Assembly: GCA_946699065.1 (NCBI GenBank)
Contig: CAMPDV010000089.1
Location: 434,001-498,000 of the forward strand
Source: Loxodes magnus
Lineage: Eukaryota; Ciliophora; Karyorelictea; Loxodida; Loxodidae
Length of the DNA: 64,000 nt
Reading direction: 5' to 3'
Shown: piece by piece, positions 1 to 64,000 of the stretch
How the letters are laid out: every line of letters starts with the position of its first letter
How positions within the stretch are numbered: the stretch's first letter is position 1
The notes under the pieces: model-generated
What the model was told of the DNA's origin: nothing
The model's input: the letters and a program-made list of their open reading frames with translations, nothing else
Database searches by the model: none
Position numbers and translations under genes: made by a program

Positions 1-2
1 CT

Positions 3-1448
3 ATAATTGATTAGTTAAAAAAGCCTTAAATTAGTTCGATCAAAATACAGAATATTCAAAGAAGTTAAGTTGATGTCTTCTTTGAGAGCTAAATTAACTC
101 TTATGTCTATTTTATGGTGTCTGCATAGTATAGCAATTCAATAGCAAGTGATGATTTGCAATTTATAGTAGATAATTAGATTTAGGAAGAAGAAACTTTT
201 TGGAATGAAACCAAAGCAAATGAGACAAAATAAGTATTTGAAAATGAGTATCCAAAGCTTCCTTAAGCTTTATACTTATATGGTCAAAAAAATTAAATAT
301 ACAAGCATTTAAAATGCTTAAGCAACTAGTGGTTTACCATTAAGAATCTGCAAGCCTTCACTTCTTACAAAATCCTTGCTTATTAACTAAACACCTGAAT
401 AAATTCCACTTACACAGATTATTCAAAATGGTCAAACTTAACTACTATGAAGTTTAAAACTCTATAAAGAAAGAATTCATCAATATTAAACATTTACGAC
501 AGTAGAAAATAGAACAAGCTAATCGATATCGAAAATTTACAAAAAGGAATTAGCTTTGCTTTTGGAATTCCAGATAGTTAGATTATCTACTTGAACAATA
601 TTGGATTTGAACTGTATTAGAAAAATGCCTCTATTGATTAAAAAGAACTAACTACCAATGCTAATCTAACTTAAACATATCTAAGCATTAAAAATAACCC
701 CTTGATAACTTAATTCAGTGATTCACATATTTATTAGTTTCTAATATGCGATGATGCAAATTATGATGGAAAATCACCTTAAGAACTGCTTTCAAGAAAT
801 AGAACTGAGTTCTTTAAGGCATATTTCAGTAAAGTTTACGGATATATCAATTTAACTTACTCTTCCTATATGTATACTCCTAACTCAATTGAAGTTCAGC
901 TGTTTGGATTCCCTTAAACTTTAATCTTACAAGATAAAGCAGATAACGAAAAAACTGCCATTGATAGCTATAGATAAAGCTTATATACCTAATTTTACTA
1001 AAAGTACTAAAAATTGCTAAGTTAAAACTGGGGCAAAGTAAATTCTCCTATTTTGTTTTGGGTTGATAAACCTTAGTAAGTTATAGGAGTATTTGAAAGG
1101 GATATCAAATTATGGTATAACTAAACACATAAAAATTATACGTTCAAATTTTCATGTAGTATTGACTCAATTGTATACAGCACTTTGAGTAAAGAATTAT
1201 CTGACCAAGGCATTCAAGTCTAATAAGTAAAGACTAGTGTAAATGGATACAATAAAATAGTAGAATAGTATTACATCGATTATTGCTATTAAGATAAATC
1301 TCACTATGTTGAGTTTATCGTAGATGCTAGTTTTAGCTATGAAATTGACATAGTGCTTGGAACTGTCATGGATCCTTGGGGAGATATAGATGCCAGCGAA
1401 GTGTTTGTCTTTAAAATTCATAGAACATTTAGAGATGAGCAGCCTTGA
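3..1448 (+). CDS. Secreted, heavily N-glycosylated protein with an FN3-like segment (3' part only)
   Basis: Open from the left edge to a TGA at 1446-1448 (482 codons) once TAA/TAG are read as Gln and one TGA as Trp (LNTWINSTY). No initiator is visible, so the 5' end lies outside the window. Roughly the first 150 residues have the look of a fibronectin type III sandwich (WFTIKNLQAFTSYKILAY, then SKWSNLTTMKFKTL), a pattern common in secreted ciliate proteins. At least seven N-x-S/T sequons (for example NSTY, NLTT, NLTY, NQTH) argue for passage through the secretory pathway. No transmembrane segment or catalytic motif is visible in the part present. The C-terminus is short and charged (FKIHRTFRDEQP). 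The frame and stop are secure; the function is unknown and the FN3 assignment is tentative. Confidence 0.75.
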
Positions 1449-3209
1449 TTTTTATCTAACTATTTTAATATAAAATTCCTTTATTCAAACTAACTTAAAT
1501 TTCATTTATTGCTTAAAGCATATTTCTAAATAAGAATATTACTTATCAATCTATATGCTTATCAAAGCTTAAATATTTGAAAAAAGCAAAAACATTATTG
1601 ATTTCTTGCTCTTTCTATTTATTTCTAAAGGTTAATAGAGCTAAATACCAAAATATTAGATAAATGATATGCTATAAAGAATAATACTTTAATTTTCTTA
1701 GTTTTAGAGATCACGCTTAATATAAATATACGAATTTAAGTTATTTAAGCCTGTTTAAGATATTAATATATAAACTAATTTAGAAGAAAGCCTCTTTACT
1801 ATTACTTATACTTTGAATATATTAAATATGGTTGTGACTAAACTTTATAATATGTTTGAATCAAATTTCCTTTCTTTCAGTTTTGATAACTTCTATAATC
1901 TTATATTTTATATTAAAATTACTTAATTTAAAACTAGAAAGATAGTTAGTTAGAAATCTAGAACTTATAGATATTAAATTAAAACTATTTAATAGGAAAG
2001 AGATATGATAGTTATAGCCCTTTTATTTTATCTTAAGGTTAGATAATAATATGCCTCTTACTTTTAAATATGCCTTCTTAATCTACTTACCTTTCTTTAT
2101 TAAATCAAAATTGATGTAATTAACTTTAAATTACAGCTTTATATAATGCTTAAGCTAAATTTTTCACTAATAATACTTGAATATAGTAGATTTGGCAATG
2201 ATAGGATTCTATATATAGTAGAATATAAAGCATAAAGATATAAAGGCATTTAAAATAATTTCCTTTATATTTTAGCTTTAAACAGTAAAACAGCTACAAA
2301 TTTATATTACCTTCCATACACTAGGCCATTCCTTCTCTACTTATCCACCGTTTCTTCCTAGTTCATTATTTATACTTTTAGGGAAGAAAAATGATAAAAA
2401 TTTAGGAAAAGATATTTAAGTCTTTATAAATTAAATTTATAATATAAAACCTATGAGATATGATAAAGGACTACTAATAGTCAAAAGAGCATTCAATATA
2501 TCTCTATATATTAGAATAAGAATAGTGCACTAATATATTTAAAATCAAGCTTAGCTTTAACTATGAAGAAGCATTTCTTCAGATACATCAAATGGAATAG
2601 AAATTTCTTCTTATCTATATGGAGTAATTTAACTTATACGAATCTAAAGTTATGTATTATAGAATAGAGTCCTGAATATAAAATTGCTAATGTATTGATA
2701 ATAAAAAAAGGTTAAGAATATTCATTATACCATTGTTATCTAAATACCTAGCTGAAACTGATATTTCCTATTACCTATTCAATTCTTTCTAATTATTGCT
2801 TCAGTTCTTGTTTTTCAAAATACAATGATATTTAAACTCAAGCTGCTCATATTTCTTTTGAGAATAGTAACTTTACATAAATTTTTAGATTAAGAGTAGA
2901 AGTTTCAAGTATCAAGTTAGCGCTAAATGATTTTTTAATTTGTTTAAGAATTTACTATAAAATAGATAACTCTGGCTCTCATAAATTATCTAAAGAAGAA
3001 AATTGAAGATTGTAATCACTAAGCGTACAAAATATAACTGTTCCTATAACTAAGAATTATTGATATTCAATCACTAAGGATTAGTTAAATAAAGTGATAA
3101 TTGAAAATTTGAAAGGATTTAGTTAATCGATTAGAAGTAATAAAGAGCAGCTTTTGTTATATAGTTAAACACTTTTTCTCTTTTAATTTGTTTTTCTTGC
3201 TTATAAAAA
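1449..3209. other. Intergenic spacer
   Basis: AT-rich sequence between two genes on the same strand. I see no motif-bearing reading frame on either strand and no structured RNA. It must contain the promoter of the downstream carboxypeptidase gene, but no specific element can be named. Confidence 0.6.
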
Positions 3210-5948
3210 ATGAACTTTTTAAAACCTTCATCCGCAACTTTCGAACCAAACTGGGCTCAAAAGGAATTTTTCTTCGATTACTTGACGATTTCCTCAAAAT
3301 TCGACTCTGGAAACTGTACGCATGTAGAAAAATATGATGATTCTCATCTAGCAATTTGAGCAGCTCCAGATTGTGCTGAAACAATAGTGGAGAAAAATAA
3401 GAGATCATGATTTCATTTTTCAGTTGAAAGCAATAAGAGTACAACCATATGGTTTACCGTTAAAAATTTGAATGCGCATGGGAAATTATTCAAATAAGGA
3501 ATGAAACCTGTATTTCGTACAGAAAATACTGAATGGAGGAGAATAAAAGATCCCATTTCAGTGGAACAAATAAAAATAACTGATAAGAAACTTTACGAAT
3601 TAACCTATTATTTCACTTTCACAAGCAACAGAAAAGTATGATTTGCACTATGCTATCCATGATCATATGAAGATGCTTAAAAATTTTTGAACTTGCTAGA
3701 AATATAATTTTATTACTCAAGTGATTTGTACTTTTATAGGGAAAATTTAATAAACTCTGTAGAACATAGAAGAGTAGACCTTATTACTATTACATCTATG
3801 GATGGAATTTCTACGAATGAGGATAGAATACCAGGACTTTTCCCTGAGAATAAGGAACGCTGTCATAATTTTGAAGGGAAGTAGTATATTTTTATAAGTG
3901 CAAGAGTACATCCAGGAGAAACTCCAGGTAGTCATATAATGAATGGCATGTTGGAGTTTCTATTAAGTAATGATACAAGAGCTTAGCTTTTGAGAAAGGC
4001 TTTCGTATTTAAGTTAGTTCCTATGATTAATCCAGATGGAGTTTGTCGTGGTTATTACCGGGTAGATACATTTGGAAGAAATTTAAATCGTTTTTATTAA
4101 AGTTGCAACTAGAGTGAGCATCCTTCTATATGAGCAATAGTTAAGTACTTAAATTTCTTGGCAGGGCCTAATTTTTACGCATACTTGGATTTGCATGCAC
4201 ATGCAGGAAAATCAGGAATTTTTGTATATGGTAATTTCTTTGACGATTTTTTGAAGTAAGTTGAATCTTGCGTATTTGCAAAAGCTGTCTCTCTAAACTG
4301 CAAAAATTTTGACTATGAAAACTCAAACTTTACAGAAAAATAAATGACTGTAAAAGATAAAGCAGGCTAATCAAAATAAGGTTGCGGAAGAGTAGCCGCA
4401 TTAAAAATAACAAACTCTCCTTTTTGCTTCACAGTTGAAGCTAATTATCATTCAGGTAAATTTATCAATGAGATACCTCAAATAGCTGGAATAGAAGATA
4501 GATACACCAGTAATACTTCCACTCTATATGCAGGAGGTAAAGCACCAGATTTTTCTCCTGATGTATTGAAAGATTGCGGAAGAGGAATTTTAATATCTTT
4601 ACTAGATACCTAGGAGATAAACCCTTATTCGAGAGTAAGAGCAAGCTAATTCCAAAACATATTTAACATATCAGTTTCAGTTGCTCAACAGTTGTTATAA
4701 ATACCTCCTTATAAATTCTACAACTCTCTCAAAGCAATTTCGGAGGATCACGATGCCCTTATATAATATCTCAAAGATAAATGCAACTCTATGCAAAACT
4801 TAACTATCTAAAGAAATAAAGAAGATAAGCATTAAGTCAGGAATACTGTAACATAAAAGAACTTTAGTAATAATAATTCTACCATCAATACACCTAAGCA
4901 ATCGAATGTTGCTTCACCTGTATCCATGAAATAGCAACAAACTAAGCTAAACATTCTAGCTTAAAGCTTATAGGTAAATAGGGGTTTTGCATTAGACCAA
5001 GTTATTCAAAAGAAGTAAGGAACGTAGAATACTTAAAGTAAGTCATGAAGTAAGCAAGAATTCCGAAACTATCAACAAGATAATAGGACTATTAAATCCA
5101 GCCAAAATAAACGGCCTGAACAAGTTAAGCCTAGCAACAAGAAATCATTACAGTAGATTTAGTAAAAACCTTAGAAACAGTATCGAAAAATGAAAAATGA
5201 GAACAACTTGAAATAGAACTAAAGTAAAGAAAATATTCAAATATAGGTAAAGTAGCCTAGACCACCTGTTGTGTAAATCTCAAAATAAAAGATAAATGAT
5301 GAACATAAGACTCAAACTTAAAGAATGAATAAATCACCTATTCAGTAATCAAGAACTCTTAAGCAATCTAATTTAACCCCAGCAAATAAATAAAAAACGA
5401 TTAAAAGATAGTCTAGTGAATAGAATAATTAATAGACTTAGTAGAAATGTATAAACTACAAGTCTACTAAAAGCTAAAAATCCACTTAACCTTTGTATAG
5501 CGAAAAATAAATAAAGGTAACTAAAACTACGAAATAAAGACCTTCTAGTTAGAAGCAGATTAAACCTTAAACTACTCTAGACAATAAACAAATAAAAAAT
5601 TTAGTTGGTAATAGTTAATAAAATAATGAAGCCAAAAAAGTTAAAAATTTAAGCAATAAGAAAAGTTAAGTTATTGTACATATTAAAAACCCTATGATTG
5701 TATAAAAAACGAAGGCTGTACAATCTTCTAGAGTATCAAATGCATCAGTACTTAACTAAGGACCTTTCACTCGAAAGTCAATAAGCAGTATGAGAAGTTA
5801 GGATATTCTAAGAAATTCAGTAATTGATAAGCATGAGGCAACATTTTTAGAATAGAGACTGTCCAAAACTCCAGGGAAAGTTATTGAATAATTGGAAAGC
5901 GAAAGAAGTTTAGTCTAATCAAGTTCTTATCTAAATTAAGATGAGTGA
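3210..5948 (+). CDS. CCP5: Cytosolic carboxypeptidase, CCP5/AGBL5 type (tubulin deglutamylase)
   Basis: Predicted 912 aa, no intron. An N-terminal beta domain (about residues 1-190) is followed by an M14 zinc carboxypeptidase domain (about 195-500). Zinc ligands are visible: H234-x-x-E237 in VHPGETPGS and H329 in [14 protein letters not shown]. The catalytic Glu is E410 in [10 protein letters not shown]. The block [11 protein letters not shown]...RNLNRFYQ is also family-typical. CCP5 enzymes remove branch-point glutamates from polyglutamylated tubulin of ciliary axonemes and basal bodies. Six TGA codons fall at Trp (AIWAAP, RSWFHF, KVWFAL, YPWSYE, SIWAIV, KSWSKQ). The tail after about residue 520 is long, Gln/Lys/Ser-rich and probably disordered. 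The next in-frame TGA after 5948 lies in AT-rich sequence, so 5946-5948 is taken as the stop. Substrate choice is inferred from the family. Confidence 0.93.
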
Positions 5949-6894
5949 ACTATGATACATTTATTACATTTATTTAAGTAAGCCTTATATATTTCTAAAG
6001 TTACTTAGCCTCATTAAGCTTTATTTATCATTTCACTAAATATCTTACAAGACTTTTATATAAGAGAAATTATAATAGCCTTTAATAATCAAACTAAATT
6101 TAGAACTTTTTCATCTTAATTTAAGTGAGAAAATATAATATACAAGGTCATATTATTTGTAGTCATTCTACTAAAATAGTCAAAAGAGTATGTCTGAAGT
6201 AAGCTAATACTTTGATTGTATATATATTTAATCTGGAAACTAAAAAGAAACTAATATAAGCTTTTCAGTTTATTGCATATGAAAACTAATAATTTTAGAA
6301 ATCTATCAATCTTCATAGACGGAAATAATATCCCTACTTCATCTGCAGTATGCAATTCAATAAGGGACTACGAAATTTGATGCACTTTCTATCTCACTTA
6401 AGTTTCATAAAATAAGTAAATTTAATTATTAATATAAAACAGTTATTAAGTTACCTAGATTTAATTAAGAATCAAACTGTTTGAAGAGAACGTCTAATTA
6501 GTTCTAATATCTTATGCTTTTCTGTCTTATTACAATATAATTTAATTATAACTTAAAATTGAATAGAAAAGGAATAAATTTTAGTAGATTTAACTAATGA
6601 AATGATATCCTTCTTCTATATTATTTAGTTATATATAGCTTGCTTAAATTTTATTATCTTACTTAAACCAAGTCAAGGCTTATTTCTTACTTAATTGGAA
6701 ATAAGTAAACTGTAGATGGAGTTTTGATGAATGCTTCTTTCATTAAAAACTTCAAGCTATTTATCTGAAATATATATTAATTTCTTCATTTTACTGTTTT
6801 TGTTTTTATCTAAACAAAAAAGAAATATATATGAAAGAAGGTAATTAAAAAGGATTTTTTTCCGGATCAATAAGCATAATTTATTAAAGCAGAA
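5949..6894. other. Intergenic spacer between convergent genes
   Basis: This carries the 3' ends of the converging carboxypeptidase and FHA/RING genes. It is plain AT-rich DNA in which I see no gene or stable structured element. Confidence 0.6.
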
Positions 6895-8204
6895 TCAATT
6901 TAGCTGCTATTGCCCTTCTTAGATATCTAAACTTTCACCTTCTTCTAAATCTTATTCCTCTTCCTCATAACTTGAATTAAGTCCCAACTACTCAGGATTA
7001 TGCAAAAGATTATTTGAAAAGCTTTTTCTCTTTTTAGAAGAACTTAATGGAATTCCTGAGTTTATAGGTAGTACATCAAAAGGAAAAGCATTTTCACTAA
7101 CTGTTGATCTCAAGCATGCAGATAAGAAGTTTCATGGTTTACTGATTGAAAAAGAAATAACAGTTCTTCCTACTTATATAGATATCTAAGAATCAAGTGC
7201 GATACATCTATTTACTTATATCAAAGTCCCAAATTTAGAACCGCAATCTTCTAAATAGAACTGCCTAAAATATAGAAAGCATACCCTTTGCTAAATCTTA
7301 TAAGAGCATGTTATCTTGATACACTGATGTCTGAAATTCGTACATCAGTATCATGGCCTCTTCCTAATTTTATTGTGTCTTTCTAGTTGACACTGATTAC
7401 ATGAATGCCTTTAGTACTATTTTTATCTTTGCGCAACGCTTCTAGTATTATATACTAAGAATCTGGCTTCGGAATTTCAATTAGTTCATTTTAATTTCCT
7501 TCTAAGTTTATCACATTTGGAAATTACTTTTTACATAATTCGCAATCCAATGATTTTCAAAAGAAAGAAACTGAGCTTTCTGATTATTTAGTAGTTAGAC
7601 GATTTTTTAACCATAATTGAAGACACTTAAGATGAACATATTTCATTGTTCCAGCACATTTACAAGGAGTTATTAATGGATTATCTTTGGAATATCTACT
7701 TTCAAGGCATATTCTACATGGCAGATTATTCTAACTATTTATATCATTTTCATCTTCTATACTCTTTTCGTTTCCTACTTCTGTTGGAAGTAAAATAGAA
7801 GTCAAAGGTTTAAGAGTACCACTAAGTTTACCATCTTCCGAAGTTTTAAATTCTTTTATTCGAAACTTAACTCTTCCAATCTTTATAACATCTCCCTCTG
7901 CAAGTCTGTAACCCTTATTTCCTTACTATGTTTTTAGTGCCTTTACTACAAGTCAGATTTTTTCATGATTAGGTACATATGATAAGCTGAACGAGCCATT
8001 ATAACTAATTAACTAACCTAAAAACTGAGTGCCTTCTGGAATATCTTTAGTTTCTAAATCTACCAAGCAGATGTCATTCCCATTTCTCATTATTTTACAA
8101 CTTCCAGTAGTTTTAAGAGACTTTTTTTTCACATTACAAGATTCATAATCAAAAAGACCATGTGAGTCTCTAGACCATGTGATAGTCTTTAAAGTAACTT
8201 GCAT
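6895..8204 (-). CDS. FHA - RING-CH - FHA protein, candidate membrane-independent E3 ubiquitin ligase
   Basis: Predicted 429 aa after removal of a 20-nt intron (7265-7284); the spliced length is an exact multiple of three. An N-terminal FHA-like region ends around residue 115 (GDVIKIGRVKFRI). A RING-CH (RINGv, C4HC3) finger starts near C163: CRICLE...TPCKCAGTMKYVHLKCLQLW...CELCK. The second FHA domain is about residues 262-340 (IKLGRGHDTDVRI, SVSRQHALIRF, FYLEDCGSKFGT) and holds the Arg, Ser and His expected for phosphothreonine binding. RING-CH fingers recruit E2 enzymes; FHA domains bind phospho-Thr. The inferred role is phosphorylation-directed ubiquitination. MARCH ligases usually have transmembrane helices, and none is seen here. 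The tail is acidic. The intron interrupts FHA2 between SKG and QFYLED. Confidence 0.9.
7265..7284 (-). other. 20-nt spliceosomal intron
   Basis: Reads GTATG...TTTTAG on the minus strand. Removing it rejoins the conserved FHA strand SKG/QFYLEDCGSKFGT; keeping it shifts the frame. Confidence 0.9.
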
Positions 8205-11200
8205 TAAGTTTAAGATTTTTGAATTAAGAAAGTAAAAAACAAAGATAAATTAGAATAAAATAAGAAAATTAATTATGCTAACTGTATTTCTATCTTATAG
8301 CGCTATGTTACTTCAATTCTTTAACAGCTTTTCCCTATTAAACTAGTTTAGTATTAAATTACTTCATATGACTGCTTATTTTCATACTATCAGTAATCTA
8401 ATGTGCAGTATCTTTTTTCTTATTGATGGAGTTTAGCTATGCTAATCACGGGAAAGTTTATTATAAATAATAGGCAGAAAATATAAAATGCTGGATATGT
8501 CTGAAAACCTTAATTGTGGATATAGTTATTATTAAAGAGAAAAAGGGAAGAACTATTTCAAATTGGCTAGGGTATTAAGAGCTATTATAAGGTTATAAGG
8601 TAAATAATTGGGTAAGTATTCTGAAGATCAGAGCAAGCAATTCTGAATAAGTAAATGAAACAGAATATAGTTATTAAATAGTTATTTAAAGTATTTAGCT
8701 TAGTAAACTCACTAAACCCTTGCTTTATAAAATTAGATTAAATTAGTAAAGCAAGTTAACAAGTATTCTAAGAACATAAACAAGCTATTAAAATACTAAA
8801 TATCAATAGTTTTATTATAATTTCTAGGGTATAATAAAACAGTCTTATTCTTTTTTATACGTAGCAACAGTATAAGTTTGAGTGTGTCAAATAAAGAAAA
8901 ATAATTAAGTAATGAGAATTATATAAACCTTGATTGAAACCTGCCAAATATATATACTTTTAGCAAAAGAAAATATTTAATTTAATGTTCAATAATCAGT
9001 GTAAAGTAAGGTACTTGGAATAAAAGAAGATAGAAGAAAATAGCAGATAATTTTAAATTACAGCCAATAAAGCCTAATCATAATTTTAATTATGCATAGC
9101 AAGAATATTCACATACTAAAATACTACTAAAATAAATAGAGATAGCTGTATTAATTCTAATACTGAGTGAAATTAACTAAGTAACTAATTAGAATGCAAA
9201 TTTCATTTATTTATAGAAACTAATCTTTTCATAATAAGTTAGAGACTTAATATTCATCTCATAGAAAGAGAAAAATAAATATATAAGCTAGCAAGATAAA
9301 CTTAAGTTGAAAAAAGGCTTTAAAGTTCCTATTAAATATCATTATCTCAAGAATTAAAATAAATTGTATAATATTTGTATCTTTTTAAGTTAATGGTAAA
9401 CTCTTAATTTCTAAAACTAAACTAAGAAATGTTAGCTAATAGGGTTAACTAGAATTTAAAGGATGCTTACGTAAAAATTCTAATAAATTAAATTGGTTAA
9501 TCCTATGTCTTAGTTGTATACTCTTGAATGTCGTTACTTAAGTATATTAAATATACATCTCAATAATATAAAAAGCTTATATAGAGAAATAGAAATATTC
9601 AATGATGTAGCAGTGCAAAAGTAATGAGATATGGCTAAGTAACTTTAAAAGTATATTTAAATGATTATATTAATATTTTCTAGGTTAGATTACAACAAAT
9701 CTGCTTAGAAGCATTAAATCTTTGCTTAATCATTTTTACACTAAGTATCAATTTATCTATATTTAAAGTTTAAATCGCTACTTTCTATACTAAAGTTCAT
9801 TAATATTGCTTAAATGTTCTTTAGGTTTTAATATTAATGAGTAATTGTAGGTTTTGATGATTATAGCTTACCTCAAAAATAAAGCTAATATATTTAATTA
9901 GCTATAGAGAATATTAAATAGAGACAGCATGGTTTCTTAAATTATTAATATAATATAGATATTAACTAAAAGCAAAAGAGCCATATGCTTTTAGAGCATT
10001 CATGACAATTATATATCATAATGATAGCATTAATTTTAGAATAATGAAAGGGCTTTTATATTCCTCTTACTTAATAGGATTATTATTTTCATTTAAATTC
10101 ATAGTCTCTTTATAAGCTATTGCCTAAATAACTAGCCAAGCTGCTATTTTCCTCTAATTCTTTTAATATTACAAGCTGATATAGTTTAAATTAGCTAATT
10201 ATAGAAAAAGCTGGGCTTTGTTGATGCTTATTAATCTCTTTTCTAGTAATTTAGACAAATTCTAAGTTACTTACACTTATGTTAAAAACACAAAGGGCTT
10301 TAGATTAAAAGCTTTGATATTAATCTATAAAGTTAAAAGGAATTTAGATACTAATTGAAACTTAAATAAATAAAAGTATTATTGCTTTCCTTAGCAAAAT
10401 TAATAGTTAAACTACTCTTTTTAAGCTAAATTTATATAGGAACATATAGTAGATTTTAAGATTAACTAGTTAACGATCCAATCTGATACAATTAGACTGC
10501 TTATTAAAATATCCATATTTCCTATTATTATCAATTTCAATTAGAGTTTTATATTTTTAAGGGTAGTTGTTATTTAAAGTAAAATTAAGTTACTTTATTT
10601 TAAAAGCTTCAAAGTGAATTCCTAATAGATATCTCTGAACTTTTTAGTATTCCTTTATATGATTTACTAATTTTGAATTATCTTAAGCATTTATGAGGTC
10701 AATAATTACCTTTTTCCTTTATAATTCTCATCAAATATATATCTTCGCTCCTTTAATTTAACTTTAGTATTAATACTTTTATCTTCTGATAAGCTCATCA
10801 ATACTTAATTCAAATTAAAAGCAACAAATTTAAAAGTGAAGCTAAAATTACCAGCTTATATGAATCATAAATAGCTCTCTTACATTAAAGCCTCTCTTCA
10901 AATGAAGCATATGCTTAAAAGTTTATAGGCCTATTAGCATATAATCGCTAAATAAAATACTATTAAGCCATCAATTCCAATTTTAACTATTGCTAAATAA
11001 GATTTCTTCACCAAATTATATTCTAAATGCAAATTGTATTATCCTATAAAACGAATAAATGATTACATATAGACAGATGTATTATGGATAGTAATTATAT
11101 TAAGACTTATTGTTTTTAATTAAGTAGTTTAGCTACTCAAGAGACTAAATTGCTAATAAAATTATATGTTAAAACTTAAACGTTAGTAAATTATATAACT

Positions 11201-11286
11201 TAAGATTAGATAGAGCTTGCTTAAGCTATATCTTTAAGAAAGCACACTCTTCCATTATCCTTCTTAGATAAAGTTATATCTTTTTT
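8205..11286. other. Long intergenic spacer (3.1 kb)
   Basis: The longest gene-free stretch in the window. AT-rich, with recurring short words such as TTAAGC and AGCTTA but no repeat unit I can define, no GC-rich island, no tRNA and no frame with family motifs. Transposon remnants too decayed to recognise by eye cannot be excluded. Confidence 0.55.
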
Positions 11287-13008
11287 TCAATCTCTTAAAT
11301 ATAACATTTGAAATTAAGGCTTTATGGTTCTTATTTATAAAGGATATGGTAGATTTAGATAAGTTGGATAGGAGAGTAGTTTTGTATCTTGATGAAATGG
11401 GCATATAATAGTTGTTTGAAAATAAGGAGATTTAATAATAGCTTAAATAATTGCTTATATGATAGGTAAAATTAAATATCATTCATAAAGTTTAGGATTG
11501 TAATCTTTTCTTGGTTTTTTGCAATAATAGCATTTATCCTAGCAAGCATATGTAGTTTGCTGACATGCATCGCAAGTCCAATACATATAGTATTAGCAAA
11601 ACAACTGTGCTTCTTCATTTAACTAATGACACCATTAACATTAATAGGTTATATAAGAATTTTTCTCATTACAATTTTAGCATTTTCATTTTTTATTTAG
11701 CAAGTGAGGAATTGGTGTTTAGAATTATTCTGCGTATTTTTCTAATTCTTTGTAGTCTTTCATCGTTAAAATATCCTCTTCTTTAGATTCACTATTTACA
11801 TAAATTAGTATTGTTGGATGGAAATTACTTCGTATACACTTTCTAATAACATTCATTCATCCTGAAACTTACTAGACACAATCATCATCATAATATCTCC
11901 AGATATCCTCTTTAGGTTTGATTTTATAGAAGGATATATAATGCAATTCGCAGAAGCAAATCATTCCTCTAAGTACATAGTTAGAATGCATATCCTTATT
12001 AACCTAAGTAAGTTGAAAAATATCTAGAGTGTTTGTTATTAAAGTATATATCTTAAGAATGTCTAATACTTTAGGATTTTTTTTCCACACCATGTTTATG
12101 AGGAAATATTTAGGATATGACATTGGAGTTCTTACTTTGTAGCTTTCTTCAAAAATACATTTTTCGACGATTTGAGAAATTTCAGAGTCGGGACATTTAT
12201 TAGTAATATCTCTCTAGCAAGATCTTCTAATAGTTTCAACTAGTTTATGCATAGCTCTTTAAGATTTAAATTCTTCTTGTCCTTCAGGTAAAGGCAAATT
12301 GTCTACCAGTTCTTAAACATAGACTGTGAATATGTTGTTTCCATAATTATAAGGAATTGGCTCTCCCATAGCTCCGCATTTACATAAAAGATATTCAACA
12401 GACTCAAACCAAAAATATTTATGCTTAAGACACTATTTGGTGCAGGAATCTTCACTTTTTTAGAGTAAATTAACTTGAGAAAACATCTCATGAATATGTT
12501 ATAATATCGAGTTTAAAGCCTCTGAAGCGTCTGCCATTTGCATGTATACAAATTTCTAATCAAAATTATACAATTCTTGCCTTACTTTGTGAACTTTAAT
12601 CGTTTCATCGAATATTATACTTTTCTATTGGTACTCTTTAAACAAATTCTACAAAGAACACGATAAGCAAGAATGGTTTACTAACTATGCACACTGAAGC
12701 TTTAAATTTAGCAAATCTTATCTGAATTCCTTTAGATTTCATAAAATCTAAATAACTGAGTTCAAAAAGCAGTTCAATTAATTAAATTCGTTTTCTAATC
12801 CGACTCCGTGCTCTCCTACCTCCTAAGGCTAAATTTCCTCAATGGAAGGCTTTGGAATTTCTTAAGATTTCTAAAATTCAGAAGGTCTTTGTTCCATTTT
12901 TTAGTTGTTTCAATCTTTGTGCATCGTTATAAGATGTTAAGCATACTGCGTGATTTCCACTTAATTGCCAGGTGCTATACAAAACTTGCATGTTAAATAT
13001 GAGTTCAT
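11287..13008 (-). CDS. Ubiquitin-specific protease, USP53/USP54-like, with RanBP2-type zinc fingers
   Basis: Predicted 573 aa, no intron. An N-terminal C2H2-like finger (CKFC...HLITMH) precedes the USP fold. The Cys box reads GLENEFNQLNCFLNSVIQIL, placing the nucleophile at C80; HSCLSCSLQNLF and MADASEALNSILQHIHE match the USP53/54 branch. The zinc-binding insert carries LLCKCG. The His box is ELHYISFYKI, followed by WRYYDDDCVQQVSGW (the last Trp is TGA). After the catalytic domain come two W-x-C-x2-C...C-x2-C fingers of RanBP2/NZF type (KWKCQNC...CQWC; WTCDAC...CYYC), which often bind ubiquitin. Cys and His boxes are both present, so activity is possible. A TGA at 11287-11289 is taken as the stop; reading it as Trp would extend the frame by about 50 codons (RDWKKDITLSKK...), which I cannot exclude. 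Confidence 0.9.
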
Positions 13009-13681
13009 TTTATTATAATATAATATTTTAGTTTATTAGCATAATTTAACTTAAACTAACTTATAATCAGTCAGTACCTTTCTATTTAAATTCTTTTACC
13101 TCATGTTGATATAAAGTAATTTTATTCTGGTTTGTTTCTTTAGAAAATTATTCTGCTTTTAGTGCTTTTATCACCTCTTTAAAGTTATTAGTATTTAGGT
13201 TTTTTAGTATTTTTACAGATATATTAATACATTGATAGATGGCTTTACTTATTCACTATAGAAGATTTGAAGCTGAAACTAGAATTAACTAGCAAATATT
13301 GGAATCTCTAGAATATAGTGGTGAAGTAACTCTTACACTTTGAATTGCGAGCACTAGCTTAGCTCTTATACATAATGTAATAACTTTGCAAATGAATAGA
13401 TATCATTATACTTTAATACTTTTATAATATTTACCTCAAACTAATTATTAATCATTATAAGCTACAGTGCTATTCACTTTTTTATCAATTTACTTACAGT
13501 AACCACGATGAAGTGCTATTCTGCTATCTAAGCGAAAAGAAATATTGAATTTTATTTAATTATCTGATAATAAATACGATTAATGATAATAAGGAAGTTA
13601 TTCTGAGCTATATAATCAAATTTATTCTTTTTACATATTTATTTAACTATCAAAAAATAAGTCCGTTAAATTCCAAAACAC
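13009..13681. other. Intergenic spacer
   Basis: Lies upstream of the USP gene and downstream of the TBL1-like gene, both on the minus strand. It contains one 34-codon plus-strand ORF (13239-13343) of doubtful reality and otherwise AT-rich DNA. Confidence 0.55.
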
Positions 13682-15079
13682 TCACCATCTCTTTACTTAC
13701 ACAGGCTAAACTGGATCCGTTCCATGATCTATATTTAATAATTACAGCTTAGAAGCTGGAGCTTCTAGTTTCAAGCTTTTAACTATTTTACCTTCATTTA
13801 AGCTCCATAAATGAATAGATTGCTCAGAACTTGTTGCTATGAGTTGTTAATTTGAGTTGTATACTTATGTTCAAGCCACGCTTTACACAGATTAGGTATG
13901 CTTTAATTGCTGTACACATTTTTAAGCTTATACATCATATATGTTTGCATTTTTATCCTTTGAACAAGATACTAAGGTTTCTGTATCAAATGGTGACCAT
14001 TCAAACTGAATTATATCATCAGTATGCTCATTAAATGAAGCTACAGGCGATTACTTTCTCAAACTCCATATTTTTAGCAAACGATCTTCTCCACTTGAGC
14101 AAAGTAAACCTTGAGTTTAGGAAATATCCCATGAAATTTGTTTAACTTAGCCTACATGCGCTTATAGCTTTGTTAAAAACTCAGACTTTCTATAAATGAG
14201 AATATATCCATCTTAGCAAGCTACTGCCAAATCAAACTCATTTCGTCAAGAAACATCTTAAAGCTACACTCCAACATTAATAACTTTACTTCCTTGTCCT
14301 TATTACCATAATATAAGCTTTCCATCAGATCCGCCTGCAGCAAGCATTTCCTTAGAAGAATTCCATTCTAGAGCTTTAATGACTCCTGTATGTTCTTTTA
14401 TAATTTATTGAATAGAACCGTCTTTAGTACTCCAGAGTCTTATAAAGCCATCAGAACACCCAGTTGCAATTAAATTTTATCCCACGCTAACGCAAGTTGC
14501 TTGAGGAGTTTCTTCTGAATCGTTTATATGAGGCAAAACAGCTAAAACTTCAAATTATTTCCAGATTCTACCATATACTTCATCTAATGTAACTAGGTTA
14601 TCCCCAAACCATTTAAGATCTATTACTTTGTCCATATGTCCTCTTAAATGTTTCACCTTTCTACTTGCAAAATGAATAATTTCATGATTTTTAGACAGAT
14701 TATTTTCAGAAATTTCTTCGGTTGTGGAAATTTGTATTTCTGGAATAATTTCAGGTAGTTGCAAGAAATCGTTTTTAGATTTAGTTTAACTAATTTTAGG
14801 TTCTGAAAAATCACATTTATGCTAGCCAAGCAGAGTAAAGCCCTGATTACACTATCTAGTACCTTTGTTGTTCATTACATGCACCTCTACTTCTTAGAAC
14901 AGCAAACTCTTTTCTAAAAGAGAAATCAAAGCTCCAGGAGCAATTTGTACATCCTTGTACTTGGAAGTGTCAATGTTAGCTTCAGCTTTTAAAGAAAAGG
15001 CAGAATGAGAGTGTCCAGACTCAAGTAGATATTTATATATAAGGTAGTTAATTTCGTCGTTATATATAGAGATGCTCAT
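13682..15079 (-). CDS. TBL1: TBL1/TBLR1-like LisH-WD40 protein
   Basis: Predicted 465 aa, no intron. The N-terminal LisH motif (residues about 5-40: DEINYLIYKYLLESGHSHSA) and the following PGALISLLEKSL match transducin beta-like 1. A low-complexity linker leads to WD40 repeats from about residue 145 (VKHLRGHMDKVIDLKW) through HTGVIKALEW, HVGQVKQISW, HTDDIIQFEW and HTQSVQSVAW. Each repeat ends near a WxxK/R-type blade (IRLWST, LILWQQ, LKIWSL, IHLWSL). TBL1 proteins tether histone deacetylase corepressor complexes and act in the nucleus; that role is assumed from the family. At least two Trp positions are TGA (QDVSWRN, SVAWTQ). The TGA at 13682-13684 directly follows a TGG and is taken as the stop. 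Confidence 0.93.
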
Positions 15080-15899
15080 TTTATCGTTAAGATATTATTT
15101 GAATAATATTCTAAATTTCCTAAGTTGAATTACTTAAAGCTCATTTATAAAGTACTAGCAAAGCTATTTAATAGCCCTCTTCACTTATATCCCTTATAAG
15201 ACTTAATCCAATCCTTCCTTATTGAATCTTCTTCCTATTAATTCATTTTATCTAGTTCTATGTATTTCACTGTATTTCTTGCTAACTTTATAAATTTAAA
15301 GATAGATCTTTATATAATCTTGACTATCTTTTCATAAATGAAAAATATAGAGGACATATAAAGCTATGAAGCTGAGCAAGAAAGATTGATTTAAAACAAT
15401 AGAAATAGAAACTCTCAAACTGCTTTCATTAAGCAGATAAAATAAGCAACTGTAATACTTAAAAGAAAGCATATAAATAAAAGTGATAGGAGCATCTATG
15501 AGAAATGAAAGGGATTATATATAAAGAACATTTCTTACTTATATTTAAGAATACATTAAAATCAAGCAGTCATTCAGACTAGGATTAGTATCTTATTCTT
15601 GTTTAGTAGCCCTTACTTTAATTATATACTTCAAGCTATATAATGGTATGCTACTAAATTTAAATATAGTCATAAGGTATTTCTTTTATTATAAATCCTG
15701 AAAGCATCAGAATGAATATTTAAGATATTAAGCAAAAACAGAAATAGAAAGTCAAATTTCTTAGAAATTTTCCTATTTATTAAATTGGGAAAATATTAAA
15801 AAATGCTAGAATAGAAAGAATCAAAAAGAGATATTTGGATATCCAAGTAATCTCTTATTTGTTGGTAATTTCTCTTTAATTTTTATTTAATAATTAAAA
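15080..15899. other. Intergenic spacer between divergent genes
   Basis: Upstream region shared by the TBL1-like gene (minus) and the CCCH/PAM2 gene (plus). An open frame from 15339 translates to low-complexity N/K/I/Q sequence without motifs and is not called as a gene. Confidence 0.5.
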
Positions 15900-16421
15900 A
15901 TGGAAAACGATTAGGAGCAAATAGAGGCTCAAATTGATGCATTCGAATAAATGTAAGTTCTTTCTGAGCAGTAATAGGGGAGTGTTTTAATTGCTGATTT
16001 CTTGGAATTCGAGAAAATATATAATAATATGTGCCCTTATTAAAGAGATCTAGGTAATTGCTTGAAGTAGGGAATCTGTACATTTGAACATGAAATAATT
16101 GAAAAACCTAAACCAGCAGTTGTTTCTAAGAGCAATTTGAATAAAGACGCACCTGAATTTGTACCAAAGACTTTCGATCAAGAAAAATATGCTTAAGAAA
16201 TGAAAAAAAAGATGGAAGAATTTAAAGAAGAATAGAAAAAGATATTTGATCCTGAGTTTTAATAATGCGAATGCTGTAAAGGATATATCCATAATTGCAA
16301 AAATTATGGCGGTGTATGCTAGTAGCTTACTGCATGTTACTGCACTTTTGTTGAAGATATGGATGAACAATAAACTTAAGCAATTAATTCCTATAAATGT
16401 TTTCTATAAGCATACTTCTGA
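15900..16421 (+). CDS. Small CCCH zinc-finger protein with a PAM2 (PABP-binding) motif
   Basis: Predicted 173 aa, no intron. A CCCH finger of exact C-x8-C-x5-C-x3-H spacing lies at about residues 46-66 (CPYQRDLGNC...CTFEH). It is followed by a textbook PAM2 motif (SNLNKDAPEFVPKTF), which binds the MLLE domain of poly(A)-binding protein. After a charged helix comes a Cys-rich segment (CECCKGYIHNC...CQQLTACYC), perhaps a second metal site. The combination points to an mRNA-associated factor in the cytoplasm; that is inference from motifs. The TGA at 16419-16421 is taken as the stop. If read as Trp, the frame continues with a hydrophobic stretch (WIPFFPTLFI) that could also be coding, so the C-terminus is uncertain. 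Convergent with the sugar transporter, about 230 bp away. Confidence 0.82.
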
Positions 16422-16652
16422 ATACCATTTTTTCCTACATTGTTTATTGATAGATAAATAGGTAGTAGTAGAATCTTATTTGAAGTTTTCAAATTTAAAT
16501 ATAAATTTTTTGAATAATCACTACGTAAAAAATAAAAGGGATGAATAGTGCTTTTACAATAATCTATTGATATAGAAATTAAATGCTTAATAAATAAAAG
16601 CAAAAAGATAAAAAAATAAATATTTTGTTTGCTTTTATGATAAATTATTTAA

Positions 16653-18256
16653 TCACTCTTGCTTTTCTAGTAAATTACCATATTCTTCTTCATTATTGTC
16701 TTTGTGTAAGCTGACTTCGCTCTATTTATCGTATTTTTTAGAGTTTATTTCATCATAAAGCTCTTATTTACTCTGACTGTTAAATCCCATATGAAGCAAG
16801 ATTTATTCTAAGGATTTTCCTTTAGTTTCTATTAAATAAAAGTATCCAAAAAGCCAATATAAAATTCCAAAACCTGATAGAATAACCCAAGAATAAACTG
16901 CTCCTTCATCACTTGCAGATAAGGCTAAAAAACTGATTGCTACTATGAAGTTAGCAATTCAGTTTGCAGTAGTTGCTAAACTGTTTCCTGTCGCTCTTAA
17001 ATATAACTAAATGGTAAGTAAATCTTACAGGATATATCTCAGAATTAACAACCCATGGAACTGTGCATGCAGTTGCAAAGAACCATACATAAGCTATTAT
17101 TCCTGCAAGTGCTATATATGCACCTTTATTTCCATTCTCTGTAAATCTTTCAATGTAAAATCCAACAGCTATAACAAGCTAAAAAACTATTCAGAAAGGA
17201 ATTGCAATCAATAGTAAAAACCTCCTTCCTATTATATCAATGAACTTTATTGCTACTAATACTCCTATTGAATTCGCAAAAGCCATAGGTAAACTTCATA
17301 AAATTGACTCTTCGATTGAGTTGCTTAATCCTGCATCTTCCATAATTTAAGGACAATAATACATAGCAGTATTAATTCCACTTAGCTATGCTAAAATCTA
17401 GAGTGCCATTCCAATAGCAATCGCTTTTGTAAAGTACTTAAATAAATGCTAAATGGACGTAAAATATGTGATGTTACAGTCTTCTTATTACGATATTTGC
17501 TTTATCTGCTATATCTCTCTTTGAACAATCTCTTATTCTTCTTGAGTTGGATTTTTATAATTTTAAAGTCTTATTCTTGAAAGAATCTGAAAGGCTTCAG
17601 CATTATAATTTTTCTTAACTAAAAATCGAGGCGTCTCTGGAAGATAAAACATAAAGAAGAAGAGTTGAATAGCAGCTGGAAAAGCTCCAATCAGAAGCAT
17701 TAATCTTCAATTTCCAAAGCAAAGTAATGCGATAACATAACTAGCAAATTAACCTGAGCAAACCAAAAAAATATTAATAGCTCCTATTCTACCTCTTGAA
17801 TGAGCAGGTGCACATTCAGAAAGATAAATTGGTATTATGTTTGCTGCATTTCCTACTCCTAATCCAACTATAAAACGTCCTAATACAAGCATTTAAACAT
17901 TAACTGAAGAACCCATAATAACAGCTCCAGCTATAAAGCAAATATCTGCTCCTATAATTACAGGAACACGACCATAAGAATCCGCAGCAGGACCTCCTCT
18001 AAGATAAAAATAACTTACAACAAAGCTCCAATAGCAGCTCCTACAAGCGTCATACTAACAACGATTGATTTTTCCCATTAAGATATCTACCAATCTTCTT
18101 CAATATACTAGCTTGCTCCTCCAATAATTCCAGTATCATAACTACATATTAAACAAAATACCCAAATAGAAATCCTCCTATAGCAGCTATGAATGTTAAG
18201 TATTGAACGAACTTTTCGTTCTATTTGATCGCAGGTTATTATTTATCTAATTCCAT
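16653..18256 (-). CDS. Major facilitator sugar transporter, SLC2/GLUT type
   Basis: Predicted 513 aa after removal of three introns (18142-18161, 17999-18018, 17007-17028); the spliced length is an exact multiple of three. Family signatures in order: GGFLFGYDTGIIGGA in TM1, GGPAADSYGR between TM2 and TM3, GRFIVGLGVG in TM4, PETPRFL after TM6, QLSGINTAMYY in TM7, FIDIIGRR, EIYPLYLRATGNS and ETKGKSLEQ after TM12. Twelve membrane helices are expected. GGFLFGYDTG resembles H+/myo-inositol symporters, but the substrate cannot be fixed by eye. Several Trp are TGA (NWRL, ILWSLP, PFWIVF, TANWIA). All three introns lie inside conserved motifs, which makes their boundaries unusually secure. Confidence 0.95.
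17007..17028 (-). other. 22-nt spliceosomal intron
   Basis: GTAAG...TTTAG on the minus strand. Splicing joins EIYP to LYLRATGNS; without it the frame is lost. Confidence 0.9.
17999..18018 (-). other. 20-nt spliceosomal intron
   Basis: GTAAG...CTTAG on the minus strand. Splicing restores GALLGGPAADSYGR. Confidence 0.92.
18142..18161 (-). other. 20-nt spliceosomal intron
   Basis: GTATT...TGTAG on the minus strand. Splicing restores FLFGYDTGIIGG in TM1. Confidence 0.92.
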
Positions 18257-20775
18257 TAAATTTGATTCTTAATAAGAATCTTTTCTAAATACTTTGCTAT
18301 TTAAATTAAAAGGGTTTCTTTAATAAATGCCTTAAAATGCTTGCTAAGTCTTCATTAAGACTAAAGCTTTCCATATCTATATTTAAGATATAGCAATAAG
18401 AACTTGAATACTCATTTTATATAAGAAGGTTATAGTAGATAATATCACATTTGTGATGAAAAATAAACTTACTCTAATAAAGAAAACTAAAAGGATTGCA
18501 TATATTATACCATAAGCCATATAAGCTGATCTTAATCACTCTATTGCTATTATGCTATATCTATAAATAAATAATAATACCTAAGAACAAAAAACATACT
18601 ACTGGCTTACTGATAAAGCATAGAATAAGATTTATAAAAGTTCAATATTCTAATAAATATATAGAACCTAGAAATATAAAATCACTTAATTTCTCTTAAT
18701 GACTATTCTTTAACATTTTAACAGTTTTATATAAAAAAGCAGATGAAATTTATAGAAATATTATTCGGAAAATAAATTTAGCACAAAATATAAAATGGAA
18801 TAATAAGCAGTAAATGATAATAACTAAGCTTTTACTTAGATAGTTTTAACATATCTATATAAGTAGATATAAGTTTAGCGTTAATTAGCAATTTCTTAGA
18901 AAAGATAACATTTATAGAGTAGAATATGTCTATTATTTATAATATCCATATTTAGTAAGCATTTTATTATCATATCTTAAAATTTTAAAAGGAGAATAAA
19001 TTGTAGCTGGGATATTAATACTAAAATTGGAATTAAATTAGAAATATTTTGATTAAGAAAGTACTAAATAGTCAATAAAGATAAATACTAATCATATTTG
19101 GCATTAAATTAAGTTTTAGTATAGTAAATGAGCAGTGCTAATAAAAACATTAGTATGCTACTATAAATATAGTTTTAAACGTCATATCATAATAATACTA
19201 GATAAAATATCTAAATCTAAAGATTTGACTATATATTTATATAAAGTATAACTTTTATATTTTACTTACTTAAATCATTTATAAACACATATCTAAATTA
19301 AATTGTATGATTCTTAGTGCTTATATGAAATTCAATTTATAGATAAAAATAAATTCAGTTCTAAGCAGAAAAATTTATCTCCCTAAGTAATTTAGAATTT
19401 TTCCTTTATTAGATGACATGTCAATAATGTAAAAATATTAAACATATCTTATAAATTAAAGATAAAGATAAATTGAATTAAAGAAATAAACTAACTAATA
19501 GCGTAAAGATAGTTTTAACAACAAATAACAAAAAAGAGAACAATTAGTTATAGAGAGTAATACTAATGACTGAAGTTAAGCTTTCATTAAATAAATAAAT
19601 AAATTTGATTATAGAGCGCGTAGCACCTCGTTGGTGCGCAGCTCTCTATTAATAAAATAGACATTTAGCATTATTTATATTTTAAAAGCTATAAAACATT
19701 TAATTGACTTTCCTCTAACACCTTTCACTAACTTTTGTACACTTTATTGCTGCTTATTATTGCTTTAGTAGCCAAAGCTTTTCTACTTTAATTAATATTA
19801 AGTTATTTTATATATTCTAAATAGTAATAATAAAGGATTTATAATGCTTGCTAGCATTATTCAAAGTAATAAACTTTATAAAAGAACGATTCAAATGTTA
19901 ATAGCAGTAGATTAAAACTTGCTACTTATACTTCTAATAATTCTTAGTGTTTTAAACGAAGAATAATTTAGATAATGATAATGTGAGCAAAACTTGCTGA
20001 AATTAGAAGCAGGAAAATAAAGGTATGTTATTGATATAAATGAGATATATGAAGATAAACTAAAGAGATGCTTATGTTTAATAAACAGTTTAGCTATTTT
20101 ATATCGTTTAGTACTTTTGACTTATCTATAATCAGATTTGGTACTATTAAAACATATTCTTTAAACTTACTAGAATTCTAGTTATGTAGTAAAGTTATTA
20201 ATGCGGCTCCTAATGACAAACTAGAGTGATAATTATTAAAAATATTAACATCTAAAGGTATAAAAAGGAAATTTTTAATAGTAATGCCAAATTCCTTGAG
20301 ATTAGTTCTAATATTGATGCTTATAAACAAACTAAAATTAAAATTAAAGGAGCGATGTATAGCCTTTAAAAGGTACTATGCAGTAAATATCTATTAATTC
20401 AATATAAATAGTAAGATTTCTTAGAAATATATTAACTAAGAAAAATAAAGAAATTATAAATTTAAGGGAGAATATGAGAAGTTTCATCTAAATGAGCAAT
20501 TAATTGCCTCATTAAAAATACAATTTTTAGAGGAAGAATATTTAAAATTAACAGCAAGTAGATATATATATTAACTAAAAAGGAACAAATATTAGGAAAA
20601 ATTAACTATGGAATTTAATAGCATATAATCCTATTAAGCAACTATAAGGCTAAAAAATAATAATTTCTAATGTTGTTAAATGTTTAAGAATATAGGTGAT
20701 TGTATGAGTATATTCATCTTAACTATAATATCTTCTTTATTTAATGAATCAGATTAATAATTTAAAATAAGACAA
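18257..20775. other. Intergenic spacer (2.5 kb)
   Basis: Lies between divergent genes. Mostly AT-rich DNA; the one notable element is the GC-rich stem-loop at 19611-19649, listed separately. An in-frame ATG at 20704 could extend the downstream coiled-coil gene, but its extra residues look non-coding. Confidence 0.55.
19611..19649. repeat. GC-rich imperfect stem-loop, tRNA 5'-half-like
   Basis: An isolated GC-rich island in very AT-rich DNA. The outer arms ATAGAG (19611-19616) and CTCTAT (19644-19649) pair. The inner arms GCACC (19623-19627) and GGTGC (19633-19637) pair around a five-base loop TCGTT, with three more G-C pairs between them and small bulges. Read from GAGCGCG, the order seven bases, TA, GCAC, TTGG, GTGC resembles the acceptor strand and D-arm of a tRNA. 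No anticodon stem, T-arm or GTTC motif follows. It could be a small hairpin RNA, a tRNA fragment or a SINE-head remnant. Confidence 0.45.
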
Positions 20776-22864
20776 ATGGCAGAAGATCATATAGAGTAAA
20801 AGATTGGAAGCATTAAAGATACCCTATAAAAACTAAGTGAATCTTTATAACAATTCTAGTCTCCTTTGTTCTAGTCACTAGATTCGCTATCCTCTCCCAA
20901 CAACGCCTTACAAGCAGATCTTAATAGAATACTCGAAAACAGAGAATACGAAAAATATGGTAGTGATATGTACCAATACTAGAATGTGTCTCAGGAATAA
21001 GAATAAATATCTGAAAATAATAAAGAAATGCCTAATCCTGAGCTGTTTATCAAGAGTTAGGACTATTCTAGTTTGAAATCATCCTAAATGCATGGCTAAC
21101 TTCCTTCTGATTAATTAACTGAGCAATAAAATATAGAAAATGAAGGGCAATACAACCTACAATATGACTCTCCTAATATCTAAATACTTAAAAATCCTAA
21201 CTTCTAGATGGAACAAAAGTATTAAACAGAGAGAGTTAAAGATTTGTAGGATGTTTCTAGATATGATTTGCAAAGAACCTTTTCAACTTAGCAAATGTAA
21301 AAGTAAAATTAGTAAAAGCACTCTACTGATTTAAGCTATTAATCTAACTATGAAGATAAAATTTCACTTAATTAAGATAATAAAATAGACTAGCTACTCG
21401 AAAAAAATAGACGAAAAGACGAACTTATTAACTCAATGCAAAAACTACAAACTGATTTGTGCAAATAATTAGAAGAAGCTTAAAATTAGGTATAGGATCT
21501 TAAGAACTAGCAGACTTAAAAACGAGATATGAAGATAAATTAGTTAGAGAACTTAATATAGCAGCTAGAGAATTAGAAGAACTAGTTATAAGACTAAAAT
21601 GAAAACTTCAAACTGAAACTTAGGGAATAAGAGAGTTTACTATAAGCTTAGGCTTAATAAAAGAATAGTATAGAGTAAAGCTTTAGAAATAGTCAGCAAG
21701 AACTTAAAAGCGAGTTTTAGAATTTGTAACTGGAAATTAAGAAAGCAGAGAGAGAAAATTTCCATCTATAAGAGAAAAATTAAGAACTAAAAATAAAAAT
21801 ATAAAGCACTGTAAGCTAACTTTACTTATATATAATATATAGGAAAATGAACAAAAGCTATTACATTAAGAAAATCAATATTTGCAGCAGAAAGTAAAAC
21901 AAAAGGATACTAAAATTAATTAGTTGGAATAAAAAAGTTTAGAGGTACAGGAAATGCTAAAGGAAAGCAAAAGGATATCATAAGAAAGACTAGATAAATT
22001 TCAGGAGATTTCTTAGAAACTATAAGCAAGTGAGACAAAAAGATAACAATAGGAAAGCTAATTTATTAAAGAAAACTAGAAATTGAAATAAAACTTGTAA
22101 GAAAGACTTTAAGAATATCAAAATGAAATCTAAAAACTGAGGAAATAGATCGAAAAATGTTAAGATGAACTTTCCTCTCGTCCTTCTCAAAAATAATTTA
22201 GATAAATGGAAATATCAAAGCAAGATCTAGAGTTATAAGTAGAGGAGCTTTAGAAAAAATTAGAAAAGTAAAGGTTAAAAATTGATTAAATGCAAGAAGA
22301 ACAGCTGATTCAAAAAAATTGGACTCCAACACTAAGATATTCAGTAAATGAAAAATAGTGAAGAAGTCCTAGTGAAGAACCAAGAGGAAAAAATAGTAAT
22401 TAAATAGATTAGAATGTAATGCAAATACTGAAATAAGCTATGAAAGTTCTACGTCTTGAAAATATAACTGAAATTATTCCTAAACTAAAAGAAGCTTAGT
22501 CAGCTATAGAAGGAATTCATGGAGTTAAGAAATTTATAGCTAAGCTGTAGTCCCTAGTAATGGACTGCTCAAAATAATATAAGCACAAACCTAACTTGAA
22601 ATAAATATGAAAGTGAATAAAAAATCTAGTAAAGTATTATTTAGATTTCTAAAATTAAAAAAATGAAGTAAGAATTTCATGGTACAGAAAAAAGATTAGC
22701 CTAAAACTTAAGATTAGAAACTATTAAATGAATAGCAAGATCTACAAAATGAGGTAGAAAAATTAAACAATGTAATTTAGAACTAAAAGGATAAAATACA
22801 ACAATTTGCAACTCTTTTAGACAAAGGTAAGGATATCTATATTGAAGAAAAAGAACAGCTATGA
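20776..22864 (+). CDS. Long coiled-coil protein, candidate basal-body/centrosomal component
   Basis: Predicted 678 aa after removal of introns 21811-21842 (32 nt) and 22668-22687 (20 nt); the spliced length is a multiple of three. The N-terminal 200 residues are polar and Gln/Ser-rich. Residues about 200-505 form a continuous heptad-rich coiled coil (for example LQAQAQQKNS, KLKQNLQERLQEYQ). A helical module at about 535-610 (MQILKQAMKVLRLENIT...IEGIHGVKKFIAKL, then KQIWKWIKNLVKYY) is followed by a second short coil ending EEKEQL. The helical module faintly recalls CEP70-type proteins, but I do not assign the family. It lies 198 bp upstream of centrin on the same strand, which suggests but does not show a shared role. 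Both Trp of KWI/QIW and one in EKQWRS are TGA. The start at 20776 was chosen over an in-frame ATG at 20704. Confidence 0.82.
21811..21842 (+). other. 32-nt spliceosomal intron
   Basis: GTAAG...TATAG. It restores the coiled-coil frame (exon resumes ENEQKLLHQENQ). It is the longest intron in the window, and no shorter GT-AG choice restores the frame. Confidence 0.8.
22668..22687 (+). other. 20-nt spliceosomal intron
   Basis: GTAAG...TACAG. Splicing joins QNQKNE to KKDQPKTQDQ and keeps the C-terminal coil open to its TGA. Confidence 0.88.
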
Positions 22865-23062
22865 GAGAGTTATTTATTATACTTTTTTATTTAATTTATT
22901 AAAGAAAAGAATGAAGTGTATTAATTTAAAGGCTTTATGCTATTTGCATATAAAACAAAGATTAGTAAAGAAATTCTAAGAGTAAAGGTTTATTTTCATT
23001 TTTAATTAAATACTTTTGAAAATAATTCAAGTGGATTTTGAAGATTCTAGCTTTATATTTAA

Positions 23063-23662
23063 ATGTACAAATAAGCTTTATCAGAAACTCCGCCTTCTAG
23101 ATTTTCTTAGCCAAAAGAAACAAGTTACTCTAATTATAAGAAGAATGTAAAAAAGTAGCAAATGATTTCAGAAGAGTAAATGGCCGAACTAAGAGAAGCT
23201 TTCAATTTATTTGATACTGATCACTCAGGGCAAATAGATGTTCGTGAGTTAAAGGCGGCACTTAGAGCTTTGGGATTTGAAATGAAGAAAGAAGAACTTA
23301 GGAAGATTTATGAAGAAATGGGTAAAGATTTAAGAAGCAATGTTGACTTTGAGGAATTTGTTCAAATAACGGCACCTAGAATGGTAATTTTTTTTATTAT
23401 AAAGCCTGCAAAAGATAGCAGAGAAGAAATTATGAAAATATTTAAACTTTTTGATGATGACAATACTGGAAAAATTAGTCTAAGAAATCTTAAGAGAGTT
23501 GCACAAGAACTAGGAGAAAATTTAACAGAATAAGAACTTTAAGAAATGATCGAAGAAGCAGATAGAGATAATGATGGTTTATTAAGCCCCGATGAGTTTT
23601 ACCGAGTTATGAGAAGAAGAGGTAATGATCCCTGGGAAGATCTAAGCAGTGACGAAGATTGA
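23063..23662 (+). CDS. CETN: Centrin (caltractin)
   Basis: Predicted 192 aa with a 21-nt in-frame intron (23384-23404) removed. A basic N-terminal extension (about 40 residues) leads to [15 protein letters not shown], the usual centrin entry. EF1 ([12 protein letters not shown]) and EF4 ([12 protein letters not shown]) have complete calcium loops. EF2 is degenerate, and EF3 ([12 protein letters not shown]) lacks the acidic residue at position 12. [23 protein letters not shown] and FYRVMRR are typical. Centrins build basal bodies and calcium-contractile filaments in ciliates. The stop is TGA (SSDED then stop); the single Trp of NDPWED is TGG. The start at 23063 was chosen because centrins carry an N-terminal extension and the frame is open to it. 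Without splicing, a hydrophobic insert VIFFIIK would sit between EF2 and EF3, where no centrin has one. Confidence 0.95.
23384..23404 (+). other. 21-nt in-frame intron in centrin
   Basis: GTAAT...TAAAG. It does not shift the frame, but removal deletes VIFFIIK and gives [13 protein letters not shown], aligning with other centrins. It ends AAAG rather than TAG. Confidence 0.8.
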
Positions 23663-24012
23663 TTCTTTTTATACAGTTTTAAATTTATGAGATTTTTTAT
23701 TTTTTTACAAAATAACATTTTTCAAAATAATGTTGCATTATACATTTAAACAGATAGAGAAATTTTAGAAGAAATGAATTTTAGTTATGCATTAGCATTA
23801 AATTAAATAGAATAAATAGCCTAAAGACTCTTATAATCTAATAATTTTCTCAATTGATTTATAAAATAAAAGTTCCTCTAACTTATTTAAAACAAACTAT
23901 CTATTAAGATCAATATTTTTAATCTTAAATATAAACTATGATTTGGATAAATCTACAAAATAATCAAAGTATTCAAAAAAATAAAATAAGCTTAAGTTTA
24001 AAATTTTAGCTT
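23663..24012. other. Short spacer between convergent genes
   Basis: 350 bp of AT-rich sequence holding the 3' ends of centrin and the acidic Cys-tail gene. Nothing else is seen. Confidence 0.6.
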
Positions 24013-24564
24013 TCAGCTGTCACAGTCACAGTCACATTTGCATGAATCACATCCACAGCATGAGCATGTTTTATTCTTTTTTTTCAAAGTTTTAACTTTG
24101 CTACTTTTTTCTTTTCTTTTTTAAAGGAATTCTGTTTGATCTTCTTGAGTATCTTCAACTGACTCAGCTTGATCTTCTGCACTTTCTTCTTCATCTTCCT
24201 ATTTATCTTCTACTTCATCTTCATCACCTATTATTGCTAACTATTCAATGCTTACTTCATCAGAATCTTTAATCATAGTTTTTGTCTTAATTGTGTTTCT
24301 CTAAATGAATTCTTCTTTTTCTTCAAGACTTTCATCAATCTCTTCTTAAGCCTCAGTAATATCCTCATCCTATTCCTCAAGCTAATCTTCAATTTCATCT
24401 TCATCACCCAATGCTAAAGCTGTGCTTTATTTAGTTTCATCACTATCTTCCATGTGTCCAAATTCTGCTTTCTCAATGAGTTTTAACTATTCACTAAAGA
24501 CTTTCATGGGATCGAAACAATTACATACAGCGAGTGCCAACATAATCAAAGCTAGACCTTTCAT
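24013..24564 (-). CDS. Secreted acidic protein with a C-terminal cysteine cluster
   Basis: Predicted 183 aa, no intron. A classic signal peptide (MKGLALIMLALAVCNC) is followed by a strongly Glu/Asp-rich body. Two related acidic blocks (ALGDEDEIEDQLEEQDED and IIGDEDEVEDKQEDEEES) suggest an internal duplication. A short basic stretch (KRKEKSSKVKTLKKKNK) precedes the last 16 residues, CSCCGCDSCKCDCDCDS, in which Cys alternates with Asp/Ser/Gly. Such a tail could bind metal or cross-link in a secretory granule; ciliate dense-core granule proteins are often small and acidic, but I see no family match. The start is the only ATG giving a signal peptide. Function unknown. Confidence 0.85.
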
Positions 24565-26694
24565 GTTTAGGAATTGTAATGCAAAAGGGTTTTAAAATTA
24601 ATAATAGAGTTGTTTTTGTAACTATGAGATATTAGTTACAACTACCTTCCTATTTACTTTATTTTAAATCCTTTCCTATTTAATACTTCTACTATATTTC
24701 TTTAATCTTAGTACAGGACTTTAATACCTTTAATTTATTACAACTCAAAGGAATTTAAAAAGAGAAATCTGGTGGAATAGAGTTGAAAAGTTATAGGATA
24801 AGCAATTTGTTAGAGGTATTGATATTAGAGATTTTTATGAGTTGTAAGGAAATATTAATTCTAACTAGAACATTAATTTAGAATAATAGCTTTCTTAGTA
24901 TCTATATGCACAAATGTATCTCACTTCTATAATTTAGATTTGTATGTTGCTTTAAATTATAATAATGTGTACTTGAGTAAAAGTTACTAGTTTAGAAATA
25001 TTTATTATGCACTAGTACTAGTAAGTCTATTTGTAAAAATAAAGAATCAAATTATTGGTATCTTAATGAAGTGAATAGCTTATATTCTTTAACTAATAAA
25101 AGGTATTCATTAATTTAACGCTTTTAAACCTTATCATATAATACATTTAGTGTTAATATAAATAATTAGGGTATAATAAGAGAAATATAAATGGATAGTT
25201 GAGAATGAAAATAAATTAAAGATGAAGATATTAAAATATAAATTAAGAACAGAAAGTATCTAAAATTAACATAGCTTTAGAACTTAGCTAGTCATAACTT
25301 AATTCATAAAACAACGTATAAGGAGGATGGTCAAGTTCTTTAAAGAATTGTTTTTGCAATGTGATAAGAGAAATATAGTATCTATAAATTCTAAATAATA
25401 AAATTAAAATTTGCCATTCAAATACAATAAGTCAAGCACAGAAGATATTAAGATTATCATCATAAATTAATAAAGTAACAAAGATAAAAATGATTCTATT
25501 AACTAATTTTATTTAATTAAAATATTGCTATATTAGTATTTATCTTCCCTCTTAAAAATTTTAATCTTCCTGAAACTATAAGAAACTTCGAAAACAACTT
25601 AAATAATTACGAATAACTAAAATACTAAAAAGAATCCTTAATTATTCTTTCTAGCTAGAATTTACTTACTAATAATTATTATAATTATTATAATATTAAT
25701 AGTTATATAGTAAAAGCAATATATACTTTTCAACAAAGCAACTTAAAATGTATCATGTCATTTAATTAATTAATAATACTAACGAAGCAATGATTTTTAA
25801 AATGAAGATTGTTTTTTATTATTTTTAAGCTATGTCTTTTATCATAATTTTGATACTCTTCTTTAATTGTTCTTTACGAAATATTATAGTTATAAACTAA
25901 AGCAAGGATCAACTTAAGGTTAGAATAGAATGTTTAGTTCTATGAGTTTTATATGAAGTTTGAGATCATTTAGCGTTTATTGTTAAAATGAGATACTTGA
26001 TTAATTACGTATCAATTAATCCTATTTATTTGCTTTTATCTTAATATTAATTGTTTATTTATAACTTAGAGTCTCAATTATAAGGAGTTTAGAAAGCTAT
26101 TCTTTTAATATGCTTTTTAGATTTGTTATATTAAGGAAAAGCATTGTAGTTTATTTTTAATTATGGAGAGTTAATCAATAATATTTCGGTAGTAAAACTG
26201 ATGGTTACATTACAGAACTTGAATATTAATCTCAATATATAACTAAAGCAAGGTTTTAAAACATTTAATAATAGAAACTTCTTATTAATGTTCTGATTAA
26301 TATTTCATGATCAATACACTAGTTTTGAGAATAAACTGAAGTTTTTGATTTTAGTATTTATAGCAGGGCTTTACTATTTAACCAGAAGTATTTCTAAACT
26401 TTAAAAATTTGAGGTAAAATATAACTGTCTTATATAATATTTTCTACACATTATTTATTAAGAAAAAATATTTAAAAATAGTTAATTTTGCTTCTTAGTT
26501 TCTTATGTGGAGTATAAGAGTAAAAAAAAGCTTTAAATATATACATGAAATCAAAATGACTTTTATAATATATTAGTTTTCTTCTTCGATATTTAGATTC
26601 TACTTAGTATGAATAATAGATTTAATTAGTGGTTTATAACCAATAATTATCAATATGATAATGAACTCGTGATATTACATAGACCTTTAAATTA
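24565..26694. other. Intergenic spacer (2.1 kb) with a short AT microsatellite
   Basis: Contains a simple TAATTATTA-type tract at about 25671-25700. A frame opening at 25191 (MDSWEWKQIKDED...) stays free of TGA but shows no motif and merges into low-complexity sequence; not called. Confidence 0.5.
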
Positions 26695-29600
26695 TCAATT
26701 AATAGAAGTTTTCTTTTTTAAAAGAGAATTTTTTAATCCTTCATCCTTAACCGTTGTAAACTATTTGAGCAGTTTGTTTTTCGAAGTGTCATCTGCTAAA
26801 CCTGAACTTGACTTAGCGAATATTTTCATAATGGGTTATGATTCAAAAGCATTGCTTTAAGAAATATTTTTCTATAATAGACTTCCAAGAGCAAATTAAG
26901 AGAGTTTGGTTTTATTCTAAATATTCTTCTTTAAAAGGCTTTTAAAGGCTTAGTTCTGTTATTGTCTTAGATTTAAAGTTACTGCCATGCCTATAACATT
27001 TGATTTTGAGAACCTAGTCTTTTTGATTCTTTTGTATTATGTAATCAGTTTCGCTTCAGGATTTTAGAAGAAAGCACAATTATCAGGTCAAGGGAAATGA
27101 TTTTTTATAAATAAAGGGCAAAGCTGTATTAGCCAAGGCATTACATTTTCGATTTTTTACGCTAAGCATGAATTAGGCTGATTGTAAAGAGGCACTGTTT
27201 CTGAACTTCCAAGCAAGTCTCCGATAATTTCTTACTCATCATTCTATGTAATTGAATTATCAGAATGTACTAAACTGATTTGCTAAAAAAGATCTTAAAC
27301 CTGATTCTTACCAGTTAATTCTTTAAACATCTCTTTATCAAATAATGGAATAGGCAAATCAGCTATTTATAATACTCTTGCGAAAGCCTCTAAGAACTCT
27401 ACAAAATTAATATATAAGAATCTCTTGTTATCTAGCTAATCAGGTATAGTCATGATAGAATTAGTGAAAGACTGAGAAATTTCTTTTCCGCTAACTTTTT
27501 CATTTAAGTATTCTATATCCTAGATAAACCTATAGAATTAGTCATAATTCATGAGCTTTTAATTATTTAGTTCTGGTTGATTAGAATTTTGTATAATTTG
27601 GCAATTCTAGTTTCACACGAAGTTGATAATAGGAAGGTAGTTCTTATAGACTAGATCAACTGATTCTACCATATAAATACTCTCTCTCCATTTGTCTTGC
27701 TCTACATTAGGAAAAATATATTCAGCAAAGAAACTTTTAATTATTTCTATGGCTTATTTAGACTTAACGTCTGAAATAGAGTTCTTACTTTATTAGAACT
27801 TTGCAATGGCTATGCGAATCAACACTTCAAGAAATTCATATCTTACTAAATTTTTCTAAGGATTATAAAGATGCTGAAATGGATTATAAGTAGCTTCTGA
27901 GTATTGAATCAGGAGATTTTCTTTAGTATATTTACCATCTATTATTTTAATCTTTTAGCAGAAGTCTAGAAATACTTTATTTGTGATACCTATATTTGAG
28001 AAGACCTAATTACTTTGTGCAACCAGGTCTAAATAAATCTGCTTTATTTTACTGTAATTCTTCTCTATAAAATTCCTTAAATCATCCTAATCTTTATTAG
28101 ACATTACTAACTTGAAGTATTTAAAGTCCAAATCAATACACTAGCCTAATATTTACTCATTATCAAGCTTATAGTTCTTAAATAAGGAAACATCTATAGA
28201 TCACTTTTGAATTATCTCTTTTTTCTCTTCTTCTTATTCAATCTAAAATGGACGTGGAAGAGTATTTGGAATGTTATCCAAATCTACAGTTCGTACCATT
28301 ATATCTGGAACAGTCACGTTCATTTGAAAAAGTTTGGTATTGAACTCGAAATTTTTATTGGAAATAGCTCGAATAAAAGGTTAAGCAAGTTTTTCTTTTG
28401 GATAGTCTTCAGCTAGAAAAGCCTTTTCTTAAGAGAAGAAGAAATATACTTTTTAAGCAGGTAGCACTTTATTTATTATATAACTTCCATCTTCAGTTCT
28501 TGACATTTTTGTCGGAGCATAATCATCACAATCAAAGTGAACAAAAAGAGAAAAGTTCTTATGTTGTTTTGCTCTCATCTTTGATAGAAAGAAACTTTAT
28601 ATTTAACCTCCTGAAACACCTAAAATCCAAGTAATAGACTATTCTTATCATTTTCCACAAATCCAGCAATTATCATTTATTAACTTGTCTCGCTCCCAAA
28701 TTTTATCATTTTACCCTTTTGGTAAATCTATTTTAACTCTAGGACTTACATGCTATTTCTAGCAAGTAAATAGCTCTTAATTCTCCTTTGAAGCAATGAT
28801 ATATCCTAGACTATTAACATAAGCTTAATTACCATGCACATGAATACCAAGTACAGTTTAATTAAACTTAATTCCTTCTGATATTGTCTACATCTGCCAG
28901 TAGGCTAAGTAGTTATTACTTATGTCTATATGTCTCAATGTCTAATTCTTTTATAAGCATTGAGCAATCGCCTCGCTTGTTTCGTTATTTTTATTAAGCA
29001 AATTCCAGGAGATTATCAGTTCTATAAGTGTCTTGTTTTCTTATAAGGAATTAAAAAATTTTATTGCTAAAGGTCCTCCGATTGAATTTCAATGCAAATC
29101 AAGCCTTTCCAATGTACAGTTTTTTTCCAGTATTTCAGCTAAAGTTCTTGCAGCACAATCTTGCAATTAATTTTGAGCCAAATTAAGATATAAAACGGTT
29201 GCGTTTTCATTTAGAAAACTAAAATAATGCTAAAAATTTTTATCCCCTATTTTACAGTGTTCTAGATTAAGATATTCCAAACAGAAGTAAGAAATTGACA
29301 TCATTTTTTTGAGAGAACCTAGCGAAGAATTACCTAAAAAATTCCTTGAAAGATCCAATCTTTTGAGATCCTCAGATAGTTAATTAACAATTGAACTAGC
29401 ACCAAGATCTGTTAGTCTATTTTCTTTTAAGTTAATCTCCTTATAGCAAATATTTGACTTTATTGCTTTACTCAAAGCAAATGCGTATTTATCTCCTAAG
29501 GAATAGTTCTTTAAATTGAGCGATTGCTACTTTTCATTCTTTTTTAGAGTTCCATTAGGCTTAGGAACTATTTTTTGATGGTTGCATTATTGAATATAGT

Positions 29601-29889
29601 TAACTAAAGGTGAAGACTTCAATTCAAAAAACTTGTTTTTTTCTTCTATTTTCCTTATTTTTTTGACATAAGTATAGTACCTCTACTTCAACTTCATGCC
29701 TGTAGCATTACTTTCAGGATCGAAAGTTGAGCCCATCATTTTATCAGGAGTTACCAGGTTCTAACGGAAAGTCAAGGCTCTAGCAGAATCAAATAAGCTT
29801 ATTCTATCAGGGGTTTCTCTACTACTTAAAGTTAAAGGTAAAACAGATCTTTACTATGATGCTCTTTTTTGAAGGTAAAATTCCCTCAT
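26695..29889 (-). CDS. Large leucine-rich-repeat protein with a C-terminal ciliate-type helical domain
   Basis: Predicted 1064 aa, no intron. After about 115 basic residues, RI-type LRRs run over about 115-330 (LKRLDLSRNFLG, LEYLNLEHCKIG, VLYLNLAQNQLQ, LERLDLHWNSIG, LRHIDISNNYLA). A middle region holds CWICGKW...FVHFDCDDY...KVYFFF, probably beta-rich with possible metal-binding Cys. A large helical segment follows, including RYEFLEVLIRIAIAKF (near residue 684) and YINFVEFLEAFARVLQ, the EF-hand-like pattern seen in many ciliate LRR proteins. The tail (about 960-1064) is Ser/Lys/Gln-rich. Trp codons written TGA include DLHWNS, CGKWQE, IQKWSI, FVWNQN and FPWPD. The TGA in IIQKWSID could be mistaken for a stop, but the frame stays coding for 500 more codons. 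Probable cytoskeletal or axonemal scaffold (inference). Confidence 0.88.
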
Positions 29890-32318
29890 TATAAATGGAG
29901 TAAAACTACTACTTTGTTTATATTCTTATATAATATAAAGTTAAATAATATGATCATATGTATATTTATTACTTCTAACTTCTTCATTTTGCTTCTTTCT
30001 TAGCTTATAATTCCTGATTTTTCTTATTTCAGTTTTATACATGAAGGCTCACTAAAGAATGCTTTTTAATAGTCAGATGTTGGATTCATTGTAATTACTT
30101 GATAATACAATTATAGTTATAAGGAAAGTGAACATCATGTTAACATTCCTTTTTAAATCCTTAAAATTAAAGATCAGCATATAGAAAAGGAGCTAGCCAG
30201 GTTAAGTGGTATTTATAGTATATGTTCTAGTATTAACTTGCTAAATCAAAGGAATTTACATCTTTAGTTTAACTTATTATTATTTAGTCCATCAAACGTA
30301 CTTTTAATTGAAACTTTATGCCTAAACTTACTCTAAAAGGTTTAAAATATAGATCTGAGTATGCTCTAAACAATTCATTAATCCTTAAAGACTGAGTTCT
30401 TCAATTCCGATAAAGGAGAAAGCTAATAAACAGAGAAGATAATTGAAGCATTAACTGAAAAAGAGTAAAGATAAAAAAGGATTTAATTAATCCAAAATGT
30501 ATCAAGCATAAACTATTTTCTAGTTTGTAGATATGTAAATAGCATTAGATAGTATAACTTTTCTTTTTTCAAAATAATGAATATACTTTATATCAACTAT
30601 TAAGATATAACCATAAATTTCTTTATAAGTACTAAATAAAAATATTTCTTCAAAAATAATATAAAGAGAACTAAATTACCTAATCTAGATGATTATTCTT
30701 ATTTCCTTCAGTTCTATTTAATTTTTAGTCCATTTTTGGTACTTCCAAAATATAAGAATATTATGTTTGTTCAGTTGATATTATTCCAATTATATTGAAA
30801 TGCTTTTGTAATAATAAAATTTGGCATAGATTTTCTATAAGAGTTAGCTTGCTTGCATTCAACTTCCTCTTAATTGCATAATTTTTATTTTGCCATTTTT
30901 ATTAGAATCAAAAGTGCAATAGAGAACTTAGGCTATATTTCTTTAAATGAATATATATATATATTTTTCAATGGTTGATTTTAATAAATAGCATGAGTAT
31001 AAAATTATTAATTTTGCATTTAAAAAAGAAATAAAATAGTTAACTTCTAGCTTCTGAAATCGGCAAATATAAAAGATTATATTAAAATATGAATTTTAAT
31101 AGTTTCAAGTAAATTAAGATATAGTTGCTTTCATTCAGCAATATATAACTTATAGCGCTATACTTGCATATTATAAAGTAAAGCAGAAGTAATAAACATT
31201 CTAGCTCTTTAAGATATTTATAAATATACTTATCTATCCTAGCAAGCTAGAATCATATGGGGATTAAATTGTGTAGCTAATATATTAATATTTAAAATTT
31301 AATTTAAATTAACTATTATTTTACCAGAGTAAAACTACTTATTTCAGTTCTAATTCTTAGTTGTCTATGAATTGTATACAAATTTTACCTGTTTAACTCA
31401 TCTATGCGAACTAAATATATATTTTGGATCAATTTAAATAACTAAGAATCCCAAAGTCTAAATTTATTGAATTTTCTCTAGATTGAAAAAAGCTGATAGA
31501 AGATTACGATATTTATGGATTTGGTTTTAGTTTATAATATTTAAAAAAATAAAAGCAAATATTTCGTAGCTATAAAATATATTAAGAAAAAAATACATTT
31601 ATAGAGTGACGTCCAATAAATTAAAATTGCAGATACATCTATTAATATAAGTAACTATCTAAAAATGATGTCTAAACTTAAAGCTATTATAGATCCTTAT
31701 AATATAGAACTTATAATTCTTTAATTACTGTCTATTATAGAGCAGGATTCCTCATATTGCCAAATAAATTGGACTTCTAAGCTATTTGATATGATTTTAA
31801 AATTAATTATTTATCTTATTTGAGATTTTAGATTGCTTAACTGAGAGTATAAGTATTATATATGTAAATGCAAGAAAAGGCTAGACATATGGAAAAATAT
31901 TTGTATAGATGACTGAGACAAATAATTCTAAATGAATAAAGTGTTATAAGATAAGGCGCTTATTGTGATACTATCTTATAATGGCTATTTCAATGTGGTT
32001 AGATTATTATTTTAGTATCTAATTATATTTTCTATGTACCTCCTTGCTCATAATTAAGGATAGTTTTATTTGCTAAAATAAGGTATTTATTCCTTATTAA
32101 TTAGTTGACTGCAATATTCCATTGTATTTAATTTGAAAACTGAAAGTTCATAAGTTAGTAACTAAAGTAAGGATCACACACTTTATAGAAGTTAGTTTGA
32201 TGAGAGTAGTTTCAATATAGAAGCCTATTAAGTTTATATTAAAAGTGTTTATTTAAATAGCTTTTATAGAACTTTTCCTCTAATTAATTAGTACTCTATA
32301 CCAATAAAGTTGGCTATC
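29890..32318. other. Intergenic spacer (2.4 kb)
   Basis: Lies between divergent genes and so contains both promoters. AT-rich, with a short (AT)7 tract at 30951-30964. No gene, tRNA or structured element recognised. Confidence 0.55.
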
Positions 32319-34097
32319 ATGGAATAGTTTGACTAAAAGGGCTATAATTAATTATAGGAGTAAAGTGTTAGAATCAAGTTCCAAAACTTGGAAATTTCAG
32401 TTCAAGAGAAGAATAAAAATTTGAAAACGATAGTAAACAGTACTAACGGAGTCTTCATTCCCGGAGAGTTATCTATCTTAATGGGACCTACAGGAGCTGG
32501 AAAAACTACTCTTCTCAATGTTCTTTCACGTAATACTTATAAATTACAAATTAAAGGAGATATAATTTATACCAAGAAGTATAAAGAAGCACAATTAAGC
32601 AACTAAGAAATTTCTAAGTGCCTATAAATTGTTCACTAAGAAGATGCTTTTTATGAATATATGACTCCATATGAGGTTCTTGACTTTGCCATAAAGCTAA
32701 AAAACTATTAAAGTTCTGCCTATTAAATTCTAAAAAAGATTTAACTCTAAGCATGTGCTCACAATTATATCGGCGGACTCACTACAAAAGGCATTTCTGG
32801 CGGCGAGCGTAAGAGGCTTTCTATTGCTCTTGCTCTTTTATCTAATCCATAGATTTTGATTTTAGACGAACCTACGACAGGACTTGATTCCTAAACTGCT
32901 GAAATAATAATCAAGCTTATTAAAAAATAAGCTTAGAAATACAACAGAACAGTAATAGCCACTTTGCATCAGCCGAGCAGTGAATTGTTTAAATTTTTTA
33001 ACTCCATAATGTTACTTTCATAAGGTTATACTATATACTTTGGCCCAGCTGGCAATGTAATTCAGTATTTTCAAAGCAATGGTTTTTAATGTGAAAAAGA
33101 CTACAATCCTAGTGAATTCTTCTTAGAAATATTGTCATAGATAAATTCTATCTAGATATCATAATTCGCTCAATATAATGAAAATTACTGAATTCAACAG
33201 AACACTAAATAACTTACTTTAGGATAATTCTTTCTATCAAACTAGGCTATAGAAGAACAAGCAAATTTAGGCTAAGCATTTAAATAGTTTTTTAATTAAT
33301 TTTATTATGTATTTAGAAGAGAAATGATTAAGAGTCTTAGAAATCCTAGAGAATACGCAGCTAGAGCTATGGTAATCGCATGTTATATCTTCATCACTTG
33401 CATATCATATACTCCTCTACCTACATCTAGTACATAAGCTATTTAAAATAGAATAGGATTTTCTTTTTGTATGAGTGCTGGATTTGTTTGGCTAGCAGGG
33501 AGCTTGATAGTAGTAGATATACCTATGAACTTAGTTTTAATAATAAGGGAAACTTAAAGTGGATTATATAAATCATATACTTATCTCCTTGTAAGATACA
33601 TTTTAGAAGCTGTATAATCTATACCTTTTAGTGTAATCTCAATCTTAATTTATTAGTATGTATTAGGACTTGTTCAAAATACTACCATCATGCTTTAAAA
33701 CATGCTAACCGTCTGACTTGCTGGTTTAGGTGGAGTTGGAATGGGATTGCTAGCCTCAATTTCAGTCTAGAATATAGGAATTTCTTATTTAGTACTATCT
33801 GCTCTACAAGTTCCCTAGTATATAATAGGGGGGTTTATAAAAAATCTTGATTCAATGCCTCGATTCATGCAAATTCTAAGCTATTTGAGCGTGTATCGTT
33901 ACAGTTTTGCAGCTTTTATCAGATTAGAGCTTGAGAATTGCGACATATCATGGCCAATAGATGCCAAAGTTCAGCTTGAAGATCTGAAGCTGAAAGATTC
34001 TTACTGAGAAGCTTAGCTAGGGATGATTTTATGTGTTATTGCTTATATAGTATTATCCTTACTATTATTCTAGCTAAAGTACAAGCAAAGAAGATGA
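32319..34097 (+). CDS. ABCG-type half ABC transporter
   Basis: Predicted 592 aa, no intron. The start at 32319 puts the usual ABCG lead-in (VRIKFQNLEISVQEK) before the nucleotide-binding domain. Walker A is GPTGAGKTT (from residue 56), the signature loop is ISGGERKRLS, Walker B is QILILDEPTTGLDS, and the H-loop is ATLHQPS. The C-terminal half holds about six membrane helices (YVFRREMIKSLRNPREYAAR, then YIFITCISYTPL, FSFCMSAGFVWLAG and so on), giving the NBD-TMD order of the ABCG/White family. Half-transporters dimerise and export lipids or xenobiotics; the substrate is not predictable. TGA as Trp occurs in ENYWIQ, TVWLAG and DSYWEAQ. The TGA after KYKQRR is at the usual ABCG end and is taken as the stop. 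Confidence 0.95.
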
Positions 34098-34617
34098 TTG
34101 TTCGAGTTCTTTAATTAACATTTAAGATATATAACCAAATTCTTATTCCCTTTAGATATTTAAGGTTGTTTCCTCTTTATTAATATAGATAAAGTTCATT
34201 ATAAAAGATATACCTTACATTATTATTTATATATCAAACCCTTCAAATACTCTATTTAAGTAACTATTTATATACTAATAATTAAAGCTTTTAAATAATC
34301 ATGGTAAGCTGAATTGAAGTAAATAAAACTAGCTGTTTGTGAAAAAATGATAAACTTACAAAGAAAATTAGGTTATAAAGCAATAAGAAGCTAAAGTAGA
34401 TGCTTAAGGAGTAACTTATATGTATATGCATCAGAGAATTTGAGTAGTTTATAATTATTAAGCTTATTTTAGGATTTTTGGTTTGAATTAAAATTTAGCG
34501 GCATTAAAGTCTTTAGTGAGAAGAAGTTTTGAAATAAGCCTTAGAGAAATAAGAAATTATAGGAATGAAAGATTTCTAATTAATAAAGAGATGATTTTTA
34601 TATCTTATAAGAGCTTC
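34098..34617. other. Spacer between convergent genes
   Basis: 520 bp of AT-rich DNA following the ABCG stop. No further feature supported. Confidence 0.55.
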
Positions 34618-35022
34618 TCAAGAGTTTGGAAACTTCTTGCTCAATTTTTCGTCTATTTCTTATTAAACTTCATTTGTTTCTTTACCTTGTAAAGTTCTGT
34701 TGTCAAAGAATTCGCAGAACATAATGTTGGGATCAATGTCATCAAGAAGTTCCAAATCCTTGCACTATTTCAAAATTCGAATCTATTCTAAGTCTAACCT
34801 CAATAGTAGGGTATCAATATCATCTAATTTCTAGTTGGAAAGAGATTTAACGTTTTTAGAAATGCAATTTCAAAGATCATAAATTTCATTATAGTCTATC
34901 TTATTTTTTTCATACAGCTGTTCTGAAAGATAGTTAACATGCTGAATTTCTTTCAGTTTTTGCTTGAATTTTTAGAACTCTCTATCAAGAATTTCTTACT
35001 TTTTTTGTTCTTCCCAGTTCAT
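34618..35022 (-). CDS. Small helical protein of unknown function
   Basis: Predicted 134 aa, no intron. ATG to TGA with a highly charged, mostly helical sequence: MNWEEQKKQEILDREFQKFK at the start, a middle segment with heptad-like spacing (DTLLLRLDLEQIRILKQ), and a more structured end (DPNIMFCEFFDNRTLQG). One Trp is TGA (IYDLWNCI). No signal peptide or membrane segment. I do not recognise the family. Codon content (many GAA, AAG, GAT) is clearly unlike the flanking spacers, which supports a real gene. The length and coil suggest a subunit of a larger complex. Confidence 0.75.
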
Positions 35023-36307
35023 TATTAGACTTTAAATTAAATCAAATTTAAATAAGTTTGAGTTAATTTGATTAAACCTTTATCTTTAACTTATAGAGAA
35101 AGGAAATTTAAAATAACTGCTTAACTTTAATTATCATACTCTTTTATCTCTTTACTGATCAATTTTCAGATTCTACTTTTATAATCCTATGAAATTTATT
35201 TGAACAGATTAACTTAACTTCAATTTGAGAATTGTTAATTATTACTAAATTAAATATACTAGTAATAGCTTAGAGAGTGCTAAATCTGTTAGTAGTATCT
35301 TTTATATTATGATAGAAATACTTATAAGAATGAGAGTCATATTGTAATTAACCCTAAGCTTTATTATAAAATTGCATAACTAGTCTCCACTAATTACTTT
35401 ATTATACTGCAATATTAGCTTTAATTAAACATTATCATTTATTAAATTTAGTCCTTCCACAAGGGGAGCTAGTTAAGAGAAGTGCATTAGCAATTTAATG
35501 CTTTAATATTTTAAAGTTTTGATAATAAAATAGACTATATAAAGTGTATGGTTAGTGGATTATTGTATATTAGTTAAGTTTATAAAGTATTAGGCTTATA
35601 TAAAAATTTCTTGCTTATAGACTTAATGAACTAGTTTATATTACTATCAATCAAAGCAAAGCATTAATTATGCTAGTCATTAATGCTTAATTATACTCTA
35701 AATTTCATCAAATTTATTAAACTAAAACCTTGAATTATATTTTACTTTATTTAAAGATTATTATGATATAACTATTAAGAAGCTTCTTTTGTAGTTTTAA
35801 AGCAAATATGTAAGTTAATATTATTAACCCCTTACATATATTAGTTTTATAATTTAACTTAAACTCTACTTTTGATACTATGATATAGCTAATAGCTATT
35901 TTAATAGTTTCATATAGTTATTAAAGCTTTATATAGCCTTACTTTTCTTAATTCCATTCACTATAACTTTAAGCTTAATGAATGCTTAGCATGCTGTAAT
36001 ATAAGGAAATTTACTTTATTGCTAATAATTGATTTCTTATTATTCAGTTACTATAGTTATAAACTGATATGCTTAACCTTTTGAAGATAACTAATTTCTA
36101 TCTTAAAGGAAAAAGATTGTATTCTATGTATTTAGCAAGGTATAGCATTCCTTCACTAGTACTTGTATTAGCGAATATAATCTCAAAACTTATTATAGCT
36201 AAGTTAAGCTTAATTTCTGGGTTTTTCTAAATTGATTAGTTTAATGAAGAAAGAAAGTGAAATTAGAAGGATTCATGTAGTTATCTAAATAGTTAATTTA
36301 AAATAAA
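35023..36307. other. Intergenic spacer between divergent genes
   Basis: 1.3 kb of AT-rich DNA that must hold promoters for the small helical protein and the RasGEF. No motif identified. Confidence 0.55.
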
Positions 36308-38279
36308 ATGAGTGAGTCAAATAGCAGTTCTCCAAGTGAAAATGAGTCTCAATCTGAGATATCTTGTCCTCCAAACTTAATCCCTTTAAATTTATAATAC
36401 TCTTTTAGCAAATAAGCCACTTTTAAACCCAATAACTTAGCTTAGCCAACCAGAAGATCTATACCTACTTACATGCTAAATTTTAAACGAGCGTCATGTT
36501 TAAATAATTAGAAAAACAAGAACGTTAACGAGAAGCTAGAAATGGAGTAACTAATGATACAAAAGCAAAATCTACATAAATCAAGTACCTTAGTTGAAAC
36601 TAGCTAGCAGAATGAAAGTTACTATCAAATAGAATAAATAGAACATGTTAAGAACTAGGAACAACTCCTTTTATTTATTCACAAAGTGAGATCTAAAAAA
36701 AAGCAGCTAACTGTAAAAGTAGTTCCTTAACTCAATAAGCAAGATAGCCATCATGAGGACATACCTCATAATTTTAAAAGAATAACTAAAATAATCTCTA
36801 TTCTTGTCAATTAAAAGGTTAGTTATAAGGTTCTGCTTAGCCATATAATAGGGTTTTTGACACATTTCAGAGATTATATTAACCCTATTAATTTTATATT
36901 GGAACTTAGTAATCTAATAGATGAGCAAAACGTAAATGTTGTGTTTGAGATTATTTTTTCTTGACTATTTTATTTCTGAGAGTACGAATTTTAAGAAAAC
37001 TAGGGGATAAAAACCAAAATCTTGGTAAGTATATGTACCTATTTAGGAATTCATAGGCAATAAATTCGAAGGATATAATTTGGCTTATTATGAAAAGCTG
37101 TCTAGCCTATACGAAGCTTGTCTAGATAAAGATTATAAATGAATTAGTAACATATCAAACTAGCTGTCTATTCCTAGTAGCTTTCCATATCCAACTTTTC
37201 TTAAAAGTAAAAATAATTCATTTTTGGAGTTTCCTCCTTAGGAAATAGCTCGCTAACTTACTATAATTGAGTTTAATATGTTTAAGAGAATTCAACCTAT
37301 TGAATTTTACTAAAATAGCTGGCTTAAGGAAAATAAAAGAGTAAAAGCACCTAACATTTACTCGCTCATTAAGAGAGCAAACTCAGTTACTGACTTTTTA
37401 GCAGAGGAAATACTTTCTTATAACCAATTAAAGAAACGAACGTTTGCTATAGAATAATGCATCCAAATTGCATGAGAACTTAGATTAATTCGTAACTTCA
37501 ATACATGCTCATCTGTCTTGGCTTGTCTTAAAAGAAATGCTATATGAAGACTTGAATCAAGTTGGGAATAAGTGAAGTAGCCTTTAAAATAGAAGTTTGA
37601 TATTATAGACTCAGATTTATCGATCAATAACAACTTTTAAAGAATAAGATATTATCATAATTAAAACTCTCGTCCAACTCTACCATTTTTAGGAGTCTAT
37701 TTTTACGATTTGGTACATGCAGAAGATGAAGCTGCTAACTAATGAGTAAGTGAAATAGATCATTAATTCATCAACATAGATAAGATGATCATAATGGGCC
37801 AGCTAATATATCATCTACTTTAGTTCTAATAAGTTTCGTATAATTTTATCCCACTGCAGGAATATAAGCCTCTTTTCTTGATTTAGTAAGTGGATGAAGA
37901 AATTCTTTGATAAAGATCCCTAGAATTAGAAGATAAAGAAGGTAATGTATTAGATAAAAAGGGCAAAAAGGAAACTTAATTTAAGCCAAATACTGAGGAA
38001 CAGTGAAATCTTTCGTTAGAAAGAATGGAAACAGAAAGTGAATTCTGAATATGAACGATATACGAAAATAGTATCTCACAAGGAGAAGAGTAAACGTTTA
38101 TGAGAAAATTAAGTTAGTCATTGGTAATATAGAAGGAAGAAATAGAAAAAAAGCCTCGGATTTCTAGTATCAATGGGCATTAAAATGAAAATAATAAAGT
38201 ATGGATATTACTTTAATCTTTTAATTATTAAAAAAATATATGCAAGATCTTTAAAATAAATATTAAAGGGTTATACTGA
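36308..38279 (+). CDS. RasGEF (CDC25-type) guanine nucleotide exchange factor
   Basis: Predicted 649 aa with a 22-nt intron (37025-37046). After a disordered N-terminus, a RasGEF_N domain lies at about 156-235 (KRITKIISILVNQKVSY...FLTHFRDYI). The catalytic CDC25 domain runs about 300-515: PPQEIARQLTIIEFNMFKRI, VTDFLAEEIL, FAIEQCIQIAWELRLIRNFN, RPTLPFLGVYFYDLVHAED and KMIIMGQLIYHLLQFQQVSYN. These proteins load Ras-family GTPases with GTP. The 3' end is uncertain. Two TGAs (38046, 38052) follow TESEF; the frame beyond stays Glu/Lys/Gln-rich, so I read them as Trp and stop at 38277-38279. Stopping at 38048 gives 572 aa. A GTT-starting intron with a stop at 38188 is less likely, because the other introns here start with GTA. 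The catalytic domain is unaffected. Confidence 0.88.
37025..37046 (+). other. 22-nt spliceosomal intron
   Basis: GTAAG...TTTAG between RasGEF_N and the catalytic domain; required to keep the frame (KTKIL/EFIGNKFEGYN). Confidence 0.88.
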
Positions 38280-38331
38280 TCCCTTATTTATAATTAAGAG
38301 TTATTTTAAAGCATAATAGATAAATTAATAA

Positions 38332-38360
38332 ATTAAAAAATTAAAAAATTAAAAATAATT
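38332..38360. repeat. Short ATTAAAAA-type microsatellite
   Basis: About three copies of an eight-base A-rich unit in the spacer between the convergent RasGEF and K/Q/E-rich genes. Confidence 0.6.
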
Positions 38361-38415
38361 TTTGATTTGTTTAATATTCGTAATAATGTATCTATATTAT
38401 AAATCAAAAATAGTT

Positions 38416-39522
38416 TCATTTTTCTTGGATCTAATGATTGATTTTTTTTGCAACGCATTTTATTTTTGGTATAGGCTATTTTTAATTTTTTCTTTCTTGT
38501 TCTTGTTCTGATTTTGATTTTAAATATTAATGTAAAAATTATTGTGCTATTTCTTCCTATTTTTCTAACTTTTACATTTCTTTGTTTGCTTCTTAATCTT
38601 CATTTGTATTCTTATCCTGCAGAAAAGCTAAAGTTTTATCTTCTCTTTTTTATGATTATTAACTTTAAGAGTTTAACTGATTTTCCTTTAAAAACAGAAA
38701 GTTGATAGGTTCTTTACTAAATTTGCTTTTCTTATTTAAATCATCTTCATTTTTAAATCTTTTTACAGAGTTAACCTAATCAATTTATGATTTTCTTTTT
38801 GATTAAATTTTCTTTAATTATGATTTTTAATCCTTTTGTTTGCTTTTTAGTTCCTCTTTTAGTTGCTAATTATCCTAGTTAATTTATCTTTATTATGATT
38901 AATCCTAAATTTCATTTTTTAATTCCTATTTTTGAATTTCTTAGCCTTATGGTTATTTTTACGTTTCTTGCTATGGATTTTATAAATTTACTTAGCCCTC
39001 ACTTTAAGGAAGTTCTGGATTGGGCTATTATAACTAATTCTCACTTTATTACTATAATATTTCGTTTTAAGGTTTTTTAATCTTAAGTTTCATTTTTATT
39101 TGGTTAAAATCTTTTTAAAATGTATCAAAGTTCATCAGTAACTCCTTGTTTCTTAAAAAAGTAGATTCTAGTGTTGATTCAAAGTTCTGTTCATTTTAAG
39201 GAACATCAAAGAATTTAGAGAAGTTTTTTTGGTTAATTTCCTTATTTAAATTCTTCGAAAGCTTAATTTTGCTGTTTTCATCTTCTTACTATTTTTTCTT
39301 TCTTCTCTATGATTTACTTTTATGTCTAAGCTTTTCCTTTTGATCCTTTTGCTTCAAGTGCTTGCTATGATTCTCCTCTGAACTTTGTGATATCTCTGAT
39401 TCCTTTCCTATCTCCTCTTCCTCAGAATAGTTGGTTTGAATATCTTCTTGAACGCTTTAATCTGATGTCTACATTTACCGCTAAAAGAATTAAATTATAA
39501 TTACTTTTGGAATTAAATTCAT
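38416..39522 (-). CDS. Lys/Gln/Glu-rich, probably disordered protein
   Basis: Minus-strand frame of 368 codons, ending in TGA at 38416-38418 (NHQIQEK then stop). A 24-nt GTAAT...TTTTAG stretch (39481-39504) right after MNLIPK looks like an in-frame intron; removing it gives 360 aa and deletes the hydrophobic VIIIQFFQ. An alternative start is M at 39474. The sequence is almost entirely K, Q, E, N and S, with basic runs (KSKSQRRKKKQQ; KKIQSKRKSQIDQ) and a Gln/Pro-rich block coded largely by TAA and TAG. A less repetitive island is FFDVPQNEQNFESTLESTFL. Possibly a nuclear or cytoskeletal low-complexity protein; family unknown. Antisense T-rich frames are shadows. Its start lies 11 bp from the start of the divergent channel gene. 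Confidence 0.7.
39481..39504 (-). other. Possible 24-nt in-frame intron
   Basis: GTAAT...TTTTAG on the minus strand. It fits the intron consensus here but does not change the frame, so splicing is not proven. Confidence 0.5.
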
Positions 39523-39533
39523 AAAAGTAAAAA

Positions 39534-42403
39534 ATGGCTTTAAACAATAGAATAGAAAGTAACAAATTTTAATAAATAGACTAGCTAGATGTCTTAGAAG
39601 AAACTTATACAGATGTGCATAAGTAGATTCACAAATATAAGAGATAAAGATCCGATGTAAAAGCTACTTATAGGTAAGTAGCACCTAGAGATAGTTGATA
39701 AAAAGCATATGATGAAAATGTAATTTATTATACAGATCGTTAATTATTCTAGAACAAGAATGAATCCTGAATTTAAAGGGAAATGAGTATTGTACTACGA
39801 TGATTTTTTCAAGCAAAAATTTGACTAGTTAATCACATTGTAATTTTACTATCCAGATTACTGATGTATACATCACTTGTTACTCCTTATAAAATAGCTT
39901 TTATAGAAAGTGATGATGAAGTGTGGTTCTTCGTAGAACTTACCATTGATTTCGTATTTTTTTTGGATATCATAGTAAACTGCTTTTCGAGCTATTTAGA
40001 TAAGAATGATAATTTAGTCACCAATCATTGATTAATTTTTAAAAAGTATGCAAGTACTTGATTTATTATTGATGTTTTTTCTTGTCTTCCTTTTGAGTTA
40101 GTGACTTAACAGTAGCAAAGTTGAAGTAATCTTTTTAGAATTGGTAAATTTCCTAGATTGTACAGAGTGTTAAAAATAACTAAATTAATGAGGATGACCA
40201 AATCTATGTCTAACTAAAATAGAGGGCTTTGAGTTATCACTTCTGCTTTAAAATTGAGCACTTAAGCTGAAAAGTTTATCTATTTTTCTCTGATTTTCTT
40301 ACTAATTACACATTTAGTTACTTGTACCTGATTCTTTGTAGCCTCAATTGAAAACTTCTCATATGATACATGAGTAGCATTTTATGGCTATACTGACAAG
40401 CAAAATTGGGAGAAATACATAATAAGCTTCTATTTTGCTGTGACAACTTTAGCAACTGTAGGATTTGGAGATATCGTTCCAAAAAACCAGCTAGAGTATA
40501 TAGTAGCCTCTTGTATTCTATTTCTAGGAATTATAATGTACTCTTATACAATAGGTAACGTTACTACTCTAATGGCTTAAACCACCAAATAAAACTCTAA
40601 TCTAGCTAAGTAACTAGACATCCTTAAAGGAATTGCCAAAGAGTACTAACTGAAGTAGCAGTTTACGCTAAAGATAGTTAAAACACTTAAATTCAATGAC
40701 TAAAAGAATAAGCAGGACAGATGAGAACTATTAAATGCCCTGCCTTAGAATTTAAAAATAGCTTTATCAGTTAAAATGAACGAAGTTTTGATCTAAAAGT
40801 CTATATTTTTCCAAAATAGGTCTTTTCACTTAATTGCTGTCTTTGCAGAGTGTCTAAAACCCTTTAAGTTACTGAAAAACTAAATAATATATTAACATGG
40901 CGATCCTGCTAACGAAATGTACTTCATCATAAAGGGAGGAGTAACTTTCTTAATAAAAGTGAATAAAGAAGAAATTCCTTATTATTACTTAACAGAAGGG
41001 TAGCATTTTGGTGATTTACCTTTCTATTTGCAAATCACTGAGCTTTTAGATGAAAATGATGAATAGTAAGATGACAATGGCTTCTAATATGAAATAAGGT
41101 AAGAAACTGTCAAAGCTAATCAGTTTTGCGAGCTTTTAATTCTCAGCAAACTGGATTTCTTTAAAGTGTTTAAGCAATACAAAAATGATTAGCTTGAACT
41201 ATGAAAAATGTCATTAGATTAGTAAAAATAAATGGAAGAAAAGAAGAAAATGTCGTTAATGGATCTTAAGTATAAGAACAGAAAGACTTATTAGTACCTC
41301 AAATAAAAGTAAAAAAGGTAACTTTCTAAAGAAAAATTTCTTTAATAGGGAGAAAAAAAATTTCAAAAGTCTACTTGATTAATTGAGCCAAATACGCCTA
41401 ACTCAACTGAACATCAGAAGAAAAAAGGACTTATTCTACCTATTTTGCTAAATTCACTAAATGCTAGTTTAGTAGATAAAGCTCAAAAAGGTCTAGAAGC
41501 AGTAATTAGTAAGCTTTTATTATAGATAAGAGAAAAAGATAATAAAATGCACTTAAGAAAGAAGATGAAGTTGATGATAAATTGCAAATGCTAGAGAAAA
41601 ACATTGAAAGTATAAAGTAAATACTTTCTTATATTATTTCATCTCCTATGAAAAAACAAATAAGAGCTATTAACGGATACTCCTAGTCAAACAACAGCTT
41701 TTAATTTGATTCGGTAAATAACTCACCTAAGAAAATTCTTAAAATTATAAACTTAAAAAATTCACCACCTTTTAAGAGATCTTAAGGCACTAAACTTGCA
41801 AGTTTATCAAAAATTTTCAGATTTAAGAAATAAGAGTAAGAGGATCCTTACGATAAGATAAACGATAAATTAATTGACTCTATTATAAGAAATAGCCAAA
41901 AGATAACAGATGAAAGTTTAGAAAATACACTTGAGTTAACTTAAATGAGCTTAGAATAAGATATGATTCATTTAAAGAAATGCAATACAAAATTTTTGAA
42001 TAACTGCGAAGATAAAAGAATTTTACCTCCATTACAGAATGAATAAAAATTCTTCTCAAAGAAAAAAATATAAAAAAATTTACTTTTAAGTAAAACTATA
42101 AATTCGTAAAAGGAATGCTCATAATCCACTGAAAATAATGGAACTTTTGATTTCTAAAAGAATATATCTCCTAATAATAAATTTTAAGAGACTACTATAT
42201 AGACAAATGAAATTAATGAGAGTGAGGAAAATGAGAATCATAATTAAATAATAAGTTTTAACGGAAGCTTTGAATTTCAGAAAATTTCATCGTAAAGCTT
42301 TCTACAAGACGAAAATGTGGATGAGGATATGTCTTTAATTTTAATAAGCAATTAAAATTAGCAATAGACAGATAAAAATTTGGTAGAAAGCTGGGAAAAT
42401 TGA
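39534..42403 (+). CDS. Cyclic-nucleotide-gated / EAG-like potassium channel
   Basis: Predicted 950 aa with a 17-nt intron (41509-41525). Membrane core at about residues 90-340: S1 (IVILLSRLLMYTSLV), S2-S3 (TIDFVFFLDIIVNCF, ASTWFIIDVFSCLP), an Arg/Lys-bearing S4 (FRIGKFPRLYRVLKITKLMR), S5 and S6. The pore is FAVTTLATVGFGDIVP, with GFGD at about 310-313 instead of GYGD, as in EAG/HCN/plant-type channels. A C-linker leads to a cNMP-binding domain at about 430-550 (IIYQHGDPANEMYFIIKGG; EGQHFGDLPFY). The long tail is disordered. More than ten Trp are TGA, including one in S3 and CTWFF in S5. Likely a ciliary or plasma-membrane K+ channel modulated by voltage and cNMP (family inference). Confidence 0.94.
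41509..41525 (+). other. 17-nt spliceosomal intron
   Basis: GTAAG...TATAG; only this choice puts the channel tail (KKEDEVDDKLQMLEKN) in frame. The in-frame 24-nt alternative starting at 41502 does not. Confidence 0.85.
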
Positions 42404-43992
42404 TCTGGTACAGCTTATTTAACTTTATAAAGTTTAATAATATAATTGAGTTGCATAAATGATTATTAATAATAAGTAAGCGATAAAATCATTTTATTTT
42501 AGAGGATTACTTATATATCCTTATTTCTTAAGATATTTTAAGCTTTACATCTAATAAACTGCTTCTAAATTTTAGCCCTGCAATATTTATTACATTTACT
42601 ATTCTTTTATCAAACATATTTAAACAAGCTATCTAAGACTATTTATTGTACTTGCTAGACTAGCAATAAAGTTAATTAAAAAAGAGTATATAAATGGTAA
42701 ATAATCAGTCAAATAATTAGGATTCTTTATTTTTTAATATGATTAGAGATATTTTAAGAATTAATGACTTATAATTCACTGATACTTGAAATTAGTACAC
42801 TTGACATTCTAACTTTAATACTGAAAGATATATTTACATGACTTAATAAATATTTCAGATAAGAATCAATATAGCCATTATATATTTAATTGAAGGGCTA
42901 TTTTTCTTAAAATAATATCTTAATCAAAATATAGGGTTTATTTATAGTAGCTTTTAGTATAATTTTTTTATTTATACAGTATTATCACCTATCTTTGACT
43001 ATTAATCATTCTATTATACTAATTTTACTATTTTATGAAGAAAAGTTAAGTTATTGCTTACCATATATATATATGAATTAAATATTGTGGATCTTACTTT
43101 TTATTTAACTAAAGACTAAATTTCTAGTAATGAATAAAGTGAAAATAGTTTATTTTTCTTCCTTTTAATTGCTTGGATGTTGGTTCTCTTATTAATTATA
43201 ATAGATTAACAAATTAACTAATTGATAGTTTTTAGTTGTCTGTCTATTTTCTTTATTTAATTCCAATCTTATTTCCTTAACATATTTAATATAATTACAT
43301 TTTTAATAGAAGAATCTCTTAAATGTCATGCGTTAAGATATTAAAAATACTATTTAGCAATGAAGTATTAGAAGGCTAATTATAGATAAATTATAGTTGA
43401 CAATACTACTTTATATATAGCTCTAGTTAACATCCTTATCTGTATAAGATTAAACTTAAACTTTAGAATTTTCAAAATTATGTTCCATGACGCTTTGGAA
43501 GGATAAAAGTCTATTTGGATGATCAAATATTATTAATTTGATAGACATACAAAATTATATACTTTCTCTTGGTTTATCATGCTTTTAGAAAAATCCTAAA
43601 AATATATTTGTGTTACTTTAAGAAAGTAGACTAATAATAGTTTTAATCTTATTATCAGTTTATTTATAATCTACCAAAAACAATGTGTCTCACTTATCAA
43701 ATAGCTTTCGTTTGTTTTGCAGTTTTTTCCTTTTTGCTTATCTTTTGTAATTTATCTCAAAGGTTCAATTAAATTTTTCACTATCTATGTATTTAATTAG
43801 AGATTAAGCTAAGCAACTATTATCTTATACTTTTCCAGTTGTAAATATTGGAAAGTTAATCTCCTCTTCAATAAAAATTTGAATTTTGGATTGAATGATA
43901 GAAAAAGTGTAAGAAGAAGGTAAGAAAGGATAGTAAAATTAGTGAGAGATTAGTAAATTTTAAATGGATTAAAATTTATTTAAAGGTATGAA
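42404..43992. other. Spacer between convergent genes (1.6 kb)
   Basis: AT-rich. A long TGA-poor plus frame (from about 42738) gives hydrophobic low-complexity sequence and runs into antisense of OST3/6 without a stop, so it is not called a gene. Confidence 0.5.
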
Positions 43993-45061
43993 TCAGAAAG
44001 AATTTCCCTAGTCACGCATTAAAGAGCCTTTTATGTAGTAATCAGGTGGAAAGTAGGTTGGTCCATACCAAGAAGCTTTAATCCTATAAATTTCGTTTAT
44101 CCAATATAGGGACAATCCAAAGCACAGTACAACAATTAGAGCGAATATTATTTGCTACTTTTTATTATCAATCCTATCTATAAAAGAGTATGCGATAAAT
44201 GTGCATCCAGAAAATAAAACTGAAGTTAATAAACTTACTTAAAAAGCCTGCTAAGTATCCCTCGCCAGCATATTACCCTCTCTACTCTCTCTCAATATAT
44301 TCTACTTCGTTTGGATTTCTAGGGTTCTAATAAGCAAAAGGAACATTGTGGATAATATTGTAAATAGTTCCTGACATACAGATGAAATAAACTGCAGCTG
44401 AAACAGCAAACCACATGCAAGGATTTAGAAGTACTACTTTAATTTTGAACGCGAAGAAAACTAAAAACGTTAATAAACAAATTAGAATTACCAAATAGAA
44501 CAAAATAGCAATGGGTGAAGACCTCATTTCTACCTGGTTTCTTGTTCTTAAGTTGATGAATTCTAATATTTTCTAGGCGTATATTTCTCCAAAGTTGTTC
44601 TAGTCCATGAAATCTTCTTTTGGAACTACATAAATACTTTTTTCCTTTTTCAAGCTGCTAGGAAACGTTAGGAAAAAGTTGGGTACAGATTAGAATTTGA
44701 ATTGGTTGAATAAAGGCATAGTTTCCTACTTATAGTTTATCAACCCAAAGAAGATTGGAACTTTTTCTACAGGCTAATCCCTTTAGTGCTCATGAAAAGA
44801 GTATGCAACAGAAGACAATTCATTTCTAAATTCTTTGCATGGCTCACACTCCATATTCTCCGCTGTAAATAGCAAAGCAAAAATATAAGGGCGTGGCTAT
44901 GAAATGACATAGTTTTCGAACTATTCTTTCTCTAGCAAAATAATATTGTCTTTCGAGTTTTCTGTTAGATATTATAGTTCTTTTATTTTTTTTAGCTCTT
45001 CGCTTGTCAGAGAGACAGCCCAGTAAAAGCACAAGCTAAGGAGAATTAATTTGATAGTCAT
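43993..45061 (-). CDS. OST3: Oligosaccharyltransferase subunit OST3/OST6 (MagT1/TUSC3 family)
   Basis: About 350 aa. A signal peptide (MTIKLILLSLCFYWAVSL) precedes a luminal thioredoxin-like domain (about 20-175) with a redox C72-x-x-C75 motif (ECEPC). Four membrane helices follow (SSPIAILFYLVILICLLTFL; WFAVSAAVYFICMSGTIYNI; SVLFSGCTFIAYSF; IIFALIVVLCFGLSLYW). PFAYQNPRNPNEVEYI matches the family's loop after TM2 (N-P-x-x-x-x-V-x-YI). The subunit recruits the OST complex in the ER and forms mixed disulfides with glycosylation substrates. The reading frame breaks just after VEYIERE. A 16-nt GTAAT...CGAG intron (44261-44276) restores it and gives a loop length close to human MagT1; a 2-bp loss in the adjacent GA repeat is the alternative. 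Start and family are secure. Confidence 0.9.
44261..44276 (-). other. Possible 16-nt intron or frameshift site
   Basis: Removing this GT-AG stretch restores the OST3/6 frame, but its 3' end (GCGAG) is unlike the T-rich TAG ends of the other introns. The GAGAGAGAG tract next to it could instead have lost two bases. Confidence 0.45.
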
Positions 45062-47272
45062 TTTATACAATAAATAATAAGGAGATATATTAAAATAATG
45101 GAGTCTAATTAAAGGTAATTAAATTAACAATTAATATGTTTTCGCTTTAGCATAGACTAAGTACTCAAATACCCTATTTTCTTTTACCTCATTAGATAAA
45201 TAATTCTTGCATTCCTAGGCTTGGAATTATTGGAATAAAGTTGTAACTATCTATGATATAATTTAAATTTAAATTATCTGAATGATAGCACATTTATATA
45301 GCTAATTATTCTTAGTGAAACTTTAATTTATATCTCTGTTGCTTTCAATATAAATCATATTAACAACTTTTCTCTAGAAAAATGTTCTAAACAATTAGCA
45401 ACTCTATATTTATCTTAGAAAATTAGAAGCTTATAGAATATTATACTTTCTAAGCAATATAAGAGTCTAGATCTTATTTAGTAAATACTTGTTTAAATTT
45501 GCTTGTAAAAGAAATGTAAAAACTTATAAGCAAAATTATTGAATACGCATGCTATACAACTAATTCTAATTATTATTCAATTCTAAAGCAATCATTTATA
45601 ATTCTTAATACCAAAGATCCTGATATTGTTAAGTAAAGCTTAAATAAGACTATTAGCTCTTTTTAATTAGCTTACTAAGATCTTTTATATTAATTAATCA
45701 TTTATTATTTTTATGTAAGAGATAGATATTTAAATCAAACTAGATATTTTCTTTCAAATAGCTACTTATTTATTTTTACTTTTTTAAATAAAAAAATTCA
45801 AAGCTAATTTAGCAGCTTTTATTAGTTATATTTTAACCTGCAGCTTTGCTTCTACTAATGGTAATCCATGATTCAAGAAATTGTATTTCTTAATCTACTA
45901 TTTATAGGCTATTATTCTTATTTATTTTCGCTTAATGTTTGATCTTAAGATTTTAATTAATCTACCCATTTTATTAGAAATTAACAGATAAATATAAACT
46001 CTAAGCATAGAACTAAATTTAAAGTAATGAAGTTTTTACTATTTGATTACTAAAATTAGATTTATTAGGGTAAATAGAATAGTTAAAGTATTGCTTAGTA
46101 GATGAATAGTCTATATAATTGTTTTGAATCTCTATAACTAAGTTTATAGTAGCAAGTGATGCTAACCATTAGCATAATGATCTTACTAAAGAATTCTTTT
46201 ATAGCAGTAATTGTATTAATTCTCCTTTCTATTTCTTATTCCATTTAGCTAAATCAAAATTATACTTAGTTTCTTTAAATTATGTAAGTGTCATTTGTTT
46301 GAATTAGCTTAGCTTCATTTTTCTAGGATCTAAATAATGAAAGTAATATGCTAGTAAATAACTAAGAATCCTATGCTTAAGCCTATAACTTTTGAGATGA
46401 TTATTGGTGCTTCAGTTAATTACTAAAGATAAGCATATCGTTAGCTTTAATTCTATCTAAAATGTAAATTTTTAAAGTCTAATATAATCTGGAGTCATAA
46501 TGTAGCAACTTATATACATCTTTGTTTAAATTAATTATCTCTGATTTAAAGCTGATAGTTCATAAATAGAAATTACATAGTTTAAAATATAAAGTCATAT
46601 CGTTAATCCTAGCTAATAAAGAAGAAAGATAACTTAAACTTATCCAAATGCAAATATTCAAAAAATAGTAAAGCAAAGTACTTAAAATTAATTACATTAG
46701 ATATCTACTTAAGCAAGAGGATTATATTATAAGGATAGAGTCAATATCTTCTAATTTTGTCAATTATATGCAGTAGAAGTATGTACTAAATAGCTTAGCT
46801 GCTTAGAATAATGAAAAGTCTATATTTCTTTTTATTGAAAATGAAGCTAAATATATTATAAGCTTAAGAGAATAGATAAAGATAAGGTTTTATTTTATTG
46901 CTTTTAATATATTCTTCGTTTAAACTAATAAAAGGAAAATTTCTGACTACTCTAGAGTGTTAATTAATTTGCACAAATAAGCGAAGCTTTAAATGCTAAT
47001 AGAAGCTTATTTAGAACCTAAAACTAACTTTTGCTGTAAAGTTTTAAAGTAATTTGATTTAAATTATTATTATATTACTCAGAATAAAATTTGGGATATA
47101 TAATGAATATCACATAACTTAAGATTTTTCATTTAAGCGCTAGAAAAAAGTAAGATACTTATTAATAAAATTATAAGCATAAAAGAATCTAAAAATGCTT
47201 ATTAAATAAGTGTATAATTAATTAATACTAAAGCTAAAATATTAGAATTAAAGGTGAGATAATTAATAATAT
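45062..47272. other. Intergenic spacer between divergent genes (2.2 kb)
   Basis: AT-rich, without recognisable genes or structured RNA. It holds the promoters of OST3/6 and the kelch gene. Confidence 0.55.
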
Positions 47273-49739
47273 ATGAAAAAGGCTTAATCAGGATCTAATT
47301 TAAAACTAAAATCATTTTAATCGTAACCTTAAGATTCATGATTTAAGTATAGACAATTTCAATCCTAGTCAAGTAATGCATCACCTAAACGTAAGCCCAC
47401 TATAACTCCTTTTGGTAACAAAGAAAATCCTTTAATTAGAATGACTAGTTAATTATCCATGAGAAAGATTAATAGTCTCTTTAGTACTAATAAATACTCT
47501 GTGTCTTAGCCTTAATCCCCTGCAAAAATTAAAAATACTATATCGAAAAATAGTTTATGAGATGATGTAGGAAATATGTAAGAAAACGCTAGAATTTTCA
47601 CTTAATATGAAAAGCCATTTTATTTTCCAGGTGATGACCCTATCATAAAACTGGCTACTCCTGCTTAGTATGCAATTTAAGAAATACAATAGACATATAA
47701 AAGCATAATATGAGAAAATAGTGATCTATTATAGAACTAGAAAATTACTGAAGCTAAAAAGTTTAGGAAAGGATGGGAATAAAATAATGACAATTACTAC
47801 TAAATTTATCATACAGCCTTCAAAAAGGATATCACAAACGGCTATGACTTTGACAAATTTAAGTAAATATCTTATTAAATTAGTAAGAACTCTTTGTCTA
47901 ATCAACTTCAGTAGAATAGTAAAATTGATAAAACTGGCACAAGCGTTAAATTTTACCCTAATTTAATAATGCCAGTTATGAAATAGCCTACTTTTGTTCA
48001 GCAAAAACCACCAGAGCCATAAAAAACAGAAATGAAGGAACAAAGCACTCCAGTAGAAAAGAAGCTTACAATTGATGAATTATGTACTTTATTACCAGAT
48101 GTAAAGATAGAGAAGAAAATGATGAGACGATCAGGTGGATGACTTAACTTTTAGCATAGAAAATAAGGGGAAATTAAAATTCATTAATAGCAACCTTAAT
48201 CAGCTGGTATTCACTTATTTTGACATAAAATAGAAACAAGAGGACATATACCTGAAGCTAGAGAAGGGATGAGTCTTGTTAGTTATTTAAATCATTTGTA
48301 TTTGTTTGGAGGGTTTGGTGGACTTGGAAAATAAAACGATTTAAAAGTATTAAGTGAATATAATTGAGAATGAAAGACAATACTTAGTTAGCCTAAGCCT
48401 AAGGGAAGATATGGACATACTGCTGATATATGAACTCAATATATGATAATTTATGGAGGGTGTTCGAAATATAGATCAGGAAAAAGAAGATGTAATAAGA
48501 AAGTATGAATGTTCAATTTTGGTAACTTTTTTCATTATAGTTGAAGAGAAATGATCCAGTTTTTATAATTTTGGAATTATAGTATAAGGTAGAAGAAATC
48601 ATGCTTCAGCTGTCATTGGAAATACAATGCTAATATATGGTGGAATTAACTCCGACTCTTAACTTTTAAATGACTTAACTATTTTAGATTTAGAGTTAAG
48701 GAGAATGTGGCAGCCAAAAATAGCAGAAACTAAATCCAGACCTCATCGACTCCATTCGATGACAATGACTGTTGTTTATGACCCATGAACTTTGAAATAA
48801 ACTAACTTCAATATTTTTTAAGTTCCTACTAAACTTAAATTTATTGAGCATGAATATGAAAAAACAGGAATTTATATGTTTGGAGGATGCAGTAAGAAAG
48901 GGGCAAAAGGAGATTTCTGGCTAATAAATGTCAGAGAGCCTGAGATAGTTGGGAAAGAGCCAATGCTAGTTTTTAACAAAATAAAAGGATCGGGTAAAGC
49001 TCCTAGTGCTCGATATGGTCATTCTGCTATTTTCCATAATGGATATATAATAATTTATGGTGGAAAAGGAAATGAAAGTGAAAATTAATAGATAAATCTA
49101 TCGTCAGTTCATATATTTAATGTGAAAACTTGAATATGGGAGACTGTTAACATTTATGGAGACGTTCCACCTGGAAGATGAAATGCATGTATAGGTGTCC
49201 TAGGATCTAAAATAGTACTAATGGGAGGTTTGCAGTAGCATATATACAGTGGAACAACCATATATGCATTGGAAACAGATCCAAGCTAAGTCATTCAATT
49301 ATACAGAAATTATAAATAGAATAAAGAAATAGAAAAGCAGAAATTATTATAGGAGCAATTGGATCAAAGGCTACAAAACATTTAGTAAGGATAATCTAAA
49401 ATTACAAATGACAAACTTAAAAAAATGCTAGTAGTCAAAACTTTATAAAATGCAAAAACTCTAAAGAAGTTCAATTTTTCAGACTTGGAAGATGAAAAAT
49501 CTTAAAGTTTTGATTCTTCATAAGGAAGTAGTTTTAGATCATAACATACAGTTGAAGAGGAAGAACCGAAAGGTTAGAAGCAATGAATCTAAGAAAAAAA
49601 ATCTTAAAATGACAAAAATTAAGATAATAAGAAAGATCAAAACTAAAGTGATAATAACTTAGATGAATAAATTAAGAGCATTATAAAAAAAGTATTTAAA
49701 GGGAAAAAAAAAAAAGTAGGCTTCATTGTACCAATCTGA
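47273..49739 (+). CDS. Kelch-repeat (beta-propeller) protein
   Basis: Predicted 815 aa with a 19-nt intron (48522-48540). The first 310 residues are Ser/Lys/Pro/Gln-rich and probably disordered. Kelch repeats occupy about 315-665, with the hallmark double Gly (LYLFGGFGG, YMIIYGGCS, TMLIYGGINS, IYMFGGCSK, YIIIYGGKG, IVLMGGLQ) followed by Trp at the blade end. About six blades form a propeller. The tail (about 670-815) is a charged coil with a polyLys end. More than ten Trp are TGA (FWHKI, YNWEWK, DIWTQY, KVWMFN, EKWSSF, YDPWTL, GRWNAC), which makes this one of the best proofs of the code here. Kelch propellers are protein-binding platforms; no BTB or F-box is present to specify a role. The stop is TGA after GFIVPI. 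Confidence 0.93.
48522..48540 (+). other. 19-nt spliceosomal intron
   Basis: GTAAC...TATAG; splicing joins MFNF/VEEKWSSFYNFGIIV and puts the following kelch repeats in frame. Confidence 0.9.
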
Positions 49740-50799
49740 TCTTAATAAACATAATGATGTAGTTTTTAATTATTTTCCAAAATATATGAATACTATTATA
49801 TCTTACATTATATCTAAATACTTCTCTATAATTTTTCTATTTTATTTAATATAATATTTACTATAAGCTATAAAAAGATAGTTTTGCTTTCAATGGAAAT
49901 ATGTTACCTTGATTTTTTTATCATATCTATCCATTTAAAGAAATTTTATATACAGTACAAGCAGTAATAATTATTTGATAAAGCTACAACACCAGATTTT
50001 TAATTAAACTTATGATTGAAAATTGGAAAATATGAGGACTAATTCCCTAGTTTGATTTAATAGTGGTATTTAATATAAATAATACTTAAATATCATATAA
50101 CATTTAGTGGAATCAATGATTATGCAGATACTCTAATCTTATTAAATCTCTTTTGCTCTTATCTTTAACCAAAAATACTAGTTTTAAATTTTATTTTCTT
50201 TATTAAATTAATATTAAAACTAATTTCCAGAGTTAAATTCCTTTAATATTAATTTAGGTAAAACAAATCAAAATAATGCTAATAAATATAGAAGAATAAA
50301 GGTTAATCCACAAGTAAAATAACAAAGCATAATAAAAATATTTAGAAGATAATCTAATGGAGGGTACTTAAAGTAGATTATGTTTACTTATATAGATTAA
50401 TAATTTATAAATTTGGTATAAATTATTTGTATTATCATTAATAGAGCTTTTATAGTACTAGAAATTAACTGATACTACCTTTAATATTTAATAATACTTA
50501 TTGAGTAAAGATTAAAAACTAAGGGGTTATATTATTAATTAAATAGTGAAATCATCAAGACGTAGAACTTTTTATTCTTCTGCTATAAGCTAGAAAGACT
50601 ACAATCTAGATAAGCTGGTGCTTGTTTGAATATTGAGTATGATTAGACAATAAAATAACTAATTTTATTGTCTAACTAATCTCAATTATTAAGAAAACAG
50701 TTTTAATCTATCCTTATTAAGACTGCAAGCTTTAGTAAATATTTTTAATAAAATAATAATAATCAATATTAACTATAACAGTCATCTAAATTAATTTTT
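49740..50799. other. Spacer between convergent genes (1.1 kb) with a palindrome
   Basis: AT-rich DNA; its only distinct element is the inverted repeat at 50632-50686. Confidence 0.55.
50632..50686. repeat. Imperfect inverted repeat, 25-bp arms, 5-base loop
   Basis: Left arm 50632-50656 and right arm 50662-50686 pair over ATTGAG and TTAGACAATAAAAT, with a five-base mismatched patch between. It lies about 115 bp past the stop of the minus-strand gene at 50800. It could be a transcript-end hairpin or a tiny MITE-like remnant; no flanking target duplication was established. Confidence 0.6.
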
Positions 50800-52428
50800 T
50801 CACTTTTTTCTGGCCTTAAGTAGAAGTTCCTCGTACTTTTTATTTCCTGGATACTTGCTATAAATTTTTGTTGCATACTTGTGGAAATTACTTTAGAGCA
50901 TTAGCTTTTAAATTTTTTTCTTTTAATTTGATTTTTTAAGTGATTTTGTTTTATCTAATTACTAAGTCTTTACTGAGTTCTACTATATCTTTTATGTCTT
51001 CTTTCTGATATTTTTCATAAGTGAATCTACATCAATCTTCTCAAATAGATACTTGTCATCTAAAGTGAGTTTATTCTTTATTTCGAGTGATGGCAATGAC
51101 TTTTTAATTTCTAATTTCTTACTTTAATTTCTCTTAAAAATCAAAGGTTGCATGAAAGTTTTTAAAAATGGAGTTGATTGAGTTTGTTTTAATGAATTTC
51201 TTTTCTATTTAATGGGATCTAAAATAGAAAGGTTAAGTTATCTATGCCTGCTATTTTTACTTTAGAAATTATTATTAATCTTTTTAAGAATTAGACTCTT
51301 GATAGATTACTTGAAGTTAAGGTTATTTTTATTTTCTTTCTTCAGAACTGATTTTAGTACTTGACTAAGTAATTCGTTTTTGGGTGCTGAAATGTATACG
51401 CTCTTACTTTTTAACTAATTATTCAAATCTTCCTCATTTTGGAAACTCTCTACAAAGCTAAATAACATTGACTGTCTTGAATTAGGACTTTTAGAAGCAT
51501 CTTAAGTCTTATATCCATAAGATATTACTTCTGTCTTATTTGGAGATTCAGTTATAGAAAAATTTTCATTCTCGTTTTTATGATAATTTTAAGCCAAAAA
51601 TAATTAAGCATTGCTTTAAAAAGGGAAAATAAGACTTTACTTCTTAGATCAAGGTTAGCAGTTAAGAAATTGGTCAATTCCATAATTTGTAATTTCGTTT
51701 TCCTTTTATATCATTTTAGTAGGACTTTAGCTACATGATAAAAGCTAAATTTAAGGATTTTTGATTTACTATTATCTTAATTTAAGAGGAGTAAGGAATG
51801 TAGAATTATTTCTAGATGATACTTAAGCTTCAGTTTATATTTATTAGTTAAAATCTTTATCAATACTTGCATTTAATTTAGACCATTTACTTTCAGTGCT
51901 TTTCGTGATGGATCCTTGTAAAGCTAATCTTTTTCTGTTATCGCTTATAAAAAAAGAGGAGTCTCTTTTACTTTCTCTCTTAAAATTCTATCGTTAATCT
52001 ACATTCAAAATAGTATTAGTTTTTAAGTTAGCCTTTTTTTATGATTCATATAGATGTTTTATTTGTGATTCGTACACGATAGCGTCATTTATTCTCGATT
52101 ATGCTTTTTAAAATCAATTTTGCTAATTTGTTCCAGCACATTTAGAACAGGAGCATGATTTTCGTCTAATTATATTAGCTATAGGTTCTTTTTATAAATT
52201 AATTTTCATATTAATGTTTAATGAATCATCTCATTCTTTGTTCTACACTTCTCTAGCACTTCTCTTGACTCCCTTTTAGTATTTAAACTATTCAAAGTGA
52301 TCTTTCTGATGTGAGTTATATGAATGGACAGAAAAAAAGCTATATCTAGTTTAGTTTTATCTTTAAAGCATTCTAATAGACTAAATTCTCTCCATATTAG
52401 TTTTATCAATTGTTTAAATATTTTGCAT
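50800..52428 (-). CDS. Ser/Lys/Asn-rich protein with a small Cys motif, unknown function
   Basis: Predicted 542 aa, no intron; the length is a multiple of three and it ends KARKK then TGA. Mostly polar and probably disordered, with many Ser-Pro or Ser-rich phosphorylation-like patches (SQSPTKM; DASKSPNSRQS). Near residue 95 there is a short basic Cys motif, IIRRKSCSCSKCAG, perhaps a zinc knuckle. Conserved-looking helical islands are KNELLSQVLKSVLKKEN and, at the C-terminus, HKYATKIYSKYPGNKKYEEL. Three or four Trp are TGA (KEWDDS, QNWFQK, QPWSKK). I do not recognise the family. Nothing in the neighbours suggests a role. Confidence 0.75.
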
Positions 52429-53964
52429 TACAGATTCTGCTATTTATAGCAAACGTTTAACCAACCATTTCATAAAGCAAACATATAATATTAATTATTT
52501 AACTATATATCCTCTTCATTTCCTTCTATTTAAACCATTTCCGAATATATTACCATAAGTTTGACAATTCATCTATAACATCTAACTCTTTTGCTCTTCA
52601 TTATTTCAGCCTCTATTTCATTATAATTAATTAAGAAAAAAGCTATCTTTTATGCTTTATTGCAAATTTTAGCTTACAGTATACTACACAATTTCTCAAT
52701 TAATGAGTAACTATTAAAGCTAGAAATGTTAAATGAAAAGCATGGCAACTACTAGTAAGATATACTGAAAGAGAATAAGTAAATATGAATATAAACTAGG
52801 TAAATAGTACTAGATAAGTAAAGTTAAAAGATATAAGATAAATAGATTAAAGCATTACAACTATATTATTATACACTAACCTATAAGAGAAATATTAATT
52901 TGCTTAATCATTGATATCTATCTTAAATCTTAATTAATATTAAGAAACTAGAAATACTCTTTCAAAGTTTCTTTTTTATTCCTTTAATATACAGAATTTG
53001 CTAATTTCTATATTATGGTGTTTTGGTTACTTTAGATAAGTTATGTGATCAAGTACATTTCTTGTTAAAATTTATTAATCTAAGAGATAAATTTCTGCTT
53101 TGGTTAATTAAGAAATTATATGGTCAATTTTATTAACTTATCATATATCTATTTGGATTGTTGTACCAAGATATTTTACATCATTATTTACCCTGCATCA
53201 AATTAAAGACAGGAAATTTTTAAGGAAAGTAAAACTAAAATTAGGGAATCTAATTTGATAACTTAAAAGAAAACAAAATAATAGAGCATAATGCTTAGTG
53301 TATTAAGTTAAATAATACACGTATATTAAACTAGGAGATGTACAATAGTAACATCTAATTATTATACTATAATTATTATAAAGCAAATCTAGCTTTTATA
53401 ATATATTCTTTACCCTTAATTTAGAATACTAGAAAGTTTCCTATTTAAAAAATCATTTTATGATTTATCTGTCAATCTAATTATATTTCAGATAACAATT
53501 TATACCAACTATATAATTCTAATTATATTTTATGAAATACTTTGAGTTTAAAAATACAACAATAGATTGAAAATTGAATTATGCAATATAAACCTTATTT
53601 TCTAGTATTAGATAAATAGTAATTATTATTTTTTCATATTCTTATTTCATTTTAGATGTACTTTTTATAAAAATCAGCTATTTACTCCTTTTTCATATTT
53701 AAATACTTTTAGAAAGCAATATCGAAGATATATTATAGCACAATTTTCCTTTCTTCTAAATCTAAACTTTGTTCTTCAATCTGTAATTTGGCTTTTATAT
53801 ATAAATATGAAGAACATGGAATATAAGGCTATAAGAACTAATTATTGCCTTTAAAGGTATGCTTTATATTCTAAACTTAATAAAGTGTATTATAAAAGAG
53901 ATACTTTCTTTAAGAAGTTAAAGAAATGCAGAAATTAAAATTATTAATTATTAACAATAAACCT
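52429..53964. other. Intergenic spacer (1.5 kb)
   Basis: AT-rich DNA between two minus-strand genes; no gene or structured RNA seen. Confidence 0.55.
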
Positions 53965-55467
53965 TCATCTTGAAGTCATATTTACTTTCATTAAGGTCAT
54001 CTTACTATAATCCTAACTGCTCTAGCCGAATTTAAATTTTGGAGTTAATAAAAATTTTCCTTTTTAAATATCTTCTTTTTATGTATTTTCTATGAAATCA
54101 CCACTTGCTTTAAAGCAATCCATTTTGTTTCTTACTCAGTTTTAAGTTTCGAAAGCATTATCTATCTTTAGTTATGGTAGCTTTTTAATTTTTTTTTAAG
54201 CTGGTGAAGTTTATTTACTTGTCTCATTTGAATGATATTGTAAGTGGGATTTAGACTTTATGTGTCTAAGAATTGAGCAAAAGTTTTACATTTTATAGTT
54301 AGATTTTTTTTCTATGCCATTATAAGGATTTCTTCTCATCTCAACTAAGAACTTTTCTTATTTCTTCTACTTCTTCTACTCTTTAGGTCTCACAGCATTC
54401 TGAGACTAAATAAACTTTAATTCAAGATTATTAATTAACTATTTAAAGACTACTTAGTTAGTTTTCTTCTGATAAGCTTTAACGTTTATTTAGTCGTCAT
54501 AATTCTTAGAGAAATTTTAAGTCAAGAACTGCTAAATGGTTTAATGTTGCTTCATTCTAAAAGAGTATTTAAGCTAAGCTTGATTTGTTAACATCTAAAC
54601 AGCTGAAAAAGGCAATTTCGATATGTTACTTTTTTTGATATAGTACATTTTAACCTTTTAGCTGTTTACTTAGGCAGTGTATTGAGATGGTAGATGAAGT
54701 AGAACTCCTTCATCTCCAAAGCAATAACCTTCTTCAGCTTGAGATATTTTTTTAGTTTTTTCTGAGAATTACTTTAAAAGTTGGCAGCTTCCTTCATAAA
54801 TCCAAAATATCTAGTCGGAAATTTCTCCTTCATTAATAATATGTTAACCTTTCATAGCTTCCTTGAAGACAAAAAAGTAAGAATATTTTTAGGCAAGATT
54901 ATAAGTAGCATTTTTCAGGGGAGGAATTTTGTTCTGTAAGAAGTTTATTTTTCTCAAAAAGTCTTTATTCATTTCTGTCTCCAATACTTTTAAAAAAACA
55001 TCTGCATGTATAAGAGCAAGTTCCGTAATACCTTTGGAAATTGCGGTTAATGTTCTGCTTGTCTTTCTCATAATCGCTCTTTCTCCCAAATGATGTCCTG
55101 TATGAACTGTGTTCAATAAATTATAGAAAAGTTAGTCTTTACTAGGCTCCCAGATTTCCAAGCTTCCGTTTAAAATGATATAGAAAAATTCACTTTTATC
55201 TCCTTTTTTAAAAAGTATTTAGCCATCTGATATCGAACGATAAGTCATTGATTGAACTAAATCTATTTACTAACCTTTTTCATACGAATTAAATAGCTAA
55301 CTATAAGGAGATAAATTCGCCAAAAACTTGCATATCAGCTTGATGTCACTCTAAGTTTTCTTTTTTTTTTGAAAAGCAATTTTGAGATTATTTATCTGCA
55401 TTTTGGTCTAATCTTCATCAACCATTATAAATGACTTAGAGTGTGAAAACGTTCAGACTATACTCAT
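53965..55467 (-). CDS. Protein with two cyclic-nucleotide-binding domains
   Basis: Predicted 500 aa, no intron. CNBD-A (about 75-190) reads GQILFKKGDKSEFFYIILNG, then HLGERAIMRKTSRTLTA. Its phosphate-binding cassette keeps Gly-Glu and the Arg (SRT) needed to hold the cyclic phosphate. CNBD-B (about 195-310) has GQHIINEGEISDQIFWIYEG and CFGDEGVLLHLPSQYTA, with Asp for Glu and no Arg, so it is probably degenerate. The tandem arrangement resembles PKA regulatory subunits and metazoan CNBD2-type proteins, but there is no N-terminal dimerisation helix or pseudosubstrate site. The C-terminal 180 residues are basic and low-complexity. Two TGAs are Trp (SIVWTF, QNWVRN). An internal start at residue 15 (MVDEDQTKM) is possible. 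Confidence 0.88.
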
Positions 55468-57191
55468 TTTTATTTTAACTTAATTATAAAAACTAAACTA
55501 TCTCCTCTAATACTATTTATTAAAACAATAAATAAACTTATCTATTTTTGTTTAGTTTTAATCAATTAATCTAAATAATTACCTTTACAATAAGCAACTC
55601 CTTGCTCAACAATTACTATATAAATTCTATGGAAAAATCATATACTATGAGACATTTTATATACATGCTATTAACTAGTTTCCACTATCGCTCTTTTATT
55701 CCTATCCAATCTTTAAATTCTCATTTTTGCCAAAGTTTTATACTCTTCTTTCTGGGTAAAACATCGATTCAGGTGCTTAATATAAGAGCGTTTATATTTT
55801 TATAAAATATTGCATAAAGAAAGTGAGGCTCTATATGTTAATATCCTAATCAATAGAAATATTATTTTTCTTAGTCTCTATGTCTTAAATAATGTATTTA
55901 TTTACTAAGATTATAGTTTAATTAACCTTTTACAGTTACCCTTTGCTTACTTTAAAAAATTTTAATTAGCTTTATGCTTTTCAAATTATGTAACTGGACG
56001 ATAACAAAATCCCAGTTTTTCCTTTAAATAAAATTTTGCAATCTGTTTTCGTAATTTACATAGAATAAAGCCTTTAATTTAAGTACATATTCTCTATTTT
56101 ATAAATATTGGCTTAGTTTTTAGAATCAAATTTATTTAAAATTAGAAGTGTGGAATATATGTGATCATAATGGTTTCATATTTTTATTAAGCTTTAGTTT
56201 CTATACATTCTTAAACGTGGTTAGAAATATTTGCGTGTAGAAAATGCATAAAATGCTCTGTTTATAACCCAACAAACGATAATCACATTTCTCTATGATT
56301 TAATATAGCAATCAATATTTTTTATGGCAGTTTTATGAAATAGTTTAATTACATAATTGCAATAACTTATTTAAATGTGAGGAAAGTATTTATTGGTGTA
56401 AAAGTGATAAGGGTAACTATCCCTAAAAAAGGGTTATTAATTCATATTTCGTAAATAATAATTAAAATTATTAAATGCATCTAAATATTTTATAGTTAAA
56501 AATCATTATTATCACTATGAGAACCTACTACTTAGCTTTAACTATCCTTATGTTTTCCACTATTTTTATTTAATTTAAATCAAGTTGAAAATAGTTTATG
56601 CAAAAAAACTTTAGACGCTTTATTATTCTGTAACTTATACGAAGAAAAGCGTTAATTCTTTGATATATAGCTAAATTTATATCCCTATATTTTAACTAGC
56701 CAGTTTCATTTATAATCTTAACCAAATCAAGAGTTTAATTGAAAGCAAAAGTCAATATTTCATATAAAGCTTCACTTAAAAACGAAATTTACATACTTAT
56801 TTTATTTAAAGCAGTAGAACATATATAGTGAAAATCTTATATCTCTAGTTATTTTTTTATTTACAATAATATTAAATAATATTCTTATATTGCTAGCTTA
56901 GCTTTATTTACATAAATTATATTATATTTCGTTATCCCTAACGTTTTCTAAAATAATTGTCAATAGATAAATGAAAGTGCTTCTTTAAGGTTTTTAGATT
57001 GCTATCTATAATAATAAGCATTATTTTTAGCTATTTTTAAGATTTTCTGATTAAATAATTATTTATTGCAAAATTTATTAAATTAGAGCAAAAAATTTGA
57101 AATATGATTATAAATATTTAATAATATAAATTTGAATGAAGAGCTAATTAAAAGCCAATTAAGTTTTAATGAAAATATTAGAATTATTTCT
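55468..57191. other. Intergenic spacer (1.7 kb)
   Basis: AT-rich DNA. A small palindrome-like patch GGGTAACTATCCC occurs near 56408. Short plus-strand frames near 55602 have no motifs and are not called. Confidence 0.5.
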
Positions 57192-58334
57192 TCACCATTA
57201 TGATTGATTTAACGGAAGAGGAGCTTTTTAGGATAAAAGGCATACGAATTATTTCCCTATTTTCTTTTCTAAAAGCTTAATTATTTACTCTTTCAGTTAT
57301 TGTCGCTATATAAGGTTATTTTGATTTTAAATTTATTCTTCTAAATTTTCTTTTGATTCGGTTGGATTTTAATTGTCTTTGAGAAATTAAACAAATTTAT
57401 TGATGCAACAAGATTTGTGACTTAATTAGGCCATTTATATTTTTATTTGGTCTATTATTTCGTCAGTTTTTTAAGCAATTCTTCCTACTTCTAAATTTTC
57501 ATTGTTACGATATCAATCTATTTGCTAAGCAACTATTCTCTCAAAATTCTTTTTATAATGCTACAAGCAACTAATTTTATGATATTTATGGAAGTTTAGA
57601 TCAAAAAAATAATTTGTACCTTTCTTAACATTTTGGATATACTGATATATTGTTTGCACACTTTCTCCCATTCCAATTGCAATATTTTGCTTTAATTTAG
57701 TAATAATTCTCTCTTTTTTATCTGCTTTGCAAGTTAAAGAAGAGCATGTTTTATCAACTTAATCATTAAAATTATCTAAAACTTGCAAAACTTCTTAAAT
57801 TTATCTTTCTCTCTTTTTATAAGCTATCAATTTACTTTAAGATGCTCTTTCTTTGTTTTTTTAAATTGGAGGTTTAAAATCTTATTTTTTTATTTCTTGA
57901 TCACTTTGCAAAATAAATTTTACATCTTTCTTCTTTTCTATTTCTATTTCTTTTTCTATTTAAGTTTCTGTTTCCATTTCTTAATTTTTTTCATTCTCAG
58001 ATTTTTTTAATTAATCTAACTAAGGATCATCCTAGAACGCTTAATTTAAACTTTGACTTATTTTAATTACAAGTTAATTGTCAAATCATAAGCTTTAATT
58101 TAAAAAGTTATATCCTTTCAAAGGTACAACTCCTTCAAAAGTAAAAGTATTATCCAATTATTATAGTTCAACTATCTATCCTTCAGCCACGTACTTTATT
58201 TCCTGGAGATATTCAACTATTTCAATTAAGTTAACAGAGTTAGCCTTATAAGCTTTCGTAGTAACTCTTATAATCCTTTCTTTCTAGTTCTTGAGTACTT
58301 TTATATAAAACGAAATTTCTTCCATCTCTAACAT
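57192..58334 (-). CDS. Coiled-coil protein with an N-terminal beta-rich region, unknown function
   Basis: Predicted 380 aa, no intron; ends NQSQW then TGA. Residues 1-120 look folded and beta-rich (EISFYIKVLKNQKERIIRV; QQLDNTFTFEGVVPLKGYNF). A Glu/Lys/Gln linker (EMETETQIEKEIEIEKKKD) leads to a helical region with several Cys (CSSLTCKADKKE; KSCCINKFVQFL) and a final coil. Two Trp are TGA (QSLWFDN, IDWYRN), followed by TGG and the stop. The family is not recognised. The strongly biased plus-strand T-rich frames here are its antisense shadow. It follows the receptor-like gene on the same strand with a spacer of about 420 bp. Confidence 0.8.
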
Positions 58335-58756
58335 TTATATAATACTTAACTAAAACTATATTTCAAATACATTTAAAGAGCTAATTTAACAGAAATAATA
58401 AAATGATTTCTTTTCAGGATAAAGTTCAGAATATTTTAGTAAACTTTATTTGAGTATAAGGGTTTAAAGGAATTACCTTTAATTATTACATTAAAAATAA
58501 GTACTATTATTTCCTAGGAATTAATTTACTTAAAGTGTAACCAATCTAGAAGATCTATTTTATCTTATAAAAAGGTATTATTATTTAATTTATGTTAGAA
58601 TGTTACATATGGAAAGAAATCTATTGCTGGCTTTAAATTTATAGAAGAGAAGATAGTAGATTATTAAGAAATCAATTAAATAAAAGATGACTTTAAAGAT
58701 GCTAATTTTACATTAAAATTAAACTTTTGAAATCAAAATTTTAATCAGAAAAGTTT
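58335..58756. other. Spacer between two minus-strand genes
   Basis: About 420 bp of AT-rich DNA holding the 3' end of the receptor-like gene and the promoter of the coiled-coil gene. No element recognised. Confidence 0.55.
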
Positions 58757-60685
58757 TCAGGATTTTAGGATAACGTTTATCGGTCCGTCGATGTTGCACT
58801 TAGAAAGAGCGACTCCGTTTGGAAGCTATTCGTCTCGGATTTAAAAGCTTATCTAATCTATGTCTTATTCTAACTCAAGTTGCATTTTTAAAAAACCTTT
58901 TATAGACTAGATAGTGTTATCTTAGTTTACATTTATAGACTTTTTCTATCCGTTTGGAAGTATGAAGATTAGAGAAATAAGACCTTGAGAACTTTGAGGA
59001 TTACTTTAATCAAAATATCTTCTTTCATCAATATGTCCTGAAGGTTCGTTTGCACTTCTTAACTAAGGCTATTACTAATTTGGCTAATTTACTTAAGGTC
59101 CCACATTATACATCTCTGCTCTTTGATGCTGTTTATTTTTCTTCGTTTTGAAATAGTAGATACACATCAAAAAGCACAATACAATTATAGCTACCAAGAT
59201 CAATATAACAATTATAGCTACAATTACTTTTTCAGTCGAATTTATCTTCTTATGATCTTCGTCTTCTTCATTTTCCTACTCAATTGGAACGGAACTATTA
59301 ATCAAATCTCATGTTTCTAAAGGAATATCTGTTTGTTACCCTCCCTCCCAAACATTAGAAAATAATCGAGCATATACTCCATAACTATCTCCATCTTGAC
59401 CAAAGCTTCTTCATACTTCAACGAAATTTTGGTTATCGAATTTCTTTACAGTATTATCTATTTAATTGGATAAATAATAGTGATTAACATGAAATTTCAT
59501 TGTTAAATTAGTTCCATTTTAATGAAGTAGTTATCCGTATATTCCATAATTTGAAAGATATTACTCAATATTCTCATCTGGTTATATCCAAGATACATAA
59601 AAAGTGCTACTGAAGCCTATTATTTAACTTGAAAATAAGTATTAGCTTTTAGTTATTTTGATGGCGCTTGTTACAGGATCTCTAAAAGAATCGTAGACTT
59701 TTACGTTCAGTTCTAGGTTTTAATTTTCAACTAAGCTAACCCATGACAAAACCATTTAACCAGAATCTAGAACAGCAGCCTAAAGATTGCAAGTTTCACT
59801 TCCTGTATCTATCTTGTAATCACTTTCTTCTTCAGTTGATTCTTCTCCAGTATTTATAGAGTAAACCTTTCCTAATATTGTGTTTTGCGTTTTCATCCAG
59901 AATATTATAAATTCATCTTCACTAACTTAAATAACAGTAGCGTTAAATTGGTAAATTGGCAAGGTAAATTTGGTTATTTCTTCTCCTTTCTAGTTGTACA
60001 AGATAACATTGTCTTCCTGCATTACATTCTCATAAATAATGAGGAAATTTTAGTTAGAAAAAGATTGTATTATGTAATGACCAAAGTCTAACTAAGCATC
60101 ATCATACTTGATTACATTCCCTTAAAGATTTCCATACCCATCAAATATAGATAGATAGAGCTCCTGCTTTTATGTGTCACATCAAGATACTATAAAATTT
60201 TCAGTTCCAAGACTGTTCAAATGATAATCTCCTTCAAATTAGGTAGAATTATCGCTATTTATTATAAAAGGATCAGAAAACGAATATCCATTTCTATCAA
60301 AGAATTATGCATATAGGTATTGCTATTCAGTTACTTTGTTTTAATAAATCCATACTACTAGATACTTAGAGCCTAAAGAAATAACTGAAGAGGAATATAA
60401 ATAACTAGTATTATTGTTTTTAACTATTTCAAATTCAGATGTAACTTACACACCCTTCGAATCAAATATTCTTCCTTATATACTTGTTTAACTTACAGTT
60501 CCATTATCATGAATCATAGTAGTTCATGTTAAAAAGAAATCTTCCTTACTCGCAGCAACGGATTGAAGAGTTTGTGCTCCTTACGTAAGTTTATTAACTT
60601 AAATCTCCTCGGTTAAGGGACTAATATACTGAGTAGCACGAATATAAACTTCTGTTAATATTAAAAGAACCAAGAGTTTTTTCAT
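58757..60685 (-). CDS. Type I membrane protein: extracellular propeller-like ectodomain, one TM, cytosolic ubiquitin-like tail
   Basis: Predicted 642 aa, no intron. The signal peptide is MKKLLVLLILTEVYIRA. The ectodomain (about 20-485) has spaced repeats of the type V-x-W...DG-x-x-YG-x-Y-A-x-x-F (SKYLVVWIYQNK...YLYAQFFD; NFVEVWRSFGQDGDSYGVYA), suggesting a beta-propeller. A single hydrophobic helix spans about 487-513 (VIVAIIVILILVAIIVLCFL), followed by a stop-transfer basic patch (KTKKNK). The cytosolic part ends in a beta-grasp-like segment (about 570-642): LISLIFILPNGQKKSINV, DNTIQSIKGFLKMQLEL, ISFQIRDEQLPNG, GPINVIL. It lacks a C-terminal Gly-Gly, so it would act as an integral domain, not a conjugated modifier. 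The TGA after LKS is the stop. Surface receptor or adhesin is an inference. Confidence 0.85.
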
Positions 60686-61071
60686 TTTCTTATTATATTA
60701 GCAGTCCTTATTTCTATTTATTACTTTAATTTACCTTTTTTAACAATATTTATTGTCTCTTTTGTTTATTAAGATCTTCATTTTGCAAAAACCTTTTAAA
60801 CTCTATCTTAGTAATTTACTTCTGATCTCTTGATATTTTAGTATAACTTAATGTAACAGCTATCCACTTTGTTGTTTGTCTTAGAGAACTTTTCAAATTA
60901 TCATTCAAATTAAAACTCAAAAAGATAAAATTTAATGCATACCTTAAAATTTATTAATAGACTTAGTATAATAAAATAATACGTTAAGTCTGATGTTTAA
61001 TATATTAAATAAAATCAAAGTTAAAGACTAATAATTATAGTTTAAATTGTTTACAATTGAATTATCATTTT
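60686..61071. other. Spacer between two minus-strand genes
   Basis: About 385 bp. If the intron at 61092-61119 is not used, the upstream frame would run into this spacer and end with a low-complexity tail, which I consider less likely. Confidence 0.5.
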
Positions 61072-62833
61072 TCATAGAGGGTATTGCTATTCTATATTTA
61101 AAATTTATGTGAATCTTACCTACTATCGAATTTTTTGAGCTGTTTAAACTCTTAATTAGATCGCTTGCATCTAAATCTTTCTTATTTTTCTTTCTTTGCT
61201 TTATCTTAGGCTTATTATTTTACTAATTTTTATTGCTTTATTATTTATCTATCTGATTGGCTTACATACTTAGCTGTTGAAAGTTATTTATTTCTTCAAC
61301 CTATTTATTCATTTCTTTATTTCTGAATTTTTGATGCTTGAAAAGGTTTGATTTCATGTTGTTAATATCTTTCAAACTGAAGATATCAAACTTTCTTTAG
61401 TGAGGTGATTGACTTAAATCAGTGACTGCTCTTCAGAAATCTATCTCTTACTCATGCTCTTTCTTTTTTAGATGGTCTTTTATCTTTCTTAATTATCTCA
61501 ATCTTTCCTGCTTCTCTATAGAATAATTTAAGTACTTACTATCTTATTGCTACCTCCATTTCTTTATTTCATCCTTATGCTGTTAGGTGAATTTATTACT
61601 TCATTTGCCTATTACTTACCTTTCCTCTTCTGATATTCTAGGTTTTTAAGAGAAAGGTATACTAAAAGGTTGACCAAAAGGCTTTAGCTTTTATTTTACT
61701 TTTTCAACGTTGTGGAAGTCAAATAATTCATAGAGCATTCATCTCTTTTCTTCGAGAGACTTTTGACCGTAGTCTCTCTAATCTAGATTTTCAAATATGT
61801 AAATAGCAACATCATCTAGTCCATTTGTGAACCCATCATAATACATTGTCCTATTAATCGAATTATTTCTGTATATATCAACTAAAACCTTATGAGAAAC
61901 ATAACCCGTAGAGCTATTTTTATCAGAGGCTTCAATAATTCCAAAGTCTTTAAACATTTTCAATCACTTTCCTAACATGAAACTATGATTCATCATTGTT
62001 ATTTTATCAAATGTAGGACTTGTTCCATAGAAATTGAACTATTTTCCATAATACTCAAAGGTAATTTACAGGCCTCTTTAGTATTTTTCTTCATGTTTCT
62101 TCCATCATTAAACCTCATTTTATTCATTTTGCTTTATTTTTTGTTTGATATCAATCATTGTTTTCTTGATTCTTTCCAATTCTTGCTAATTATTAGTTTT
62201 TATCCTACTCCTAACTAATTGTTCACATTCCTAAAGTTCCTTCTTTAAGCTCTAAATTTAGTATCCTCTAGACTCAATTTAACTGATTCTGGGAGTTTAA
62301 AATCTAGAGAGTTTCATAATTTAAGAATTTTATCCATGTTAAGAATGTTCAGGTAAAGCTTAGCTCTTTATTTAGAATTCACTAGATCTCAAATCAATTT
62401 CTCTTAAGGCTAATTACTATCCCTCAAAAATTTTCTGTTTATTTTACTGTATTACTTTGAGTTTTAGGGGTATTGGCTTTTAAGTTTCCTAAAATTTAGA
62501 ATGCTAAGGAAAAGGAGTTATTGAATATTTATAGTTTTCATTGGTTGCACTATAATCTTAAAAACCACTAAGCTAATTAATTTTATTACTAGCTAGTGCT
62601 CTTTCAGTATTTGGAAAAATTTATGACCACATGTTTTAACAAACTCCGCTGAATCCTTAATCATAATCCATTAAGTTTTCTATATTATCTGCCTTTTAAC
62701 TAATTAGTTTGCTTAGTCTGATAGGATTTTAAATTTGTACGCTTTGAGAATTAGATTCTGGCTGAGATGTTTTCTACGAATTTGCTAATTTGATTTCGTA
62801 ATCAGATTGCTTAACTTGAATTAAATTAGACAT
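61072..62833 (-). CDS. Helical ciliate protein with a p25-alpha/EF-hand-like central domain (tentative)
   Basis: Predicted 577 aa with a 28-nt intron (61092-61119) three codons before the C-terminal run; the spliced length is a multiple of three. The N-terminus is polar (SQPESNSQSVQIQNP). A coil (IQSLKKELQECEQLVRSR) precedes a compact domain at about 255-375: FEYYGKQFNFYGTSPTFDKI, GKWLKMFKDFGIIEA, VLVDIYRNNSINRTMYYDGF, GLDDVAIYIFENL. That layout (flank, KxFKDF, helix, MxYDGF, helix) resembles the p25-alpha/EF-hand-like modules common in ciliate axonemal proteins. The C-terminal third is a basic coil. Trp codons written TGA include VQWWKK, GKWLKM, KRWMLY, GKWSNK and DFWRAV. The function is unknown; a cytoskeletal role is likely. 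Confidence 0.82.
61092..61119 (-). other. 28-nt spliceosomal intron near the 3' end
   Basis: GTAAG...TATAG on the minus strand. Splicing leads to VEQQYPL and an immediate TGA; without it the frame drifts into spacer sequence. Confidence 0.7.
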
Positions 62834-64000
62834 GGTTGTTAAAATAAAATAAAGGCTTAATTTAATATCCTATTTCTATTTAATAAGCTAACTATCTATT
62901 TTACTTATTTCCTTAATCTTTAACTTTACCTATTATTTACCCATTTCATTGATAGGTCTAATCTTCCTATTTATTTCATGGATTTTTCTGATTTATATCA
63001 TATGATTAGTAGTTTAACCAAATGCTTTATTTTTATACCTATAATTCCTTTGTTTTCCTATTTAACTAAGTAATCTTAAAAGTAACTGTGATATATAAAA
63101 GGTATAAAGATTTAAAGGAACAATAATGCTTTGATTAAATGATAAAAAGGGAATTAATCTTAACTATAACTAACTATATTAATAGCTTACCTATTATTCT
63201 TTTACCAGTACTAATCAACTCATAAGACTAAGCTAAGCTTTTCTTAATTACCTAATGAGTTAAGAACATAATTAACAGATTATAATTAATTATTGAACTA
63301 TTATTAGTTTAAATTAGTTTAAGGTAGTAATGAGTATTAAATATAGCTATAGTTGTGATATTAATGCATTATAGTATCTTAATATACTAAGTCTTTTGCT
63401 TAATATTTAAAATAAGCATAATTAGTCTCCTTTATACTAATAAAAGCACTTATTATCTAAATTCTCTAGTTACAATATTAAGGCTATATGTAGATTAAAT
63501 ATAACTATTCCTTTACTCTATGAATCTACATATTCAAACTATTAATTTACTACTTTCTTTTAATTACAAATATTATTAAGTTGCTTATATTTGAATATTC
63601 ATCTACTTATATAGCCATAAATTAGAAGGATAGTTAATAATATGCTCTATAATGATAGAAGAAAATAGATGGAAACTCATTAAGGATAAGTTTTCTCATA
63701 AATAGAAAAAATTTAAATAAATCCTGGATTCTTAAAATTAATCTATTTTATACTAGCTTTATGAAATGCTAGAAGTTAAGCATATATAATAGAAGTCAGC
63801 TAATATCATAAATTTTATTAATAATTAAGAATAAATCACATTAAATATGATCCACTAGATTAAAAGGTATTTCTTAACTATTATGCTTAATAAGGTATCT
63901 TTAGATACTTCTATATATTAGGATTTATTATATTTGATATATTTGAAGTTAAGCATTTTAATATAATTACTAAATCAATTTAATTAAATTCATAGAACTT
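62834..64000. other. Intergenic spacer to the right edge
   Basis: 1.2 kb of AT-rich DNA upstream of the last minus-strand gene; no supported gene or RNA in either strand up to the window end. Confidence 0.55.

Follow-up and report, generated by a model that had tools for sequence, protein, structure and literature searches.

TGA as Both Tryptophan Codon and Stop in a 64-kb Stretch of Loxodes magnus Nuclear DNA Fitting Genetic Code Table 27

The window analyzed here, a whole stretch of 64,000 nucleotides from Loxodes magnus, is almost certainly (we put the probability at about 0.96) karyorelict nuclear DNA in genetic code table 27, in which TAA and TAG are decoded as Gln, and TGA as Trp inside coding regions and, close to the mRNA 3′ end, as a stop. 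Table 27, reported as the karyorelict nuclear code for Parduczia sp. (PMC4967479), is supported as the fitting code by the codon meanings, the TGA ends, the intron lengths and the codon pattern upstream of stops, as a first-pass annotation of this DNA had proposed. The published account of L. magnus describes this code, with UGA as the sole stop (PMC11441545); what is seen here is real but not new. How ribosomes distinguish two meanings, Trp and stop, of a single codon is the question that such a code poses. The window serves well as a worked example, in which the published signature is visible from the sequence alone.

Genes of the Window

On the forward strand we modeled a gene of unrecognized family with one sense TGA and a TGA end (114-1448), a cytosolic carboxypeptidase 5-like gene with its stop TGA at 5946-5948 (3210-5948), a coiled-coil gene rich in TAA and TAG (Gln) with a TGA end (20776-22864), a centrin-like EF-hand gene with a 21-nt intron that ends SSDED-TGA (23063-23662), an ABCG transporter ending KYKQRR-TGA past its last hydrophobic stretch (32319-34097), a RasGEF gene with 10 in-frame TGA (36308-38204), a CNG/KCNH-like channel with 13 in-frame TGA, a 17-nt intron at 41509-41525 and a stop TGA at 42401-42403 (39534-42403), and a kelch gene with 14 in-frame TGA and a TGA end (47273-49739). 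On the reverse strand, genes with a TGA end are a RINGv gene with one 20-nt intron (6895-8204), part of which, judged by eye, we take to be FHA-like; a USP (UCH) gene related to USP54 (11479-13008); a LisH-WD40 (TBL1-like) gene with a 17-nt intron at 13729-13745 (13650-15079), whose terminal TGA presumably lies near the position of the human C terminus; a sugar transporter (MFS) with introns of 22, 20, and 20 nt (16653-18256); a short acidic gene (24013-24564); a leucine-rich repeat gene (26695-29889); a short gene with no Pfam match (34618-35022); a TAA/TAG-rich gene of unrecognized family (38416-39474); an OST3/OST6 gene with a 19-nt intron (43993-45061), whose terminal TGA stands 23 residues beyond the last MAGT1-aligned residue; a further gene of unrecognized family (50800-52473); a cyclic nucleotide-binding gene (53965-55425); and a gene without a Pfam match, closed by TGA in the model (57192-58334). 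The reverse-strand model at 58757-62833 is a single gene as drawn and probably two, the upstream one ending near 61049.

Errors in the channel middle, the ABCG end, and a surplus carboxypeptidase intron were mended by homology, and a 34-nt intron in the kelch gene was superseded by one of 19 nt. Left out of the curated set were the small models at 33674-34121 and 55562-55764 and two genes, one at 15900 and the other upstream of 61049. Homology-supported introns measure 17 to 22 nt. ARAGORN found no tRNA in the window, and Rfam at gathering scores found no RNA family there.

Codon Meaning inside Genes

Among the 11,224 codons of 21 curated genes in the 64-kb window, TAA occurs as a sense codon 480 times and TAG 261 times, and in-frame TGA matches TGG in frequency (79 and 68, respectively), the 79 being spread over 17 of the 21 otherwise open genes. 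All three standard stop codons have sense meaning here, as the first-pass annotation stated. To assign residues, we set TAA, TAG, and TGA to X and scored the best residue at each from homologues. This masked-codon test gave Trp for TGA (43.5 versus 17.3 for Tyr, 28 sites) and Gln, as had been claimed, for both TAA (31.8 versus 21.7 for Glu, 76 sites) and TAG (27.5 versus 18.0 for Lys, 37 sites). As a control, the standard residue was recovered for 50 of the 57 standard codons with at least four sites. Bootstrap support was moderate (85% for TGA as Trp, 76% for TAA and 74% for TAG as Gln), and the lead of Trp shrinks once previously left-out alignments are added (16.0 versus -0.3 for Tyr, 29 sites, bootstrap 73%). 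The kelch columns used lie outside the stretch changed by the later intron revision.

At the level of single sites, the first-listed homologue has Trp at 7 of the 28 TGA sites, compared with 0.8% elsewhere (P = 1.9e-9). Sense TGA falls on a homologue Trp in the carboxypeptidase gene (3357-3359 and 3408-3410, aligned with cytosolic carboxypeptidase-like protein 5, with three further sense TGA on Phe, Phe, and Tyr), the USP gene (12739-12741), the TBL1-like gene (14246-14248, Trp of TBL1XR1), the sugar transporter (17707-17709, Trp in GlcP and STP6 and Glu in GLUT3), and the channel (40059-40061, the S3 motif STWFII, and 40329-40331). The homologues disagree at some of the sites where one of them gives Trp, for example with Glu in GLUT3 and Ala in two bacterial carboxypeptidases, and many TGA sites fall in non-conserved columns. 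The first-pass annotation had named several in-frame TGAs as conserved Trp, and these fared unevenly. STWFII holds: Trp occupies the column in all five homologues printed, of which four are KCNH1 or KCNH5 chains. For VSGWMNV of the USP gene and YNWEWK of the kelch gene (48365-48373), the Trp is present in the homologue (LZTR1 for the latter) but one gap column off. DIWTQY of the kelch gene (TGA 48431-48433) faces Tyr in LZTR1 and Ser or Asp in KLHDC2, and QIAWELR of the RasGEF gene (TGA 37473-37475) faces Asp, Lys, or Gln in three homologues, so neither is a conserved Trp. The expectation that TGA columns align with Trp is borne out by the pooled best residue but not by several of the columns taken singly.

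Substitution into Pfam domain matches did not single out Trp at TGA, nor did it separate Gln from Lys or Glu. For RasGEF, Trp at TGA had the lowest score of any of the 20 residues (126.9, with X at 129.7 and the remaining residues between 127.1 and 132.3); for Ion_trans it came seventh (66.4, with Gln first at 67.7 and X at 64.2), and Ion_trans_2 was indifferent (41.1 for both Trp and X). At TAA, with seven residues tried, Gln led in RasGEF (138.5, Lys 137.5) and Glu in Ion_trans (69.3, Gln 68.7); at TAG, with four residues tried, Lys scored slightly above Gln in RasGEF (132.4 and 131.8), and Glu, Lys, and Gln were level in Ion_trans.

Homologues carry Trp at 15 of 19 TGG sites versus the 7 of 28 TGA sites (9 or 10 of 28 if a one-column offset is allowed), a difference with a within-gene permutation P of 0.01 to 0.06. 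We dropped the hypothesis of TGA avoidance at conserved Trp, as the kinase count given below points the opposite way and masking itself disfavors TGA.

Gene Ends and the Stop Codon

We placed 22 gene ends in the window without any stop information. At these ends 15 in-frame TGA were found, with 0.8 to 2.3 expected, and an in-frame TGA lay within 5 codons of 14 of the 22, compared with 3 and 4 for the two remaining frames; TAA and TAG had no clear frame preference at the same ends. When each codon was scored as the terminal one, TGA ranked first of 64, with the runner-up, GAA, 39 log units behind and TAA and TAG losing 64 and 70 log units, respectively. In a variant with neutral sense scores AAA stood above TGA by 6.8; we believe this variant to be a faulty control, since a codon of very high frequency is artificially treated in it as rare. 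The claim that every gene can be closed by TGA is only partly borne out. In the RasGEF gene the next in-frame TGA is codon 24 beyond the loss of coding composition, and a model that requires a stop closes it, at TGA 38186-38188, by assuming an extra 20-nt intron; for the gene ending near 61049 it is codon 43, and the same kind of model fuses this gene with its neighbor.

In 20 curated genes no sense TGA occurs within 29 codons upstream of the stop, the last one in the ABCG transporter being 30 codons away. The last 20 codons hold no sense TGA against 2.2 expected, a count partly circular given how stops were chosen, and the lack alone is not significant (P = 0.12; 0.06 by permutation over 25 codons). 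Over the same 20 codons TAA is thinned (9 versus 16.5 expected, P = 0.03) and TAG is not (10 versus 9.4 expected). The 60 nt that follow have a mean GC content of 0.173 past the 20 stop TGAs and 0.284 past 69 sense TGAs. These features resemble the published description of L. magnus (PMC11441545), which reports sense TGA and TAA, and not TAG, thinned upstream of the stop, introns with a mean of 19.3 and a mode of 17 nt, mostly 17-25 nt, and AT-rich 3′ flanks.

Genome-wide Tests

Searches outside the window covered the L. magnus assembly of 705,730,643 bases. In the rest of the genome the Trp of the kinase motif DxWSxG is written TGA at 505 places and TGG at 18; by eye, 19 of the 100 TGA places listed among the 505, and 13 of all 18 TGG places, lie outside one repeated family. 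In two actin genes (L051 and L052) TGA stands at conserved Trp and also serves as the stop that follows the C-terminal Phe, and KCF-TGA is present in all 30 of the near-identical actin copies examined. TGA also closes all 9 H4 genes (GFGG-TGA), all 5 canonical H3 genes (RGERT-TGA), and each of 20 further histone-family loci. At four loci, two Arp-like genes (L063 and L064) and two H3-variant genes (L084/L093 and L087/L092), the end predicted by homology is occupied by TAA; of the H3 variants, L092 lies at G000:C327:221690-222394 and its paralogue L093 at C34. One H3 variant ends TAA-TAA-TAA, with no in-frame TGA for the next 109 codons, and a paralogue has TGA at that position.

Alternative Readings

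The first-pass annotation considered a Condylostoma-type code (table 28) unneeded, and we agree, because gene ends show no in-frame enrichment of TAA or TAG, and both lose heavily to TGA as terminal codons. As described for Condylostoma magnum (PMC4967479), such a code gives each of the three codons sense and stop meaning, with context deciding between the two; the present genes are like it in the sense meaning of all three and unlike it in that in-frame enrichment at ends is limited to TGA. The TAA-ended Arp-like and H3-variant loci and the depletion of TAA upstream of stops would suit table 28, but the TGA ends of the H4 genes, the canonical H3 genes, and the 20 further histone-family loci speak against it, as do the introns of 17-22 nt, compared with the 15-16 nt reported for heterotrichs (PMC11441545), and we consider it very improbable. 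Poorer still are the chances of two readings that deny TGA the meaning Trp. If TGA were a stop only, the in-frame TGAs would be due to pseudogenes, unseen introns, or assembly errors; the non-conserved columns at many TGA sites, and nothing beyond, favor this, and it is already contradicted by the 79 in-frame TGAs in otherwise open genes, the 505 kinase places, and the intact actin genes that carry TGA where Trp is conserved. The reading of TGA as some different residue, such as Cys, Arg, or Gln, draws on the Pfam substitutions in RasGEF and Ion_trans, which prefer His, Gln, or Asp to Trp; against it, Trp is best across the masked sites and TGA occupies kinase and actin Trp positions, leaving this reading, too, a negligible chance.

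Table 27 is thus the code to which the window conforms, with TAA and TAG as Gln and TGA as Trp and stop (PMC11441545, PMC4967479), and we see no established difference from it as given for L. magnus (PMC11441545), leaving aside the four TAA-ended loci. Because of these loci, the claim that TGA is the sole stop agrees with most ends examined but would appear to have a small exception elsewhere in the genome. Loxodes eRF1 might retain weak recognition of UAA, so that translation could also end at UAA close to the 3′ end of an mRNA; we regard this as unlikely, though it would account for the thinning of UAA, and not UAG, upstream of stops and for the TAA-TAA-TAA end of an H3 variant whose paralogue has TGA. 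If true, table 27 would be incomplete for this species. Blastocrithidia (PMC12153298) is comparable in reading TGA as Trp and in having a single codon with both stop and sense meaning; there, unlike here, TAA and TAG encode Glu and the stop is TAA.

A Trp tRNA(CCA) with a 4-bp anticodon stem has been reported for Loxodes (PMC13092985). Our genome search for it with one anticodon-arm pattern gave two one-mismatch places, compared with four in the reversed control, and no tRNA was found at the two. In its possibly altered N domain, the eRF1 sequence (L018) reads GRAQNIKS and FLCENTF where the canonical motifs are TASNIKS and YxCxxxF.

TAA, TAG and TGA as Sense Codons

The first-pass annotation proposed that in the window TAA and TAG encode glutamine whereas TGA is both tryptophan and the sole stop (NCBI table 27). 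We tested the parts of this claim one by one on window gene models built without presuming any stop codon, with genes named by Pfam, and extended the checks to the assembly of which the window is part (705,730,643 bases in 7,843 contigs). The proposed code is real and was correctly named; its use in Loxodes magnus is already known. Homology-backed introns in the window are 17 to 22 nt long, in line with the L. magnus mean of 19.3 and mode of 17 printed in PMC11441545.

Eight window genes were aligned with solved structures after all three codons had been masked as X, which kept the aligner from favoring any reading. From the copied alignments, the top residue was Gln for TAA (76 sites, bootstrap 76%) and for TAG (37 sites, 74%), as claimed, and Trp for TGA (28 sites, 85%); the standard residue was recovered for 50 of the 57 ordinary codons with at least 4 sites. 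In the first-listed homologue, Trp stood at 7 of the 28 TGA sites, compared with 0.8% elsewhere, and Trp, Phe or Tyr at 13 of 28, compared with 10%. When printed alignments that had been left out were added for TGA, Trp remained on top with a smaller lead (16.0 versus −0.3 for Tyr; bootstrap 73%), and at 9 of 29 sites at least one homologue carried it. In a second test, on the RasGEF and channel domains, the codons were substituted and the domains rescored with Pfam; Trp was not favored for TGA, ranking lowest of 20 residues in RasGEF and seventh in Ion_trans.

The TGAs in these two domains lie mostly at variable columns, and QIAWELR in RasGEF is therefore not the conserved Trp it was taken for. 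The RasGEF gene (window 36308–38279) has 10 in-frame TGAs, and none of the three in aligned columns falls on a conserved Trp. Among the other Trp examples offered, homologue alignment bears out STWFII in the channel and contradicts DIWTQY in the kelch gene; VSGWMNV (USP) and YNWEWK (kelch) are plausible, but in both the homologue Trp is one gap column off.

Assembly-wide, a kinase pattern with DxWSxG at its end and TCN as the serine codon had TGA as the Trp codon at 505 places and TGG at 18, compared with zero in a reversed control. By eye, 81 of the 100 TGA places listed from these 505 belong to a single repeated kinase-domain family, which carries TGA at this Trp and occurs on contigs such as C544, C570 and C587 of the assembly (G000).

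TGA as a Stop Codon

After neutralizing the three codons, we counted codons in the eight positions around each of 22 window gene ends. In-frame TGA was the most enriched of all codons, with 15 occurrences compared with 0.8 to 2.3 expected. Within five codons of the end, the numbers of cases by frame were 12, 11 and 9 for TAA and 3, 4 and 6 for TAG. Running the gene model with each of the 64 codons as the terminal codon gave TGA as best by 39 log units, with TAA 64 and TAG 70 behind; in one variant AAA scored 6.8 above TGA, which we regard as a flawed control. At the 3′ ends of the RasGEF gene and of the gene ending near 61049, a close in-frame TGA was missing.

Among 20 closed genes that were curated, no sense TGA lies closer than 30 codons upstream of a stop. 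Over their last 20 codons TAA is reduced (9 versus 16.5) and TAG is not (10 versus 9.4), a comparison that is partly circular because the gene models required a TGA stop; the absence of TGA before stops, taken alone, is not significant. The same pre-stop pattern is printed for L. magnus in PMC11441545.

Genome-wide, TGA directly follows GFGG in 9 of 9 histone H4 matches, whose 3′ flanks differ, and RGERT in 5 of 5 canonical H3 genes. In six H3 variants, TGA lies three to five codons past RGEK in 4 and TAA stands there in 2. Each of the other 20 of 31 histone-family matches has an in-frame TGA 6 to 53 codons past the match, where GC drops from 0.29–0.46 to 0.15–0.25.

The best 30 of 96 actin matches, near-identical copies, all end HRKCF-TGA. 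A further 20 stretches of the actin family, including two more copies, had TGA right after the C-terminal residue in 11 cases, one codon later in 4 and at the ninth codon in 1; TAA was found in 2, and the remaining 2 resisted placement. The clearest single demonstration of the double meaning of TGA comes from two intact actin genes: a conserved Trp in L051 (reference position 81) and two in L052 (81 and 342) are encoded by TGA, and each gene also stops at a TGA following its C-terminal Phe. Near-identical actin copies are numerous (C266, C711, C437 and others), and in the four read (L023, L028, L068 and L069) every one of the four conserved Trp codons is TGG, whereas some diverged actins use TGA there.

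TAA at Predicted Ends

At four genome loci, possible exceptions to TGA as the only stop, TAA stands at the homology-predicted end. Two are Arp-like genes, L063 (G000:C10:669567–671186) and L064 (G000:C193:129281–130870), with TAA at the predicted C terminus and the next in-frame TGA at codons 24 and 41, respectively. The others are H3 variants: L084/L093 (L093, G000:C34:504328–504950) has TGA five codons after its TAA, and L087/L092 (L092, G000:C327:221690–222394) has TAA-TAA-TAA there, with no in-frame TGA over the following 109 codons and no GT-AG span of 15–35 nt nearby. An H3-variant paralogue, L085/L094 (L094, G000:C146:568451–568950), has TGA at that end. Possible readings of the four loci are extended C termini, decayed copies and genuine UAA ends.

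Decoding of TGA

Swart et al. (2016; PMC4967479) proposed that ribosomes translate by default and that proximity to the mRNA end lets eRF1 prevail. In the window, sense TGAs stay at a distance from stops and 3′ flanks are AT-rich, which, as sequence features, fit this model. For Loxodes, a Trp tRNA whose anticodon stem is shortened is reported in PMC13092985; a search with one pattern did not recover it. On C103, C158 and C78, tRNA matches recur in tandem at regular spacing, about 527 or 1752 bases apart, and eight other loci (L001–L008) are tRNA-Lys(TTT) by ARAGORN. Two eRF1 gene copies, L018 and L019 (G000:C196), have an unusual stop-recognition region, which in L018 reads GRAQNIKS and FLCENTF; the L018 gene contains 13 TAA, 7 TAG and zero TGA.
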